DNA of 58,572 nucleotides, taken from an uncultured Lachnospiraceae bacterium. Lineage in GTDB: Bacteria; Bacillota; Clostridia; Lachnospirales; Lachnospiraceae. Where the stretch lies: positions 1-58,572 of the forward strand of contig ONIH01000006.1 of assembly GCA_900317825.1 (NCBI GenBank), read 5' to 3'. Position numbers and translations under genes: made by a program. Of the stretch, positions 1 to 58,572 are shown one piece after another. The notes beneath the pieces were generated by a model. It worked only from the letters and a program-made list of their open reading frames with translations, searched no databases and was not told the origin of the DNA. Position 1 is the first letter of the stretch, and each line of letters starts with the position of its first letter.

Positions 1-64
1 TATAAGAATAACAGGAAATTAGAAAAATCGAAAGGCCAGAAGCTGTGTTTCATAACCACTTTGA

Positions 65-83
65 TGCCTTTCGAAGAAAGGCA
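65..83 (+). promoter_or_regulatory. Hairpin holding the valS ribosome site
   Basis: An 8-bp perfect stem (tgcctttc at 65-72, gaaaggca at 76-83) closes a 3-nt loop just before valS. The only good Shine-Dalgarno-like string, gaaagg at 76-81, lies in its 3' arm, so the fold would hide the ribosome site; the distance to the ATG at 95 is long (13 nt). Leader sequence further upstream is outside the window, so a T-box or other element cannot be judged. Confidence 0.45.
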
Positions 84-94
84 CATGTATAATA

Positions 95-2737
95 ATGAAG
101 CTTGCAAAGACATATGATCCGAAGGAGATAGAGGAGAGACTGTATAAGAAGTGGGAGGACAACGGATACTTCCACGCGGAAGTGGACAGGAGCAGAAAAC
201 CATTCACGATCGTGATGCCGCCTCCGAATATTACCGGAAAGCTTCACATGGGACATGCTCTTGATAATACTATGCAGGATATCCTGATTCGGTTCAAGAG
301 GATGCAGGGCTATGAGGCTCTCTGGCAGCCGGGTACAGACCACGCAGCCATAGCCACAGAGGTAAAGGTCACAAACGCCCTTAAGGAAAAGGGAATAGAT
401 AAAAAAGAGATAGGCAGAGAAGCTTTTCTCGATTACTGCTGGAAGTGGAGAGAACAGTACGGCAGGACCATCATCAACCAGCTGAAGAAGCTCGGAAGTT
501 CAGCAGACTGGCAGAGAGAGAGATTTACGATGGACGAGGGCTGCTCGAAGGCAGTTGAGGAAGTATTTGTAAAACTCTACGAGAAAGGCTACATATATAA
601 AGGTTCCAGGATCATCAACTGGTGTCCTAAGTGTCAGACTTCGCTTTCAGACGCAGAGGTCGAGCATGTAGACCAGGATGGATTTTTCTGGCATATCAAT
701 TACCCGGTGAAGGGCGAGAAAGGCAGATTCGTAGAGATCGCCACGACCCGTCCTGAGACTCTGTTAGGTGATACAGCAGTTGCGGTGAACCCGGATGATG
801 AGAGATACAAGGACATCGTCGGAAAGACACTTCTCCTGCCGCTGACAGACAGAGAGATCCCGGTCATTGCAGATTCATATGTGGACAAGGAGTTTGGAAC
901 TGGCTGTGTGAAGATCACACCGGCACACGACCCTAATGACTTCGAAGTAGGAAAACGCCATAACCTTGAGGAAATCTGCATTTTGAATGACGACGGTACG
1001 ATGAACGACAAGTGCGGAAAGTACGCCGGAATGGACCGTTACGAAGCCAGAAAGGCTATGGTAGAAGACCTCGATAAGCAGGGTCTCCTGGTAAAAGTAG
1101 TTCCTCATACTCACGCAGTCGGAACACATGACAGGTGTCACACAACTGTCGAGCCTATGGTAAAGCCGCAGTGGTTCGTCCGCATGAAAGAGATGGGCGA
1201 AGCAGCTCTTGAGGCAGGCAGGAAGGGTGACCTGAAGTTCGTACCTGATAATTATATAAAGACATATGAGCACTGGCTCACGGATATCAGAGACTGGTGT
1301 ATCAGCCGCCAGCTCTGGTGGGGCCACAGGATCCCGGCTTACTACTGTGATGACTGCGGAGAAATGGTCGTACAGAAGGGCGGAGCGCCAAAGGTCTGCC
1401 CTAAGTGCGGCGGGAAGCACTTTACCCAGGATCCTGATACGCTCGATACCTGGTTCTCATCGGCACTGTGGCCATTCTCTACACTTGGGTGGCCGGAAAA
1501 GACCGGGGACTACGAGTATTTTTACCCGACAGACGTGCTTGTGACAGGATACGACATCATTTTCTTCTGGGTCATCAGAATGGTATTCTCAGCCATTGAG
1601 CAGACCGGAAAAGTGCCGTTCCACCATGTGCTGATCCACGGTCTTGTGCGTGATGACAAGGGCAGAAAGATGTCGAAGTCCCTTGGAAACGGTATCGATC
1701 CGCTCGAAGTCATCGACAAGTACGGCGCAGACGCGCTGAGACTTACGCTGATGACAGGAAACGCACCGGGAAATGACATGAGATTCTACTGGGAGAGAGT
1801 CGAGAACTCGAGGAACTTCGCGAATAAGGTATGGAATGCATCGAGATTCATCCAGATGAACCTGGATGGTTTCGACCTCCATGATCCGAAGGACAGCGAC
1901 TTCCACACCGAGGACAGAGCTATCATCTCTCTCGTGAACACCCTCGTGAAGGACGTCACTGAAAATATGGAAAAATACGAGCTCGGCGTCGCAGTTGGCA
2001 AGGTCTACGATTTTATCTGGGATGAATTCTGTGACTGGTACATCGAGATGGTAAAGCCTCGTATGTATGCGAAGGACACGGATCCGGAGTCCGCAAATGC
2101 AGCCCTCTTCACTTTGAAAAATGTCCTGTCGATCGCTCTGAAGCTGCTTCATCCTTACATGCCGTTCATCACAGAGGAAATCTACTGCTCGCTGAACCCT
2201 GAGGAAGAGACGATCATGACTTCTGCATGGCCTGAGTACGAGAAGAAAGCTTACGATGAGAAGGCAGAAGAAGTCTACGCGAGAGCAAAGGAGATAGTAA
2301 AGGGGATGCGTGCAGTCCGCAAGGACATGGACGTTCCGAATTCGAAAAAAGCGACTCTCTACATCGTCTCGACGAAGGCACCGGTCCGTATACTTTTCGA
2401 GGAAAATACATCGCTCTATCAGACACTCTGCAACGCTAACGCAGTCAAGGTACAGAAGGACAACAAAGGAATCGACGAGAAGAGCGTCTCCTTCGTCATC
2501 GCAGATGCCACCTGCTTCGTACCACTCGCGGAACTCGTAGACATGGACAAAGAGCGCGAGCGTCTTGAAAAAGAACAGAAGCGCCTCGAAGGCGAGCTTA
2601 AGCGTTCCAAGGGCATGCTCTCAAACGAGAAGTTCCTCGCTAAGGCCCCAAAAGCAAAAGTCGATGAAGAGAAAGCAAAGCTTGAAAAGTACGAGCAGAT
2701 GATGACAGATGTCAAAAAGCGTTTAAGTGACCTGTAA
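95..2737 (+). CDS. valS: Valyl-tRNA synthetase
   Basis: Charges tRNA-Val with valine in the cytoplasm; a class I aminoacyl-tRNA synthetase. The 880-residue length is normal for the bacterial enzyme. The HIGH-type signature is HMGH at residues 51-54 and KMSKS is at 525-529. The large insertion between them holds the editing (CP1) domain, and the highly charged C-terminal segment from about residue 815 is the coiled-coil arm that contacts tRNA. A second CxxC..CxxC pair (about residues 425-450) looks like a zinc knuckle. The ATG at 95 is chosen because it gives the canonical N-terminus (MKLAKTYDPKEIE). Its ribosome site sits in a hairpin (65-83). It is followed by a structured intergenic element and then by a gene set unrelated to translation. 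Confidence 0.97.
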   Translation: MKLAKTYDPKEIEERLYKKWEDNGYFHAEVDRSRKPFTIVMPPPNITGKLHMGHALDNTMQDILIRFKRMQGYEALWQPGTDHAAIATEVKVTNALKEKGIDKKEIGREAFLDYCWKWREQYGRTIINQLKKLGSSADWQRERFTMDEGCSKAVEEVFVKLYEKGYIYKGSRIINWCPKCQTSLSDAEVEHVDQDGFFWHINYPVKGEKGRFVEIATTRPETLLGDTAVAVNPDDERYKDIVGKTLLLPLTDREIPVIADSYVDKEFGTGCVKITPAHDPNDFEVGKRHNLEEICILNDDGTMNDKCGKYAGMDRYEARKAMVEDLDKQGLLVKVVPHTHAVGTHDRCHTTVEPMVKPQWFVRMKEMGEAALEAGRKGDLKFVPDNYIKTYEHWLTDIRDWCISRQLWWGHRIPAYYCDDCGEMVVQKGGAPKVCPKCGGKHFTQDPDTLDTWFSSALWPFSTLGWPEKTGDYEYFYPTDVLVTGYDIIFFWVIRMVFSAIEQTGKVPFHHVLIHGLVRDDKGRKMSKSLGNGIDPLEVIDKYGADALRLTLMTGNAPGNDMRFYWERVENSRNFANKVWNASRFIQMNLDGFDLHDPKDSDFHTEDRAIISLVNTLVKDVTENMEKYELGVAVGKVYDFIWDEFCDWYIEMVKPRMYAKDTDPESANAALFTLKNVLSIALKLLHPYMPFITEEIYCSLNPEEETIMTSAWPEYEKKAYDEKAEEVYARAKEIVKGMRAVRKDMDVPNSKKATLYIVSTKAPVRILFEENTSLYQTLCNANAVKVQKDNKGIDEKSVSFVIADATCFVPLAELVDMDKERERLEKEQKRLEGELKRSKGMLSNEKFLAKAPKAKVDEEKAKLEKYEQMMTDVKKRLSDL

Positions 2738-2756
2738 ATGTAAGCAGTAAAGGGGA

Positions 2757-2886
2757 GAGGAGGCACAGTAGCGGCGAAAGACCCTTATGAGACGCCGGCA
2801 CTTAGCGGCTGTATTTTAGCCGCTTATGCGTCCGCTGCGTCTCATACGGAGCGAGAGCGTGTCTTGAGCGCCACATGTGTCTCCTC
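2757..2886 (+). ncRNA. Structured intergenic element, copy 1 (unknown family)
   Basis: This segment after valS folds as nested stems. P1 pairs 2757-2766 with 2877-2886 (one G.U) and 2773-2776 with 2869-2872. P2 pairs 2778-2782 with 2861-2865. P3 pairs 2783-2795 with 2837-2849 (12 of 13 bp). P4 pairs 2804-2810 with 2818-2824. The same architecture and the same junction strings (GCGAA, CCTTATG, ACGCCGGC, CTTATGCGTCCGCTGCGT, CATACGGAGCGAGAGCG, TGAGC) recur at 47256-47383, whereas stem bases differ in a pair-preserving way. No T-run follows, so it is not a simple terminator. The strand is assumed from the flanking genes. It could be a small RNA, an mRNA leader or processing element, or a mobile hairpin repeat; I do not recognise the family. 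Confidence 0.75.
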
Positions 2887-2905
2887 GACCCGTTAGGGAT
2901 ATTCC

Positions 2906-3091
2906 ATGATAGATTTTGACGAAGAACTGAAAAATTTCAAGCCGAGCATGGAGATCAGCGAAGCCGAAGACGCGATCCGTGACAAGGACCTGACCGACAT
3001 GATCGACATCCTGAAGGAGATCACCGCCAGCCAGTCCACAGTCATCAGACAGAGCGCGGCAGTGGCGGCAGCGGCGAAGAACAAGAGGTAA
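2906..3091 (+). CDS. Small protein of unknown function (61 aa)
   Basis: I do not recognise this family. The protein is short, starts MIDFDEELKNF, is acidic in its first half (many D and E) and ends in an alanine-rich, lysine-terminated stretch (SAAVAAAAKNKR). It is predicted mostly helical, with no signal peptide, membrane span or cysteine. It ends 7 nt before the zinc-ribbon/TPR gene and begins 19 nt after structured element copy 1, so it is probably the first gene of a small operon with the TPR protein and the amidase. The codon pattern and tight spacing favour a real gene. The ribosome site is weak (ttaggga upstream of the ATG). Function cannot be inferred beyond its context with cell-envelope genes. 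Confidence 0.65.
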   Translation: MIDFDEELKNFKPSMEISEAEDAIRDKDLTDMIDILKEITASQSTVIRQSAAVAAAAKNKR

Positions 3092-3098
3092 AGACCGG

Positions 3099-4517
3099 AT
3101 GGAAAAGTGTTTTTACTGCGGAAATCCGATCGGCGAGGACGAGCGAACCTGTAGGTTCTGCGGCGCAGACCACAGGGCATACAGGATGATAAAGGCATCG
3201 TCGGAGCGTGCGTATAACGAAGGCCTGATAAAGGCACAGGCGCACGACCTCTCCGGCGCTATAGAGAGCCTGAACCGTTCGGTCCGCTATAACAAAAAGA
3301 ACGTCAAAGCCCGTGACCTTTTAGGACTCGTGTACATGAAGTACGGTGAACCAGTGCTCGCGCTGCGCGAGTGGGTCATCGCGAAGAATTTTGATCCGGA
3401 GGACGAGCTTGCGGACAGGTATCTAAATACCGTGAGCAACGATCCCGGCCTCTTTGAAAAAATAGATACAGCCGCGAAGAAATTCAACACCGCCTATAAA
3501 TACGCGCGAGCCAAGGCGTTCGATTTAGCGACTCTCGAACTCAAGGCAGTCGTAAAGGACAATCCCGGCATGGTAAAGGCGAGACAGCTGCTTGCACTCG
3601 TCTACATCCAGGACAGTGAATTTTCAAAGGCGTATGCAGAACTCAAGGCCGCGCAGAAGGTTGATGAGAGCAACCCGCTGACTGCCCGTTACATGAAGGA
3701 AGTCAGGTCGCATCTCGTCACCGATAAGAAAAAAAAGAAAAAGGAGCGTGCAGAGCGCCGTTCTACTGTTGCTATAAACGACGGACACGACGTAGTTCTG
3801 ATGCCGCGCCAGACCTTTATCGAAGCCATCGATAATTCAAAGAGCGGATTTTTTAATATCCTGATCGGTATCGCGATCGGCATTCTGGCATTTGCCTTCC
3901 TCGTGTCTCCGACGATGAAGCAGAGAGAAAATGAGGAGACCAGGAGAGCCCTGATCACTGCGAATTCGACTTCGGCATCATCGAAGAGCGATGTCGCGGA
4001 GTTGCAGAAGCAGGTCGATGACCTGAATAAAAAGCTCGACAAGTACGAGGGACAGTCCGACCTGAAGGGCTCTTACGAAAATCTCCTGAAGGCGCAGCAG
4101 CAGGCTACATCAGATGGAAGCACTTCAGAGGATGCGTCAAAGACTCTCGAGAAGGCGAATAAAAAGCTGCTCGGAAAAAATGGAAAGGCACTCTACCAGA
4201 CTCTGACAGAGCAGATCGACCAGCAGACTCTGGTCACCAGGTATCAGGAAGGCGAGACTGCATTTAACCAGCGGAAGTATCCTGACGCGATAAAGGCTCT
4301 GAAGGAAGTCGTGGACTTGGACGACACCTACGATAACGGAGACGCTATGTATAAACTCGCGCAGGCCTACGAGAATAACGGTGACACTAAGAATGCCCTG
4401 AAGTATTACCGCAAGGTCGCAAAGGACTATGCCCGTTATTACCGGGGAAGAAATTCTGCGAGAAAAGTCACCCAGCTGGAGGCTCAGCAGGATGATGGGA
4501 ACGGAGACGAACAGTGA
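3099..4517 (+). CDS. Zinc-ribbon and TPR membrane protein
   Basis: Probably a membrane-anchored scaffold or assembly factor; its exact role is unknown. The N-terminus is a zinc ribbon with two CxxC pairs (C4/C7 and C18/C21). TPR-like helical repeats span roughly residues 30-205, followed by a very basic K-rich segment (about 208-220). One transmembrane helix lies near residues 247-267, then a coiled coil of about 50 residues, then a second group of TPR repeats near the C-terminus (about 390-460). This gives a cytoplasmic zinc ribbon plus TPR block and an extracellular coiled coil plus TPR block. It overlaps the downstream amidase by 4 nt (ATGA-type overlap), which suggests coupled translation and a shared job in cell-wall remodelling. 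The topology follows the positive-inside rule and is an inference. Confidence 0.8.
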   Translation: MEKCFYCGNPIGEDERTCRFCGADHRAYRMIKASSERAYNEGLIKAQAHDLSGAIESLNRSVRYNKKNVKARDLLGLVYMKYGEPVLALREWVIAKNFDPEDELADRYLNTVSNDPGLFEKIDTAAKKFNTAYKYARAKAFDLATLELKAVVKDNPGMVKARQLLALVYIQDSEFSKAYAELKAAQKVDESNPLTARYMKEVRSHLVTDKKKKKKERAERRSTVAINDGHDVVLMPRQTFIEAIDNSKSGFFNILIGIAIGILAFAFLVSPTMKQRENEETRRALITANSTSASSKSDVAELQKQVDDLNKKLDKYEGQSDLKGSYENLLKAQQQATSDGSTSEDASKTLEKANKKLLGKNGKALYQTLTEQIDQQTLVTRYQEGETAFNQRKYPDAIKALKEVVDLDDTYDNGDAMYKLAQAYENNGDTKNALKYYRKVAKDYARYYRGRNSARKVTQLEAQQDDGNGDEQ

Positions 4518-5983
4518 GGCCGCTTAAGAGTATCATCAGTCTGGCGCTTGCAGGAGTACTGCTTTTAGCGGGGACTCCGGTGCAGGCAGAGGCAGGAGCA
4601 CTGTACAGGGCAGACGAAGGATATTACGACCCGATGCTTTTAGGCGAGCATGATAAAATAGTCGTCATAGATCCGGGACATGGCGGTCCGTGGGAGACAG
4701 GCGCCTGCTCAGGCGGACTCGTTGAGAGAGACCTGAATCTGAAGATTTCTAAATACATAAAGCAGAGACTCGAGAGCTATGGCTGTAAAGTCCTTCTTAG
4801 CAGGACATATAATACCAGGGTAGGACTCGAAGACCGCGCTAGATATGCAGCAAAGGTAGGAGCAGACGCTCTTGCATCTGCACATCTGAACGGAGCCGGC
4901 GCCAGAGCCCATGGAGCGAGAGTCATCATCCCGAACAGAAGCTATGACGGACGCTGCCGAAGTGCCGCAGTCTCGATGGCAAATGCCCTTATGAAGCACC
5001 TGTCAAAGGACTTGGGACTTGGAGCGAGATACCCGATCTATTCGAGATACACGAAGAGCGGACTCAGGTATCCGAACGGCAGCAGGGCCGACTATTTTGC
5101 GGTGATAAGGGTGTCAAAGCGATACCATATACCGGCGGTCATCGTGGAGCCGTGCTATATCACGAATGCCGGAGACAGACACAAGTGCCTGACGAGTGAG
5201 GCGAAGCTTAGAAAAGTAGGATACTCTGAGGCTGATGGACTGGCAGATGGACTCGGGTACAACCTGCATCTGAAAGCACCGGAGCCGGCTGAGCTGCTAG
5301 ACGCCGAGCCGACCGGAAAGAGCTCATACATCTCAGTGACATGGGAAAGATCAAAGAATGCCCAGAAGTACATTGTTTTCAGAAGGACCAAAGGCGGTAA
5401 ATGGAAAGAGATAGGCCGCTCGAAGAAGCCTTCATTTACCGACAAGCGTGCCACGTATAACCAGACTTACTACTACACCGTAGTCAGCGAGAACTCAAAT
5501 GGCCGTGCGGTTTCTTATGATAAGAGCGGTGTAAAGGCGAAGACTCCGAGACATGACATCGAGCTCGGCGCGCGGTATACTAACGGAAAAGTGGCTCTGA
5601 CCTGGACTGACGAGGATCAGCCGGACAGCTACACGATATACCGCTCGGGCGATGATGGTGATTACAAAAAAATAGCCACCGTTGACGGTGACAAGAGAAG
5701 CTATTCAGATGCTGATGTGAATGAAGGCAGTATTTATACCTACACGATCAGATCATACAAAAAGTGCAAGACCTACACCTATAAAGACCGGAACCGGGAT
5801 GGTGTGAAGAGCTACCTGACAGGCAGATGGACCTGCCGCAAGCGCACAGTCGTAAAGCACAAGCGAAACGACGAGATCCGAAGCACCTATAAGAAAAGTA
5901 ACATAACTGTCGCCTGCCAGCCGCAGGCACAGACAGATACAGAAAATCAGTCAGAAACGCAAACAGCTGATACTACTCAGTAA
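4514..5983 (+). CDS. Secreted N-acetylmuramoyl-L-alanine amidase with Fn3-like repeats
   Basis: Cleaves the amide bond between N-acetylmuramic acid and the peptide stem of peptidoglycan. The signal peptide is residues 1 to about 26 (hydrophobic core, cut near VQAEA). An Amidase_3 (zinc amidase) domain covers about 47-245, and the expected metal and catalytic residues are present: H56 in DPGHGG, E71 in VERDLN, H124 in SAHLNG and E212 in VEPCYITN. Two fibronectin-III-like modules follow (about 255-430), then a basic and Q/T-rich tail. The start overlaps the upstream TPR gene by 4 nt. It converges on the minus-strand hydrolase gene. The overall plan resembles the N-terminal half of the larger autolysin at 7216-9951, so the two are probably paralogues. 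Confidence 0.88.
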   Translation: MRPLKSIISLALAGVLLLAGTPVQAEAGALYRADEGYYDPMLLGEHDKIVVIDPGHGGPWETGACSGGLVERDLNLKISKYIKQRLESYGCKVLLSRTYNTRVGLEDRARYAAKVGADALASAHLNGAGARAHGARVIIPNRSYDGRCRSAAVSMANALMKHLSKDLGLGARYPIYSRYTKSGLRYPNGSRADYFAVIRVSKRYHIPAVIVEPCYITNAGDRHKCLTSEAKLRKVGYSEADGLADGLGYNLHLKAPEPAELLDAEPTGKSSYISVTWERSKNAQKYIVFRRTKGGKWKEIGRSKKPSFTDKRATYNQTYYYTVVSENSNGRAVSYDKSGVKAKTPRHDIELGARYTNGKVALTWTDEDQPDSYTIYRSGDDGDYKKIATVDGDKRSYSDADVNEGSIYTYTIRSYKKCKTYTYKDRNRDGVKSYLTGRWTCRKRTVVKHKRNDEIRSTYKKSNITVACQPQAQTDTENQSETQTADTTQ

Positions 5984-6010
5984 ACGGGCAGTACCAGCTG
6001 TATTTTTTTC

Positions 6011-7192
6011 TTATTCGCCGAGGGCTTCGTTCAGGAAGCCAAGCTCATCTGCGGCGTAATCATTGTAGAGGTATTTCGCTCTGAAAAGTGAGTAGCCATT
6101 GCAGCCATCTTCTTTTAACTCTTCATAGGAGTCAGCCAGGTTTCCACTGTAGTGAGCCCAGCCGTAATCAGTAGCAATATTCTGGCCGCATCTGTAAAGC
6201 GCAAGGGCGATGTATTTTACCTTGCCGAGCTTATCAAAGGAAGGCGAGGTGAACTGTTCAAGTCTCTGGGTGAACATCGCCGTTCCGCCTTTTTTACCAT
6301 AGTCGTTCGTCCAGTAGAGCTGAGGCATCACATAGTCGACATAGCCCTTCTGTGAAACCCAGGTCGTCACATCCGCGCCTGACGCCTTGTCATTTGTCAG
6401 ATTTCCCTGCGGAGCAATGCCGAAGGTGGCGTCCGGGTTTGCCTTGTGAACGTCCTTGTAGACTCTCTTTACGAGCTTATTTACGTTCGTGGCTTTATTT
6501 TTCTGGGAGATGTTTGCAGCGGCTTTTGCAGTCAGAGTCACCTGATTGTTCCTGGCGACATTCTGGTAACCATTCTTCGCGTGATAGAAGTAGTCGTCAA
6601 AGATGACACCGTCCACATCGTACTTCATGACTTCTTTTACGGCCTTTACGATGCGGTCTCTCGAACTGGCAGCACCTGGATTCAGGAAGTAGTTCGTGTC
6701 GACTCTGTAAGGATTCATCCAGGCGATAAGCTTTATATTCTGCTTATGAGCCTCTTCGACCATGATCTGCAGCGGGTCGAACTTCAGAGTGTTGTAAGCA
6801 GACTTCGTATTTTTCCCGGCTTTTGCAAGGGCAGTCACAGAAGGTGAGATCTCTTTTAGGGCATGGAAAGTCTTACTCTTCCAGGCAGCATCGTCATTCG
6901 AGCGAACCTGCATATAGACTGTGTTCAGATCGTAGTCCTTCAGATCGGTTAAAAAATCCTGAGCATTTTTTCGGAAAGTGGCTTCATCGTCAGTGGACAG
7001 TCCGATATTTTTATCAGTGTAATCGTAGACGGAAAGCCAGACCCCGTGGACTTCATCATCAGCGGAAGAGGCTGTCTCAGCGGCTTCGACAGTTTCTGCT
7101 TTACCTGTATTTTTTGTCAGATGAAAAGCAGTAATGCCGGTGAATGCAACGGCAGTTGCCAGCACAGCGGCGACGATTTTTTTCTTTAGCAT
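6011..7192 (-). CDS. Secreted GH10-like glycoside hydrolase (DUF187/GHL10 type)
   Basis: An exported protein with a TIM-barrel hydrolase domain of the family 10-like type (DUF187), related to the YngK group thought to act on cell-envelope or other glycans; the substrate is unknown. A signal peptide or signal anchor is visible at residues 1 to about 35. The barrel begins near residue 50 (HGVWLSVYDY) and shows typical strand motifs such as NTVYMQVRSN, KLIAWMNPYRVD and DGVIFDDYFY, whose acidic residues may be catalytic. It lies 23 nt downstream of the autolysin gene on the same strand, so the two are likely co-transcribed. Its ribosome site, aaaggag 7 nt before the ATG, is strong. The length of 393 residues fits the family. 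Confidence 0.82.
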   Translation of the reverse strand: MLKKKIVAAVLATAVAFTGITAFHLTKNTGKAETVEAAETASSADDEVHGVWLSVYDYTDKNIGLSTDDEATFRKNAQDFLTDLKDYDLNTVYMQVRSNDDAAWKSKTFHALKEISPSVTALAKAGKNTKSAYNTLKFDPLQIMVEEAHKQNIKLIAWMNPYRVDTNYFLNPGAASSRDRIVKAVKEVMKYDVDGVIFDDYFYHAKNGYQNVARNNQVTLTAKAAANISQKNKATNVNKLVKRVYKDVHKANPDATFGIAPQGNLTNDKASGADVTTWVSQKGYVDYVMPQLYWTNDYGKKGGTAMFTQRLEQFTSPSFDKLGKVKYIALALYRCGQNIATDYGWAHYSGNLADSYEELKEDGCNGYSLFRAKYLYNDYAADELGFLNEALGE

Positions 7193-7215
7193 ATGAATCT
7201 CCTTTAAGGCTTATA

Positions 7216-9951
7216 TCAGCTGCGGAGCAGCGGGTTGATGTAGTTCGAGATCAGGGTGTAGCCGTAGTTATTCGTACCGGCCCAGCCGGATTTTACAGTA
7301 GGCTCACCTGCGACTTCACCGGTCGAGTGATAGTTGTCGTAGATGCCGAGCCACTCGACGTAAGGAGCCTTTCCAATGATCGAAGTGTAGGCTCTCGGGT
7401 CAGGAATGTAGGTTCCGTTTACAGTCTTGACAGAAGGCTGGGTTCCGTCATCGCTCGCATAGAGAGCCAGGTGGGTAGCCTGTGCCCTGATGCCTACACG
7501 GACTGCATCGGCGGCAGCTGCGGAAGCACTCGTGTAAGGCTTCCCGGTTCCGTCAGTCAGGTACTTGTAGTTCTGCTTTGCGTAAGATACGAAGTCCACA
7601 CCAGGGACACCGCCTGTAGCTCCGATCCCACCGAAGTTACACTGAGCGGCTTTTACATCTCCACCGAACTGCAGAAAGCCTGTCTCACAGCATATCTGTG
7701 CGAAAAGTACCTCAGGCCTGATGCCGACTTTCCTCGATTCATCGTAAACTATTTTTGTAAAAGAGCTGATATCCTTTGCGCCGTACTTCGAGTAGGTGGC
7801 TGAAGGATATTTTTTCTTCTGGGCATTATAGTAGCGTGTCATCTGGGCGGCGGTCACCGTGGATGTGCCCTTTATCCTGTAGCCGGTAGTTCCGGAAGCC
7901 TTAACACTGGCTTCTCCGTCGAGAACAGTTTTACCGTCGTTGTCGTAGCACCACGCTTTTACTTTAAAAGTATAAGCTGTGCGCTGATCAAGACCATTTA
8001 CCACATATGAATTGACCGAAGGATCATTTATTGTGGCGATCCTTTTATAAGTATTGCCGTTGTACTGGTAGACCTTGTAACCGTCTGCTCCGTTTACAGT
8101 GTTCCAGTGGATCGTCAGAGACGTGTCAGAAGCCGGGGTGACCCAGTCCATCTGATCTGTGTCATAGGCTGAGCTGTAGGCACTTCGAAAATTGACCTGA
8201 CCGGGAGCTGTCTTTGCAGCCGGAGCCTGTACGGAAGCCTGGGCTGACTGTGAACCGTCGGAGTTCGCAGTATTTTCTGTAGTACCTGTTGTGCCGGTAT
8301 TTTCTTCAGGTACTACTTCTTCAGGAGTAGTGAATGTCAGTACATTCGAGTAGCTGCTCCAGTAGGTCTTAGTAGAGTGGAGAGCCTTGCGGTAGAAACG
8401 GACTCTGTATTTATATGTAGTTCCCGGCTCGAGGTCAGTGTCCACATACGGATCTTTGGTGTCTGTATTTACCTTTTCATAAGAGTCATCGTCGACCTTC
8501 CTGTAGAGCCTGTAGATTACATCAGGGTCAGCTGATTTCGTCCAGGTAAAGGTGATGCTCTTATTATCAGGGGCCATAGTGCCAGACAGAGTCACTGTCG
8601 GATCAGCATCAGTAGTAACAGTTGCCTGCTTCTTTACGCAGGTCGTCCAGACATTGCCCTTGTCAGTCTTGAAGTATGCCTTTACCGTATAGTCATAATT
8701 TGTGTTCTTAGCTACAGTCTCATCGGTGTAGCTTGAAGCATTTTTCTTTATCGTGGTTACTTTCTTGTAACCGCCTCCATTTGTGCTGCGGTAGAGCCTG
8801 TAGCCGGTGGCACCTTTCTCACGCTGCCAGGTGACTTTGACACGATTCATACCATTATCGACGGCTGATACCATAGTGACATCACGACGAGGAGTAGTCA
8901 CAGGAAGACCGGCGGTGTTGTAGCTCTGTGAACGGCCACTGTTATTTTTTGCTATGACAGTGTAGTAATAATTAGTGCCGTATGAAGCTGAGCCATCTAT
9001 CAGACTAGTCTCGGTAGTCCTTCCGACTTCTTTATAAGTGCCGTTAGCACCGGTCTTTCTGAAGACTATGTACTGAGCTGCGTTTGCTGCAGGCTGCCAG
9101 GTGACCTGAACCTGATTCGTGCCATTTACAGTGGCTGCCGAAGTCAGGGTGACAGGGTCAGGATAGACAGAAGTGTCCTCGCTCTTAGGGAGCAGGTTAA
9201 AAGTCTTTGCGATACCATCAGCATCAGCCTGACCAATCTCATTTATAGACTCAGTATCACTCAGGTAGTTTGCCACATCATCAGGATTAGTGAGGAATGC
9301 TGCCTCTACGATAATACCAGGGATGTGGTGCAGTTTGGATGTACGAATGACTGAATAATAATCAGAAAGACTTCCATCCGGATATCGGCTTCCGTTTGCA
9401 GAGCTCTTAGTCTTGATCTGCCTGTCAAAAAGCCCCAGAGCCTTTAGATTAGCCTGTATATTCGTCGCAAGAGATTTACCGACAGTATATGCGTCAGTGT
9501 CATAGTGGTTATTCGGGTAGTAGATCTCACTGCCATTCGGAGCTGGGCTGTTATTTGCATTCAGATGTATGGAAACAAAAGCGTCGGCACCTACATTTGC
9601 AGCATATGTAGTTCTGTCGATCAGTCCAACGTATTTATCCGAGGTTCTCGTCATGTAAACTTTGACATGTGCGTATTCTTCAAGATATTTTTTTGCTGCG
9701 TTGGCGATTTTTAATGTAAGGGTCTTTTCATTATACCCACCGCCGCGTGTTCCAGGATCCGAGCCGCCATGCCCTGGATCTAAGACGATAACTGTATCTG
9801 TATCATCAGTGAGTACCGGGTCGTAAGTACTTCCAGTCGTATCGGCAGCCTGGGCCTTCACTTCATTTTTCTTAAAAAAATATCCGGAACCGCAAAGCGA
9901 TGTAACAGCCATCGCAGCGGCAAGTAAAACTGCAGTAATCTGTTTCTTCAA
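7216..9951 (-). CDS. Bifunctional autolysin: amidase, Fn3 repeats, glucosaminidase
   Basis: A secreted peptidoglycan hydrolase with two catalytic ends. The signal peptide is at residues 1 to about 36. An Amidase_3 domain follows (about 54-255) with zinc and catalytic residues H61 (DPGHGG), E75, H129 (SIHLN) and E216 (VEAAFLTN). Several fibronectin-III-like modules cover about 265-545, a T/A/Q-rich linker about 550-590, and another Fn3 module about 592-690. The C-terminal 200 residues resemble the GH73-type endo-beta-N-acetylglucosaminidase fold, with E in the CCETGFLQFGG motif as probable acid. The start is TTG (complement of 9949-9951), with GAAAGGATGG upstream as ribosome site. A good minus-strand promoter lies at 9987-10015. 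Length is 911 residues. Domain boundaries are by eye. Confidence 0.88.
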   Translation of the reverse strand: MKKQITAVLLAAAMAVTSLCGSGYFFKKNEVKAQAADTTGSTYDPVLTDDTDTVIVLDPGHGGSDPGTRGGGYNEKTLTLKIANAAKKYLEEYAHVKVYMTRTSDKYVGLIDRTTYAANVGADAFVSIHLNANNSPAPNGSEIYYPNNHYDTDAYTVGKSLATNIQANLKALGLFDRQIKTKSSANGSRYPDGSLSDYYSVIRTSKLHHIPGIIVEAAFLTNPDDVANYLSDTESINEIGQADADGIAKTFNLLPKSEDTSVYPDPVTLTSAATVNGTNQVQVTWQPAANAAQYIVFRKTGANGTYKEVGRTTETSLIDGSASYGTNYYYTVIAKNNSGRSQSYNTAGLPVTTPRRDVTMVSAVDNGMNRVKVTWQREKGATGYRLYRSTNGGGYKKVTTIKKNASSYTDETVAKNTNYDYTVKAYFKTDKGNVWTTCVKKQATVTTDADPTVTLSGTMAPDNKSITFTWTKSADPDVIYRLYRKVDDDSYEKVNTDTKDPYVDTDLEPGTTYKYRVRFYRKALHSTKTYWSSYSNVLTFTTPEEVVPEENTGTTGTTENTANSDGSQSAQASVQAPAAKTAPGQVNFRSAYSSAYDTDQMDWVTPASDTSLTIHWNTVNGADGYKVYQYNGNTYKRIATINDPSVNSYVVNGLDQRTAYTFKVKAWCYDNDGKTVLDGEASVKASGTTGYRIKGTSTVTAAQMTRYYNAQKKKYPSATYSKYGAKDISSFTKIVYDESRKVGIRPEVLFAQICCETGFLQFGGDVKAAQCNFGGIGATGGVPGVDFVSYAKQNYKYLTDGTGKPYTSASAAAADAVRVGIRAQATHLALYASDDGTQPSVKTVNGTYIPDPRAYTSIIGKAPYVEWLGIYDNYHSTGEVAGEPTVKSGWAGTNNYGYTLISNYINPLLRS

Positions 9952-9986
9952 AAAACTAAACCATCCTTTCGTGTCCCTCGCCTTCT

Positions 9987-10015
9987 ACTTTAACACGAAA
10001 AAGTGACCGATACAA
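9987..10015 (-). promoter_or_regulatory. Promoter of the autolysin operon
   Basis: Read on the minus strand: -35 TTGTAT (10010-10015), a 17-bp spacer, and -10 TAAAGT (9987-9992) preceded by TG (extended -10). It points at the autolysin gene starting at 9951, about 35 nt downstream. Confidence 0.6.
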
Positions 10016-10124
10016 TTTCTTTCATTGTTTTTTTCTAAGAAATGCCTGATCCCCCTTGAAAACACGCGGAAAACCTTCAAGATTTGTTAAACTTTTATGG
10101 CTTCTTCAATTTTTTGCGATACTG

Positions 10125-10133
10125 TGCTAAAAT
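10125..10133 (+). promoter_or_regulatory. Extended -10 promoter before the first solute-binding lipoprotein
   Basis: TGC-TAAAAT at 10125-10133 looks like an extended -10 element; no good -35 is seen at 17 bp. It is followed by a short leader and a strong AAGGAGG ribosome site before the ATG at 10180. Confidence 0.4.
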
Positions 10134-10179
10134 ATAAGTTAGCTTTAACACAAAAACTCATTGAAGGAGGAAGAAACAC

Positions 10180-11436
10180 ATGAGGTTTCAGAAAAAATTA
10201 CTGGTCCTGCCAGTCGTAGTGGCTATGCTGCTGACCGGCTGTGGAGGCGGTGCCGAAAAGGGGAAGACCTCAGGCAGTGCTTTTGATTTTTCGACTGCAT
10301 CAGGAAACGCCAGTAAGGAGCTGGTGGTATCGGTAGGAGATGAGGCAGACGTAGAGGTATTGAATCAGATAGTCTCTGACTTCAAGAAGGAGAACTCTGA
10401 CTTTCCATATACGGTAAAGACCGAAATCATCAGTGAATCTGAGGCGGCGGACAAGGTGCTTAGCAATGTGAACTCAGCTCCCGACATCTTCACCTTTGCA
10501 GATGATCAGCTGAATGCACTCACAGCATCGGGCATTCTCCACCCGATCGACGACTCATCGGTGAAGAGCGATAACCTGGACGCCGCAGTAGATGCGGCTT
10601 CTATTGATGGAAAGCTCTACGCTTACCCGATGACAGCCGATAACGGATATTTTTTATACTATAATAAAAAGTACTTCAAGGATTCGGATCTGAAGACCAT
10701 GGACGGGATCCTGAAGGCTGCCGCGTCCAAGGGCAAGAAGGTCACGATGGACATCGGAAGCGGCTGGTATATGTACTCTTTCTACGGTAATACCGGGCTT
10801 AAGCTCTCTCTGGCCGACGACGGACTGACGAATGTCTGTGACTGGAACTCGACCAAGAATAAAATCACCGGACTCGATGTCGCAAAGGCTATGAGCGCCA
10901 TAGCGAAAAAACCGGGATTTCTGGCAGGCGGAGATGATGTGCTGAAGGCAAAAGCTGCTGGCGGCACTGTTATCGCCGGGGTAAGCGGTGTATGGCTGTC
11001 TCAGGACCTGAAGAAGGCCTGGGGAGACGATATGGGCGCCGCAAAGCTTCCTACATATACAGTGGCTGGAAAGCAGGTGCAGATGGCATCCTTCGCCGGA
11101 TACAAGATGGTCGGAGTGAACAGCTTCTCACCAAAGGCAGAGTGGGCGAACAAGCTTGCAGCATACATGACGAATGAGAAGAGCCAGACTCTCCGCTTTG
11201 AGAAGAGAGGACAGGGACCTTCAAATAAGAAGGCGGCTGAGAGCGATGCGGTAAAGGCATCACCTGCGATCCAGGCACTGCTGGCACAGTCGAAGTACGC
11301 TTCGCTTCAGAGAGTTGGACAGAAATACTGGGATGCGACTACAGCATTCGGATCAGAGCTTGTAAGCGGTTCTGCTATTACACAGAAGAGACTTGATCAG
11401 CTGGTAAAGCAGATCACAGCGGCAGTGACAGAGTAA
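10180..11436 (+). CDS. Extracellular solute-binding lipoprotein (family 1, sugar type)
   Basis: A lipoprotein of the maltose/oligosaccharide-binding superfamily, presenting a ligand-binding cleft on the outside of the membrane. The signal peptide ends in a lipobox LLTGC with the lipidated cysteine at residue 21, followed by a G/S-rich flexible linker. The body has family hallmarks: an early strand and helix ([15 protein letters not shown]), the [14 protein letters not shown] region and a Y-rich hinge ([16 protein letters not shown]). No permease or ATPase gene follows; instead a chemoreceptor starts 14 nt downstream, then another binding lipoprotein. A role in ligand presentation to the chemoreceptor, rather than transport, is therefore plausible but not shown. 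The ligand is unknown. Confidence 0.85.
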
Positions 11437-11450
11437 GGAGGGCAGAAAGC

Positions 11451-13217
11451 ATGTCGGTAAAGAAGACAAGAGTAGTAAATAACACCAGCCCAATCCGCAC
11501 GAGTGTAAGAGGACTGGTTTTATGGGCTCTGGGAATACTGGGTGGCATAGCCATAGTATCAAATGTCATAAGCAGCATGAGTCTCTCCCGGATCAACAGC
11601 AGCTCAACAGCCATCGCAGATGATTCGGTGAAGAGTATCGAGAATCTCTCTGACATCAGTGAGAAAGCCGAGAATATCTATCATAAGGCACTCTCTCACA
11701 TAGTAGCCACCGATTTCTCGACGAAGGTCAAGATGACAGAGTCGATACAGGAGGACGAGGCCTTCCTGGAGAAAACACTGAATCAGAATATAGCAACGGA
11801 GACCGACGAACAGAAGAGAAAGGGTGACGAGCAGCTGGCTTCGGAGTATCTGGAGCTTAAAAAGGCAGTGAACAAGCTCACAGCAGCATCAGCCCGCCTC
11901 GACAATGCGACAGCGTATGCACTGGCGAATAAAGATGTGGCAAAAGCCGCAGAAGCGATGAATTCCACTATTGACAAAATCAAAACCGGGGTGGAAAATA
12001 GTACAGCGCAAAAGAGAGCAAAGCTCACGAGCGTTTATCATAGTACATCAGCCATCAATATCATGACGATTATACTATCCGTCCTGGCAGTGCTTATAGA
12101 CTTTATTCTGGTCACGAAATACATTGTAAGGCCTTTGAATCAGGCGGAGAGACAGCTCCGCGGCATCATCAGGGGAATGGATGAGGGCCACGGGGATCTG
12201 ACACAGAGAGTATCTGTCGAGAGGATGGATGAGATCGGCAGGGTAGCCCATGGAATCAACAGATTCATCGACAGACTGCAGGCAGTTCTGTCATCGATCA
12301 CCAGGAATTCCGACAGGATGGAATCAGTGGTATCCGATGTGCTCGGCTCCGTAAGGACCTCGAACGGCTCCGCCTCAGACCTGTCAGCAGTGACAGAGGA
12401 GCTTTCAGCCACTATGCAGGAGGTTGAGAGCAACGCTTCGATGATATCACAGAATGCGAAGGATGTATCTGACAAGGTCAATGACATCGCAGGCAAGTCT
12501 GACGAGATCGGAAGCTACCTGAAGCAGATGAAGGATCAGGCGGACGAGATGGAGTCCAAGGCCAGGTCGAACATGGAGGATACAGACCAGAAGGTATCTG
12601 AGATCCTCGAGGTGTTAAGCCAGGCAATAGAAGACGCAAAGAGCGTTGATGAGGTAAACAAGCTCTCAGGAGACATCCTCTCTATCGCAAGTCAGACGAA
12701 CCTCCTTTCTCTGAACGCTTCCATCGAGGCGGCCAGGGCAGGAGAGGCCGGAAGAGGCTTTGCGGTAGTGGCAGAGGAGATCTCACATCTGTCCGATTCG
12801 AGCCGTGAAGCCGCTTCAAATATCCAGAAGATAAACGAAGTCATCACAGAAGCAGTCCATAATCTCGCAGATCATTCGCAGGATCTCGTAAACTACATGA
12901 AGGAGTCGATCCTTCCTGAGTTCCGTGACTTCGTAGAGGATGGCGGACGCTATAAGAACAACGCTACCTACATCGAGAACATGATGGGCGACTTCGCGCA
13001 GTCCACAGCAGACCTGCAGAAGACAGCTTCGGAGATCGCTGATTCGATCGGTTCTATCTCTACATCCATCAGCGAGGGTGCACAGGGAGTTACCGGAGCA
13101 GCAAACAGCACCCAGACCCTTGTAAACGACATGGATTCGATTACCCAGAGAATGGACGAAAACCAGAAGATAGCAAAGGACTTAAAGGAAGAGACCTCTG
13201 TCTTTACAAACGTATGA
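11451..13217 (+). CDS. Methyl-accepting chemotaxis protein
   Basis: A transmembrane chemoreceptor that signals to CheA/CheW. TM1 is near residues 21-43 and TM2 near 201-223; the roughly 157-residue extracellular part between them is helical and fits a four-helix-bundle sensor. HAMP follows (about 224-280). The long signalling hairpin has the canonical tip with [13 protein letters not shown] and [10 protein letters not shown] near residues 420-445. The C-terminus lacks an obvious NWETF-type CheR tether. It lies between two solute-binding lipoproteins and overlaps the next gene by 4 nt (ATGA), so receptor and binding proteins are likely made together. No other che or flagellar genes are in the window. 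Confidence 0.93.
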
Positions 13218-14443
13218 AGAAAAAATTAGTATCAGCAATTCTGACAGCCGCGTTAGCGGCTGTCTGCATTTCAGGCTGCGGAAAAAGATCATCCTACAAG
13301 CCTCTTGAAAAAGATGACGACACTATCTACACGATAGGCATCGTATCAAATGATAAGAGTGCAGATATCGAGCAGGGATTTAAGGACGCTCTGACGGACA
13401 CTTTTGGAAAAGAACACTACAAGCTGGTGACAGGTTCTGTCTCGTCAAAAAATGATACGGACTCTATTGCTTCACTTGAAGACCAGGGCGCCCAGCTGCT
13501 CCTGACTGAGAACTGGGAGGGGCTTACAGCCGCTTACACTCAGACGCAGAGCACAGACGATGATAAAAAGCTTCCAGTCATCTCTACCGGAGTAAATGAT
13601 ATAACCGGAACTCTCGGTATCGAGTACGCAGACGAGGATAACCGCACGACCGGGACGAACGTCACGGGCGTGATGCCATCTCCTTCTGTGGATGCGCAGC
13701 TTTCGGAAATGATCGAAGCTACGAAGAAGATGAGCCGTGTAGGGATCATCTATTCACCGGAGAACCGTGACGCGGTAAATGATAACAGGATCCTCGAGGA
13801 GTACCTGACTCAGGCAGGAATCGGCTACCGCGAGTATCTGCTTGCCACTTCATCGTATAAGTCGCTGATGAAGAACGGAGTCGAAGCAAAGGCCATAAAG
13901 GAAAGTGATGACAATGATCCGACAGTGCCTCAGATCTCCGATGACTTTGCGAAGTCACTCTACCCGTCATTCAGTGATTCTGAGATCCTCGACTGGGAGA
14001 AGCAGGCGAGACGCTCTTTAAAAAATGCTGATACTTCAAAGATCATTAGCACCGCCGTAAAACAGTGTGACGCGCTCTACATCTCGAGCGGTTTTTCTTC
14101 CTCCACAGTAAAGAAAATAACCCGTGCCGCAAAGAACGGAGACCGGGTCACCTACGGAAGTGACGCAGTTTCTGGAAAAGAGTCACTCGTGACGCTCTGG
14201 GCGGATCCGTATGACAGCGGTTACAAGGCAGGCGAGATGGCTTACCAGATCCTCGTGAACAGCCAGAACCCGGGAGACATCTCAGTCATTTACCAGTCAG
14301 AGGCTTCGTTCCACAAGCTGTATAACGGTTCATACGCTGAAGTCTTAGGACTCGTATTCCCGAAGTCATTCAGCGAATACACCTCATTCATGAAATCTTA
14401 CGTTCCAGGCTCGAACACCGAGCGTGCAAACTCTGAAGATTAA
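13214..14443 (+). CDS. ABC-type substrate-binding lipoprotein (PF04392-like)
   Basis: A second solute-binding lipoprotein, of the type I periplasmic-binding fold. The lipobox is ISGC, with the lipidated cysteine at residue 22. The N-terminal lobe begins [11 protein letters not shown] middle motif (GTNVTGVMP, then a helix and [10 protein letters not shown]) is typical of the ABC_sub_bind family that includes TrpX-type proteins. The family often binds amino acids or other small molecules, so the ligand here is open. The start codon overlaps the chemoreceptor stop, which implies coupled translation. There is no linked permease or ATPase. It differs in family from the first lipoprotein, so the cassette could let one receptor respond to two ligand classes. 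Confidence 0.8.
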
Positions 14444-14478
14444 AAAGGTGACTGGCCATTTTTCACAGAATAAAGTAG

Positions 14479-14507
14479 TGGAAAGAAACGGCGTGATTTG
14501 TTATAAT
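14479..14507 (+). promoter_or_regulatory. Promoter of the asp23-nusB-recN operon
   Basis: A perfect -10 TATAAT (14502-14507) is preceded by TG (extended -10); the -35 TGGAAA (14479-14484) is 17 bp upstream. It precedes the Asp23 gene, which has a strong TAAGGAGG ribosome site. Confidence 0.65.
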
Positions 14508-14551
14508 CAGATGGAAAAAGGGGTCCAATTATTTTAAGGAGGTCATTTTTT

Positions 14552-14923
14552 ATGGCAGAGAATACATTCAAGGTAGAAGAAGGTGTCACAGTCACTGACG
14601 AGGTGATGGCAGAAGTAGCCGGACTCGCAGCAAGTGATGTAGAAGGCATAGCATATATCGGAAACGGACTTACCAGAGAGAACCTCACAAAGGCAGGAGC
14701 CAGCAAGCTGTCAAAGGGCATCCACATCATCAAAGAAGACGATGGCACTATCACAGTAAGGCTTGCAGTCGTTCTGAAGTACGGATACGAAGTGCCGAAG
14801 GTCTGCCACGAGATCCAGGAGAAGGTAAAGACGAATGTCACGAGCATGACAGGAATAGAAGTAAAGGAAGTAGATATCCGCATCGCTTCTATCGAAGTGA
14901 ACGGAGCAGGTGAAAAAGCATGA
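14552..14923 (+). CDS. Asp23/Gls24 family envelope stress protein
   Basis: A small cytoplasmic protein of the Asp23/Gls24 (DUF322) family; members are often membrane-associated and linked to cell-wall stress. The 123-residue length and motifs (the VTVTDEVMAEVAGLAASDVEGI region and KYGYEVPKVCHEIQEKV) match the family. It is the first gene of a tightly packed operon and overlaps nusB by 4 nt. In many Firmicutes asp23-like genes precede nusB in just this way, so the position supports the call. No catalytic site is known for the family. Confidence 0.9.
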   Translation: MAENTFKVEEGVTVTDEVMAEVAGLAASDVEGIAYIGNGLTRENLTKAGASKLSKGIHIIKEDDGTITVRLAVVLKYGYEVPKVCHEIQEKVKTNVTSMTGIEVKEVDIRIASIEVNGAGEKA

Positions 14924-15435
14924 ACCAGACCAGGCGAAGAGAAGAGACATTCAAGCGGCTGTTCATGACGCAGTTTTATCCGGAAGACAGTTTTGAGGAT
15001 GTCGTAAAAGCAAACGATGAGCTCGAGACTTTAGATCCTGAGGCTGACATCCATCCTTACATCGAACCGGAGCTTGGAAACGGCATAAAGGAAGCTGACC
15101 TGAAGCTGATAAACGACAAGGTCGAAGCGATAAGAGAGCATCTGAAGGACATCGATGATCTGATAAATGCGAACGTCACCGGATGGAAGACCAGCCGTAT
15201 GGCAAAAGTAGACCTGACGATCCTCAGGCTGGCGTGCTATGAGCTGAAGTACGATGATACGATCCCGACGAAGGTATCGGTCAACGAGGCGGTCGAGCTT
15301 GCGAAAAAGTACGGGACAGAGAAGTCCGGTTCTTTTGTAAATGGAGTCCTTAGACATATAATTGTAGCGCTTGACAGTAAGCCAGAAGAGAAGACTCCTG
15401 AGGAAGATTTCTCCGAAGAAAAAACAGATGAATAG
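14920..15435 (+). CDS. nusB: Transcription antitermination factor NusB
   Basis: An RNA-binding factor that joins NusE (S10) on boxA RNA to allow antitermination of rRNA operons. The all-helical NusB fold begins with the typical RREETFKRLFMTQFY and ends with NEAVELAKKYGTEKSGSFVNGVL. At 171 residues it is slightly longer than usual because of an acidic C-terminal tail (PEEKTPEEDFSEEK). It overlaps asp23 by 4 nt and xseA by 8 nt. Confidence 0.95.
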   Translation: MNQTRRREETFKRLFMTQFYPEDSFEDVVKANDELETLDPEADIHPYIEPELGNGIKEADLKLINDKVEAIREHLKDIDDLINANVTGWKTSRMAKVDLTILRLACYELKYDDTIPTKVSVNEAVELAKKYGTEKSGSFVNGVLRHIIVALDSKPEEKTPEEDFSEEKTDE

Positions 15436-16762
15436 ACGAATATACACCGTTTCAGTGATAAACCACTATGTGGCCGGGCTTATCGAAGACGATATGATGC
15501 TTCGAAAAGTCTCGGTCACTGGTGAAGTGTCGAACCTGACGTATCACTCGAGCGGTCATATTTATTTTACGTTAAAAGATGATAAGGCCGCGATAAGCGC
15601 AGTCATGTTCCGCAGGTATAGGGCGGGGCTTAAGTTCCCGATGAAAGCCGGGGACAAAGTCGTGGTCACCGGGAGCATCGGAGTCTATGAAAAAGGAGGA
15701 AGCTACCAGATCTATGCCGAGCAGATAGAACCGGCAGGAGAGGGAGAGCTTGCGGCAAAGGTCGAAGCGCTGAAGAAAGAACTCCTCGAGATGGGGATGT
15801 TCGATGAGGCATATAAAAAGCCGATACCGAAGTACTGTTTCAGGATCGGAGTAGTCACGGCGCCGACGGGGGCAGTCATCCACGACATCATGCAGGTGTC
15901 GGCGAGAAGAAATCCGCACGTGCAGATACTCTTAGCTCCGGCTCAGGTGCAGGGAGAGATCGCCGCGGAGTCCGTGGCAACTGCGCTTGAGAGGCTGGAT
16001 ACGCAGAACTGTGACGTGATCATCTGCGGAAGAGGAGGAGGTTCACTGGAGGACCTGATGGCTTTTAACACGGAGACTGTGGCAAGAGCCATTTTTTCGT
16101 GTAATACGCCGGTCATCTCGGCAGTCGGGCATGAGACGGATACGACGATAGCTGACCTCGTGGCAGACCTCAGAGCGCCTACACCGTCGGCAGCAGCTGA
16201 GCTTGCGGTTTTCTCATACGACGTGTTTTTATCAGATATGAGAAAAAGGCAGGAACAGCTTAAGACTTCGCTGAATGGCAGGCTCCTCTCTGAGAAAAAT
16301 AAACTGCTGGCACTACAGAAGCGGGTCATCCTGGCATCCCCGAAAGAGAGAAGCAACCGTGCGATGATGGAACTCGTGAAGCTGTCGGACAGGATGAGTC
16401 AGACGATAAATGACAGGTGTAATGATACTGCACAGCTGTTAGATAACTACACACAGGTCATGAAACAGTCGATGAAAGTAAAGACAGACGACGCTGACAG
16501 AAGACTGGCACTTATCACACCGAAGCTGTCACAGGATATGGCGAGAAAGCTCTCGGACACGAAGCATGCGCTCTCACTCAGCGCGCAGAGACTCGAGCTC
16601 ACGAATCCTGTGAAGAAGATCGCAGCAGGCTTCGCCTATGTCAGTGGAGATAAGGGCAGGATCACGAGTGTGAGCCAGGTGAAAAAAGACGATATTTTTT
16701 CGGTGAGACTAATAGACGGTACGATAAAAGCAAAGGCTGAACAGGTGAATAGAATTGGCTGA
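15428..16762 (+). CDS. xseA: Exodeoxyribonuclease VII large subunit
   Basis: The large subunit of ExoVII, which degrades single-stranded DNA to oligonucleotides together with XseB. An N-terminal OB fold (VSVINHYVAGLIEDD and the VSGEVSN-like VTGEVSNLTYHSSGHIYFTLKD) is followed by the catalytic core (VVTAPTGAVIHDIMQV, ICGRGGGSLEDLMAFN, SAVGHETD) and a long coiled-coil region that wraps XseB. The start at 15428 (MNRRIYTVSV) is preferred over the more upstream in-frame ATG at 15371, because homologues begin here and the upstream start would overlap nusB by 65 nt. Length is 444 residues. It overlaps xseB by 8 nt. Confidence 0.95.
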   Translation: MNRRIYTVSVINHYVAGLIEDDMMLRKVSVTGEVSNLTYHSSGHIYFTLKDDKAAISAVMFRRYRAGLKFPMKAGDKVVVTGSIGVYEKGGSYQIYAEQIEPAGEGELAAKVEALKKELLEMGMFDEAYKKPIPKYCFRIGVVTAPTGAVIHDIMQVSARRNPHVQILLAPAQVQGEIAAESVATALERLDTQNCDVIICGRGGGSLEDLMAFNTETVARAIFSCNTPVISAVGHETDTTIADLVADLRAPTPSAAAELAVFSYDVFLSDMRKRQEQLKTSLNGRLLSEKNKLLALQKRVILASPKERSNRAMMELVKLSDRMSQTINDRCNDTAQLLDNYTQVMKQSMKVKTDDADRRLALITPKLSQDMARKLSDTKHALSLSAQRLELTNPVKKIAAGFAYVSGDKGRITSVSQVKKDDIFSVRLIDGTIKAKAEQVNRIG

Positions 16763-16982
16763 GAAAAAAGAATTAAGCATCGAAGAATCTCTGGCACAGT
16801 TAGACGATATAGCGGCAAAAATGGAAGATCCGGAGGTCACTCTCGAGGACTCGTTCGGACTCTACGAGAAAGGCATGAAGCTGATAAAGTCAGCGACAAA
16901 GCGCATCGAAGACGTCCAGAGAAAAGTAGAAAAACTCGAGGCTGACGGAACTGTAAGCGATTTTGAAGAGGACGGAGAATAA
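16755..16982 (+). CDS. xseB: Exodeoxyribonuclease VII small subunit
   Basis: A 75-residue small subunit of ExoVII. Family motifs are the SIEESLAQLDDIAAKMEDPEV helix and LEDSFGLYEKGMKLI, forming the helical hairpin that binds the XseA coiled coil. The start is TTG at 16755, inside the end of xseA; no ATG fits. It ends in a TAATG overlap with ispA. Confidence 0.95.
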   Translation: MAEKKELSIEESLAQLDDIAAKMEDPEVTLEDSFGLYEKGMKLIKSATKRIEDVQRKVEKLEADGTVSDFEEDGE

Positions 16983-17893
16983 TGGATCTGAAGCAGAAGA
17001 AAAAAGAAGCTGATGAGATAATAGCGGGATTTCTGCCGGAAGAGTGCGGGTACAATAAGACTCTGCTCGAGGCGATGAACTATTCGGTCAGAGTCGGCGG
17101 CAAGCGGCTCCGCCCGATACTTTTATCGTCTTTTGCAAAAATGTACGGAGCTAAGAAAAGTGCATACGCACCGTTCATGGCTGCGCTTGAATTCATACAC
17201 ACCTATTCGCTGGTACACGATGACCTTCCGGCTATGGACGATGATATGCTCCGCCGCGGAAATCCTACGACTCACGCGAAGTACGGTGAGGCGATGGGAG
17301 TGCTCGCAGGAGACGGACTTTTAAGTGAAGCATTTAATATCATGTCACACAGGGTCACCTCAGCAATAGTCCTCGGCATGGCAGACGGACTCAGAGCCGC
17401 GCAGGCGATGGAGATCATCGCTGGTAAGGCTGGGATAAATGGAATGGTCGGAGGCCAGAGTCTCGATGTCGAAAGCGATAAGGACAAGCGCGACGTCACA
17501 GAAGACGAACTCGACTACATCTACGAGGACAAGACTTCGGCACTGCTCGAAGCTGCGATGATGGCAGGAGCTACACTAGGCGGAGCTGAGAGCTCTGACA
17601 TAGAGCTTATCAGAAAAGCCGGGAGTGCTCTTGGAAGAGCTTTCCAGATAAGAGACGATATCCTGGACATCACCGGAGATGAAAAGACTCTGGGTAAGTC
17701 TATCGGACAGGATGAAAAGAACGGGAAGAGCACCTACGCGTCGATCCACGGTATCGAGGAGAGCGAGAAGACTGTAAAGAGCCTGACAGATCAGGCGTGC
17801 GTATACATCCGTGAACTCACCGGAGTAAAAGACGAAGAGGAGAGAGAATCAGTGCTGGAACTTTTCGGCACACTGACAGAGAGAAACAGTTAA
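16982..17893 (+). CDS. ispA: Polyprenyl synthetase (farnesyl diphosphate synthase type)
   Basis: Condenses isopentenyl diphosphate with allylic diphosphates to make farnesyl diphosphate for undecaprenyl carrier and quinone-type lipids. Both aspartate-rich motifs are present: HDDLPAMDDD (first, about residues 79-88) and QIRDDILDITGD (second, about 221-232), along with GGKRLRPIL near residue 38. Length is 303 residues. The next gene, dxs, begins the MEP pathway that feeds this enzyme, and the two overlap by one base (TAATG). Confidence 0.94.
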   Translation: MDLKQKKKEADEIIAGFLPEECGYNKTLLEAMNYSVRVGGKRLRPILLSSFAKMYGAKKSAYAPFMAALEFIHTYSLVHDDLPAMDDDMLRRGNPTTHAKYGEAMGVLAGDGLLSEAFNIMSHRVTSAIVLGMADGLRAAQAMEIIAGKAGINGMVGGQSLDVESDKDKRDVTEDELDYIYEDKTSALLEAAMMAGATLGGAESSDIELIRKAGSALGRAFQIRDDILDITGDEKTLGKSIGQDEKNGKSTYASIHGIEESEKTVKSLTDQACVYIRELTGVKDEEERESVLELFGTLTERNS

Positions 17894-19788
17894 TGGTCTT
17901 AGAAAAAATAAATGAACCTGACGATATAAAAAAACTGTCAGAAGATGAGCTTCCTCTTTTAGCCAGGGAGCTGAGGCAGTTCATAGTAAAAAATGTCTCG
18001 GAGACCGGCGGACACTTAGCGAGTAACCTGGGCGACATCGAGCTTACGATCGCTCTTCACCGGGTGCTCTCTTTTCCCGAGGATAAGCTGATCTGGGATG
18101 TCGGACACCAGTCCTACGCACATAAGATACTGACCGGAAGACGCGCGCAGTTTAATACTCTGCGCCAGAAGGGTGGTATCACTGGATTTTCGAATCCAAA
18201 GGAAAGTGACTGCGACGCCTTCATCTCAGGTCACAGCTCGACTTCCATCTCTACTGCTCTGGGCTTTGCGAAGGCGAGAGAGCTGACAGGCGACAGGGAG
18301 AATATAGTCGCTGTGATCGGCGACGGAGCCATGACAGGCGGACTCGCATATGAGGCACTGAATAATGCCTCCACACTTAGGTCAAATCTGACCATCATCC
18401 TGAACGACAACCAGATGTCCATTTCTCCGAACGTCGGAGGCATGAGCGAGCATCTGGCAAAGCTTAGGACGAGCGAACAGTACACTGGACTGAAGTCTGA
18501 CATGGAAGAGTCTCTCCGGAGAGTGCCGGGCGGCGAGAATGTCATACACTTTCTGCGTCATGCGAAGAATGGCATAAAGCAGCTCCTGGTTCCGGGCATG
18601 ATCTTTGAGAACCTGGGAGTTATGTATTTAGGACCGGTTGACGGCCATGACATCGAGGCGATGACCAGGATCATCGGACGTGCGCTCAAATACAGAGGAC
18701 CAGTCCTTATCCATGTGATCACGAAGAAGGGCAAGGGCTATCGCCCTGCTGAGAAGAATCCGTCACTTTTTCACGGAGTGGGTCCCTTTGACATAAAGAC
18801 CGGAAGGCAGAAGAACTTAAACGAGTACCCGACCTACACTGAGGTGTTTTCCAAGGCGCTAGTACGCAACGCTGAACAGAATGACCGGGTCGTGGCTGTG
18901 ACTGCGGCCATGGCGCTGGGCTGTGGACTCAAAGAATTCAAGAAGCTGTTCCCGGACAGATTTTTTGATGTGGGGATAGCAGAGGCACACGCAGTGACTT
19001 TCTCGTCGGCGCTCGCTGAAGGCGGGATGGTGCCTGTATTCTCCGTGTATTCGTCATTCCTCCAGAGAGGATTCGATGAGCTGATACACGATGTCGCGAT
19101 CGAGGGAAGCCACGTGGTCTTCGCTGTCGACAGAGCGGGGATAGTCGGAAGAGATGGCATCACTCACCAGGGGATCTTTGACATATCGTATCTCTCGATG
19201 ATCCCGGGCATGACAGTCATGGCGCCGAAGGATGCGCAGGAACTCTCCGATATGCTCGACTTCGCCATCGAAAAAATGACCTCACCGGTAGCCATCCGCT
19301 ACCCGAGAGGTGAGGCGTACTTCTGCGAACCTGAGCGGCGGACACCTATAGAGTACGGTAAGTGTGAGGCCTTAAGCGAACCGAAGGACGCTAAGGTAAT
19401 GCTCTTCGCACTTGGCAGCATGGTCGGGTGCGCCATCGATGCAGCAGTTATACTTAAAAGAACTGAAGTATCTGCGAGCGTTGTGAACGCCAGATTTGCC
19501 TCTCCGATAGATAAAGACTTTTTAACTAATGCGGCAGAAAAGTACGACCTGATCGTATCTCTCGAGGAAAATGTGCGCTCCGGAGGATTCGGAGAACACG
19601 TGCTTTCGATACTTTCGGATGCTGGCTACAAAGGGAAATTCATAAATATATCCATCCCGGACGAATTCGTTCCGCAGGGAAGTGTCGAAGAACTCTGCTG
19701 CGATGTCGGGATAGATGCTGACTCGGTCGCATCGCGCATCGAGGAAGCGCTCGGAGTAAAGGAGGACACAGATGAAAAAAAGGCTTGA
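17893..19788 (+). CDS. dxs: 1-deoxy-D-xylulose-5-phosphate synthase
   Basis: Thiamine diphosphate enzyme joining pyruvate and glyceraldehyde 3-phosphate, the first step of the MEP isoprenoid pathway. The ThDP motif GDGAMTGGLAYEA starts near residue 143; other hallmarks are GHQSYAHKILTGR, FSNPKESDCDAF, DRAGIVGRDGITHQG and a C-terminal transketolase domain. At 631 residues it has the usual length. It overlaps ispA by one base and tlyA by 17 nt. Confidence 0.97.
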   Translation: MVLEKINEPDDIKKLSEDELPLLARELRQFIVKNVSETGGHLASNLGDIELTIALHRVLSFPEDKLIWDVGHQSYAHKILTGRRAQFNTLRQKGGITGFSNPKESDCDAFISGHSSTSISTALGFAKARELTGDRENIVAVIGDGAMTGGLAYEALNNASTLRSNLTIILNDNQMSISPNVGGMSEHLAKLRTSEQYTGLKSDMEESLRRVPGGENVIHFLRHAKNGIKQLLVPGMIFENLGVMYLGPVDGHDIEAMTRIIGRALKYRGPVLIHVITKKGKGYRPAEKNPSLFHGVGPFDIKTGRQKNLNEYPTYTEVFSKALVRNAEQNDRVVAVTAAMALGCGLKEFKKLFPDRFFDVGIAEAHAVTFSSALAEGGMVPVFSVYSSFLQRGFDELIHDVAIEGSHVVFAVDRAGIVGRDGITHQGIFDISYLSMIPGMTVMAPKDAQELSDMLDFAIEKMTSPVAIRYPRGEAYFCEPERRTPIEYGKCEALSEPKDAKVMLFALGSMVGCAIDAAVILKRTEVSASVVNARFASPIDKDFLTNAAEKYDLIVSLEENVRSGGFGEHVLSILSDAGYKGKFINISIPDEFVPQGSVEELCCDVGIDADSVASRIEEALGVKEDTDEKKA

Positions 19789-20572
19789 CGTTCTCCTCGT
19801 AGAAAAAGGATTAGCCCCTTCGCGCGAGAAGGCAAAGGCGTATATCATGGAGGGAAAAGTCTTCGTCGAAAACCAGCGCGAAGACAAACCCGGCACGAAT
19901 TTCGATGAGAATTCTAAAATAGAACTTCATGGAAAAAAGCTAGCCTATGTGAGCCGAGGCGGACTGAAGCTTGAGAAGGCACTAAAGACTTTTCCTGTAA
20001 AACTCGACGGAGCAGTCTGCATGGATATCGGCGCATCGACCGGAGGCTTTACCGACTGCATGCTGCAGAACGGCGCGTCGAAAGTATTCAGCGTGGACGT
20101 GGGCTACGGACAGTTCGACTGGTCATTGCGCCAGGATCCGAGAGTAGTCCTGATGGAAAAGACAAACGTCAGATACCTGAAGCCTGAAGATATTGGAGAA
20201 CAGTTAGACTTCGCGTCGTGCGATGTATCATTTATTTCGCTGTCAAAAATCCTGCCGGCCATTTTTCCAATACTCACAGATGACGGAACTATGGTGTGTC
20301 TTATCAAGCCGCAGTTCGAAGCCGGCAGAGAAAATGTCGGTAAGCGTGGAGTCGTGAAAAATCCGAAGGTACACAGGGACGTTATAGCGGAAGTATTCGG
20401 GTTTACGGAGGCACTCGGATTTGCGGTGAAGGGGCTTACTTTTTCACCGATCAAGGGACCGAACGGGAACATCGAGTACCTGATGTACATAGAAAAAAAT
20501 GGCGGAGAGTCGGACGCGATAGATATAGCAGCGGTGGTAGCCGAGGCGCATGAGGCACTTGACAGGCGATGA
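19772..20572 (+). CDS. tlyA: TlyA-family rRNA 2'-O-methyltransferase (hemolysin-like)
   Basis: Predicted SAM-dependent 2'-O-methyltransferase of rRNA; the family was first named for hemolysin activity. An N-terminal S4 RNA-binding domain (LDVLLVEKGLAPSREKAKA) is followed by an FtsJ-like Rossmann domain with the SAM motif DIGASTGGFTDCML. The catalytic K-D-K-E pattern cannot be fully verified by eye, but K77-like and D residues are in place. Length is 266 residues. It overlaps both dxs and nadK, which fits the standard clostridial order. Confidence 0.92.
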   Translation: MKKRLDVLLVEKGLAPSREKAKAYIMEGKVFVENQREDKPGTNFDENSKIELHGKKLAYVSRGGLKLEKALKTFPVKLDGAVCMDIGASTGGFTDCMLQNGASKVFSVDVGYGQFDWSLRQDPRVVLMEKTNVRYLKPEDIGEQLDFASCDVSFISLSKILPAIFPILTDDGTMVCLIKPQFEAGRENVGKRGVVKNPKVHRDVIAEVFGFTEALGFAVKGLTFSPIKGPNGNIEYLMYIEKNGGESDAIDIAAVVAEAHEALDRR

Positions 20573-21417
20573 AAAATTTTTTTATACTGACAAAAGATGA
20601 CTCGGACAAAAGCAAAGGCTTCATCAACGAGATCATAGATTATATAAAGGAAAACGGCGGAGATGCCAGGGCACATATCCTGAACAGACAGAGGTCGTCT
20701 GAACCGCTCGAGGTGCCGGAGAAGACGGAGTGCATTCTGACGGTTGGCGGTGACGGTACGATGATCAGGGCCGCGATGAGAACTATCAGATCGAACCTGC
20801 CGATACTAGGGATAAATAAAGGTCATCTCGGTTATCTCTGTGATCTCGATGAGTCGAATTACAGGAAAGCGCTGAAGAGACTTTTTGCGGATGACTATGA
20901 GATCGAGGAGAGGATGCTGCTGTCGGGCAGGGTCATTTCGGCAGATGGAATTCCGGAGAGTGGATTTAACCACGCGTTAAATGACATCGTGCTGACCTCG
21001 AGAAACGGTCTTCAGGTCGTGCACATAGATATAAATGTAAACGGCGAGCTGCTCTCGTCGTTCAACGGCGACGGAGTGATCTTCGCGACTCCGACCGGAT
21101 CGACTGCCTATAATCTGTCGGCCGGCGGTCCGATCGTGGATCCGAAGACGAAGCTTATCCTGATGAGCCCGCTCAACGCTCACGTGGTCGGACAGCGCAG
21201 CATCGTCCTTGACTCGTCAGCAGAAGTCCGTGCGACAGTGACCCGCCGCAACCAGGAAGAGCTCTCAGCCGCAGTCGCTTTCGACGGCAGCACCGCCATC
21301 GAACTCTACGACGGCGAGAGCATCGAGGTAGTCCGTTCCGACGAGACCGTCCGCTTCATAAAGCTCTCCCAGATCAATTTTCTGGACCGCATTAGAGAAA
21401 AATTACAGGCCGATTAG
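20569..21417 (+). CDS. nadK: NAD kinase
   Basis: Phosphorylates NAD to NADP using ATP or polyphosphate. The GGDGTM motif (near residue 59) and the ATPTGSTAYNLSAGGPIVDP motif characteristic of the ATP-NAD kinase family are both present. Length is 282 residues. It overlaps tlyA by 4 nt and is followed 10 nt later by argR. Confidence 0.95.
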   Translation: MKNFFILTKDDSDKSKGFINEIIDYIKENGGDARAHILNRQRSSEPLEVPEKTECILTVGGDGTMIRAAMRTIRSNLPILGINKGHLGYLCDLDESNYRKALKRLFADDYEIEERMLLSGRVISADGIPESGFNHALNDIVLTSRNGLQVVHIDINVNGELLSSFNGDGVIFATPTGSTAYNLSAGGPIVDPKTKLILMSPLNAHVVGQRSIVLDSSAEVRATVTRRNQEELSAAVAFDGSTAIELYDGESIEVVRSDETVRFIKLSQINFLDRIREKLQAD

Positions 21418-21427
21418 GAGGTGTTTT

Positions 21428-21880
21428 TTGAAGAATAAGAGGCAGAAAAAGATACTGGAACTGATAGTGCGCTACGAGATCGGAACGCAGGAAGAACTGA
21501 TGGAGAAGCTCCGTGAATCCGGCTTTGACGTCACGCAGGCGACAGTCTCAAGAGACATCCGCGAGATGAAACTGACAAAGGTCGAGACTCACGGCAAGCT
21601 CCATTACGTCGCCTTCCGCGAGACCGACGAGGACATGAAAGAAAAATACGAGCGCGTATTCCGCGAAGGCTTTATCTCTATGGATAACGCGCAGAACATC
21701 CTCGTGATAAAGACAGTCTCCGGCATGGCGATGGCAGTTGCAGCGGCACTTGATTCAATGGAATTCAACGAGATAGTCGGCTCGATAGCAGGCGACGACA
21801 CGATCATGTGCGCGATACGAAGCCTCGATGACACGATAAATCTGATGGGAAAACTGAGAAATATACTCGACAGGGGGTAA
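21428..21880 (+). CDS. argR: Arginine repressor ArgR
   Basis: Hexameric arginine-responsive regulator. An N-terminal winged helix-turn-helix (QKKILELIVRYEIGTQEELM, then VTQATVSRDIREMKLTK) is followed by the C-terminal oligomerisation and arginine-binding domain with the GSIAGDDTIMCAIRS motif. The start is TTG at 21428 after a GGAGGTG ribosome site. Length is 150 residues. The argR-recN arrangement is conserved across Firmicutes, so it need not imply an arginine gene cluster nearby; none is seen. Confidence 0.95.
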   Translation: MKNKRQKKILELIVRYEIGTQEELMEKLRESGFDVTQATVSRDIREMKLTKVETHGKLHYVAFRETDEDMKEKYERVFREGFISMDNAQNILVIKTVSGMAMAVAAALDSMEFNEIVGSIAGDDTIMCAIRSLDDTINLMGKLRNILDRG

Positions 21881-21882
21881 AT

Positions 21883-23535
21883 ATGCTAGACAGTTTAAGG
21901 GTAGAAAATCTCGCTCTGATAGAAAAAGAGGAGATAGAGTTTACAGAGGGACTCAACGTGCTGACCGGAGAGACCGGAGCCGGAAAGTCTATAATTCTTG
22001 GCGCCCTGAGCCTCGCGCTCGGAGGAAAAGCCGATAAGGGAATGGTCCGCGACACAGGAAAAGATGCCTATGTCGAGGCCGTTTTTTCACTTGACGAAAA
22101 TGAGGAGCAGCGCCTCCGTGAAGCGGACTTTGAAGCGGAAGACGGACAGCTCATTTTTTCAAGGAAGATAAAAGAGGGGAAGAGCCAGGCGAGGCTCAAT
22201 GGTGAGACGGTTCCGGCAGCGAGACTTAAGAAAGCCGGCGAGCTGCTCCTGGACATCTACGGGCAGAACGAGCACCAGTCACTTTCAGATCCGAAAAAAC
22301 ATCTGCGTCTTTTGGACGAATTCGTAAAAAAAGATTTAAACCCGGTACTCGACAAACTTGCGCCGGTCTACAGGGAATACACTTCGATAAAGAAAAAAAT
22401 AGATGAGGCCGACATAGACGAGGCTCAGCAGAAGCGGGACATCTCGTACTACACGCATGTGTCTGAGGAGATAGACGAAGCGGCATTAAAGCCGGGTGAG
22501 GATGACCAACTCGAGTCCTCTTATAAAAAAATGTCCGGCTCAGAAAAAGTCGCGAAGAACCTGTCGGAAGTGCAGAACCTGCTTTTCGAGGGAGAGGATG
22601 TGCTCTCGCGGATTGGTGAGTCTCAGAGAAGCCTGGCTTCGATCTCTGACTACGATGAGTCAGTCGAAAATCTCGGAAAGACTCTCGGAGATGCCTATGA
22701 CATTCTCGAGAGTTTTTCACATGAGCTGGTGCAGACAGCGGAGAACCTGACATTTGATCCGGCAGAGTTTGATGAAGTGACAAGGCGCCTTGACCTGATC
22801 AATGACCTGAAGCAGAAATACGGCCGCACTATTGAAGAAATAGAACAGACAAAGCAGGAGGCCGATGAAAAGCTAGAGCAGTTAAATGACCATGAGAACT
22901 ACGTAGCAGGCCTTAAAAAACAGCTCGCAGATACTGAAAAAGTCTTGAACCAGTTGTGTGAAAAAGCTGAAGCTGTGCGGAAAAACGGCGCTTCTGTTCT
23001 TGCAGAAAAGGTAAAAGAATCGTTAAAAAATCTGAACTTCCTGAAAGCAGATTTTGAGGTCGGGATTACACGGACTTCATTTTCTGCTCGGGGTTTCAAT
23101 GACGGACAGTTCCTTATATCTACAAATCCAGGCGAGCCATTAAAGCCTCTGTCACAGGTGGCATCCGGTGGTGAGATGAGCAGGATAATGCTCGCGTTAA
23201 AGACAGTCCTCGCATCTGCCGACGATATAAAGACGATGATCTTCGATGAGATCGACACCGGGATCAGCGGGCGGACTGCATCGGCAGTCGCCAGAGAATT
23301 AAAGAAAGTCTCAGTCGGAAGACAGGTGATCCTGATCACTCATCTGCCACAGATCGCAGCTCTTTCAGACCGCCACTTCCTGATCGAGAAATCTGCGACG
23401 AATGATTCGACTGTTTCGCAGATCCGTCCGCTGAACGAGGACGAGATCATCGAAGAACTCGCGAGGATGCTGGGCGGTGATGTAGTCACAGACGCTGTTC
23501 GTGAAACAGCCAGACAACTCCGTGAAAGTAAGTGA
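21883..23535 (+). CDS. recN: DNA repair protein RecN
   Basis: SMC-like ATPase acting early at DNA double-strand breaks. The Walker A motif GETGAGKS is at about residues 29-36; the signature ASGGEMSRIMLALK and Walker B MIFDEIDTGISG are near the C-terminus, separated by coiled coils. Length is 550 residues. It is the last gene of the asp23-to-recN operon. Confidence 0.96.
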   Translation: MLDSLRVENLALIEKEEIEFTEGLNVLTGETGAGKSIILGALSLALGGKADKGMVRDTGKDAYVEAVFSLDENEEQRLREADFEAEDGQLIFSRKIKEGKSQARLNGETVPAARLKKAGELLLDIYGQNEHQSLSDPKKHLRLLDEFVKKDLNPVLDKLAPVYREYTSIKKKIDEADIDEAQQKRDISYYTHVSEEIDEAALKPGEDDQLESSYKKMSGSEKVAKNLSEVQNLLFEGEDVLSRIGESQRSLASISDYDESVENLGKTLGDAYDILESFSHELVQTAENLTFDPAEFDEVTRRLDLINDLKQKYGRTIEEIEQTKQEADEKLEQLNDHENYVAGLKKQLADTEKVLNQLCEKAEAVRKNGASVLAEKVKESLKNLNFLKADFEVGITRTSFSARGFNDGQFLISTNPGEPLKPLSQVASGGEMSRIMLALKTVLASADDIKTMIFDEIDTGISGRTASAVARELKKVSVGRQVILITHLPQIAALSDRHFLIEKSATNDSTVSQIRPLNEDEIIEELARMLGGDVVTDAVRETARQLRESK

Positions 23536-23642
23536 TAATTACACTGTCACTTACACAATATTTTACTGTTTTGCAACAACCAGGATAATGCGACATCCAG
23601 GTATGCGCGCTACAATACAAGCATAACAGGAGGATAATGGTC

Positions 23643-25136
23643 ATGTTAGATAAGTATATTAAGGAACTGGTAAATTACGGAATAAACTCAGGGCTTACCC
23701 CGGAGTGCGAGCGTATCTACAGCACAAATCAGCTGCTCAAAGAAATGCACGAGGACAGCTACGATGACACAGTGGAAGTGACAGACGAACCGCTTGAGGA
23801 TATCCTGAACGGACTTCTGGATGAAGCAGTAAAGCGCGGACTGATCGATGACACTATCACCGAGAGAGACCTGTTCGATACAGCACTTATGAACTGTCTT
23901 ACACCGAGACCGGCGGAAGTACAGAGAGTATTCTGGGACAAGTATAAGCAGTCACCAAAGGAAGCCACAGACTGGTTCTATGATTTTTCACAGAAGACGA
24001 ATTACATCAGAACATACAGGGTAAAGAAGGATCTCAGATGGAAGACAAAAACACCATACGGAGACTTAGATATCACGATAAATCTCTCAAAGCCGGAGAA
24101 GGATCCGAAGGCAATCGCCGCAGCCAGAAACGCAAAGCAGTCATCTTATCCTAAGTGCCAGCTTTGCATCGAGAATGAGGGATACGCCGGAAGACTGAAC
24201 CATCCTGCAAGAGAAAATCACAGGATCATCCCGATCACGGTAAACGGCACCAGATGGGGCTTTCAGTATTCACCGTATGTGTACTTCAACGAGCACTGCA
24301 TCGTATTTAACGGAGAGCATACCCCGATGAAGATCGACAGGGCTGCATTCACGAAGCTCTTTGACTTCATCGGACAGTTCCCGCATTACTTTCTGGGTTC
24401 AAATGCCGACCTTCCGATAGTCGGAGGATCGATCCTGACACATGATCATTTCCAGGGCGGACACTACACTTTTGCAATGGAAAAAGCAGAGTTCACCGAT
24501 AAGTTCACGATCCCGGGATACGAGAATGTGACGAGCGGAATCATCAACTGGCCGCTTTCAGTCATCAGACTTCAGGGCAAAGACCGTGAGAGAGTCATCG
24601 ACCTCGCAGATCACATCCTGAAAAAATGGCGTGCCTACACAGATGAGAGCGCATTTATTTTCGCAGAGACAGACGGCCAGCTGCATAATACGATAACACC
24701 GATCGCCAGAAAGCACGGCGACGTCTATGAACTCGATCTTGCCCTCCGCAATAACATCACGACCAAAGAGCATCCGCTCGGAGTCTTCCATCCGCACGAA
24801 AAACTCCACCACATAAAGAAAGAGAACATCGGCCTGATCGAAGTCATGGGACTGGCAGTTCTCCCATCCCGTCTGAAAAAAGAAATCTTCGAAGACCTTG
24901 CCGACGCCCTGGTCAACGGCAAAGACATCCGCTCAAACGAAGAGCTCGCAAAGCACGCCGACTGGGTCGACGAATTTACCCCGAAATATCCGGATGGATT
25001 TACCAGGGAAAACATAACTGGAATACTGCAGGAAGAGGTTGGACAAGTATTTAAAGAAGTCTTAGAAGATGCCGGCGTATTTAAATTAACTCCAGAGGGC
25101 CATGAAGCCTTCATGAGATTCATTAAGACGCTGTAA
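23643..25136 (+). CDS. galT: UDP-glucose--hexose-1-phosphate uridylyltransferase (class II)
   Basis: Leloir pathway enzyme exchanging UMP between UDP-glucose and galactose 1-phosphate. This is the longer Firmicutes type, 497 residues from this start. The active-site motif HDHFQGG is clear near residue 264, and KCQLCIENEGYAGRLNHPARENHR precedes it, consistent with the class II family. Two ATGs lie close together (23637 and 23643); the second is better spaced from the AGGAGG ribosome site. No galK or galE is adjacent. The stop codon lies inside the long palindrome at 25130-25215. Confidence 0.95.
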   Translation: MLDKYIKELVNYGINSGLTPECERIYSTNQLLKEMHEDSYDDTVEVTDEPLEDILNGLLDEAVKRGLIDDTITERDLFDTALMNCLTPRPAEVQRVFWDKYKQSPKEATDWFYDFSQKTNYIRTYRVKKDLRWKTKTPYGDLDITINLSKPEKDPKAIAAARNAKQSSYPKCQLCIENEGYAGRLNHPARENHRIIPITVNGTRWGFQYSPYVYFNEHCIVFNGEHTPMKIDRAAFTKLFDFIGQFPHYFLGSNADLPIVGGSILTHDHFQGGHYTFAMEKAEFTDKFTIPGYENVTSGIINWPLSVIRLQGKDRERVIDLADHILKKWRAYTDESAFIFAETDGQLHNTITPIARKHGDVYELDLALRNNITTKEHPLGVFHPHEKLHHIKKENIGLIEVMGLAVLPSRLKKEIFEDLADALVNGKDIRSNEELAKHADWVDEFTPKYPDGFTRENITGILQEEVGQVFKEVLEDAGVFKLTPEGHEAFMRFIKTL

Positions 25137-25215
25137 TTTATTTACTTGCAGCAAGACAGGTAGCGGGCGTTTCCGGGCTAGACGTTTCCGGACACCTGTA
25201 TAAATAAATTACAGC
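25130..25215. terminator. Palindrome between convergent genes, likely bidirectional terminator
   Basis: A perfect 15-bp inverted repeat pairs 25130-25144 with 25201-25215 and contains the stop codons of both galT (25134-25136) and the crp-type gene (25209-25211). Inside are a small hairpin (25145-25155), a further stem ACAGGT (25156-25161)/ACCTGT (25194-25199), and a 9-bp direct repeat CGTTTCCGG (25168-25176 and 25183-25191). There is no classical T-run beyond the AT-rich arms. Confidence 0.6.
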
Positions 25216-25871
25216 AGTTCAAATTCATTCTTATGATACTTTATGAGCCCGTCCTTCTGCATCCGCGACAGCTCGGCGCTCATCGCCGACCTCTCGACGG
25301 ACAGATAGTCGGCGAGCTGCTGCCGGTCAAACGGAATAGTAAAGTGACTCGAATTTTTCTGCTGTGCGATATCAGACAGATACGACAGCAGCTTCTCGCG
25401 GGTCGTGCGCTTCGACATGTGACTTATCTTTCGGTTCATGTAACGGTTCCGGCGGGTCGCTATAGTGTAGAGATTCTGGATCAGCTGATTGTGAAACGAG
25501 CAGGCGCGCTGACATTCGGTCAGGATGCTGTGCATATTCATAAAAAGGATCCGGCAGTCGGAAAGCGCGATAACATCATTCGGGATCGGCTCAGCATCGG
25601 CGGAAGCGTAGGCCTCTCCGACGATCTCACCGGGATCTATCAGACTGATGATCGCGGTATTACCCCAATAATCAACAGACTCGACCTGGAGCTGACCTTC
25701 CATCAGCACACCGATCGAGTCTATTTTTTCGCCGGCGGAAAAGACGATATCGTCTTTCGGAAAACTGCGGATCTGACCGCGTACACAGTCCATCAGGGAC
25801 TCGATCTCATCACCGGTTATATTATTAAAAATGCGGGCCTTTTTCAGCTCGCTTAAGTCTTTTTCTTCCAT
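25209..25871 (-). CDS. Crp/Fnr family transcriptional regulator
   Basis: DNA-binding regulator with an N-terminal cyclic-nucleotide-binding-type jelly roll (about residues 10-120; GQIRSFPKDDIVFSAGE and IGVLMEGQLQVES) and a C-terminal winged helix-turn-helix (FDRQQLADYLSVERSAMSAELSRMQ). There is no Fnr-like cysteine cluster at the N-terminus. The start at 25871 (MEEKDLSELK) follows a GAGGAAAA ribosome site; a longer in-frame reading would run into the upstream gene. Length is 220 residues. It lies 10 nt after the DUF5685-type gene, so the pair is probably one operon. The effector and targets are unknown. Confidence 0.88.
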   Translation of the reverse strand: MEEKDLSELKKARIFNNITGDEIESLMDCVRGQIRSFPKDDIVFSAGEKIDSIGVLMEGQLQVESVDYWGNTAIISLIDPGEIVGEAYASADAEPIPNDVIALSDCRILFMNMHSILTECQRACSFHNQLIQNLYTIATRRNRYMNRKISHMSKRTTREKLLSYLSDIAQQKNSSHFTIPFDRQQLADYLSVERSAMSAELSRMQKDGLIKYHKNEFELL

Positions 25872-25881
25872 TCGATTTTCC

Positions 25882-26739
25882 TCACATGAAAAACTGTCTC
25901 GCAAATCCCTGCTGCTTTTCCTGCTTCTGAGCAGTCGTCTCGTAGATCTGCCAGACGCCTGAAGCCAGGACATTCCTGATGATCGAAGCGTCATGCTGTA
26001 TCGGGAGACGCTCGAAGGATTTGAACGACTCGTTTATCAGGCTCTTCAGAGTGACGCGGACACAGGTGCTGTAGCCCTCAGGGTCACGCTCTTCTTTCAG
26101 GATCAGAGGATTGTAATTCCCATTTTTTTTATCCTTAGAGAGGTTCACATGTGAACGCATCAGATAGGTGAATTTCCCGAGGTAAAATCCGGTGTCGTAG
26201 AGGTCCTTCTGGAATTCATCTTCGCGCATCACAAAAGCCTGTCCAAGAGCTTCACCGAGTGCACCGGCGGCGAACTGTTCGTTCTCTTCGTTCCGGCGCT
26301 CCAGATCGAGCACCTGGTTTACAGCTTTTTTGCAGGCGGAAGCCTGTCTCGGGTATTTTTTTGAGAGGGACTTCACGGTGTCGTGGAGAGCATTCAGGTA
26401 TTTTTTTTCATGAGAAGACTTCAAGTGCATTCCGCATAAAAGCGAGGAATAGCAGAGCAGGATATTCATCTCGGCAGCGTAGACCGCCGTCTCATCCGAA
26501 AAAGTCGAATGCTTCACAAATGGATGTACCGGACAGTTTAAAAGCTGCTCCTCAGGCTCGTCTTCGTAGAGCCCGGAGAGCAGAATGTATAAAAAAGTCA
26601 TATCATAGCTCAGAAGAGCCTGACCCCGGATACCGGCGACGTCCTTTAATGCCCGGCAGAGCCCGCAGCGATATGCCTTGTATCTTCGATTTTCTTCTTC
26701 AGACATGCTCTGTCTGTCTGCAATTATAAGGCCTGACAT
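25882..26739 (-). CDS. DUF5685-type protein
   Basis: A cytoplasmic protein of unknown function. The N-terminus carries the pattern YKAYRCGLCRAL, typical of the DUF5685 group, and later cysteines (LLNCPVHPF) and histidines suggest a bound metal. The start at 26739 (MSGLIIADRQ) is chosen over a longer reading from 26859 because it has a CGGAG ribosome site at good spacing and matches the family N-terminus. Length is 285 residues and mostly helical. It is expressed with a Crp/Fnr-type regulator and is divergent from pyrB. Confidence 0.65.
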   Translation of the reverse strand: MSGLIIADRQSMSEEENRRYKAYRCGLCRALKDVAGIRGQALLSYDMTFLYILLSGLYEDEPEEQLLNCPVHPFVKHSTFSDETAVYAAEMNILLCYSSLLCGMHLKSSHEKKYLNALHDTVKSLSKKYPRQASACKKAVNQVLDLERRNEENEQFAAGALGEALGQAFVMREDEFQKDLYDTGFYLGKFTYLMRSHVNLSKDKKNGNYNPLILKEERDPEGYSTCVRVTLKSLINESFKSFERLPIQHDASIIRNVLASGVWQIYETTAQKQEKQQGFARQFFM

Positions 26740-26784
26740 AACAATAGCTCCGAATAACTGAAAAATATAGTAACGCCACTCTTT

Positions 26785-26790
26785 ATTATA
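26785..26790 (-). promoter_or_regulatory. -10 element before the DUF5685/crp pair
   Basis: On the minus strand this is a perfect TATAAT located 46 nt before the gene start. The matching -35 is weak (TGGTAA at 18 bp). On the plus strand, TATACT at 26884-26889 could serve pyrB, also without a good -35. Confidence 0.4.
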
Positions 26791-26930
26791 GTAGCCTAAC
26801 AGAGCTTTTACCATTAAAATTTGATTAAATATGAAAATGGACGCAGAGCCTTTTTTCATCTACCCAAAACGGAAAAAAAGGGTTATACTATGTAACGGAA
26901 TTTTTTGACCTGAAGGTATAAGGAGGAAAA

Positions 26931-27890
26931 ATGCGCCACTGTATGAGTCCGTTGGATTTTTCAGTTGAAGAGCTCGACGAGCTGATGGGGCTTGCCACTG
27001 ACATTGAGAAAAATCCACAGAAATACTCGCATGCCTGTGATGGAAAAAGGCTTGCGACCTGCTTCTATGAACCGTCCACCAGGACGAGACTTTCGTTTGA
27101 ATCTGCGATGCTCCGTCTTGGGGGACAGACTCTTGGATTCGCTTCTGCTGATTCTTCATCAGCGTCAAAAGGAGAGAGTGTTTCGGATACGATAAGGATC
27201 ATTTCGGGGTACGCCGACATCTGCGCGTTGAGACACCCGAAGGAAGGTGCGCCGCTCGTGGCATCTCTGCACTCGGAGATCCCGGTCATAAACGCTGGTG
27301 ATGGCGGACACGCGCATCCGACCCAGACTCTTACAGACCTCTACACTATAAAGTCGCTGAAGGGAAGGCTTGACCATTTTACGATCGGACTCTGCGGCGA
27401 TCTGAAGTTCGGCAGGACTGTGCATTCACTGATATCGGCGTTAGTCAGATACGCGGATGTGCATTTCGTGCTTATCTCACCTGAAGAACTGAAGCTGCCG
27501 TCATACATCAGGGAGGACGTCCTCGAAAAGAGCGGCGCCACCTACGAGGAGACGGAGAGCCTTGAGAAGGCAATGCCGAAACTCGATGTACTTTATATGA
27601 CACGTGTACAAAAAGAGAGATTTTTCAACGAAGAGGACTACGTCAGATTAAAAGACCTCTACATTCTCGACAAAGAAAAAATGAATCTCGGCAGGGATGA
27701 CATGATCGTTCTGCATCCGCTCCCGAGGGTAAACGAGATCTCGGTCGAGGTCGACGAAGACCCGAGAGCACAGTATTTTACGCAGGCAAAGAAAGCAGTA
27801 TTCATAAGAATGGCGCTGATCCTGACGCTGCTCGGGATCCAGGTAGATCCGTCCATTCCGCAGCCATCGAATAAGGAGGTCACATGCTGA
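26931..27890 (+). CDS. pyrB: Aspartate carbamoyltransferase catalytic subunit
   Basis: Second step of pyrimidine synthesis: carbamoyl phosphate plus aspartate to carbamoyl aspartate. The carbamoyl-phosphate site [13 protein letters not shown] (about residues 46-57), [10 protein letters not shown], and the [10 protein letters not shown] loop near the C-terminus are present. Length is 319 residues. The ribosome site AAGGAGG is strong. The gene overlaps pyrI by 7 nt, the usual arrangement for the enterobacterial-type holoenzyme. No PyrR-type attenuator is visible in the 190-nt upstream gap. Confidence 0.96.
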
Positions 27891-28315
27891 ACATAAGTGG
27901 TATCCATGAAGGTTACGTGCTCGACCATATCAAGGCCGGCATGAGCATGAAGATATACGATTACCTGAAGCTGAACGAGCTGAATGACGCGACGATCGCC
28001 ATGATAATGAATGCGAAGAGCAAAAAAATGGGGCACAAGGACATCATAAAAATAGAGTGTCCGCTCGGTTCCATCGATCTCGACATCATTGGCTACATCG
28101 ACCATAACATCACTGTAGACGTGATAAAAAATGACACGATCATTTCAAAAGAGAAGCTCTCCCTGCCGAAGGAACTGAAGAATGTGATCCGCTGCAAGAA
28201 CCCGCGCTGCATCACTTCGATCGAGCAGGAGCTCGACCAGGTCTTCGTCCTGACAGATGAGGAGAACGAAGTCTATAGATGCAAGTACTGCGAGGAAGCT
28301 TACTCCGGTAAATAA
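27884..28315 (+). CDS. pyrI: Aspartate carbamoyltransferase regulatory subunit
   Basis: Regulatory chain that gives nucleotide control to PyrB. The allosteric domain is N-terminal, and the zinc domain at the C-terminus has the four cysteines in the expected spacing: CKNPRC and, 22 residues later, CKYC. Length is 143 residues. It overlaps pyrB by 7 nt. Confidence 0.95.
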
Positions 28316-28335
28316 TTAGAAAAGGAACAGTTTGA

Positions 28336-29811
28336 ATGCAAACAGTTAGAACTCAGACCATTAGAAATCTAATAAAAGACACTGACCTGAAGCTCGTAAG
28401 TGGTAACGCTGATACAGAGATCACCAGCCTCGTGTACGATTCGAGAAAGGTCACAAAGGGCAGTCTCTATGTGGCTATAGTCGGCGCCAATGTCGATGGT
28501 CACGACTTCATCGCACAGGCAGTTGATGCAGGTGCAGCAGGCCTTGTCGTAGAAAAAGATGTCGAAGTACCGGATTCTGTAGCCGTGATAAAGTCAGACG
28601 ACACAAGGGAAGCTTTGGCGCTTCTCTCGGCTGCCTGGTTCGATCATCCTGCTGATAAGCTGAAGGTCATCGGCATTACCGGAACCAAGGGCAAGACCAC
28701 GACAACTTACATGATAAAGTCGATACTTGAGAATGCCGGTAAAAAGGTAGGCCTTATCGGAACTATCGAAGCCATCATCGGTGACAAGCACATCCCGGCT
28801 CTGAACACGACTCCGGAGAGTTACATCGTGCAGGACTACCTGTCGCAGATGGCAGATGCCGGATGTGATGCTGCTGTTATGGAAGTGAGTTCACAGGCAC
28901 TGAAGCTTCACCGTGTGAGTGGCATGACTTTTGAGATCGGCATTTTTACAAATATATCGCCTGACCATATCGGTCCGAATGAGCACAAGGATTTTGCTGA
29001 GTATCTGTACTGCAAGAGTCTTCTGTTCCAGCAGTGCAGACACGGCATTTTTAACGCGGATGACGAGAACCTCGAGGGCATACTGAAGGGTCATACCTGC
29101 ACCGTGAATACATACGGCATCGAGAAGAAGGCTGACTTCGAAGCTCACGACATAGAGCTCGTTCACAAGCCTGGCTATCTCGGTGTGAACTACAAGGTCA
29201 CCGGAGAAGAGAATTTCGATGTGACGATAGATGTGCCGGGACGCTTCTCGGTCTACAATTCTCTGTGCGCGATCGCTGTCTGCCATTTCTTCGGTGTGAG
29301 TGTCGAGGCTATGCAGAAAGCTCTGAAGGCTGCAAAGGTCAAGGGCCGTATCGAGATGGTAAAAGTGTCCGATGATTTTGCGCTGATGATCGATTACGCG
29401 CACAATGCGATGGCGCTCGAGAGTCTGCTGACTTCCATCAGGGAGTACAACCCTGGAAGGATCGTGACTGTCTTCGGCTGCGGCGGTAACCGTTCGAAGC
29501 TCAGACGCTACGAGATGGGTGAAGTGTCCGGTAAGCTGTCTGATTTCACGATCATCACTTCGGACAATCCGAGATTCGAGGATCCGGAAGCCATCATGAA
29601 GGACATAGAGACCGGCATCAAAAAGACCGACGGCAAGTACATCATGATCGAGGATCGCAAGGAGGCCATTAAGTACGCCATCGAGCACGGGCAGAAGGGT
29701 GATGTCATTATTCTCGCCGGAAAAGGGCATGAGGACTACCAGGAGATCAAAGGAAAAAAATATCCGATGGACGAGCGTGTCCTGATCGCCGATATCCTGG
29801 CGGGCCGGTGA
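28336..29811 (+). CDS. murE: UDP-MurNAc-tripeptide synthetase MurE
   Basis: Adds the third stem-peptide residue to UDP-MurNAc-L-Ala-D-Glu in the cytoplasm. The ATP P-loop GTKGKTTT is near residue 116. The substrate-selecting motif reads DNPR (SDNPRFEDPE, near residue 415), which is typical of enzymes that add meso-diaminopimelate rather than lysine. Length is 491 residues. It sits between pyrI (21 nt upstream) and priA, from which it is separated by a very stable hairpin. The DAP specificity is inferred from the motif. Confidence 0.94.
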   Translation: MQTVRTQTIRNLIKDTDLKLVSGNADTEITSLVYDSRKVTKGSLYVAIVGANVDGHDFIAQAVDAGAAGLVVEKDVEVPDSVAVIKSDDTREALALLSAAWFDHPADKLKVIGITGTKGKTTTTYMIKSILENAGKKVGLIGTIEAIIGDKHIPALNTTPESYIVQDYLSQMADAGCDAAVMEVSSQALKLHRVSGMTFEIGIFTNISPDHIGPNEHKDFAEYLYCKSLLFQQCRHGIFNADDENLEGILKGHTCTVNTYGIEKKADFEAHDIELVHKPGYLGVNYKVTGEENFDVTIDVPGRFSVYNSLCAIAVCHFFGVSVEAMQKALKAAKVKGRIEMVKVSDDFALMIDYAHNAMALESLLTSIREYNPGRIVTVFGCGGNRSKLRRYEMGEVSGKLSDFTIITSDNPRFEDPEAIMKDIETGIKKTDGKYIMIEDRKEAIKYAIEHGQKGDVIILAGKGHEDYQEIKGKKYPMDERVLIADILAGR

Positions 29812-29819
29812 TCATGGTA

Positions 29820-29877
29820 AGGCGGCGCGGCGGCCTGGCCGCCATCATAGGAGTCCCGCCTGCCCGCCGCGCCGCCT
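29820..29877 (+). promoter_or_regulatory. GC-rich hairpin between murE and priA
   Basis: A perfect 14-bp stem made almost wholly of G and C (29820-29833 with 29864-29877) encloses a 30-nt loop. It ends 1 nt before the AAGGAGG ribosome site of priA (29879-29885). No T-run follows, so a role in mRNA processing, stability or damping of priA translation is more likely than termination. Confidence 0.6.
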
Positions 29878-29887
29878 AAGGAGGAAT

Positions 29888-32080
29888 ATGTTCGCAGAGG
29901 TATATGTGAATCTGGGTGTGACGAAGATGGATCACCCTTTTACATACGCAGTTCCGGAGGAGCTGGAAGAGACGGTCAGACCGGGGAGTGAAGTGACTGT
30001 GCCGATGAGGGGCAGGAAGCTCCGCGGGTTTGTCATGACTGTCGAGAAAGAATGTCCGATGGATGAAAAAAAAGTCCGGTACATTCTGGATGCCTCGGAT
30101 CCGCACGCCGGCGAGGGCGAACTGTTCGCCCTCGCCGGCTTTATCCGGGAGAGATATGGAGGGACGCTCGGGCAGGCACTGTCGGTAGTCTTTCCAGCGA
30201 CAACGAATGCGACAGTAAAGACCTTTAAAATAGTTAAAAGGACTGGAAATATCGAAAAGGCTTTGGACGACCTGCTCGCGAAAAAGAGACATTCGAAGTA
30301 CACCGAAAAACTCTTTCAGATACTTAAAGATAATGGAACTATCAAATGGGATGACCTGAGACAGGACTACGACATCCCGTCCGCCACGATAAGGGACGCT
30401 GAGAAGTCAGATCTTGTATCAGTAGAAGATCACACGGCTCTAAGAAACCCATTCGAAAAACTGAACTATCTGAAAGAGGAAAGACCGGATATAGAACTAA
30501 ATGACGAGCAGAAGGCGATACTCGGAGATTTTTTAAAGAAGAGACCTGCAGTATCACTGATACACGGGGTGACCGGGAGCGGCAAGACGCTTCTCTACAT
30601 CGCGATGATAGAGCAGGTCTTGAAGGAAGGAAAGCAGGCGATAGTCCTGATCCCGGAGATCGCATTGACACTTCAGAATATCATGCGGTTCTATCGATTT
30701 TTTGGTGACAGGGTCTCATGCATCAATTCGAGGATGAACCCTTCTCTTAAGAAAGACCAGTTCGAGAGGGCGAGAGTCGGTGAAGTGTCAGTGATGATAG
30801 GGCCGAGGAGCGCGCTTTTTACTCCGTTTACGAACCTGGGTCTTATCATAGTAGATGAAGAGCACGAGACGAGCTATGTCAGTGAGCACCCGCCGAAGTA
30901 CCACGCGGTCGAAGTCGCTGTTGAGCGTGGGAGGTTGAACCATGCGCCGGTAGTTCTTGGAAGCGCAACACCTTCTGTGACTTCCTATTACCATGCGATG
31001 AATGGCGACTATCAGCTTTACACCCTGGAAAAGCGCGCGAACGACGCGGCGCTGCCAGATGTGTCGATCGTCGACATGAGGGACGAGCTAAAGCAAGGGA
31101 ACCGCTCGATACTTTCGAGAAAGCTATATTCATCGATAAAAGACAGGCTCGCAAAGAACGAGCAGGTAATGCTTTTTATAAACAGGAGGGGAGTCGCCGG
31201 GACTGTATCTTGCAGAGAGTGCGGCACGGTGATAAAATGTGAGCATTGTGATGTGCCGATGTCACTGCACCGGGACGGGTTTCTGCACTGCCACTACTGT
31301 GGCGCGAAAAGGCCGATGGTGCATGAGTGCCCGAGCTGTCATTCGAAGCTGATAGGCACGATGCGTGCAGGTACTGAAAAAATAGAATCCGAGGTCAAGA
31401 GGCTTTTCCCGCAGAGCCGCATTTTGCGCATGGATGCCGACACCACGAAAGGTGCTGACGGTTTCCATGACATCCTGAAGGCGTTCAATGATCACAAGGC
31501 TGACATTCTGATCGGCACGCAGATGATCGTGAAGGGACATGATTTCCCGGGAGTCACGCTGATGGGAATCCTGGCGGCTGATCTGTCGCTGAATATCCCG
31601 GACTACAGAGCGAGCGAGAGGACTTTTGACCTGCTGCTACAGGCGTGTGGGCGTTCGGGCAGAGGTGAAAATCCCGGAGAGGCTGTGATACAGACTTACC
31701 AGCCGGAGAATTTTGCGGTCGTTTCAGCTGCGAAGAACGATTACGGATATTTTTTCAGGGAGGAGACAGCGTACAGGAGGCTGCTGCATTATCCGCCGTT
31801 CATGCACCTGCTGACGGTCGAGATCACCGCGCGGACCGAGGAAGGCTGCATAGCTATGGGGAGCTTTATCACTGAGCGGCTAAAAAATGCGTTTCCGGGA
31901 CTTTTTATATCGGGACCGAATCCGTGTCCGGTGTCGAAGGTGAAAGACGTCTACCGCTATGAAGTCGTGATAAAAGACAGTGACTACGATGCGCTGATAA
32001 AGGCGCGGAAGCTGATGGATGAAGCTATAACCGATGAAAACGCGCCGAAAAACGCCGACCTCTGGTATGATTTTGAATAG
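29888..32080 (+). CDS. priA: Primosomal protein N' (replication restart helicase PriA)
   Basis: Superfamily 2 helicase that reloads the replisome at stalled forks. The N-terminal 3'-DNA-binding domain (MFAEVYVNLGVTKMDHPFTY) is followed by Walker A GVTGSGKT (near residue 226) and the DEEH box (DEEHETSY). A zinc-binding insert with eight cysteines follows (CRECGTVIKCEHC, then CHYCG and CPSCHS), then helicase C motifs (GTQMIVKGHDFPGVT). Length is 730 residues. Its start is preceded by the hairpin 29820-29877. Confidence 0.96.
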   Translation: MFAEVYVNLGVTKMDHPFTYAVPEELEETVRPGSEVTVPMRGRKLRGFVMTVEKECPMDEKKVRYILDASDPHAGEGELFALAGFIRERYGGTLGQALSVVFPATTNATVKTFKIVKRTGNIEKALDDLLAKKRHSKYTEKLFQILKDNGTIKWDDLRQDYDIPSATIRDAEKSDLVSVEDHTALRNPFEKLNYLKEERPDIELNDEQKAILGDFLKKRPAVSLIHGVTGSGKTLLYIAMIEQVLKEGKQAIVLIPEIALTLQNIMRFYRFFGDRVSCINSRMNPSLKKDQFERARVGEVSVMIGPRSALFTPFTNLGLIIVDEEHETSYVSEHPPKYHAVEVAVERGRLNHAPVVLGSATPSVTSYYHAMNGDYQLYTLEKRANDAALPDVSIVDMRDELKQGNRSILSRKLYSSIKDRLAKNEQVMLFINRRGVAGTVSCRECGTVIKCEHCDVPMSLHRDGFLHCHYCGAKRPMVHECPSCHSKLIGTMRAGTEKIESEVKRLFPQSRILRMDADTTKGADGFHDILKAFNDHKADILIGTQMIVKGHDFPGVTLMGILAADLSLNIPDYRASERTFDLLLQACGRSGRGENPGEAVIQTYQPENFAVVSAAKNDYGYFFREETAYRRLLHYPPFMHLLTVEITARTEEGCIAMGSFITERLKNAFPGLFISGPNPCPVSKVKDVYRYEVVIKDSDYDALIKARKLMDEAITDENAPKNADLWYDFE

Positions 32081-32083
32081 ATG

Positions 32084-32104
32084 AAAAGTGTCGGTCATTT
32101 TTTT
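32084..32104 (+). terminator. Short terminator-like hairpin after priA
   Basis: A 7-bp stem AAAAGTG/CATTTTT (one G.T) with loop TCGGT, followed by T residues, lies between priA and def. It is weak and may only reduce read-through. Confidence 0.4.
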
Positions 32105-32124
32105 CATATGGAAAGGAAGATAAA

Positions 32125-32607
32125 ATGGCATTAAGAGAGATAAGAACGCAGGGTGACCCTGTACTTGAAAAAGTGTGTAAGCCTGTAAAGACCATGACTC
32201 CGAGACTTCAGGGACTCGTGGATGACATGCTCGAGACCATGTACGAGGCAAACGGAGTCGGACTTGCGGCTCCTCAGGTCGGAGTCCTCAGAAGAATCGT
32301 CGTGATCGACGTAGGCGAGGGGCCTTATGTGCTCGTAAACCCTGAGATTATTGAAAAAGACGGTGAGCAGACCGGACAGGAAGGCTGCCTTTCAGTTCCT
32401 GGAGTTTATGGGATCGTGACACGCCCGGAGCACGTGAAGGCAAAGGCTTTTGACAAGGACATGAAGCCGTATGAGATAGAGGCTGAGGGACTTTTTGCAA
32501 GGGCTATCTGCCATGAGCTCGACCATCTGGATGGCCATATGTACACGGAGCTTGTCGAGGACGGGCTTCACAGGTACGAAGACGAAGGCGAGGAATCAGA
32601 AGAATGA
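32125..32607 (+). CDS. def: Peptide deformylase
   Basis: Removes the formyl group from nascent proteins; a metal-dependent hydrolase. All three family motifs are present: GVGLAAPQVG (about residues 45-54), EGCLSVPG (about 88-95) with the metal-binding cysteine, and the HEXXH-type CHELDHLDG (about 129-137). Length is 160 residues. It overlaps fmt by 4 nt, so formylation and deformylation genes are co-expressed. Confidence 0.96.
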   Translation: MALREIRTQGDPVLEKVCKPVKTMTPRLQGLVDDMLETMYEANGVGLAAPQVGVLRRIVVIDVGEGPYVLVNPEIIEKDGEQTGQEGCLSVPGVYGIVTRPEHVKAKAFDKDMKPYEIEAEGLFARAICHELDHLDGHMYTELVEDGLHRYEDEGEESEE

Positions 32608-33560
32608 ACGTGATATTCATGGGGACTCCGGATTTTGCAGTCCCGATACTTGATGCGATAGTGGCAGCAGGCCACAGGATAGTGCTCGTCGTGACACAGC
32701 CTGACAAGGCGCGCGGCCGCGGCAAAAAAGTGACCTATTCTCCGGTGAAGGAGTGGGCCATCGAGCACAACCTTCCGGTCTACCAGCCGGACAGGATCAG
32801 AAATCCGGAATCAATCGAAACCGTGAATAATATCCCGGCTGAGGTCGGCGTGGTGGCTGCTTTCGGGCAGATCCTTCCTAAGGAGATCCTCGACCATCCG
32901 AAGTACGGCTGTGTAAATGTGCACGCTTCACTGCTCCCGAAGTACCGTGGCGCCGCTCCGATCCAGTGGTCCATCCTGAACGGAGACGAGTACACCGGAG
33001 TCACGACGATGCAGATGGGGCCTGGGCTTGACGACGGCGACATCCTGATGCAGGAGAAGGTAAAAATATCCGATGACGAGACCGGCGGAAGTCTTTTTGA
33101 CAAGCTGGCAGGTGTCGGAGCCGACCTTCTGGTAAAGACTCTCGATGGTCTGGAAAAAGGCGAGATCACTCCTGTTCCGCAGAATGACGAGGAGTCTACT
33201 CATGTCGGCATGATCAGAAAAGATATGGGAAAACTCGACTTTTCTGCGCAGGCTTCTGTGCTCGAGCGCCACGTCCGTGGACTTTACCCATGGCCAGGCA
33301 CCTACACCTACTTCGAGGGAAAGAGTCTCAAAATCCTGAAGGCCGGAGTCATCCCTGACTCAGAGCTTACTTCCGATGAAAAGAATGCCCCGGTCGGCGG
33401 CATAGTCCGTATCTCTACAGACGGTGACGGAAGCATCGCAGTCCGCTGTTCCGACGGAGCACTTACTATCTACGCCCTCCAGCTCGAAGGCAAAAAGCGC
33501 ATGACGGCCTCAGCTTTTCTGAACGGCCACCCGATGAAGGTCGGCGAGCAGCTGGGGTGA
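32604..33560 (+). CDS. fmt: Methionyl-tRNA formyltransferase
   Basis: Formylates initiator Met-tRNA with 10-formyltetrahydrofolate. The N-terminus MNVIFMGTPDFAVPIL and the catalytic signature HASLLPKYRGAAPIQW (about residues 109-124) are clear; a C-terminal OB-like domain follows. Length is 318 residues. A terminator at 33638-33674 closes the unit. Confidence 0.96.
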   Translation: MNVIFMGTPDFAVPILDAIVAAGHRIVLVVTQPDKARGRGKKVTYSPVKEWAIEHNLPVYQPDRIRNPESIETVNNIPAEVGVVAAFGQILPKEILDHPKYGCVNVHASLLPKYRGAAPIQWSILNGDEYTGVTTMQMGPGLDDGDILMQEKVKISDDETGGSLFDKLAGVGADLLVKTLDGLEKGEITPVPQNDEESTHVGMIRKDMGKLDFSAQASVLERHVRGLYPWPGTYTYFEGKSLKILKAGVIPDSELTSDEKNAPVGGIVRISTDGDGSIAVRCSDGALTIYALQLEGKKRMTASAFLNGHPMKVGEQLG

Positions 33561-33637
33561 ACTATATCGAACTACACGTGGCTGCAAGCTTAAAGGAAAA
33601 TTGAACATATGGTTCCTGGTAAAAATCAGGAGATGCG

Positions 33638-33674
33638 AGAGCGCGGTGACTTTTATAGACACCGTGCTCTTTTT
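33638..33674 (+). terminator. Terminator after fmt
   Basis: An 11-bp stem (33638-33648 with 33660-33670, one G.U) is followed by a T-run (33670-33674). It separates the def-fmt unit from the surface-protein gene. Confidence 0.75.
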
Positions 33675-33708
33675 GTGGCAAAAAGTGGAAACGAACATAC
33701 CGGCGAAA

Positions 33709-33737
33709 TTGAGACTGCATAGGAAAGGCGGTAAAGT
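33709..33737 (+). promoter_or_regulatory. Promoter of the large surface-protein gene
   Basis: -35 TTGAGA (33709-33714), a 17-bp spacer and -10 TAAAGT (33732-33737). Transcription would begin near 33744, giving a leader of about 195 nt that opens directly with a hairpin. Confidence 0.55.
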
Positions 33738-33743
33738 ATTCCT

Positions 33744-33852
33744 TGTCCGAGGGACATACAGCGAATGTCCCGTAAACGGACAGTGGACAAGCAAAGATTT
33801 CTGATCCGGCCTGCCGGGTGCGACGCATGTACTCAGGCTCCGGATCCGCCTT
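33744..33852 (+). promoter_or_regulatory. Structured 5' leader of the surface-protein mRNA
   Basis: Two strong hairpins are visible. The first pairs GTCCG (33745-33749) with CGGAC (33777-33781) and GGGACAT (33751-33757) with ATGTCCC (33765-33771). The second pairs 33803-33813 with 33834-33846 (GATCCGG/CCGGATC plus CCTG/CAGG). If transcription starts further upstream, AAGGCGG (33725-33731) could also close both with CCGCCTT (33846-33852) as a junction stem. No known riboswitch consensus was recognised. The simplest reading is an mRNA-stabilising leader for an abundant protein; a ligand-sensing RNA is the alternative. Confidence 0.5.
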
Positions 33853-33940
33853 GAGATTTTTGCAGTTTGGGAGGACAGGTCCACGTAGCATATTGATAAA
33901 TATTCCAATTCTTCATATGAAAAGGAGGAATCATAACAAA

Positions 33941-36900
33941 ATGTTAAACATGAAAAAAGGTTTAGCTATCGTGCTTGCAGCAGCTACTGCACTGACATTC
34001 GCTCCTGTTAGCACACTTGGACTTCAGGGCGTAGTTGAGGCACAGGCTGCTACTGTTCAGGCTACAAACGCAAGCGCGAAAGTAACTCTTGACGGAACAA
34101 ATAATGCAGTTTTAAGTTCGACAACAGCCACAGTAAAAGCCGGCGGTTCTCTTACTCTTACATTTGAGAACAGCTCAGCTTCTGCTATTGCTGACGCAAA
34201 AATCACTGCCAAGAAAGCCAACGCTAATTCAACCGCAGGTCTTACAGTGACACAGGACGGCAGCCCTCTAGGTGATACAGGATCTGTCTTCACTCTTAGA
34301 GGCATCGCTGCTAAGTCTGGAACCACTAATGGTAAGACAACTGTTGTTATCTCATTTGCTGGAAATGCAGTCTCAGGTGCTGATTACACCTTTGAAATCA
34401 ATTACGGTGGAAAAGCAGCTCAGACGTTAACAGTTAACTATACCAACACTGCTGACGCCCAGAAGGCTCAGGATCTTGATGATGCTTCAAAGGCTATCTT
34501 CCAGGGAGTTGATGATACTGTCTATCTCAGAAACACCAACGACTTTAGTATGGATTTGAAGCCAAGCGTGGTCACAGCTGGCGGAAAGAGCTACAACGGT
34601 AGCGATCTTTACTATCAAGTGGCAGACGAAAAAGCAACCGCAGCTTCATTAACTGCGCCTGCTAGTACTACTCTCAATCATGGAAATTACAAGAGTGAAC
34701 TTGATGGAGGCACCACTAAAATCAGATACAAGGCTGAAAAAGGTAAGCTGACTCTTGCAAGAAAGGATGCATCTACAGATTTTGTAGCAGGTAGCTTCAT
34801 CTTAGCTGCTTACACACAGAACACAGATGACACTAACTACACTCTTGTAGGTTACAAGACAGTAAATGTAGGAATCGCAGCGAACGAGACCTATACTCTC
34901 GGACTTAAAGCTTCAAGCTATACAATGTCACTCGGAACTGTTGATGAGACAGATGCCCTTGAAGTAGAAAGTGTAGGAAAGGCAGACGGAACAAAGCTTT
35001 CAGGAACTGATCTTGATAACTTCAAGAATGCTGTAGCTGGTAACTGGACTGTTTCAGGCAGAGGTATTGTTACAGTTCCCAATTATGCAGGTGTAGCTGG
35101 AATCACAAGTGATGATGTGATTGCTGTTTATGACACAGCTGACAAGAAGTTTGTTGCAAAGCACGCTGGTACTACTGAGGCTACTATCACAGTCTCCAAC
35201 GGAAGTCAGATCGCTCAGACCAAGGTTCCTCTGACTGTTCTTGGAACTTCTCAGTATGCCCTTAAGGCTACTGCTGACGGAACAGCTGAAAGCGCTGAGA
35301 TCGGTGAGAACGATACCAACCCGGTTATCCTTGATGTAAAGTCAGTAAACTCATATGATCTTGCTAAGCATCTTTACAAGAGTGAAGGTATGACTCTTTC
35401 TTATGAGTCAAGCAACACAAAGAACACTGTTAGCGATGCTGGATTAGTTAAGGCTACAACAGTAACCGATTCTTTCTATGTAAAAGTTACAGGAAAGATC
35501 AACGGCAACATCGTTAAGCAGATCAGAGTTTACTTTAAGGTTAATGCACTTCCTTATGATGTACCTGCAGTAACAGGTGTTGATAAGGACCAGGCGGATG
35601 TCCTGAATGGAGTTGATTATGCTTCTGTAGTTAGAGCTGGAATTCCTACTGAGGAGCAGCTCGCTGCATCACAGATCAAGTATGTTCAGATCGATGCAAC
35701 AGGTACAGAGACGACAAACGTCACAGAAGCTCTTAACGTCGTTTCAACAAGCGGAGCCATCGTTACAGCTTCTCTTGCTGGACAGCGTGGATCAGCCGTG
35801 ACAGGAGTATCAAGCAATGGCGTTGTTACATTAGCTCCGAATGCTTACACAGGTGTTGCAGCTATCAAACTTGTTTCGACAGCAACCAGCACAACAGCTC
35901 TTTCTACCAACTATGTATTTGTAGTAGTTGACAAGAAGGATCCTGAGATCAAGGCTGCTGACGCTTATAAGATCGGTACAGTAGCTGGAGCTGAGGACAA
36001 CAAGTCATTTGAGTCAGACATCAACTTCAACGATATAATCGCTAAGTCTGGTGTTACCGTAAGAGCACTTGTAAAGGGTGATGATCTTCACGCAGCAAAG
36101 ACTCTCTATTCTTATGCTCCGACTCAGGCTGTAAACGATGCAAACTTCTCTAACGAGGTTGCTGGATCTACCTTCAAGGGAGTTCATGTAGCAAGAGTTC
36201 AGGGTAAGGTGGAGAACCTCCTTATCTCATATAACGCTGGTGCAGGAACAGCCTACAAGGTAGTTCGTATTGATTCTGTTGCAGGAGTACGTAACTCAGT
36301 TACGAAGATTGAGAATGTTACAACAGGCAAGGTAGTTTACGATTCAGCAAAGGATTCAGCTGTTGCTGTTCCAGAGCTTCGTCTTGATGGAAACACCACT
36401 CTGAAGGTAACTCTTGCTTATCCTATCGATAAGAATGACACTCATGCAAATATCTCTTCAACCAGCCTTTACACTCCTGGCGTCGATCATAGTTCTCTGA
36501 ACCAGAACATCATGACTGCTACAAGGGATGAGAAGAAGGCTGACGGATTCACTACTTTCTATCTGTATCCAACAACTCAGGGTACTCAGGTAGTTTCATT
36601 TGATCCTTCAGGTGACATCTCAGCAACTGATCATTCAATCGTTGGTAATGATTCTAAGCAGCTTTCTATCACCTACAGAGCTAACACCAAGCCTTCTAAG
36701 GTTACCGGACTTAAGGTTTCTAACAAGAAGGGTGCTAAGGTTTCTGTAACCTTCGATGCAGCTACTAACCACAACATGAAGTACTGGGTACAGAAGAAGA
36801 TCGGCAAGAAGGTTGCCGGCAAGTCAGTATCTTCTAACAAGGCTACTCTTTCTGTAAAGAAGGGTGCTACTGTTAAGGTTCGTGTAAAGGCTTACTACTA

Positions 36901-36970
36901 TGATGCCGAGGGCAACAAGCAGGTAGGCGCTTACTCAGCTTGGAAGACTCTTAAGACTGACAAGAAGTAA
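33941..36970 (+). CDS. Large secreted surface (S-layer-like) protein
   Basis: A 1009-residue exported protein, probably a major cell-surface or S-layer-like component. The signal peptide is residues 1 to about 35 (basic KK, hydrophobic core, AQAA cut site). The mature part is T/A/S/V/G-rich, poor in cysteine, and looks like tandem beta-sandwich (Ig-like) modules. The last about 90 residues form an Fn3-like module (VTGLKVSNKKGAKVSVTF) ending in a strongly basic tail suited to wall binding. No SLH, LPXTG or CWB2 repeat is seen. The ATG at 33941 follows an AAAGGAGG ribosome site (12-nt spacing); a second ATG 9 nt later is possible. Codon choice (GCT, GTT, AAG, TCT) is unlike its neighbours and suggests very high expression. 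It has its own promoter, leader and terminator. Confidence 0.75.
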   Translation: MLNMKKGLAIVLAAATALTFAPVSTLGLQGVVEAQAATVQATNASAKVTLDGTNNAVLSSTTATVKAGGSLTLTFENSSASAIADAKITAKKANANSTAGLTVTQDGSPLGDTGSVFTLRGIAAKSGTTNGKTTVVISFAGNAVSGADYTFEINYGGKAAQTLTVNYTNTADAQKAQDLDDASKAIFQGVDDTVYLRNTNDFSMDLKPSVVTAGGKSYNGSDLYYQVADEKATAASLTAPASTTLNHGNYKSELDGGTTKIRYKAEKGKLTLARKDASTDFVAGSFILAAYTQNTDDTNYTLVGYKTVNVGIAANETYTLGLKASSYTMSLGTVDETDALEVESVGKADGTKLSGTDLDNFKNAVAGNWTVSGRGIVTVPNYAGVAGITSDDVIAVYDTADKKFVAKHAGTTEATITVSNGSQIAQTKVPLTVLGTSQYALKATADGTAESAEIGENDTNPVILDVKSVNSYDLAKHLYKSEGMTLSYESSNTKNTVSDAGLVKATTVTDSFYVKVTGKINGNIVKQIRVYFKVNALPYDVPAVTGVDKDQADVLNGVDYASVVRAGIPTEEQLAASQIKYVQIDATGTETTNVTEALNVVSTSGAIVTASLAGQRGSAVTGVSSNGVVTLAPNAYTGVAAIKLVSTATSTTALSTNYVFVVVDKKDPEIKAADAYKIGTVAGAEDNKSFESDINFNDIIAKSGVTVRALVKGDDLHAAKTLYSYAPTQAVNDANFSNEVAGSTFKGVHVARVQGKVENLLISYNAGAGTAYKVVRIDSVAGVRNSVTKIENVTTGKVVYDSAKDSAVAVPELRLDGNTTLKVTLAYPIDKNDTHANISSTSLYTPGVDHSSLNQNIMTATRDEKKADGFTTFYLYPTTQGTQVVSFDPSGDISATDHSIVGNDSKQLSITYRANTKPSKVTGLKVSNKKGAKVSVTFDAATNHNMKYWVQKKIGKKVAGKSVSSNKATLSVKKGATVKVRVKAYYYDAEGNKQVGAYSAWKTLKTDKK

Positions 36971-37012
36971 TACCCAATCCTTCAGAATAATCACAATTTG
37001 ACATTTGAACGC

Positions 37013-37047
37013 TGATCCATGGATCCCTGTTATTTTTCCATGGATCA
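37013..37047 (+). terminator. First hairpin after the surface-protein gene
   Basis: A perfect 10-bp inverted repeat, TGATCCATGG (37013-37022) with CCATGGATCA (37038-37047), with an AT-rich loop containing TTATTTTT. It may help processing or protect the mRNA 3' end. Confidence 0.5.
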
Positions 37048-37061
37048 TGATCTAACAACAG

Positions 37062-37100
37062 ATCCGGGATGATCCTCCCATCATCCCGGATTTATTTTTA
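37062..37100 (+). terminator. Main terminator of the surface-protein gene
   Basis: A perfect 12-bp stem, ATCCGGGATGAT (37062-37073) with ATCATCCCGGAT (37080-37091), a 6-nt loop and a TTATTTTT tail. The rest of the 464-nt gap (37101-37434) is AT-rich and shows no gene; the only candidate promoter near its end is TTGCGC (18 bp) TAAAAT. Confidence 0.85.
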
Positions 37101-37434
37101 AAAAGAATTATCTGAAAATTACAATTAATTATTGACGCGATCAGAATTTTTTTTCAATGTGAAAGGGGACAGACTTCATTTCCTAAAAGAAATCAGGGAT
37201 AGTCCTTTATTTCATATTTGGCAAATTGTCAGAAGTGTACCGAAAACTCACACTACTGTTTATAATTGTTTATTTCTTGTTTATCTTTCTTAACAAATCC
37301 TAAATTTTCGAAAATAAAAATTAAATCGTGCGGTTTTCTATTGCGCTGGTCTTGATATCCGTGGTAAAATCTTGCCAACTTATAAAATTTTCTAGTATTG
37401 CTCAGATTTGCAAAGGGGCGGAAAGGAGAGACAT

Positions 37435-38451
37435 ATGTGGGGATTCTTCAGGCGGCGAAGCGGGACGCCGTATGATGACGTGTTCAAGACGATGCTGGTG
37501 AAGGGCAGCAGGCTGGTGATCCCACTGATAAATGAGATGTTCCATCTGAAAGAACCTATCAGCATGGACGAGGATGTGAAGCTGGAGTCGAATGAGCATT
37601 TTTTTAATTTGGAGGGAGGAGAGCAGGCGAAGAGGGAGTCTGATTCGTCAATCGAGATCGGCGGCAGACATTATCATGTCGAGTGTATGTGCTATGACGA
37701 TGGGACGATAGTCGTTAGGATTTTCGAGTATGCGGTGCAGATTGCCATGGAACATAGCACTTACAGCGATAATCATCTGACACTGGAGCTGCCTAATTCT
37801 GGGGTGCTGTACCTGAGGAAAACGGAAAAAACACCGGAGAAGCTGGTCATTTCGATAAGATTGCCGGAAGGGGATGAGATGTCATATGATGTGCCAGTCA
37901 TGGCGCTGTCAGATTATTCACTTGAAGATATCATATCGAAGAAACTGTATTTTTTGATGCCATTTTATATGTTCAATCTCGAAAAATCGATGTATAATAA
38001 GGATGGAGATGGTAACGAGAAGGTGGTTATGACTTTCGCTTCTCTTATAGAGAAGCTGAATGAGTTGTATGAAGCTGGGGACATGAATGCGAATGAATAT
38101 TATCTGGTTTACAATATGCTCCGTAAAGTGACGGAAAGCCTAACCAGGAAAAACCAGAGGCTATGGAAGGAGATGGATGAGACTATGGGCGGACATGTAC
38201 TAAGACTTGCTATCGATAAGTATGTAGATTATGGAGAGAGAAGAGGTTTAAAGAAAGGGAGAAAAGAGGGAAGACAGGAGGGAATGGCTATTGGGGAAGC
38301 AAATGGAGCAGACAAAAACGCTATCATAGTTTATAACAACTGCCTTGAACGTGGTATGTCAGAGAAGGATGCTATAGCCATTTCTGAGATTTCTGACTCT
38401 GCGCTGAAGAAGGCGAGAGAGGGACGTAACAAGTTTGCCGACGTAAAGTAA
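37435..38451 (+). CDS. Rpn-family putative nuclease/transposase-like protein
   Basis: A 338-residue protein of the Rpn (recombination-promoting nuclease, PD-(D/E)XK) type. The N-terminal nuclease-like part shows TPYDDVFKTMLVKG, MDEDVKLESNEHFF and the core strand HYHVECMCYDDGTIVVRIFEYAVQ, in which E and D residues probably form the metal site. The C-terminal part is helical and ends in a K/R/G-E repeat (RRGLKKGRKEGRQEGMA), common in this family. The start at 37435 (MWGFFRRR) follows AAAGGAGAG. It stands alone behind an AT-rich gap and is probably a mobile or variable gene. Members are abundant in Lachnospiraceae and their biological role is unsettled. Confidence 0.75.
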   Translation: MWGFFRRRSGTPYDDVFKTMLVKGSRLVIPLINEMFHLKEPISMDEDVKLESNEHFFNLEGGEQAKRESDSSIEIGGRHYHVECMCYDDGTIVVRIFEYAVQIAMEHSTYSDNHLTLELPNSGVLYLRKTEKTPEKLVISIRLPEGDEMSYDVPVMALSDYSLEDIISKKLYFLMPFYMFNLEKSMYNKDGDGNEKVVMTFASLIEKLNELYEAGDMNANEYYLVYNMLRKVTESLTRKNQRLWKEMDETMGGHVLRLAIDKYVDYGERRGLKKGRKEGRQEGMAIGEANGADKNAIIVYNNCLERGMSEKDAIAISEISDSALKKAREGRNKFADVK

Positions 38452-38474
38452 CAGGACAGTTTGAGACATACTTA

Positions 38475-38504
38475 TTACCACAATTCACGATTATGTGGTA
38501 TAAT
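38475..38504 (+). promoter_or_regulatory. TetR promoter with overlapping operator palindrome
   Basis: -35 TTACCA (38475-38480), 18-bp spacer, perfect -10 TATAAT (38499-38504). An inverted repeat TACCACA (38476-38482) and TGTGGTA (38494-38500) spans both promoter boxes, as expected for an autorepressor site. Confidence 0.55.
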
Positions 38505-38534
38505 TCCTCTAATTGACAAAACGGAGGTTTAAGT

Positions 38535-39095
38535 ATGTCATACAGATTCCTGGACTCGGGCGAGGGAGACATGAGAGTCCGCAGGACACGGACACATCTG
38601 AAAGAGGCACTTCTTCAGATGGTGGCGGAGCGCCCTGTTGCAAAAATCAGCGTGACTGAGCTGTCGGAGCGGGCAGAGGTGAACCGGAAGACCTTCTATC
38701 TGCACTATTCCGGGATTGGGGACATGCTGCTGGAGATAGCAGATGACATCGTGCGCACGCTTGCCGCGAAGTTCACAGGGGAGCTTGAGGCAGATGTTTA
38801 CACACTTTACCAGTTCCTTGACACAGATGAAGAAGGACTGAAACGGCTCCTTACGGAGACTGACTATGTGGCATTCCAGGAGAGACTTTACGATGGCGTG
38901 TTCACCCACGGCGCCTTTGAAAAAATAACCGAAGAGTCGCGCTATCCGGACATCACAGCTGGCTACCTGCATTCGGTGATCGGCATTTTTTACAGCTATA
39001 TGGATAGAAAAAATGAGGCGACGAATCTGAAAAAACTCGCGAGAAATGCCACAAAACTGGTGCTTCTGGGAATTACAGGGGGGGGTATCGGGTAA
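38535..39095 (+). CDS. TetR/AcrR family regulator
   Basis: A 186-residue helical regulator. The N-terminal helix-turn-helix has the expected arrangement (TRTHLKEALLQMVAERPVAKISVTELSERAEVNRKTFYLHY in pieces near residues 19-60). The C-terminal ligand-binding domain is divergent, so the inducer is unknown. It carries about 15 extra residues before the usual TetR start. Its ribosome site GGAGG is good. A palindrome overlaps its promoter (38475-38504). The next gene starts right after the stop codon, so the two are one operon. Confidence 0.85.
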   Translation: MSYRFLDSGEGDMRVRRTRTHLKEALLQMVAERPVAKISVTELSERAEVNRKTFYLHYSGIGDMLLEIADDIVRTLAAKFTGELEADVYTLYQFLDTDEEGLKRLLTETDYVAFQERLYDGVFTHGAFEKITEESRYPDITAGYLHSVIGIFYSYMDRKNEATNLKKLARNATKLVLLGITGGGIG

Positions 39096-40022
39096 ATGGT
39101 GATCACAGTTTCAGATATTCATGGGGCGGAGGATTTTGCGAAGCGGCTTGAGGCAGCATGTGAACTGATGCTCGACGGTACGCCAAGGAGTCAGGCATTG
39201 GACCGGGAGTCGGTCAGCCTGTCTGTATTTCTTAATCTGATAAAAAGTCTGAAGAAGGCAGGAATGGAAGAAAACCCTGCGGACGTAAGCCACCCGGCGT
39301 GGCAGGATCAGCTGGTCTATGATATGAGTGGGGAAGAGTACTCTTATCTGCCAGATGACTTTGAGGAGGAGCTGGACGAGGTCTGCAGACGCTCGCTCGA
39401 TGAGGAGGAGAGCCAGGTCATACATCTGTTATATCCCCAGAGAAAGACTATAGAACAGACAGCTGAAAAGCTGGGTGTTTCAGAAAATACTGTCCGCGCC
39501 AGGCGTAGATCAGCGCTGCGGAAACTAAAGGAGCATTCACGGGAACTCTTTGCCGGAAAAAAATATCTCGATAAACTGGAAGATATCAGGGCGCAGAGGG
39601 ACGCCCACCAGCAGGAGCTTGACTGGATGACGGACGCGCTCTATTTTCTGGAGGATATAGATGAAGACGAGAAGACACCAGTGGACGAGCTTCCGGTGTC
39701 GCAGGAGGCTCTTGCTTTTTACCGCAGAAACGGGCTTACTACGATAGCCGATGTGATAAACTACAGCCCGTCGGAGCTTTTCACTGAGATCACTAAGGCG
39801 GCAGGAGGACTCGCGACCGTCCGGGAAAGCGATGACTTTTCACTGGATTCGCCACTCGATGAGAGCATCGGGCTGGATACAAAGACCGCAAATGCTTTTA
39901 AGCTTGCCGGCATTTCTACCGTCCGCGAGTTCCTCGCCCTCGACGAAGCCCCCCTCTTATCTATAAAAGGCGTCGGTCCAAAGACCATCATCTGGCTGTA
40001 TAGAAGAGTGTTATTTGGTTAA
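39096..40022 (+). CDS. Sigma-region-4-like HTH fused to alpha-CTD-like HhH domains
   Basis: A 308-residue regulator candidate. Residues about 104-150 look like sigma-70 region 4 (SQVIHLLYPQRKTIEQTAEKLGVSENTVRARRRSALRKL). Two helix-hairpin-helix units of the RNA polymerase alpha C-terminal type follow: about 205-245 (SQEALAFYRRNGLTTIADVI) and 262-306 (LDTKTANAFKLAGISTVREFLAL, then LLSIKGVGPKT). The N-terminal 100 residues are acidic and helical and I do not recognise them. There is no region 2, so it cannot act as a normal sigma factor. It could bridge DNA and polymerase as an activator or antagonise sigma. It begins 1 nt after the TetR stop codon. Confidence 0.7.
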   Translation: MVITVSDIHGAEDFAKRLEAACELMLDGTPRSQALDRESVSLSVFLNLIKSLKKAGMEENPADVSHPAWQDQLVYDMSGEEYSYLPDDFEEELDEVCRRSLDEEESQVIHLLYPQRKTIEQTAEKLGVSENTVRARRRSALRKLKEHSRELFAGKKYLDKLEDIRAQRDAHQQELDWMTDALYFLEDIDEDEKTPVDELPVSQEALAFYRRNGLTTIADVINYSPSELFTEITKAAGGLATVRESDDFSLDSPLDESIGLDTKTANAFKLAGISTVREFLALDEAPLLSIKGVGPKTIIWLYRRVLFG

Positions 40023-40032
40023 TTCTGGTATT

Positions 40033-40100
40033 CCGGGGCAGCAGGCGAGGGAGCGCTAACAGAAAAACCGGTGTTGAGTGCGTCCCACCTGCTGCCCCGG
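40033..40100 (+). repeat. Long GC-rich hairpin, not a terminator
   Basis: A perfect 13-bp outer stem, 40033-40045 with 40088-40100 (CCGGGGCAGCAGG/CCTGCTGCCCCGG), continues inward through GGGA/TCCC, GCGCT/AGTGC (one G.U) and AACA/TGTT with only single-base bulges, leaving loop GAAAAACCGG. No T-run follows. Strand is not defined. Confidence 0.65.
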
Positions 40101-40271
40101 CATCATTCGAAAACCTTTATTGGAAAAAATGCATAAAAAAATCACGATGGGGTCTTTAAAAATTCGTCATTTTGTATTAAACTATAAACGGAAATTGTGA
40201 AATGTGCTCAAAAAACGCCCTGCGTTTTTGTACAACTTTCACAGAAATCAGTTTAGATGTTTGGGGGCCAT

Positions 40272-41360
40272 ATGATCACAAACCAGATATTACAGAAGAC
40301 GATCGAGGGGATGAATGCGATAACAAAGGTGAATTTCGTGATCACCGATCCGGAGGGCATAGCTCTCGCGACGACGGTCAGCGAGGTCTCAGAGTTCGGA
40401 AAGCCGGCGGCGGAGTTCGCAGCATCACCGGCGGAGAGCCAGGTCATAGGCGACAGACAGTTTTTCAAGGTCTATGATGAGAAGAGCCTCGAATTCGTGC
40501 TTATCAGTATGTCAGATGACGAGGAGAAAGCCCAGCTGATGGGGAAGGTCATGGCACTCCAGCTTTCGGAGCTTACGGTGGCTTATAAGGAGCGCTTCGA
40601 CCGGGATAATTTCATTAAGAACCTCCTGCTCGATAACCTGCTCCTGGTAGACATCTATAACCGCGCGAAGAAGCTGCATATAGAGGCGAACGCCCTCCGT
40701 ATAGTCATGGTCGTAAAGCTCGAGGGTGAAAAACGCGGAGACGAGCTGGAGAAGGTACGGAACCTTTTTTCAAGTCACAGCTCGGACTTTGTGACAGCGG
40801 TAGATGAGGACAGCATCATCATCGTAAAACGCCTGAATTCAGACAGCTACGATGAAGTCGAGGAGACCGCACAGTCCATACTCGAACTGCTCGGCGACCG
40901 TGAGGGCGAGTCGATCCGCGTATCATACGGCACAGTCGTCCGTGACATAAAGGACGTGTCGAGGTCTTACAAGGAAGCTACGATGGCGCTCGATGTCGGA
41001 AAAGTATTTTTCTCAGACAAGCAGGTCATCGCGTATTCGGTGCTCGGAATCGGAAGACTTATCTATCAGCTGCCTCTGCCGCTCTGCCGGATGTTCATTG
41101 GCGAGATATTTGGGGATAAGAGCCCGGATGACTTCGACGAGGAGACACTGACGACTATCGACAAATTTTTCGAAAACAGCCTGAATGTGTCCGAGACTTC
41201 GAGACAGCTCTACATTCACAGGAACACTCTTGTATACAGATTGGATAAGATCCAGAAGAGCACCGGACTTGATCTGAGAAAATTTGATGACGCCATTACT
41301 TTCAAAATCGCCATGATGGTGGTAGAATACATGAAGTATATGGAGGAACAGGATTTTTGA
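40272..41360 (+). CDS. CdaR/PucR-type transcriptional regulator
   Basis: A helical regulator related to CdaR (sugar diacid regulator). The N-terminal domain (ITNQILQKTIEGMNAITKVNFVITDPEGIALA) is the usual putative diacid recognition domain. The C-terminal PucR-type helix-turn-helix is clear: FFENSLNVSETSRQLYIHRNTLVYRLDKIQKSTGLDLRKFDDA. The start at 40272 matches homologue N-termini; an ATG 15 nt earlier (40257) is possible. Length is 362 residues. It overlaps ftsE by 4 nt (TTGA). This cdaR-like/ftsEX linkage is seen in related Clostridia, but the ligand here is unknown. Confidence 0.85.
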   Translation: MITNQILQKTIEGMNAITKVNFVITDPEGIALATTVSEVSEFGKPAAEFAASPAESQVIGDRQFFKVYDEKSLEFVLISMSDDEEKAQLMGKVMALQLSELTVAYKERFDRDNFIKNLLLDNLLLVDIYNRAKKLHIEANALRIVMVVKLEGEKRGDELEKVRNLFSSHSSDFVTAVDEDSIIIVKRLNSDSYDEVEETAQSILELLGDREGESIRVSYGTVVRDIKDVSRSYKEATMALDVGKVFFSDKQVIAYSVLGIGRLIYQLPLPLCRMFIGEIFGDKSPDDFDEETLTTIDKFFENSLNVSETSRQLYIHRNTLVYRLDKIQKSTGLDLRKFDDAITFKIAMMVVEYMKYMEEQDF

Positions 41361-42037
41361 TAGAATTATCACATGTGAGCAAGACATATGAGGCAGGTGT
41401 GAAGGCGCACGCGCTGAAGGACGTGAGCCTGCGCATCGATAACGGCGAGTTTGTCTTCATAGTCGGTGACTCGGGCGCAGGAAAGTCGACGCTGATAAAG
41501 CTGCTGCTGAAGGAGCTGTCGCCGACCGAGGGCAGCATCGTAGTCGCCGGCAAGGACCTGAACAAAATGCGCCACCGCGACATACCTGAGTACAGGCGAA
41601 AAATAGGCTGTGTATTCCAGGATTACAGACTTTTAAAAGACAGGAATGTCTACGAGAACGTCGCTTTCGCGATGAGAGTCACAGAGGCTTCAAAGAAGCA
41701 GATAAAGCGGAGAGTCCCGCAGATGCTCTCGAGAGTAGGGCTTGCGAGCAAGTACCGTTCGCTGCCGGGACACCTGTCAGGAGGCGAGCAGCAGAGAGTG
41801 GCTATAGCCAGAGCTTTGGTGAACCACCCGAAGATACTCTTAGCAGATGAGCCGACGGGGAATCTCGACGGCCATAACAGCTGGGAGATCATGAAGCTGC
41901 TCGACGAGATAAACCAGGATGGGACTACCGTCGTAGTAGTCACGCACGATATGGAGATAGTCCGCGCGATGAACAAGCGTGTGATCACTATATATAAAGG
42001 GACGATAGTCTCGGATGAGGAGGAGATTTCATCATGA
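41357..42037 (+). CDS. ftsE: Cell division ATP-binding protein FtsE
   Basis: ATPase of the FtsEX complex, which activates peptidoglycan hydrolases at the septum or side wall. Walker A GDSGAGKST (about residues 36-44), the signature LSGGEQQRVAIARAL and Walker B LLADEPTGNLD are intact. The start is TTG at 41357, overlapping the regulator stop; no ATG fits. Length is 226 residues. It overlaps ftsX by 4 nt. Confidence 0.95.
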   Translation: MIELSHVSKTYEAGVKAHALKDVSLRIDNGEFVFIVGDSGAGKSTLIKLLLKELSPTEGSIVVAGKDLNKMRHRDIPEYRRKIGCVFQDYRLLKDRNVYENVAFAMRVTEASKKQIKRRVPQMLSRVGLASKYRSLPGHLSGGEQQRVAIARALVNHPKILLADEPTGNLDGHNSWEIMKLLDEINQDGTTVVVVTHDMEIVRAMNKRVITIYKGTIVSDEEEISS

Positions 42038-42942
42038 GGCTTTCATCTCTTTCTTATAATATACGTCAGGGTTTCAAGAATATCTGGCGGAACAAAATGT
42101 TCTCGATAGCTTCGATAGCTACGATGTCAGCCTGCATTTTTCTGTTCGGCATTTTTTATGCGATCACGATGAATTTCGGAGGAATGCTGAGGAATGCTGA
42201 GAAGGGGGTGGCTGTCACTGTTTACTTCGATAATAACGCTTCGCAGGATGAGATAGACGACATCGGGACTGCGATCAGCAAGCGCTCGGAGGTCCGGTCG
42301 TACAAATTCGTCTCGGCGGACGAGGCGTGGAGCGAGTTCCAGAAGAGTTATTTCGGAAATCATAAGGACGCGGCCGATTCTTTTGCAGATGATAACCCGC
42401 TGAAGGACATGGCAAACTACGAGATCTACCTGAAGGATGTCTCGAAGCAGGCGTCTCTCGTGAAGTATTTAGAAAAGCTTCCGGGAGTCCGGGAAGTCCA
42501 TCAGTCAGCGGCTACGGCAAGAACGCTTACGGATTTTAATTCGCTGGTCCGCCTGATCTCTATCAGCATAGTCGTGATACTTATAGCTGTGGCTATTTTT
42601 CTTATAAATAACACGGTTACAGTAGGCATCTCGGTCCGCAAAGAGGAGATAGGCATCATGAAGCTGATCGGTGCGAAGGATTCGTTCGTCAGGGCGCCTT
42701 TCATAGTCGAAGGTGTGACAATCGGACTCATTGGTTCGGTCATCCCGCTGATCATCCTGTACGTCATGTACGGACGCATCATAAAGTACGTGGCTGACCG
42801 GTTTGACGCGCTCTCCGATATGTTCGCGTTCACCCCGGTAAACAGTATTTTCCGCGTGCTGATCCCTGTCTCACTGATTCTCGGTGTAGGCATCGGATAC
42901 ATCGGCAGCCGGTTCACTCTGAAGAAACACTTGCACGTATGA
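42034..42942 (+). CDS. ftsX: Cell division protein FtsX
   Basis: Membrane partner of FtsE. One N-terminal transmembrane helix (about residues 25-45), an extracellular domain of about 120 residues, then three C-terminal membrane helices (about 178-198, 228-250 and 272-295) follow the FtsX plan. The motif RQGFKNIWRNKMFSIASI is typical of Firmicutes FtsX. Length is 302 residues. Extracellular hydrolases that it might control include the autolysins found elsewhere in this window, though that link is only a possibility. Confidence 0.95.
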   Translation: MRLSSLSYNIRQGFKNIWRNKMFSIASIATMSACIFLFGIFYAITMNFGGMLRNAEKGVAVTVYFDNNASQDEIDDIGTAISKRSEVRSYKFVSADEAWSEFQKSYFGNHKDAADSFADDNPLKDMANYEIYLKDVSKQASLVKYLEKLPGVREVHQSAATARTLTDFNSLVRLISISIVVILIAVAIFLINNTVTVGISVRKEEIGIMKLIGAKDSFVRAPFIVEGVTIGLIGSVIPLIILYVMYGRIIKYVADRFDALSDMFAFTPVNSIFRVLIPVSLILGVGIGYIGSRFTLKKHLHV

Positions 42943-42964
42943 AAATGGGGTCTGTCCCCATTTT
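42942..42964. terminator. Short perfect hairpin after ftsX
   Basis: A 9-bp perfect stem, AAAATGGGG (42942-42950) with CCCCATTTT (42956-42964), loop TCTGT, overlaps the ftsX stop and lies just before ctpA. A short T-rich stretch follows (ATTTTTG). It may work as a weak terminator in both directions. Confidence 0.5.
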
Positions 42965-42978
42965 CGCATTTTTGACTT

Positions 42979-44226
42979 ATGGAAGAAAATAAACAGGAAA
43001 TCGCAGAAAAAAAGCCATCCTCTTTCAGAAAGGGCGTGTTCGCCGGGGTGCTCGGTTGCCTCGTCGTGATAGCAGCCGTTCTTGTGACCGGATGGTTTTT
43101 CGTTGGAAAGCTCTATGACGCTGGTTTCATGGATGCGAAGGACATGGCGAAGGCGAGAGTCATCTCTGGTCTCATAGACAAATACTATTATAAAAAAGTG
43201 TCCGATACCGCGAAGACTAACGGCGTCTACAAAGGCCTGATGGAGGCGATGGACGATCCCTACACGAAGTACATGACGGCTTCCGAGTACAAGGAAGAGC
43301 TCGAGGATACTTCGGGCGAATACGTAGGCATCGGCGTTTCTGTCATGAAAGACTCAGAGACAAAGGAAGTAAAGGTCCATCAGGTGTTTGACGGTTCTTC
43401 CGCGCAGAAGGCAGGTATACAGAACGGCGATGTGCTGATCTCGGCCGACGGTGCTTTTGCCGAGAACCTGACTCTGACTGAATTTACCAAAAAAATCCGC
43501 GGAAAAGCCGGTACTGAGGTGACCATCGTCTACTCGCATAACGGCGAAAAACACACGGTGAAGCTGAAGCGCGCCGCCGTAGAGAATCCGTCTGTATATG
43601 GAAAAATGCTTGACGAATCTACGGGCATAGGTTATATAGAAATAAATGAATTCAACTCAATGACTACAGATGAGTTTGAAAAAACGCTTGCCAGTCTGAA
43701 AAAGCAGGGCATGAAAGCTGTCATCTATGACCTGCGAACAAATCCGGGCGGCCTGGTGGATTCGGTGACGAAGATCCTCGACGATATCCTTCCGAAGGGC
43801 ACTACCGTCTACATGATGGACAAATACGGCAAGAAGACGACGTATTCTTCCGATGATAAAAAGCAGGAAAAATTTCCGACCGTGGTACTCATATCCGGAG
43901 ACACTGCTTCGGCTGCGGAGATTTTTTCAGGGGCGGTACGTGATTTCAAGTACGGTACACTTATCGGGACAAAGACTTTTGGAAAGGGCATAGTGCAGCA
44001 GGAGTTCACGCTTGGTGACGGTTCCGCGCTGAAGATGACGGTCGAGACCTACTATACTCCTAGTGGCGAATGCATCCACAAGAAGGGAATAGAGCCGGAC
44101 ATAAAGCTCAAGTACAAATACACCGGCGACACGTCAAAGGTTTCCGGAATGGACAGCTATGATTTTTCGAAGGATAATCAGGTGCAGAGAGGCATCACAG
44201 TATTAAAAGGAAAGTTGGACAACTAA
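42979..44226 (+). CDS. Carboxyl-terminal processing protease (S41)
   Basis: A membrane-anchored serine protease with one transmembrane helix near residues 22-45, a PDZ domain (about 115-200; EYVGIGVSVMKDSE and AGIQNGDVLISADG) and an S41 catalytic domain. The nucleophile serine is in ISGDTASAAEIFSG and the general-base lysine in KTFGKGIVQQ. It belongs to the CtpA/CtpB group and follows ftsEX, as in many Firmicutes. No clear Shine-Dalgarno sequence precedes the ATG. Length is 415 residues. The substrate is unknown; cell-wall or sporulation-type targets are typical. Confidence 0.92.
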   Translation: MEENKQEIAEKKPSSFRKGVFAGVLGCLVVIAAVLVTGWFFVGKLYDAGFMDAKDMAKARVISGLIDKYYYKKVSDTAKTNGVYKGLMEAMDDPYTKYMTASEYKEELEDTSGEYVGIGVSVMKDSETKEVKVHQVFDGSSAQKAGIQNGDVLISADGAFAENLTLTEFTKKIRGKAGTEVTIVYSHNGEKHTVKLKRAAVENPSVYGKMLDESTGIGYIEINEFNSMTTDEFEKTLASLKKQGMKAVIYDLRTNPGGLVDSVTKILDDILPKGTTVYMMDKYGKKTTYSSDDKKQEKFPTVVLISGDTASAAEIFSGAVRDFKYGTLIGTKTFGKGIVQQEFTLGDGSALKMTVETYYTPSGECIHKKGIEPDIKLKYKYTGDTSKVSGMDSYDFSKDNQVQRGITVLKGKLDN

Positions 44227-45369
44227 ATGCTAGAATTTGATCAGATGAAAAGTGAGCTCGCGGGCTACGACGACACGCTGAAGGAAGTGCTCGGTTCACT
44301 TGATATAGAAGGAAAGAAAAATAAGATCCAGGAGATGGAGCGCGAAATGGAGGCTCCGGACTTCTGGAATGACGCTGAGAAGGCTTCACAGAAGAGCCAG
44401 GAGCTGAAGAGCATGAAGGATGATGTCGCTGTCGCAGACGGACTCATCCAGAAAAAAGAAGACATCGAGACTTTTATCGAAATGGACGCTGAGGAAGATG
44501 GAGATGATCCGGCGATGCTCGAAGAGGCTCAGAAAGAGTTCGATGAGTTTAAAAAAGAGCTCGAGGACCTAAGGCTCAAGACTCTTCTGTCAGGAAAGTA
44601 CGATCATAATAATGCCATCGTGACTCTCCACGCAGGAGCAGGTGGAACAGAGGCTATGGACTGGACTTCAATGCTCTACCGTATGTATTCGAAGTGGGCT
44701 GACAAGCACGGCTTCGGGATCGAGCTTCTCGACGAAGTAGAGGGTGATGAGGCTGGTCTGCAGTCGGTCACTTTTCAGGTGAATGGCGAGAATGCCTACG
44801 GATACCTGAAGTCTGAGAAGGGCGTACACAGGCTCGTGCGTATCTCTCCATTCAACGCGAACGGCAAGAGACAGACATCTTTCTCGAATGCAGATGTGAT
44901 GCCGGAGCTCAAAGACGCGCCGGATATCGAGATAAAGGATGAGGATATCAGGATCGATACCTACCGTTCGAGCGGTGCCGGCGGTCAGCATATCAACAAG
45001 ACTTCATCTGCCATTCGTATCACGCATTTCCCTACTGGAATTGTCGTGACCTGCCAGAATGAGCGAAGCCAGCACATGAACAAAGATAAGGCTATGGAAA
45101 TGCTCCGTGCAAAGCTCGAGCTTTTAAGAGAGCAGGAACAGGAGCAGAAGGAAGCTGACATCAGAGGCGATGTGAACTCGATCAGCTGGGGAAACCAGAT
45201 CCGTTCCTATGTGTTCCAGCCGTACACTATGGTAAAAGACCTGCGTACCGGCGAGGAGACTTCAAATGTCGACGGTGTAATGGACGGTGACCTGGATGCC
45301 TTTATGAATGCCTACCTGAAGTGGGTTTCACTCGGCAAACCGAAGCGCGGAGTGACAGACGCGGAGTAA
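44227..45369 (+). CDS. prfB: Peptide chain release factor 2, no frameshift
   Basis: Recognises UGA and UAA stop codons. The tripeptide SPF (ISPFN) and the catalytic GGQ (SGAGGQHINKT) are present. In most bacteria RF2 needs a +1 frameshift near codon 26 (CTT TGA). Here the matching place reads LGSLDIE, encoded in one frame as CTT GAT, and there is no slippery stop and no SD-like stimulator just before it. The gene is therefore read without frameshifting. Length is 380 residues. It starts directly after the ctpA stop codon. Confidence 0.95.
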   Translation: MLEFDQMKSELAGYDDTLKEVLGSLDIEGKKNKIQEMEREMEAPDFWNDAEKASQKSQELKSMKDDVAVADGLIQKKEDIETFIEMDAEEDGDDPAMLEEAQKEFDEFKKELEDLRLKTLLSGKYDHNNAIVTLHAGAGGTEAMDWTSMLYRMYSKWADKHGFGIELLDEVEGDEAGLQSVTFQVNGENAYGYLKSEKGVHRLVRISPFNANGKRQTSFSNADVMPELKDAPDIEIKDEDIRIDTYRSSGAGGQHINKTSSAIRITHFPTGIVVTCQNERSQHMNKDKAMEMLRAKLELLREQEQEQKEADIRGDVNSISWGNQIRSYVFQPYTMVKDLRTGEETSNVDGVMDGDLDAFMNAYLKWVSLGKPKRGVTDAE

Positions 45370-45399
45370 TCGTCGCTGCTTTTATACATGAAAAATTTT

Positions 45400-45463
45400 A
45401 CAGATGTCCTTGACTGATTTGCACTCATGTGTTAGAGTATTTCAGTCAAGGACATTTGTTTTT
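45400..45463 (+). terminator. Long terminator after prfB
   Basis: An 18-bp stem (45400-45417 with 45442-45459, one G.U) with a 24-nt loop and a T-run (45459-45463). A promoter is nested in the 5' arm and loop (see 45410-45438). Confidence 0.75.
45410..45438 (+). promoter_or_regulatory. Promoter nested inside the prfB terminator
   Basis: -35 TTGACT (45410-45415), 17-bp spacer, extended -10 TGT-TAGAGT (45430-45438). It would serve the ACT-domain gene and hom. Confidence 0.45.
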
Positions 45464-45526
45464 CTGCGAAAGACAGTCCGGCGGTCCGGACATACCGGGC
45501 CTAAATATTTTTCTAAGAGGGAAATA

Positions 45527-45970
45527 ATGGCAGAGGAAATATACTACGTACTGAAGGAAAAGGCAGTTCCGGAGGTTCTCCTTAGAGTCGAAAAGGCAAA
45601 ACTCCTGCTGGAGTCCGGGAAATGCCAGTCCGCTTCAGAGGCGGCCGAGCGGGCGGGGATCTCGCGGTCGAGTTTTTACAAGTACAAGGACGAGATCTTC
45701 AGGTACCATGAGAATCAGAGAGGACGCTCAGTCACGATGGTCGTAAAGCTCATAGATGAGCCGGGACGTCTCTCGAAGATCCTCACGAACCTGGCTGATT
45801 CCGGCGCGAACATCCTCTCTATCCATCAGGCGATTCCGGTGAACGGGGTCGCGGCGATCACTTTATCTATGGATCTGCCGAAGGAAATGGAGGTCTCGGA
45901 GGTCACTGACCGCATTGAAAAAATAACCGGCGTTTCATACGCGAAGATACTTGCCGAGGAGCAGGTATAA
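45527..45970 (+). CDS. ACT-domain protein (PheB-like, UPF0735 type)
   Basis: A 147-residue protein, the same length as Bacillus PheB. An N-terminal helix-turn-helix-like part (SASEAAERAGISRSSFYKYKDEIF) is followed by a C-terminal ACT domain (TMVVKLIDEPGRLSKILTNLADSGANILSIHQ), a ligand-binding fold that usually senses amino acids. The start at 45527 (MAEEIYYVL) fits the family and has an AGAGGG ribosome site; a longer reading from 45404 would pass through the terminator. It precedes hom by 39 nt, a common pairing in Firmicutes, so a role in threonine or aspartate-family control is plausible. Confidence 0.88.
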   Translation: MAEEIYYVLKEKAVPEVLLRVEKAKLLLESGKCQSASEAAERAGISRSSFYKYKDEIFRYHENQRGRSVTMVVKLIDEPGRLSKILTNLADSGANILSIHQAIPVNGVAAITLSMDLPKEMEVSEVTDRIEKITGVSYAKILAEEQV

Positions 45971-46009
45971 CTGGGCGGCGCCAGAATTTTTATAAGGAAA
46001 GGAAAAAAG

Positions 46010-47209
46010 ATGAAAGCAGCGATAATGGGGTATGGAACCATTGGAAGCGGAGTAGCGGAGACACTGAAGGTAAATCACGATGTCATAGAAAAAAGAGTCG
46101 GCGAGCCGATAGAACTGAAGAAGGTCCTTGACTTGCGTGAGTTCGAAGGTGACCCGATCCAGCCTTTGATAGTGCATGATTACAAGGACATCGTAAATGA
46201 TCCGGAGATCAGGATCGTCGTCGAGACGATGGGAGGAGTCGAGCCTGCATACACTTTTGTAAAGGCAATGCTCGAAGCCGGAAAGCACGTGACTACTTCG
46301 AATAAGGCGCTGGTCGCAGACAAGGGTGCTGAGCTGATCCGGATCGCGAAAGAGCACAATGTAAACTTCATGTTTGAGGCGTCCGTAGGCGGCGGCATCC
46401 CGATCATCAGGTGCCTGGAGTCCTGCCTGACCGGAGATGTCATCGAGGAGATCGAGGGAATCGTAAACGGAACGACGAACTACATGATGACAGAGATGGC
46501 AGAAGAGGGCGCTGACTTCGACGATGTGTTGAAGGAAGCCCAGGCAAAGGGCTTCGCTGAAAAAGACCCTACAGCCGATATCGAAGGCTACGATGCCTGC
46601 AGAAAAATTGCTATCCTGACTTCACTTGTCGCAGGGCAGCAGGTTGATTACAACGATATCCCGACCGAAGGCATCACCCATATCTCAGCAGACGACATAA
46701 AGTACGCTAAAAAAATGGGGCGTAAAGTCAAGCTTCTCGCTACTAGCAAAGAGTCTGGTGACACCTACGCCTGCCGGGTAGCGCCTTTCCTGCTCCCGCC
46801 GGAGAACCCGCTGTACAATGTCGAAGGCGTATTCAATGCAGTCTTCGTCCATGGAAATATCCTGGGCGACGGCATGTTCTACGGCTCAGGCGCTGGGAAA
46901 CTCCCGACAGCTTCAGCAGTAGTCGGCGACATAGTAAAAATAGCCAAGCACATCGACAAGAACGTCCCGATCGAGTGGCGTGAAGAGAAGCTGCAGCTTG
47001 CCGACCCGGGCCTCGACAGATACCGCTTCTTCGTCCGCACAACAGACGACCAGGGTGCCATCGATGCAGCCTTCGGCGACGTCGACTATATCGACGCCGA
47101 CATCGTCCCAGGAGAAGTCGGCTTCGTGACGAAGGAAATAGAGCAGCGAGTATTTGACGAAGATGTCTCAAAACTTTCCGAAGTAGTAAATAGTATCCGC
47201 TTAGCCTGA
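46010..47209 (+). CDS. hom: Homoserine dehydrogenase
   Basis: NAD(P)-dependent reduction of aspartate semialdehyde to homoserine in the threonine/methionine branch. The N-terminal nucleotide-binding motif GYGTIGSGVAETL, NKALVADKG, and the catalytic region with VNGTTNYMMTEM and KDPTADIEGYDA are clear. The C-terminus (about residues 345-399) is a short ACT-like remnant compared with full-length Bacillus Hom. Length is 399 residues. It is separated from lysC, which acts earlier in the same pathway, by structured element copy 2. Confidence 0.94.
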   Translation: MKAAIMGYGTIGSGVAETLKVNHDVIEKRVGEPIELKKVLDLREFEGDPIQPLIVHDYKDIVNDPEIRIVVETMGGVEPAYTFVKAMLEAGKHVTTSNKALVADKGAELIRIAKEHNVNFMFEASVGGGIPIIRCLESCLTGDVIEEIEGIVNGTTNYMMTEMAEEGADFDDVLKEAQAKGFAEKDPTADIEGYDACRKIAILTSLVAGQQVDYNDIPTEGITHISADDIKYAKKMGRKVKLLATSKESGDTYACRVAPFLLPPENPLYNVEGVFNAVFVHGNILGDGMFYGSGAGKLPTASAVVGDIVKIAKHIDKNVPIEWREEKLQLADPGLDRYRFFVRTTDDQGAIDAAFGDVDYIDADIVPGEVGFVTKEIEQRVFDEDVSKLSEVVNSIRLA

Positions 47210-47255
47210 TGGTGATGACTGCAAGTAGAGAACATATTTTGGCAAAGTAAGCGGG

Positions 47256-47383
47256 CTGTGATATAGTAGCTGCGAAGGGACCTTATGGAACGCCGGCGCT
47301 TAGGCCGCGTTTTTTGCGGCCTTATGCGTCCGCTGCGTTCCATACGGAGCGAGAGCGAGCCCTGAGCAGCTACTGTGTCACAG
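47256..47383 (+). ncRNA. Structured intergenic element, copy 2 (unknown family)
   Basis: The second copy of the element seen at 2757-2886. P1 pairs 47256-47273 with 47366-47383 (18 bp with two G.U pairs). P2 pairs 47276-47279 with 47360-47363. P3 pairs 47281-47293 with 47335-47347 (12 of 13 bp). P4 pairs 47302-47308 with 47316-47322. Junction strings are the same as in copy 1, but P2, P3 and P4 carry compensatory changes. Position between hom and lysC could mean co-regulation, but copy 1 is not in an amino-acid gene context, so a pathway-specific sensor is unlikely. Confidence 0.75.
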
Positions 47384-47426
47384 GACCGCGTCGCTTTGCG
47401 ATTTATGATATATAGTTGGAGGAAGA

Positions 47427-48632
47427 ATGTTAATAGTCAAGAAGTTTGGTGGCACATCCGTCGCCAACAAGGAACGAATCTTTAATGTTGCCAAGCGCTG
47501 CATCGAAGATTACAAAAAAGGAAACAAAGTCGTAGTAGTCCTCTCCGCAATGGGGGACACGACAGATGACCTGATCGCAAAGGCCAAGGAGATAAATCCT
47601 GATCCGCCGAAGCGTGAAATGGATGCCCTTCTTTCTACAGGAGAGCAGGTCTCGGTAGCCCTGATGTCCATGGCAATGGCAAGCCTCGGAGTACCGGCCG
47701 TATCACTGAATGCCTTCCAGGTCGTAATGCACACGACGCATCATCATATGAATGCCCGCTTTAAAAAGGTAGATACCGACCGAATCAATGCTGAGCTCGA
47801 CCAGGGAAAGATAGTCATAGTGACAGGCTTCCAGGGTGTAAATAAGTACGACGATGTGACGACACTTGGACGCGGCGGATCTGATACGACAGCCGTAGCA
47901 CTTGCGGCAGTTTTAAATGCAGATGCCTGCGAGATCTACACAGATGTAGACGGCGTATACACAGCTGATCCAAGAATCGTACCGAACGCGAAGAAGCTCA
48001 AGGAGATCTCATACGACGAGATGCTAGAGCTCGCAACGCTCGGAGCCCAGGTGCTTCACAACAGATCAGTCGAAATGGCAAAAAAATACAACGTGCCTCT
48101 TGTGGTGCGTTCAAGTCTCACCAATGCAGAAGGAACAGTCGTTAAGGAGGTAACGAAAGTGGAAAGCATGCTCGTAAGCGGAGTCGCAGTAGATAAGGAC
48201 GCAGCCCGTATAGCACTTATAGGATTAAAGAATGAGCCGGGAATCGCATTCAAGGTATTCGACCTGCTCGCAAAGAAAAATATCAACGTAGACATGATCC
48301 TGCAGTCGATCGGCCGCGACGACACGAAGGATATCTCATTCACAGTAGACCAGGGACAGGCCAAGGAAGCTGTAGAAGTCTTAAAGGACAGCCAGGAGAG
48401 ACTTACTTTCCAGAAGCTTGTCGAAGAGGAGAACGTAGCCAAGCTTTCCATCGTCGGTGCAGGAATGCAGTCGAATGCCGGCGTAGCTGCCAGGATGTTC
48501 GAAGCTCTGGCTGATGTCGGAGTCAACATCCGTATGATCTCCACTTCAGAGATCCGCATCACTGTCCTTATCGACATCGATGATGTAAAAGTCGCTATGA
48601 GAGCAGTACATGATAAGTTTATTGACGACTGA
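47427..48632 (+). CDS. lysC: Aspartate kinase
   Basis: First step of the aspartate family: phosphorylates aspartate. The N-terminal kinase core starts VKKFGGTSVANKERI; LGRGGSDTTAVALAA and YTDVDGVYTADPRIV are present. Two ACT domains occupy the C-terminus (about residues 265-401; ALIGLKNEPGIAFKVF and LSIVGAGMQSNAGVAAR), so feedback control by lysine and/or threonine is expected. Length is 401 residues. The GGAGGAAG ribosome site is strong. No lysine riboswitch consensus was seen upstream. Confidence 0.96.
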   Translation: MLIVKKFGGTSVANKERIFNVAKRCIEDYKKGNKVVVVLSAMGDTTDDLIAKAKEINPDPPKREMDALLSTGEQVSVALMSMAMASLGVPAVSLNAFQVVMHTTHHHMNARFKKVDTDRINAELDQGKIVIVTGFQGVNKYDDVTTLGRGGSDTTAVALAAVLNADACEIYTDVDGVYTADPRIVPNAKKLKEISYDEMLELATLGAQVLHNRSVEMAKKYNVPLVVRSSLTNAEGTVVKEVTKVESMLVSGVAVDKDAARIALIGLKNEPGIAFKVFDLLAKKNINVDMILQSIGRDDTKDISFTVDQGQAKEAVEVLKDSQERLTFQKLVEEENVAKLSIVGAGMQSNAGVAARMFEALADVGVNIRMISTSEIRITVLIDIDDVKVAMRAVHDKFIDD

Positions 48633-48654
48633 TATGCCATAGATCAGGAACAGG

Positions 48655-48682
48655 ACCCCGCGGGAAGCGGGGTTATTTTTTT
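48655..48682 (+). terminator. Terminator after lysC
   Basis: A 6-7-bp GC stem, ACCCCGC/GCGGGGT (48655-48661 with 48667-48673), 5-nt loop and the T-run TTATTTTTTT. Confidence 0.85.
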
Positions 48683-48721
48683 AAACTAAAATGTGGATAA
48701 AGTAGCAAAAATTTCGTCAAC

Positions 48722-48753
48722 TTGCACAAAAATTTATGAAGGTTTTTGTGCAA
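48722..48753. repeat. Perfect inverted repeat upstream of the atp promoter
   Basis: TTGCACAAAAA (48722-48732) and TTTTTGTGCAA (48743-48753) form an 11-bp perfect palindrome with a 10-nt centre. It ends 17 nt before the -35 box at 48771. It could be an operator for a dimeric or tetrameric regulator, or a weak bidirectional terminator. Confidence 0.6.
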
Positions 48754-48770
48754 TATAGACAAATCCCTTA

Positions 48771-48799
48771 TTGACATATGATTTTTAGAGTATTAAAAT
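48771..48799 (+). promoter_or_regulatory. Promoter of the ATP synthase operon
   Basis: Consensus -35 TTGACA (48771-48776), 17-bp spacer, and -10 TAAAAT (48794-48799). It is one of the strongest promoter matches in the window. Confidence 0.8.
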
Positions 48800-48843
48800 C
48801 CATGCAGTAGGTGAGAGTAAATGCGGGAAGGAAGTGACGGTTT

Positions 48844-49530
48844 TTGGATGCGCTTGTAAAGTCGCTGAAGGCGGACATGAATGTCGAAACAATATTTAAG
48901 ATTCCGATATTCGGTGGCATTCCTGTTTATGAATCAGTTGTTGTGACCTGGATCATTATTGCAGCTGTGCTTATTGCCTGTCTTCTGCTGACGCGAAACC
49001 TGAGCGTGGAGCATCCGGGAAAGAGACAGCTCGCTCTTGAAAGCTTTGTAGAGTGGCTGTACAGATTCTTCGGAGAGACGATCGGAGAAAAAGGAAAACG
49101 GTACGTCCCTTATCTGGTGTCGGTTCTGATCTATATCGCTATTTCGAACCTGATAGGAATTATCGGTTTCAAACCACCGACGAAGGACATGAATGTGACT
49201 GTGGCGCTGTCGCTTATGAGTATTATCCTCATTGAAGCCAGCGGTGTCATTGAGAAAGGGCCGAAGCGGTTCGCGCACAGCTTTGCGGAACCTATGCCGA
49301 TCATTACGCCGATAAATATCCTAGAGATCTTTATCCGTCCGCTGTCACTGTGTATGCGACTTTTCGGAAACGTGCTCGGAAGCTTCGTCATCATGGAACT
49401 TCTGAAGCTGGTTGTCCCGGTAGTCCTTCCGGCATTGGCGTCATTGTACTTTGATATCTTCGATGGCCTGATCCAGGCTTACGTATTCGTATTTCTGACT
49501 TCATTGTTTATGAAAGAATCAATAGAGTAG
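48844..49530 (+). CDS. atpB: ATP synthase Fo subunit a
   Basis: Membrane stator of the Fo motor, providing the ion channels against the c ring. Several transmembrane helices are visible, and the region with the key arginine (RPLSLCMRLFGNVLGSFVIM) near residue 170 is intact. The start is TTG at 48844 with GGAAGGA upstream; an in-frame ATG at codon 12 (48877) is possible. Length is 228 residues. No atpI precedes it. Confidence 0.93.
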   Translation: MDALVKSLKADMNVETIFKIPIFGGIPVYESVVVTWIIIAAVLIACLLLTRNLSVEHPGKRQLALESFVEWLYRFFGETIGEKGKRYVPYLVSVLIYIAISNLIGIIGFKPPTKDMNVTVALSLMSIILIEASGVIEKGPKRFAHSFAEPMPIITPINILEIFIRPLSLCMRLFGNVLGSFVIMELLKLVVPVVLPALASLYFDIFDGLIQAYVFVFLTSLFMKESIE

Positions 49531-49590
49531 ACATAATAGCGGTGGAATCCCACCAGATGAAGTCAGCTTTTTATTTGGAAACTAAAGATA

Positions 49591-49660
49591 GCGGCAGCGC
49601 GACGCATGTGCACACCGAACGATTCAAGTGAGTGTGTGCATATGCGGAATTAGCTGCCGC
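49591..49660 (+). promoter_or_regulatory. Long hairpin between atpB and atpE
   Basis: Outer stem GCGGCAGC (49591-49598) with GCTGCCGC (49653-49660); inner stem CGCATGTGCACAC (49603-49615) with GTGTGCATATGCG (49634-49646), 13 bp with one G.U. It ends 27 nt before the atpE start, just ahead of an ACAGGAGG ribosome site. It probably acts in mRNA processing or in raising c-subunit output. Confidence 0.65.
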
Positions 49661-49687
49661 GACAACATTTTTTACAGGAGGAACAAA

Positions 49688-49918
49688 ATGAGTTCAGCAT
49701 TATTTGTAGCAATTGGAGCCGGTATCGCAGTTCTTACAGGAATCGGAGCAGGACTTGGAATCGGAAAGGCAACAGGAAGCGCAGTTGACGCAATCGCAAG
49801 ACAGCCGGAGGCATCAGGAAAGATCCAGTCATCACTTCTTTTAGGCTGCGCCCTCGCAGAGGCAACCGCTATTTACGGTTTCGTTATCGCTCTTCTTATC
49901 ATCCTGTTCCTTAAATAA
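49688..49918 (+). CDS. atpE: ATP synthase Fo subunit c
   Basis: A 76-residue hairpin of two membrane helices that forms the rotor ring. The ion-binding acidic residue is in the second helix ([10 protein letters not shown]). The first-helix glutamine and the serine after the glutamate that bind sodium in Na+ enzymes are replaced by Ile and Ala here, pointing to proton coupling. The polar loop is ARQPEA, as expected. The start at 49688 (MSSALF) follows AGGAGG. Confidence 0.95.
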
Positions 49919-49933
49919 TCAGGGAACTCTGCT

Positions 49934-49953
49934 GCGGCTGGCTTTCCAGCCGC
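49934..49953 (+). promoter_or_regulatory. Short hairpin between atpE and atpF
   Basis: GCGGCTGG (49934-49941), loop CTTT, CCAGCCGC (49946-49953): a perfect 8-bp stem directly before the atpF ribosome site. It may stop exonuclease decay and help keep atpE mRNA abundant. Confidence 0.5.
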
Positions 49954-49973
49954 TGAAGTGACAGGAGGATAGA

Positions 49974-50429
49974 ATGCTAAAGGTAAATTTCTGGGACATC
50001 CTCTTTACGATTGTAAACGTACTTGTCATTTACTGGATCTTAAAGAAGTTTCTCTTCAACCGCATTAAAAATGTGATAGACGACAGAGAGGCAAATATCA
50101 GGGATCAGTTCACTGAGGCCGGCAATCGTAAGAAGGAAGCCGATGAAGAAAAAGCTAAATATTTGAAAAAACAGGACGCTGCCGAGCAGGAAGCTGCTGC
50201 GATCGTTAAAAAAGCAAGGACTGAGGCCGACAGGATCTACGATAAGAGTCTTGCCGAAGCCCAGGAAGAGGCTGATGCGATCAGGGCAAAGGCAAGGACC
50301 GATGCGGAGAACATCAAGCAGAGGAACCTTGCTGAGAGCCGTGAGGCTATCAGTGCTTTAGCTTTGATGGCAGCTAAGAAGATCCTGGAGAATGGTGATA
50401 AAGATGCAGCAGACAGCAGTACACAATAA
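49974..50429 (+). CDS. atpF: ATP synthase Fo subunit b
   Basis: Peripheral stalk subunit: one N-terminal membrane helix (FWDILFTIVNVLVIYWIL, about residues 6-23) and a long charged coiled coil. Length is 151 residues, with the ribosome site ACAGGAGG. The 3' end overlaps the start of atpH. Confidence 0.93.
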   Translation: MLKVNFWDILFTIVNVLVIYWILKKFLFNRIKNVIDDREANIRDQFTEAGNRKKEADEEKAKYLKKQDAAEQEAAAIVKKARTEADRIYDKSLAEAQEEADAIRAKARTDAENIKQRNLAESREAISALALMAAKKILENGDKDAADSSTQ

Positions 50430-50928
50430 CGCGGTGGTCTTGTCTGAACTGCCAGTGGAGAGATCCGAGGTTTCAGGTGTCCTTAAGACGATTGAGTCTG
50501 AGCCTTTATTAATGGAATTTTTGATGAGCCCGGTTATTTTTTACAGAAAAAAAGAAGCTGTAGAGAAGAAGATTTCAAAGGTAGCAGGCCTGTCAAAGAC
50601 CATGACAGATTTTCTCCTTGTGATGATAAGAAATCACAACGAGAGAATTATCCCGGACATTCTCCGCGAGTATCTAAGGCTTGAAGACGAGAAAGCCGGA
50701 ATCCTTAAGGCTGAGCTGTTTTATACTGATGAGGGCGATCTGGAGGCTGATAAGAAAAAGGCAGAGGCCTGCCTTGAAAAGCTTTTCCCGGACGCGAAAT
50801 TCGATTTTGCCGTCCATCAGGACAAAAACCTAATCGGTGGCTACCTCGTCAGATGTAAGAATTACGAGATCGACAGAAGCTACAAAGGGCAGCTCAGACA
50901 GTTGCAGAATAAATTATACGGGAGGTGA
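50392..50928 (+). CDS. atpH: ATP synthase F1 subunit delta
   Basis: Links the F1 head to the peripheral stalk. The helical N-terminal region is short and atypical, but the central motif (EFLMSPVIFYRKKEAVEKKISKVAGLS) and the C-terminal DKNLIGGYLVRCKNYEIDRSYKGQLRQL fit OSCP/delta. Start choice is uncertain: ATG 50392, GTG 50395 and ATG 50404 all lie in the end of atpF, and the GGAG at 50387 is either too near or too far. Length is up to 178 residues. The overlap suggests coupled translation. Confidence 0.88.
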   Translation: MVIKMQQTAVHNNAVVLSELPVERSEVSGVLKTIESEPLLMEFLMSPVIFYRKKEAVEKKISKVAGLSKTMTDFLLVMIRNHNERIIPDILREYLRLEDEKAGILKAELFYTDEGDLEADKKKAEACLEKLFPDAKFDFAVHQDKNLIGGYLVRCKNYEIDRSYKGQLRQLQNKLYGR

Positions 50929-50933
50929 AGATT

Positions 50934-52439
50934 ATGGCAGCAGTAAGTGCTACCGACATTATCTCCATCATCAGGAGTGAAATAGAGAATTTTGATGCTG
51001 ACTTCGAAGCGAAGGAGACCGGTGAGGTCATAAGCGTAGGAGACGGTATCGCAAGAATATATGGAATTGACCATGCTGAGTACGGCGAGGTCGTTGTGTT
51101 CGACAACGGCGTAAAGGCAATGGTCCAGGATGTCAAGGAGAATGAGATCGGTGTCATTCTCTTTGGGCGTGACAGCGGAATCCACGAGGGAAGCCGTGTT
51201 GCACGTACAGGCAAGAGAGCCGGTATCCCTACAGGTGATGCCTTCCTTGGCAGAGTCATCAATGCACTCGGTGAGCCGATTGATGGTGACGGCGACATCA
51301 AGGAAGATGAATACCGTCCTGTAGAGCATGAGGCTCCTGGAATTATAGACAGGCAGTCAGTCGATACTCCGCTTGAGACAGGAATCCTCGCTATAGATTC
51401 AATGTTCCCGATCGGCCGTGGACAGCGTGAGCTGATCATCGGAGACAGGCAGACAGGTAAGACGTCGATTGCCACGGATACGATTCTGAACCAGAGAGGC
51501 AAGGATGTCATCTGTATCTATGCAGCTATCGGCCAGAAGGCTTCGACTGTTGCGAGAGTCGTAGAGACACTGAAAAAATACGGCGCCATGGACTACAGTA
51601 TCGTAGTTGCTGCTACAGCAGCTGACCCGGTGGCCTGCCAGTATATAGCTCCATACGCAGCTACTTCTATGGCTGAGCATTTCATGGAGCAGGGGAAGGA
51701 TGTGCTCGTAGTATACGATGACCTTTCAAAGCACGCGGTTTCATACCGTGCCATCTCGCTTCTCCTTGGCAGATCACCAGGACGTGAGGCTTATCCTGGA
51801 GATGTATTCTATCTCCATTCAAGACTTCTTGAGAGATGCGCGAGACTTTCAGATGAAAAGGGCGGCGGATCTATCACAGCACTTCCTATTATAGAGACAC
51901 AGGATGGAGATGTGTCGGCTTACATTCCGACAAACGTCATCTCTATCACAGATGGTCAGATCTTCCTTGAGACAAAGCTCTTCTTCGAAGGACAGAGACC
52001 TGCCGTAAACGTCGGACTTTCAGTATCCCGTGTCGGCGGAGCAGCACAGACAAAGGCTATGAAGAAGGCATCAGGTACTATACGTATCGACCTTGCACAG
52101 TACAGAGAGCTTGAAGTCTTCACACAGTTCTCATCAGATCTCGATGAGACTACAAAGGCACAGCTGAATCACGGAAATGCTCTGATGGAGCTGTTAAAAC
52201 AGCCTCTTAACCATCCGCTTTCAATGGCCGATCAGGTTATCACGCTTATTCTCGCTCAGGAGAAGTACTTCGATGACGTTGACAAGTCACAGGTCAAGAA
52301 GCTTCAGAATAATGTACTCAGCGCTGTCAGGGATACAGCCGCAGATGTCTACAATACGCTTGAAGAGAAGAACGAGCTTAATGATGGTATAAAAGCGCGT
52401 ATTATAGACGCAGCAAACAAGTACAAAGCATCGAGGTGA
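50934..52439 (+). CDS. atpA: ATP synthase F1 subunit alpha
   Basis: Non-catalytic nucleotide-binding subunit of F1. Walker A GDRQTGKTS (about residue 167) and the VSRVGGAAQTKAMKK segment are intact. The start at 50934 follows GGAGGTG; the GTG at 50925 lies in the ribosome site itself and is less likely. Length is 501 residues. Confidence 0.97.
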   Translation: MAAVSATDIISIIRSEIENFDADFEAKETGEVISVGDGIARIYGIDHAEYGEVVVFDNGVKAMVQDVKENEIGVILFGRDSGIHEGSRVARTGKRAGIPTGDAFLGRVINALGEPIDGDGDIKEDEYRPVEHEAPGIIDRQSVDTPLETGILAIDSMFPIGRGQRELIIGDRQTGKTSIATDTILNQRGKDVICIYAAIGQKASTVARVVETLKKYGAMDYSIVVAATAADPVACQYIAPYAATSMAEHFMEQGKDVLVVYDDLSKHAVSYRAISLLLGRSPGREAYPGDVFYLHSRLLERCARLSDEKGGGSITALPIIETQDGDVSAYIPTNVISITDGQIFLETKLFFEGQRPAVNVGLSVSRVGGAAQTKAMKKASGTIRIDLAQYRELEVFTQFSSDLDETTKAQLNHGNALMELLKQPLNHPLSMADQVITLILAQEKYFDDVDKSQVKKLQNNVLSAVRDTAADVYNTLEEKNELNDGIKARIIDAANKYKASR

Positions 52440-52443
52440 TCAG

Positions 52444-53340
52444 ATGGCTTCTACTAAAGAGATAAAAGACAGGATCTCAAGCGTTCGTGATACCTTAAAG
52501 ATCACGAATGCCATGTATCTGATCTCATCTTCGAAGCTGAAAAAAGCTAAGAAGGCACTTGCCGATACGGAGCCGTTTTTCTATTCGCTTCAGCAGGCCG
52601 TAACGCGTCTTCTGCGTCATGTGCCTGAGATGACCAGCCCTTTCTTTGAGGATAAAGATCTTCACGATGAAGAGAAAAAGGTCGGACTTCTGGTTGTCAC
52701 AGCGGATAAAGGTCTTGCGGGTGCCTATAACCACAATGTCCTGAAGATTATGGAGGAAGAGCTGGCAAAGTACAAGGAAGCAAAAATCTACTGCATGGGC
52801 CAGATCGGAAAGCACTATCTCGAGGCAAAGGGCATTGCGATAGATACTGAGTTCAACTTTGTCGTCCAGAATCCTAACCTTTCCCGTGCGAGAAGCATTA
52901 CAGAGACTCTGGTGGATGACTTCCTTAAGCACAGGGTGGACGAGGTCGTCATGGTCTACACCCGTATGGAAAACGCGATGACCGAGGTGGCAGAGGTAAG
53001 ACAGCTGCTTCCGCTTGTTCGTGGAAGCTTTATCGATGACAAGGTAAAAAATCTTCCTGTAGATATCCCGATGGAGACTATTTCATTTGTTCCTTCACCT
53101 GAAGAGGTTATGTCAAGAATAGCTCCTGAGTATGTAATAGGATTCGTCTATGGCGCGCTGGTCCAGTCATTCTGCTGTGAGCAGAATGCCAGAATGACCG
53201 CCATGCAGGCAGCTACTGATGCCGGAGACAAGATGCTTAAGTCCCTGAGTACTGAGTATAACAGAGCGCGTCAGGCAGCTATCACTCAGGAGATCACTGA
53301 GATAGTCGCAGGCGCCAGAGCTCAGGCCGAAAGCACATAG
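52444..53340 (+). CDS. atpG: ATP synthase F1 subunit gamma
   Basis: Central rotor shaft. The N-terminal helix (TKEIKDRISSVRDTLKITNAMYLISSSKLKK) and C-terminal helix (SLSTEYNRARQAAITQEITEIVAGA) form the coiled coil. Length is 298 residues. The last codons and the stop are repeated exactly in a 15-bp tandem duplication right after the gene. Confidence 0.95.
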   Translation: MASTKEIKDRISSVRDTLKITNAMYLISSSKLKKAKKALADTEPFFYSLQQAVTRLLRHVPEMTSPFFEDKDLHDEEKKVGLLVVTADKGLAGAYNHNVLKIMEEELAKYKEAKIYCMGQIGKHYLEAKGIAIDTEFNFVVQNPNLSRARSITETLVDDFLKHRVDEVVMVYTRMENAMTEVAEVRQLLPLVRGSFIDDKVKNLPVDIPMETISFVPSPEEVMSRIAPEYVIGFVYGALVQSFCCEQNARMTAMQAATDAGDKMLKSLSTEYNRARQAAITQEITEIVAGARAQAEST

Positions 53341-53355
53341 GCCGAAAGCACATAG
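53326..53355 (+). repeat. 15-bp tandem duplication of the atpG end
   Basis: GCCGAAAGCACATAG at 53326-53340 (codons A-E-S-T-stop of atpG) is repeated exactly at 53341-53355, in the same frame. It looks like a recent replication-slippage event. If the first stop were read through, five codons would be added before the second stop. Confidence 0.85.
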
Positions 53356-54913
<1,558 letters not shown>

Positions 54914-54925
54914 CGGGAGGCGCCT

Positions 54926-55357
54926 ATGTTCTATTTGAAGGTAATAGCAGCGAACCGGACATTTTTCTCAGGCTTTGCTGAATCGGTGATCTTCCAGTCG
55001 CATGATGGCAGGCAGCAGATCCTTTCTCATCATGAAAACCTGGTAATCGCTCTTGATGAAGGCATGATCGATATCACTCCGGCTGAGCATGCCGGAAATG
55101 GCTCAGCAGAAAACAACGATGGCCATCTGACCGGTCTTGCAGGCAGGGGTTTTGCCGAGGTCGTAAATAACCGTGTGACAATCATTCTGGAGTCTTGCGA
55201 GAAACCGGAGGAGATTGATGTGCGCCGTGCCGAAGAGGCCAAGGAGCGTGCAGAGGAAAAACTGCGTCAGAAGACGAGTATTCAGGAATACTACCATTCC
55301 CGCGCTTCGCTCGCCCGTGCGATGGCACGACTTGCCGCAGCCAAAAAGAACAACTGA
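54926..55357 (+). CDS. atpC: ATP synthase F1 subunit epsilon
   Basis: Rotor-linked regulatory subunit with an N-terminal beta sandwich (FYLKVIAANRTFFSGFAESVIFQ) and C-terminal helical hairpin (DVRRAEEAKERAEEKLRQ). Length is 143 residues. It ends the operon before a strong terminator. Confidence 0.94.
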   Translation: MFYLKVIAANRTFFSGFAESVIFQSHDGRQQILSHHENLVIALDEGMIDITPAEHAGNGSAENNDGHLTGLAGRGFAEVVNNRVTIILESCEKPEEIDVRRAEEAKERAEEKLRQKTSIQEYYHSRASLARAMARLAAAKKNN

Positions 55358-55376
55358 ATAATTAAAATGTGAAGAG

Positions 55377-55436
55377 CGCCCGCCCTTTTTAAGCTACAGT
55401 ACGTACTGTACGCATTAAAAGGACGGGCGTTTTTTT
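55377..55436 (+). terminator. Terminator of the ATP synthase operon
   Basis: Stem CGCCCG (55377-55382) with CGGGCG (55424-55429), extended inward by CC/GG and TTTT/AAAA, followed by seven T residues (55430-55436). The loop holds the palindrome ACAGTACGTACTGT. The minus-strand methyltransferase gene converges on it. Confidence 0.85.
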
Positions 55437-55514
55437 GATAGTATTTTTCTGCGATAAAAAAGCATTCTGCCATAGGTGTTTGCTGCCATTTTCCTTCCTC
55501 CGCTCAAATGATCA

Positions 55515-56396
55515 TCAGGAACAGAATCTTCCGCTGGCGCCACATGGGAGGATGAGCCCGGTCTTCGTGACAGGCAGGCCGATCTCATCAGCTTCGACTG
55601 TCCCTGGAATGCCCTTTAAGGCGGTCGAAAGCATGTAATGGAGGACAGCGGGCTGAAGTCCTGTGGTGTAGGAATTCACCAGGAAGAACAGCGGATCAGT
55701 CGAGAGGATCTTCCTGCAGTCGCAGATCAGAGGAAAGATCTTTTCCTCGATTTTCCAGATCTCGCCTTTCGGCCCTCTGCCGTATGAAGGAGGGTCCATA
55801 ATGATGCCGTCGTAGTGATTGCCTCGACGGATCTCTCTCTCAACGAACTTCATGCAGTCATCTACCAGCCAGCGGATATGCGCATCCCCAAGGCCAGATG
55901 AGATGGCGTTCTCATGCGCCCAGGTCACCATGCCCTTAGAAGCGTCGACGTGAGTGACTTCGGCTCCAGCCATGGCAGCTGCCACAGTGGCACCGCCGGT
56001 GTAGGCAAAAAGATTCAGAACCTTGATGCGGCGGTCGGGCTGAGACTTCCTGGCTTCACTTATTATAGAAGAAAACCATTCCCAGTTAGCAGCCTGCTCC
56101 GGGAAAAGTCCGGTATGCTTGAATGAGAAGGGCTTCAGATGAAAAGTCAGCTTTCCGGCCGGAAGCGGATAGCGGATAGTCCACTCCTTCGGCAGATCAA
56201 AAAACTCCCACTCGCCGCCGCCCTTACTGCTCCTGTGGTAATGTGCGTTGATCCTTCGCCATTCGGGTCCCTTTGCGGTGTTCCAGATGACCTGCGGGTC
56301 GGGCCGCTGCAGGATGTACTTTCCCCATCGTTCGAGCTTGTCGCCGTCAGAGGTGTCGATTACTTCATAGTCAGTCCATTTATCTGCAAGATACAT
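55515..56396 (-). CDS. Class I SAM-dependent methyltransferase (RlmI/RlmK-like, no PUA)
   Basis: Predicted RNA (probably rRNA cytosine-5) methyltransferase. The SAM-binding motif FAYTGGATVAAAMAG and acidic loop VTHVDASKG are at about residues 143-170, and the catalytic MDPPSYGRGPKGE near residue 210. The N-terminal PUA domain of RlmI is missing; a beta-rich segment (LERWGKYILQRPDPQVIW) takes its place. The start at 56396 (MYLADKW) is preferred over the longer reading; ribosome site AAAGGAAA. Length is 293 residues. It is the only minus-strand gene in the right half of the window. Confidence 0.82.
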   Translation of the reverse strand: MYLADKWTDYEVIDTSDGDKLERWGKYILQRPDPQVIWNTAKGPEWRRINAHYHRSSKGGGEWEFFDLPKEWTIRYPLPAGKLTFHLKPFSFKHTGLFPEQAANWEWFSSIISEARKSQPDRRIKVLNLFAYTGGATVAAAMAGAEVTHVDASKGMVTWAHENAISSGLGDAHIRWLVDDCMKFVEREIRRGNHYDGIIMDPPSYGRGPKGEIWKIEEKIFPLICDCRKILSTDPLFFLVNSYTTGLQPAVLHYMLSTALKGIPGTVEADEIGLPVTKTGLILPCGASGRFCS

Positions 56397-56594
56397 GATA
56401 TTTTCCTTTCGCTTCCTGGAAATTATGATAACCGCTTGAAAACCACAGGATCCAGACTTTCTTTGCCTCATAGATAACCCGCCGCTTTGCAGCTGTTAAT
56501 CGTTACAAATTATCTATTCTATCAGGTAAAAAGTCAAGCTGCAGCTATTCTTATAAACATGAATCAAATTCACCAAGGGTCAACAAAAATTCAG

Positions 56595-56622
56595 TTGCAT
56601 TCACCTGAAAACATGCTACAAT
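56595..56622 (+). promoter_or_regulatory. Promoter of the small membrane-protein gene
   Basis: -35 TTGCAT (56595-56600), 16-bp spacer and -10 TACAAT (56617-56622) preceded by TGC (extended -10). It lies about 68 nt before the gene start. Confidence 0.6.
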
Positions 56623-56689
56623 GTAATTAATAAAGGAAGTAACTATTCCAGTCTTTATGGAAGCAATCCATGGAAAAGGAGGAATCTAT

Positions 56690-56959
56690 ATGATGGACGC
56701 TATTCTTTTGATGATACTTGTCGTCGCAGCAGTTGTATTTGTACCGATTCTTCCGAAGCTTGTTTCGGGTATCGGATACAGGAAGTCACTTGTCAGGGGA
56801 AGCCGGGCACTCAGACCGGCGGGTACGATTGGAGATTTCTATTCTGACTTCGATACCGACATAGAGAGCGGTATTGATCCGCAGATAGAATCTGCTCACC
56901 GGATCGTAAGCCTTGAGGGCCTGGGCTGCCGCATTTACACTGAGAATGAATCAAGATAA
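56690..56959 (+). CDS. Small membrane protein of unknown function
   Basis: An 89-residue protein with one N-terminal transmembrane helix (AILLMILVVAAVVFVPILP, about residues 4-22) and a soluble C-terminal part of about 60 residues, basic at first (YRKSLVRGSRALRP) and then acidic (FYSDFDTDIESGIDP). I do not recognise the family. The ribosome site AAGGAGG and a promoter at 56595-56622 support it; ATG 56690 or ATG 56693 are both possible starts. It has its own terminator (57026-57061), so it is a monocistronic unit. Confidence 0.7.
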   Translation: MMDAILLMILVVAAVVFVPILPKLVSGIGYRKSLVRGSRALRPAGTIGDFYSDFDTDIESGIDPQIESAHRIVSLEGLGCRIYTENESR

Positions 56960-57025
56960 TATAAGCCGTGAAGCGGCCGGATTTATCTGTATATCATTTA
57001 ATGGACCGGCATTATGCATGACATG

Positions 57026-57061
57026 AGTCCTGCTCAGAAAAATCTGAGCGGGGCTTTTTTA
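57026..57061 (+). terminator. Terminator of the small membrane-protein gene
   Basis: A 12-bp stem (57026-57037 with 57044-57055, two G.U pairs), 6-nt loop and a T-run (57055-57060). Confidence 0.85.
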
Positions 57062-57076
57062 TGTAAAATAAAAAGA

Positions 57077-57100
57077 GAGTGTATTTAAAAAAATACACTC
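57077..57100 (-). terminator. Minus-strand terminator-like hairpin
   Basis: GAGTGTATTT (57077-57086) and AAATACACTC (57091-57100) are perfectly complementary. On the minus strand the stem is followed by a T-rich tail. It lies directly before the S10 promoter and may block antisense transcription. Confidence 0.5.
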
Positions 57101-57106
57101 ATTCAG

Positions 57107-57135
57107 TTGCAATATATCGTAAATCCGTGTAAAAT
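57107..57135 (+). promoter_or_regulatory. Promoter of the S10 ribosomal protein operon
   Basis: -35 TTGCAA (57107-57112), 17-bp spacer and -10 TAAAAT (57130-57135), giving a leader of about 225 nt before rpsJ. Confidence 0.7.
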
Positions 57136-57139
57136 GATT

Positions 57140-57366
57140 TTTGCTGTGACATGATAGCTATGAAGCGTGAGGTTGCTGCCGAAGCTGACGTAAGCAGTGT
57201 ATGGCAGGTTTTCCGTGGAGCGAATGTCAAGTTAGGATCACTGTACAGTTAAAGAATCTGTTCTTAGGGAACAGAGGGCGATGTTCGAAGATAGGACACA
57301 CCCGGTTATGTGTACAGTCACCACTTGTCGAACTGAATTAGTCCGATATAGGAGGCGGCTTTTTTT
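57140..57366 (+). promoter_or_regulatory. S10 operon leader
   Basis: A leader with no ORF that can be supported. It can fold: ACTGTACA (57240-57247) pairs over a long distance with TGTACAGT (57311-57318), enclosing the hairpin CTGTTC-TTAGG-GAACAG (57258-57274) and a stem ACACA/TGTGT. The rpsJ ribosome site AGGAGG is near 57351. In other Firmicutes S10 leaders mediate control by a ribosomal protein (L4); whether this one does is inference. No gene is seen between 56960 and 57366. Confidence 0.5.
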
Positions 57367-57684
57367 ATGGCAACACAGGTTATGCGTATCACTCTGAAGG
57401 CTTATGACCACGAGCTCGTGGATCAGTCAGCCAGAAAGATCATCGACACTGTAAAGAAGAACGGTGCACAGGTTTCAGGACCGGTACCTCTTCCTACAAA
57501 GAAGGAAGTAGTTACCATTCTTCGTGCAGTCCACAAGTATAAGGACTCCAGAGAGCAGTTCGAGCAGAGAACTCATAAGAGACTGATCGATATCCTGACA
57601 CCGACACAGAAGATCGTTGATTCACTTTCACGTCTTGAGATGCCGGCAGGTGTATATATCGATATCAAAATGAAGAACAAGTAA
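57367..57684 (+). CDS. rpsJ: Ribosomal protein S10 (NusE)
   Basis: Small-subunit protein that also partners NusB in antitermination. Hallmark sequences are [34 protein letters not shown] and [20 protein letters not shown]. Length is 105 residues. It is the first gene of the S10 operon. Confidence 0.97.
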
Positions 57685-57772
57685 AGATCAGCTGTTTTTC
57701 ATTCTGATAGCAACTATTGTATCTAGTATGAACACATCACATGATGCGTTCCGCTGTAGAAAGGATTTTTTT

Positions 57773-58450
57773 ATGAAAAAGGCTATTTTAGCTACAAAGG
57801 TCGGAATGACCCAGGTCTTCGACGAGAATGGCGACCTTATCCCGGTTACCGTATTACTCGCAGGTCCGTGCGCAGTTACCCAGATAAAGACCGTTGAGAA
57901 TGACGGTTACGATGCAGTCCAGGTAGCATTCACGGATAAGGTAGAGAAGGCCGTAACAAAGGATGCAAACGGAAAGAAGTCTGTAGCACATCGTCATGGC
58001 GTTAACAAACCGGAGAAGGGACACTTCGATAAGGCTGGGGTTTCAGCAAAGCGCTATGTAAAAGAGTTCAGATTTGAGAACTGTGCAGACTACAGCCTTG
58101 CACAGGAGATAAAGGCTGACATCTTCGCAGCCGGAGATAAGGTTGATGTAACAGCTACATCAAAGGGTAAAGGATTCCAGGGTGCAGTCAAGAGATTAGG
58201 ACAGCACAGAGGACCTATGGCTCATGGTTCAAAGTTCCATCGTCATCAGGGTTCAAACGGTTCCTGCTCTACTCCTTCACGAGTATTCAAGGGCAAGGGA
58301 ATGCCTGGACATATGGGTTCAGTAAAGGTAACTACACAGAACCTCGAGGTAGTACGTGTAGATGCTGACCAGAACCTGATCCTTGTAAAGGGAGCAGTTC
58401 CGGGACCGAAGAAGTCACTCGTTACTATTAAAGAGACAACAAAGCGATAA
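57773..58450 (+). CDS. rplC: Ribosomal protein L3
   Basis: Large-subunit protein near the peptidyl-transferase centre. Starts [16 protein letters not shown]; the central loop with [24 protein letters not shown] is typical and carries the methylated-glutamine position region. The start at 57773 is chosen over the earlier in-frame ATG at 57728 because it gives the family N-terminus and has an AAAGGA ribosome site. Length is 225 residues. Confidence 0.97.
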
Positions 58451-58474
58451 GGCAGCGGAAAGGAGTAAATCAGG

Positions 58475-58572
58475 ATGGCTAAGGTATCCGTTTATAATAT
58501 GGACGGCAAAGAAGTCGGAACAACTGAGCTTTCAGATGCCGTATTCGGAGTAGAAGTAAACGAGCATTTAGT
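58475..58572 (+). CDS. rplD: Ribosomal protein L4, truncated by the window end
   Basis: Starts [15 protein letters not shown] and continues off the window after 32 codons. The N-terminus ([18 protein letters not shown]) is typical of L4, which follows rplC in the S10 operon. AAGGAG ribosome site upstream. The partial state is due only to the window edge. Confidence 0.95.

Follow-up and report, generated by a model that had tools for sequence, protein, structure and literature searches.

A dispersed, branched repeat family of Lachnospiraceae with a stem that appears to evolve as RNA

The window, a 58,572-nt stretch of an uncultured Lachnospiraceae contig, carries two copies of a branched element of ~138 nt, which belongs to a large dispersed repeat family (~140 nt) of Lachnospiraceae, a common gut group, and this family is apparently undescribed so far. 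With slightly more confidence than doubt, we read it as a non-autonomous mobile element of this family of bacteria in which the fold of the transcript matters, and which has been co-opted at some sites. A sequence-only reading of the window had reported a two-copy structured element; both of its segments do share a fold at the places it gave, within limits set slightly wider by covariance model R1 (trained on 19 copies, both window copies among them), but the window genome holds 11 model matches, ten of them end to end and one a 32-nt fragment.

The covariance-model search proposed in that reading, once extended to relatives, found matches in 9/13 genomes of the genus and copies in 83/200 genomes of the family. 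At class level, where eight candidates per genome were scored under strict filters, at least 10 of 391 genomes were positive, all ten within Lachnospiraceae. Copy number reaches tens per genome, with 25 matches in G010 and 11 in G000. Cultured carriers include Lacrimispora saccharolytica An861 and Ruminococcus turbiniformis (loci L178 and L183). No Rfam covariance model matched the element at its gathering score; at E-values up to 10 there was one 13.3-bit match, which lies beside copy 1, and at E-values up to 1 in locus L229 a GlmZ match of 17.4 bits (cut-off 60) overlapped part of one copy. No Rfam 15 family fits, in keeping with the earlier label of an unknown family, and an abundant, family-wide repeat is absent from that database. 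The features of the two window copies and their neighbours are as follows.

95 to 2737, same strand as copy 1: valS, ending 17 nt before copy 1
2755 to 2892, + strand: copy 1, whole element (model R1, 130 bits, training copy; fold z -7.6)
2757 to 2775, + strand: copy 1, P1 5' arm, partner 2868-2886 (minimum-energy fold)
2776 to 2782, + strand: copy 1, GA of the GA/GA internal loop and P2 5' side AAGAC (partners GTCTT 2861-2865 and GA 2866-2867)
2783 to 2849, + strand: copy 1, P3/P4 long arm with conserved UU/UAU internal loop and CU bulge
2851 to 2858, + strand: copy 1, mini-hairpin of two pairs with GAGA (GNRA) loop
2868 to 2886, + strand: copy 1, P1 3' arm (minimum-energy fold)
2906 to 3091, same strand as copy 1: 61-codon open-reading frame, starting 13 nt after copy 1
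46010 to 47209, same strand as copy 2: hom, ending 43 nt before copy 2
47251 to 47273, + strand: copy 2, P1 5' arm, partner 47366-47389 (fold)
47253 to 47390, + strand: copy 2, whole element (model R1, 144 bits, training copy; fold z -9.2)
47274 to 47279, + strand: copy 2, GA of the GA/GA loop and P2 5' side AGGG (partners CCCT 47360-47363 and GA 47364-47365)
47281 to 47347, + strand: copy 2, P3/P4 long arm
47349 to 47356, + strand: copy 2, mini-hairpin with GAGA loop
47366 to 47389, + strand: copy 2, P1 3' arm (fold)
47427 to 48632, same strand as copy 2: lysC, starting 36 nt after copy 2

The conserved part is a three-way-junction hairpin, in which a long and variable P1 is followed by the GA/GA loop and P2, and then by the long arm P3/P4 and a very small branch capped with a GNRA loop; a branched core of this kind is not known from ERIC or Correia repeats. 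The folding energies of both window copies lie far under those of shuffled sequence, with 0/200 shuffles as low for either copy. Between the two copies 11 of 42 model pairs changed on both sides with pairing kept, against one in each of six slid controls, and the pair-preserving changes earlier described in P2, P3 and P4 are all present; five model pairs formed in copy 2 are unformed in the valS copy. Across the family the helices covary strongly, with paired cells amounting to 94.9% and 96.3%, against 65.7% and 67.4% in shuffled and 27.5–46.4% in slid controls, which upholds the earlier argument for selection on the fold.

As the gaps to same-strand neighbours are short (valS and the 61-codon frame around copy 1, hom and lysC around copy 2), both copies look intercistronic from the sequence, rather than placed between unrelated transcription units as the sequence-only reading had it. 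The hom-lysC copy is present in 2/13 genus genomes and the valS copy in 3/7 of those having that gene order, further empty gaps occur in relatives at other sites, along with element remnants, and by these comparisons the copies behave like insertions. The sites include core-looking operons (valS, hom-lysC, pheS-pheT and, presumably, gyrB-gyrA). No target duplication was readable at copies of the window lineage, the window copies have no terminal-repeat ends of MITE type, and the element-free hom-lysC gap in G008 contains a short GATACC/GGTATC repeat. Among 155 copies, 70 were sense to their neighbours, one more was sense and overlapped a predicted open-reading frame, 46 were antisense, 19 convergent, 13 divergent and six at edges. 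Close pairs within 600 nt numbered 23 distinct cases, 22 head to head (minus then plus), one tandem and none tail to tail (plus then minus); with orthologues collapsed there are about 13 independent head-to-head sites, and many copies are single. In G194, the element makes up the inside of a unit of 263 bp that is bordered by terminal repeats. In seven distinct copies of this unit read by eye, the 8-bp flanking repeats were exact in four, matched at 7/8 in two and at 6/8 in one. Of the roles earlier offered (sRNA, mRNA-processing element or mobile palindrome kept through its hairpin), the last fits best, given the empty sites, the remnants, both orientations and the terminal repeats and target duplications in G194, whilst a gene-specific mRNA element finds no support as a general account, though one site looks co-opted.

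In P1, trimmed before counting, G-U pairs outnumbered A-C mispairs in uncalibrated counts, by 107:22 overall, by 47:10 in sense and 34:8 in antisense copies, and by 62:12 among the 84 copies left once redundancy was removed. P1 thus appears to evolve like RNA on its own strand, alike in copies sense and antisense to their neighbours. We rely on the trimmed test; earlier, untrimmed runs gave a smaller G-U excess (145:78 and 186:119), which counts against our preferred reading. The branch loop is GNRA in 87/92 and 93/100 rows. An account at the level of DNA, in which a MITE- or REP-like palindrome offers its single-stranded hairpin as transposase substrate, the RNA is irrelevant and the arms stay paired through hairpin selection or template-switch correction, seems unlikely. 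It would accommodate the nested terminal repeats and 8-bp duplications in G194, one site whose outer P1 arms are retained around a replaced interior (13 two-sided changes, downstream flank 97.6% identical), and the almost purely Watson-Crick P3/P4, where outside one fixed G-U pair G-U (22) and A-C (16) are equally rare and RNA is not favoured, but it is opposed by the P1 counts, by the GNRA loop and by the conservation of internal loops, which arm correction should erase. Non-compensatory stem changes, named by the sequence-only reading as evidence against itself, do occur: in eleven close orthologous pairs six base pairs were broken, six turned G-U and two were compensated, which weighs against our preferred reading too. 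The other such sign, a MITE or IS end with a transposase, appeared by half, as the MITE-like unit in one genome, with no transposase found for that unit or for the window lineage.

Because G-U is tolerated and A-C seldom occurs, irrespective of how the neighbouring genes are oriented, we infer that the fold would be selected in the element's own transcript. Under the mobile-element reading that we prefer, the folded RNA would most likely be bound by a trans-acting factor serving the element's spread or upkeep, in operons like hom-lysC the element would be transcribed through as a terminator-less structure, and a few copies, the one in the ileS leader among them, may have been retained by the host. 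We looked for a sigma-70 promoter upstream of 154 copies and found no signal (forward mean 5.40, reverse strand 5.67); forward scores not above those of the reverse strand count against our preferred reading, for antisense copies especially. The same result makes a family of independently transcribed, trans-acting small RNA genes very unlikely, as do the lack of a T-run 3' of either window copy, as first reported, and the 500-nt flanks, none of which is common to non-orthologous copies in the window genus except in G010 composites and a G000 tandem; such genes would nevertheless explain the own-strand signal whatever the neighbour orientation, including the P1 ratio of 11:1 (G-U:A-C) in ileS-distal copies, which are antisense to ileS.

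At nine loci a head-to-head pair is retained before ileS with compensation in place, in L229 directly after a T-box, and in species of Mediterraneibacter type the copy in this leader seems to be kept or co-opted by the host. Aminoacyl-tRNA synthetases made up 10/196 adjacent gene clusters, against 1/261 second-neighbour clusters, which were classed by eye, in a post hoc comparison. Both observations would suit a regulatory RNA of the host that acts in cis, such as an attenuator, or a processing RNA, such as an RNase III site, which merely duplicates and has translation genes as its regulon. We consider this quite unlikely, as, among the 155 copies, 46 run antisense to the genes on either side and 13 sit between divergently oriented genes, most relatives have no element at either window site, the synthetase enrichment is post hoc and the remaining adjacent genes show no apparent common theme. 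Orientations and neighbours are likewise mixed, rather than the fixed sense position and coherent gene set of a riboswitch or gene-specific leader. A more speculative extension, which we hold doubtful, is that the family represents a new class of mobile element in bacteria. Whatever transposes or is maintained would depend on an own-strand folded RNA, the head-to-head pairs would be divergently transcribed structured RNAs, unrelated MITE ends would act as carriers and domestication would have recurred near aminoacyl-tRNA synthetase genes.

Several known repeats resemble the element in part. It is short, intergenic, multicopy and palindromic with inverted doublets, like REP sequences and REPINs, but its unit of ~140 nt with a three-way junction contrasts with the palindromic unit of 20–40 bp given for REP in PMC3733652. 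Kinship with RAYT/REP elements, raised earlier, is not favoured, as the Y1 transposase does not track the element and the unit is long and branched, though inverted doublets do occur. BOX elements of Streptococcus pneumoniae are small, extensively structured interspersed repeats that are co-transcribed with operons, one of them between T-boxes upstream of trp, recalling the L229 ileS pair; compared by description, they differ in host and in their modular make-up (boxA, boxB and boxC). ERIC and Correia elements, said in PMC3049150 to trigger transcript cleavage once transcribed, are alike in being repeats, and were set against the element by description. The 263-bp unit in G194, with terminal repeats, 8-bp duplications and the element inside, is MITE-like, whereas the window copies have no such ends, and the terminal repeats of the G065 and G194 carriers differ (by eye). 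The family would be a naturally occurring mobile repeat in which the fold of one strand evolves as RNA, making an RNA role of small interspersed repeats a testable question.

Candidate means of mobility were tried and set aside. PF01797 (Y1_Tnp) was present in 7/13 genus genomes, with no match in carriers G000 and G010 (11 and 25 element matches; both incomplete MAGs), which also separates the element from REP/REPIN-RAYT systems; PF00078 (RVT_1) was present in 4/13, with one match in G000 and none in carriers G007, G008, G009 and G010 (incomplete MAGs). Copy 2 had no match among phages and plasmids, nor one strict pattern among viral contigs. Insertion of the core into pre-existing host hairpins was rejected, since no P1-arm counterpart was seen in clean empty gaps (judged by eye), the hom-lysC gap of G008 having the short repeat noted above. 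A 717-nt open-reading frame between two G010 copies was dropped as a mobility gene because a 729-nt relative flanks a single copy in G009. In a search for an autonomous partner in G194, one unpaired terminal repeat (L337) adjoined ABC-transporter-like genes.

The element represents a real, widespread family of intergenic repeats that are both mobile and structured, a kind already known from REPINs (PMC3116915), BOX elements (PMC3049150) and MITEs; new relative to these are its branched core and an RNA signal on its own strand. No title or abstract among those listed in literature searches describes it, a silence which is not proof of novelty because most subscription journals lay outside the coverage. 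The window holds two copies:

2755-2892 (+), copy 1, between valS (named by NCBIfam) and a 61-codon ORF
47253-47390 (+), copy 2, between hom and lysC (named by their sequence)

The sequence-only reading had set both copies between unrelated transcription units; gaps of 13–43 nt separate them from the flanking genes, and both look intercistronic instead. It was right in claiming many compensatory changes between the two, since 11 of the 42 pairs in our covariance model (R1) had changed on both sides and are paired in both copies, against one two-sided Watson–Crick exchange per slide when the 3′ partners were slid by 1–3 columns. A further 23 pairs were identical, three had changed on one side and still paired, and five formed in copy 2 are unpaired in copy 1. 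Each copy folds with much greater stability than its dinucleotide-shuffled versions (z −7.6 for copy 1 and −9.2 for copy 2), none of 200 being as stable.

Model R1 was built from 19 copies, both window copies among them. In these RNAalifold placed a GA/GA internal loop between stems P1 and P2, followed by a long P3/P4 arm and a mini-hairpin of two pairs; 29 of the 42 pairs showed two-sided change. When 95 matches from the genus (92 distinct) were aligned, 94.9% of paired cells were paired, compared with 65.7% in column shuffles and 27.5–46.4% in slid controls; 101 matches from named genomes (100 distinct, some being the same places) gave 96.3%, 67.4% and 29.6–45.7%, both alignments being fitted to R1 with its training copies included. 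GNRA loops and GA/GA are RNA motifs, and the mini-hairpin loop read GAGA, GAAA, GGGA, GCAA, GCGA or GGAA in 87 of 92 genus rows and 93 of 100 named-genome rows; the exceptions were one AAGA row per set and rows that were gapped or carried insertions. Shortened copies (L010, L060:1019-1117, L063:2540-2636 and L065:2418-2504) kept P1 and the GNRA branch without P4 or without most of the P3/P4 arm.

An initial pattern had found five copies in the window's genome and had hit 5 of 41 genomes in all, the window's included. R1 raised this to 11 matches in the window's genome, ten running end to end and one a 32-nt fragment that is probably due to chance, and to 9 of 13 genomes in the genus, again including the window's and two (G001 and G004) with one weak match each (33 and 29 bits). 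Across the family, with one genome per genus and 16 candidates scored per genome, 83 of 200 genomes matched. A class-wide search with strict filters and eight candidates scored per genome matched 10 of 391 genomes, all ten from the window's family, of which at least 16 genomes were included. A pattern scan of named genomes returned at least 114 stretches, 80 of them taken as loci, and most titles among the matches listed named Lachnospiraceae or members of that family, namely [Clostridium] symbiosum, Lacrimispora, Mediterraneibacter, Acetatifactor, Blautia and Ruminococcus turbiniformis; one record was a MAG titled Muribaculum sp., an assignment by title alone. Comparison with Rfam 15 gave no family matching the element at gathering score; laxer scans returned a 13.3-bit match beside copy 1 and a 17.4-bit GlmZ match over part of one ileS copy, both far below cut-off.

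Comparison with relatives showed where the element comes and goes. Searches with the upstream genes found hom in 13 of 13 genus genomes and valS in 12. The hom–lysC element was present in the window's genome and G010, a genus relative, and lysC directly followed hom in the other 11; one of these gaps (G008) held a short GATACC/GGTATC repeat. The element lay 3′ of valS in the window's genome, G010 and G003, and four genomes (G012, G009, G007 and G011) had the same gene after valS without it; the remaining five are uninformative because the next gene differs. Read by eye, the empty valS and hom–lysC gaps showed no counterpart of a P1 arm. For eleven further copies, flanks were aligned with relatives' loci: the element was missing from L353, L349, L366, L348, L365, L374, L342, L347 and L361, parts of both P1 arms remained with the core gone in L369 and L371, 3′-side sequence in L359, 3′-side sequence with the GNRA branch in L368, and the 5′ arm with a few 3′ bases in L370, while the alignments for L352, L358 and L373 gave no clean reading. 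Two gaps holding the element in G009 (L081 and L082) were occupied otherwise in G007, one (L346) by a small gene, by appearance presumably a four-helix-bundle (rRNA intervening-sequence) protein, between GAGTTATGAGTT-like inverted repeats, the other (L364) by a different inverted repeat of ATAACTTATAACT type. Repeats similar to the latter also occur 3′ of valS in G007 and G009.

Eleven close orthologous pairs had six model pairs broken, six changed to G-U, two changed from G-U to Watson–Crick and two compensated, and both changes between the hom–lysC copies of the window's genome and G010 break a pair. Ten more distant orthologous pairs showed many two-sided changes. At L069 and L074 the element interior seems to have been replaced, since the outer P1 arms are the same and the downstream flank is 97.6% identical, with 13 two-sided changes inside.

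Copies also occur within larger units. In genome G194 they sit within a unit of 263 bp that carries terminal repeats GGGTGTCAAAAGCCCTTA, themselves matched 44 times forward and 24 times in reverse (≤2 mismatches); the flanks of seven distinct copies, two further loci having been missed by the script, carried 8-bp repeats in one register that were exact in four, matched at 7 of 8 positions in two and at 6 of 8 in one. Terminal repeats in G065 were different by eye, and G138 held tandem arrays of near-identical copies (L328 on G138:C21 and L329 on G138:C59, spaced 187 and 164 nt). Pairs of copies within 600 nt listed from the genus and named-genome match sets were minus–plus in 24 cases, plus–plus in two and plus–minus in none; corrected for two loci listed twice and for an overlapping fragment match that confuses one pair, 22 distinct minus–plus pairs and one tandem remained, or about 13 head-to-head sites once orthologues were collapsed. 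As mobilising enzymes, neither Y1_Tnp, considered in the comparison with RAYT/REP-type elements, nor reverse transcriptase tracked the element among the genus genomes, and limited searches returned no phage, plasmid or viral-contig match.

By a gene finder made for this analysis, 70 of 155 copies were sense to both neighbours and one more was sense while overlapping a predicted ORF; 46 were antisense, 19 lay between convergent and 13 between divergent genes, and six were at an edge. No upstream signal of a promoter of the element's own was seen in 154 copies. We then compared G-U with A-C oppositions in P1, pairing the arms by a Watson–Crick-only score and trimming the ends against bias. In 149 copies, leaving out those shorter than 115 nt or sharing their first 60 nt with another, the ratio was 107:22; it was 62:12 in a stricter non-redundant set of 84 without the ileS copies, 81:18 and 59:11 in model-fitted counts, and 145:78 and 186:119 untrimmed. 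P3/P4, without one fixed G-U pair, had 22 G-U and 16 A-C. The RNA-level signal is thus clear in P1, where G-U exceeds A-C, and absent in P3/P4, where both are rare. It was as strong in the 44 antisense copies (34:8) as in the 66 that are sense to both neighbours (47:10), and this points to selection acting on the strand of the element itself rather than on the neighbour's message.

Genes adjoining the element formed 196 clusters at 117 distinct sites, ten of them aminoacyl-tRNA synthetases by eye from N-termini (valS, leuS, serS, glnS, thrS, pheS, pheT, ileS, cysS and aspS); the best NCBIfam match agreed for all ten 280-residue pieces, two scoring above the whole-protein cut-off. Among second neighbours, 1 of 261 clusters was a synthetase by eye (an ileS fragment; an HisRS-like protein taken for hisZ is left out), a difference of Fisher p 0.001 for a hypothesis drawn from the same data.

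An apparently domesticated site lies upstream of ileS, where nine loci, by title five Mediterraneibacter and the others Ruminococcus, Lachnoclostridium and Eubacteriales, carry a head-to-head pair. The mini-hairpin loop was GAGA in all nine proximal copies and GAAA in eight of nine distal ones, and this tie of loop type to position points to inheritance in place, with exceptions in L200, whose proximal copy has a distal-type P3, and in the deviating distal copies of L183 and L225. P1 has changed with compensation across species: over 36 species pairs, whose comparisons do not count independent events, the model-fitted alignment of all 42 pairs (gapped cells excluded) gave 381 two-sided Watson–Crick differences, 104 Watson–Crick/G-U and 23 Watson–Crick/mispair for proximal copies, and 360, 73 and 45, with three G-U/mispair, for distal copies. 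In trimmed P1 the ratio of G-U to A-C was 9:0 in proximal copies and 11:1 in distal ones, which run antisense to ileS. No T-box reached the Rfam gathering score in the nine loci; at a lax threshold, applied to L229 only, one lay at 2997-3296 just upstream of the pair (59.6 bits, E 3.2e-12, cut-off 93). A spacer block, CCGTTCTG in eight loci and CCGTTCCG in one, can pair with a purine-rich stretch before the ileS start codon, where CAGAAAGG is complementary to the conserved CCGTTCTG; as a lead only, this pairing would hide the ribosome-binding site.

Window positions 57152-57281, ahead of the gene at 57367, match RF03136, the S10-Clostridia ribosomal protein leader, at 64.8 bits, and in G012 (L101) a copy of the element at 512-649 lies upstream of an S10-Clostridia-type leader at 821-919.
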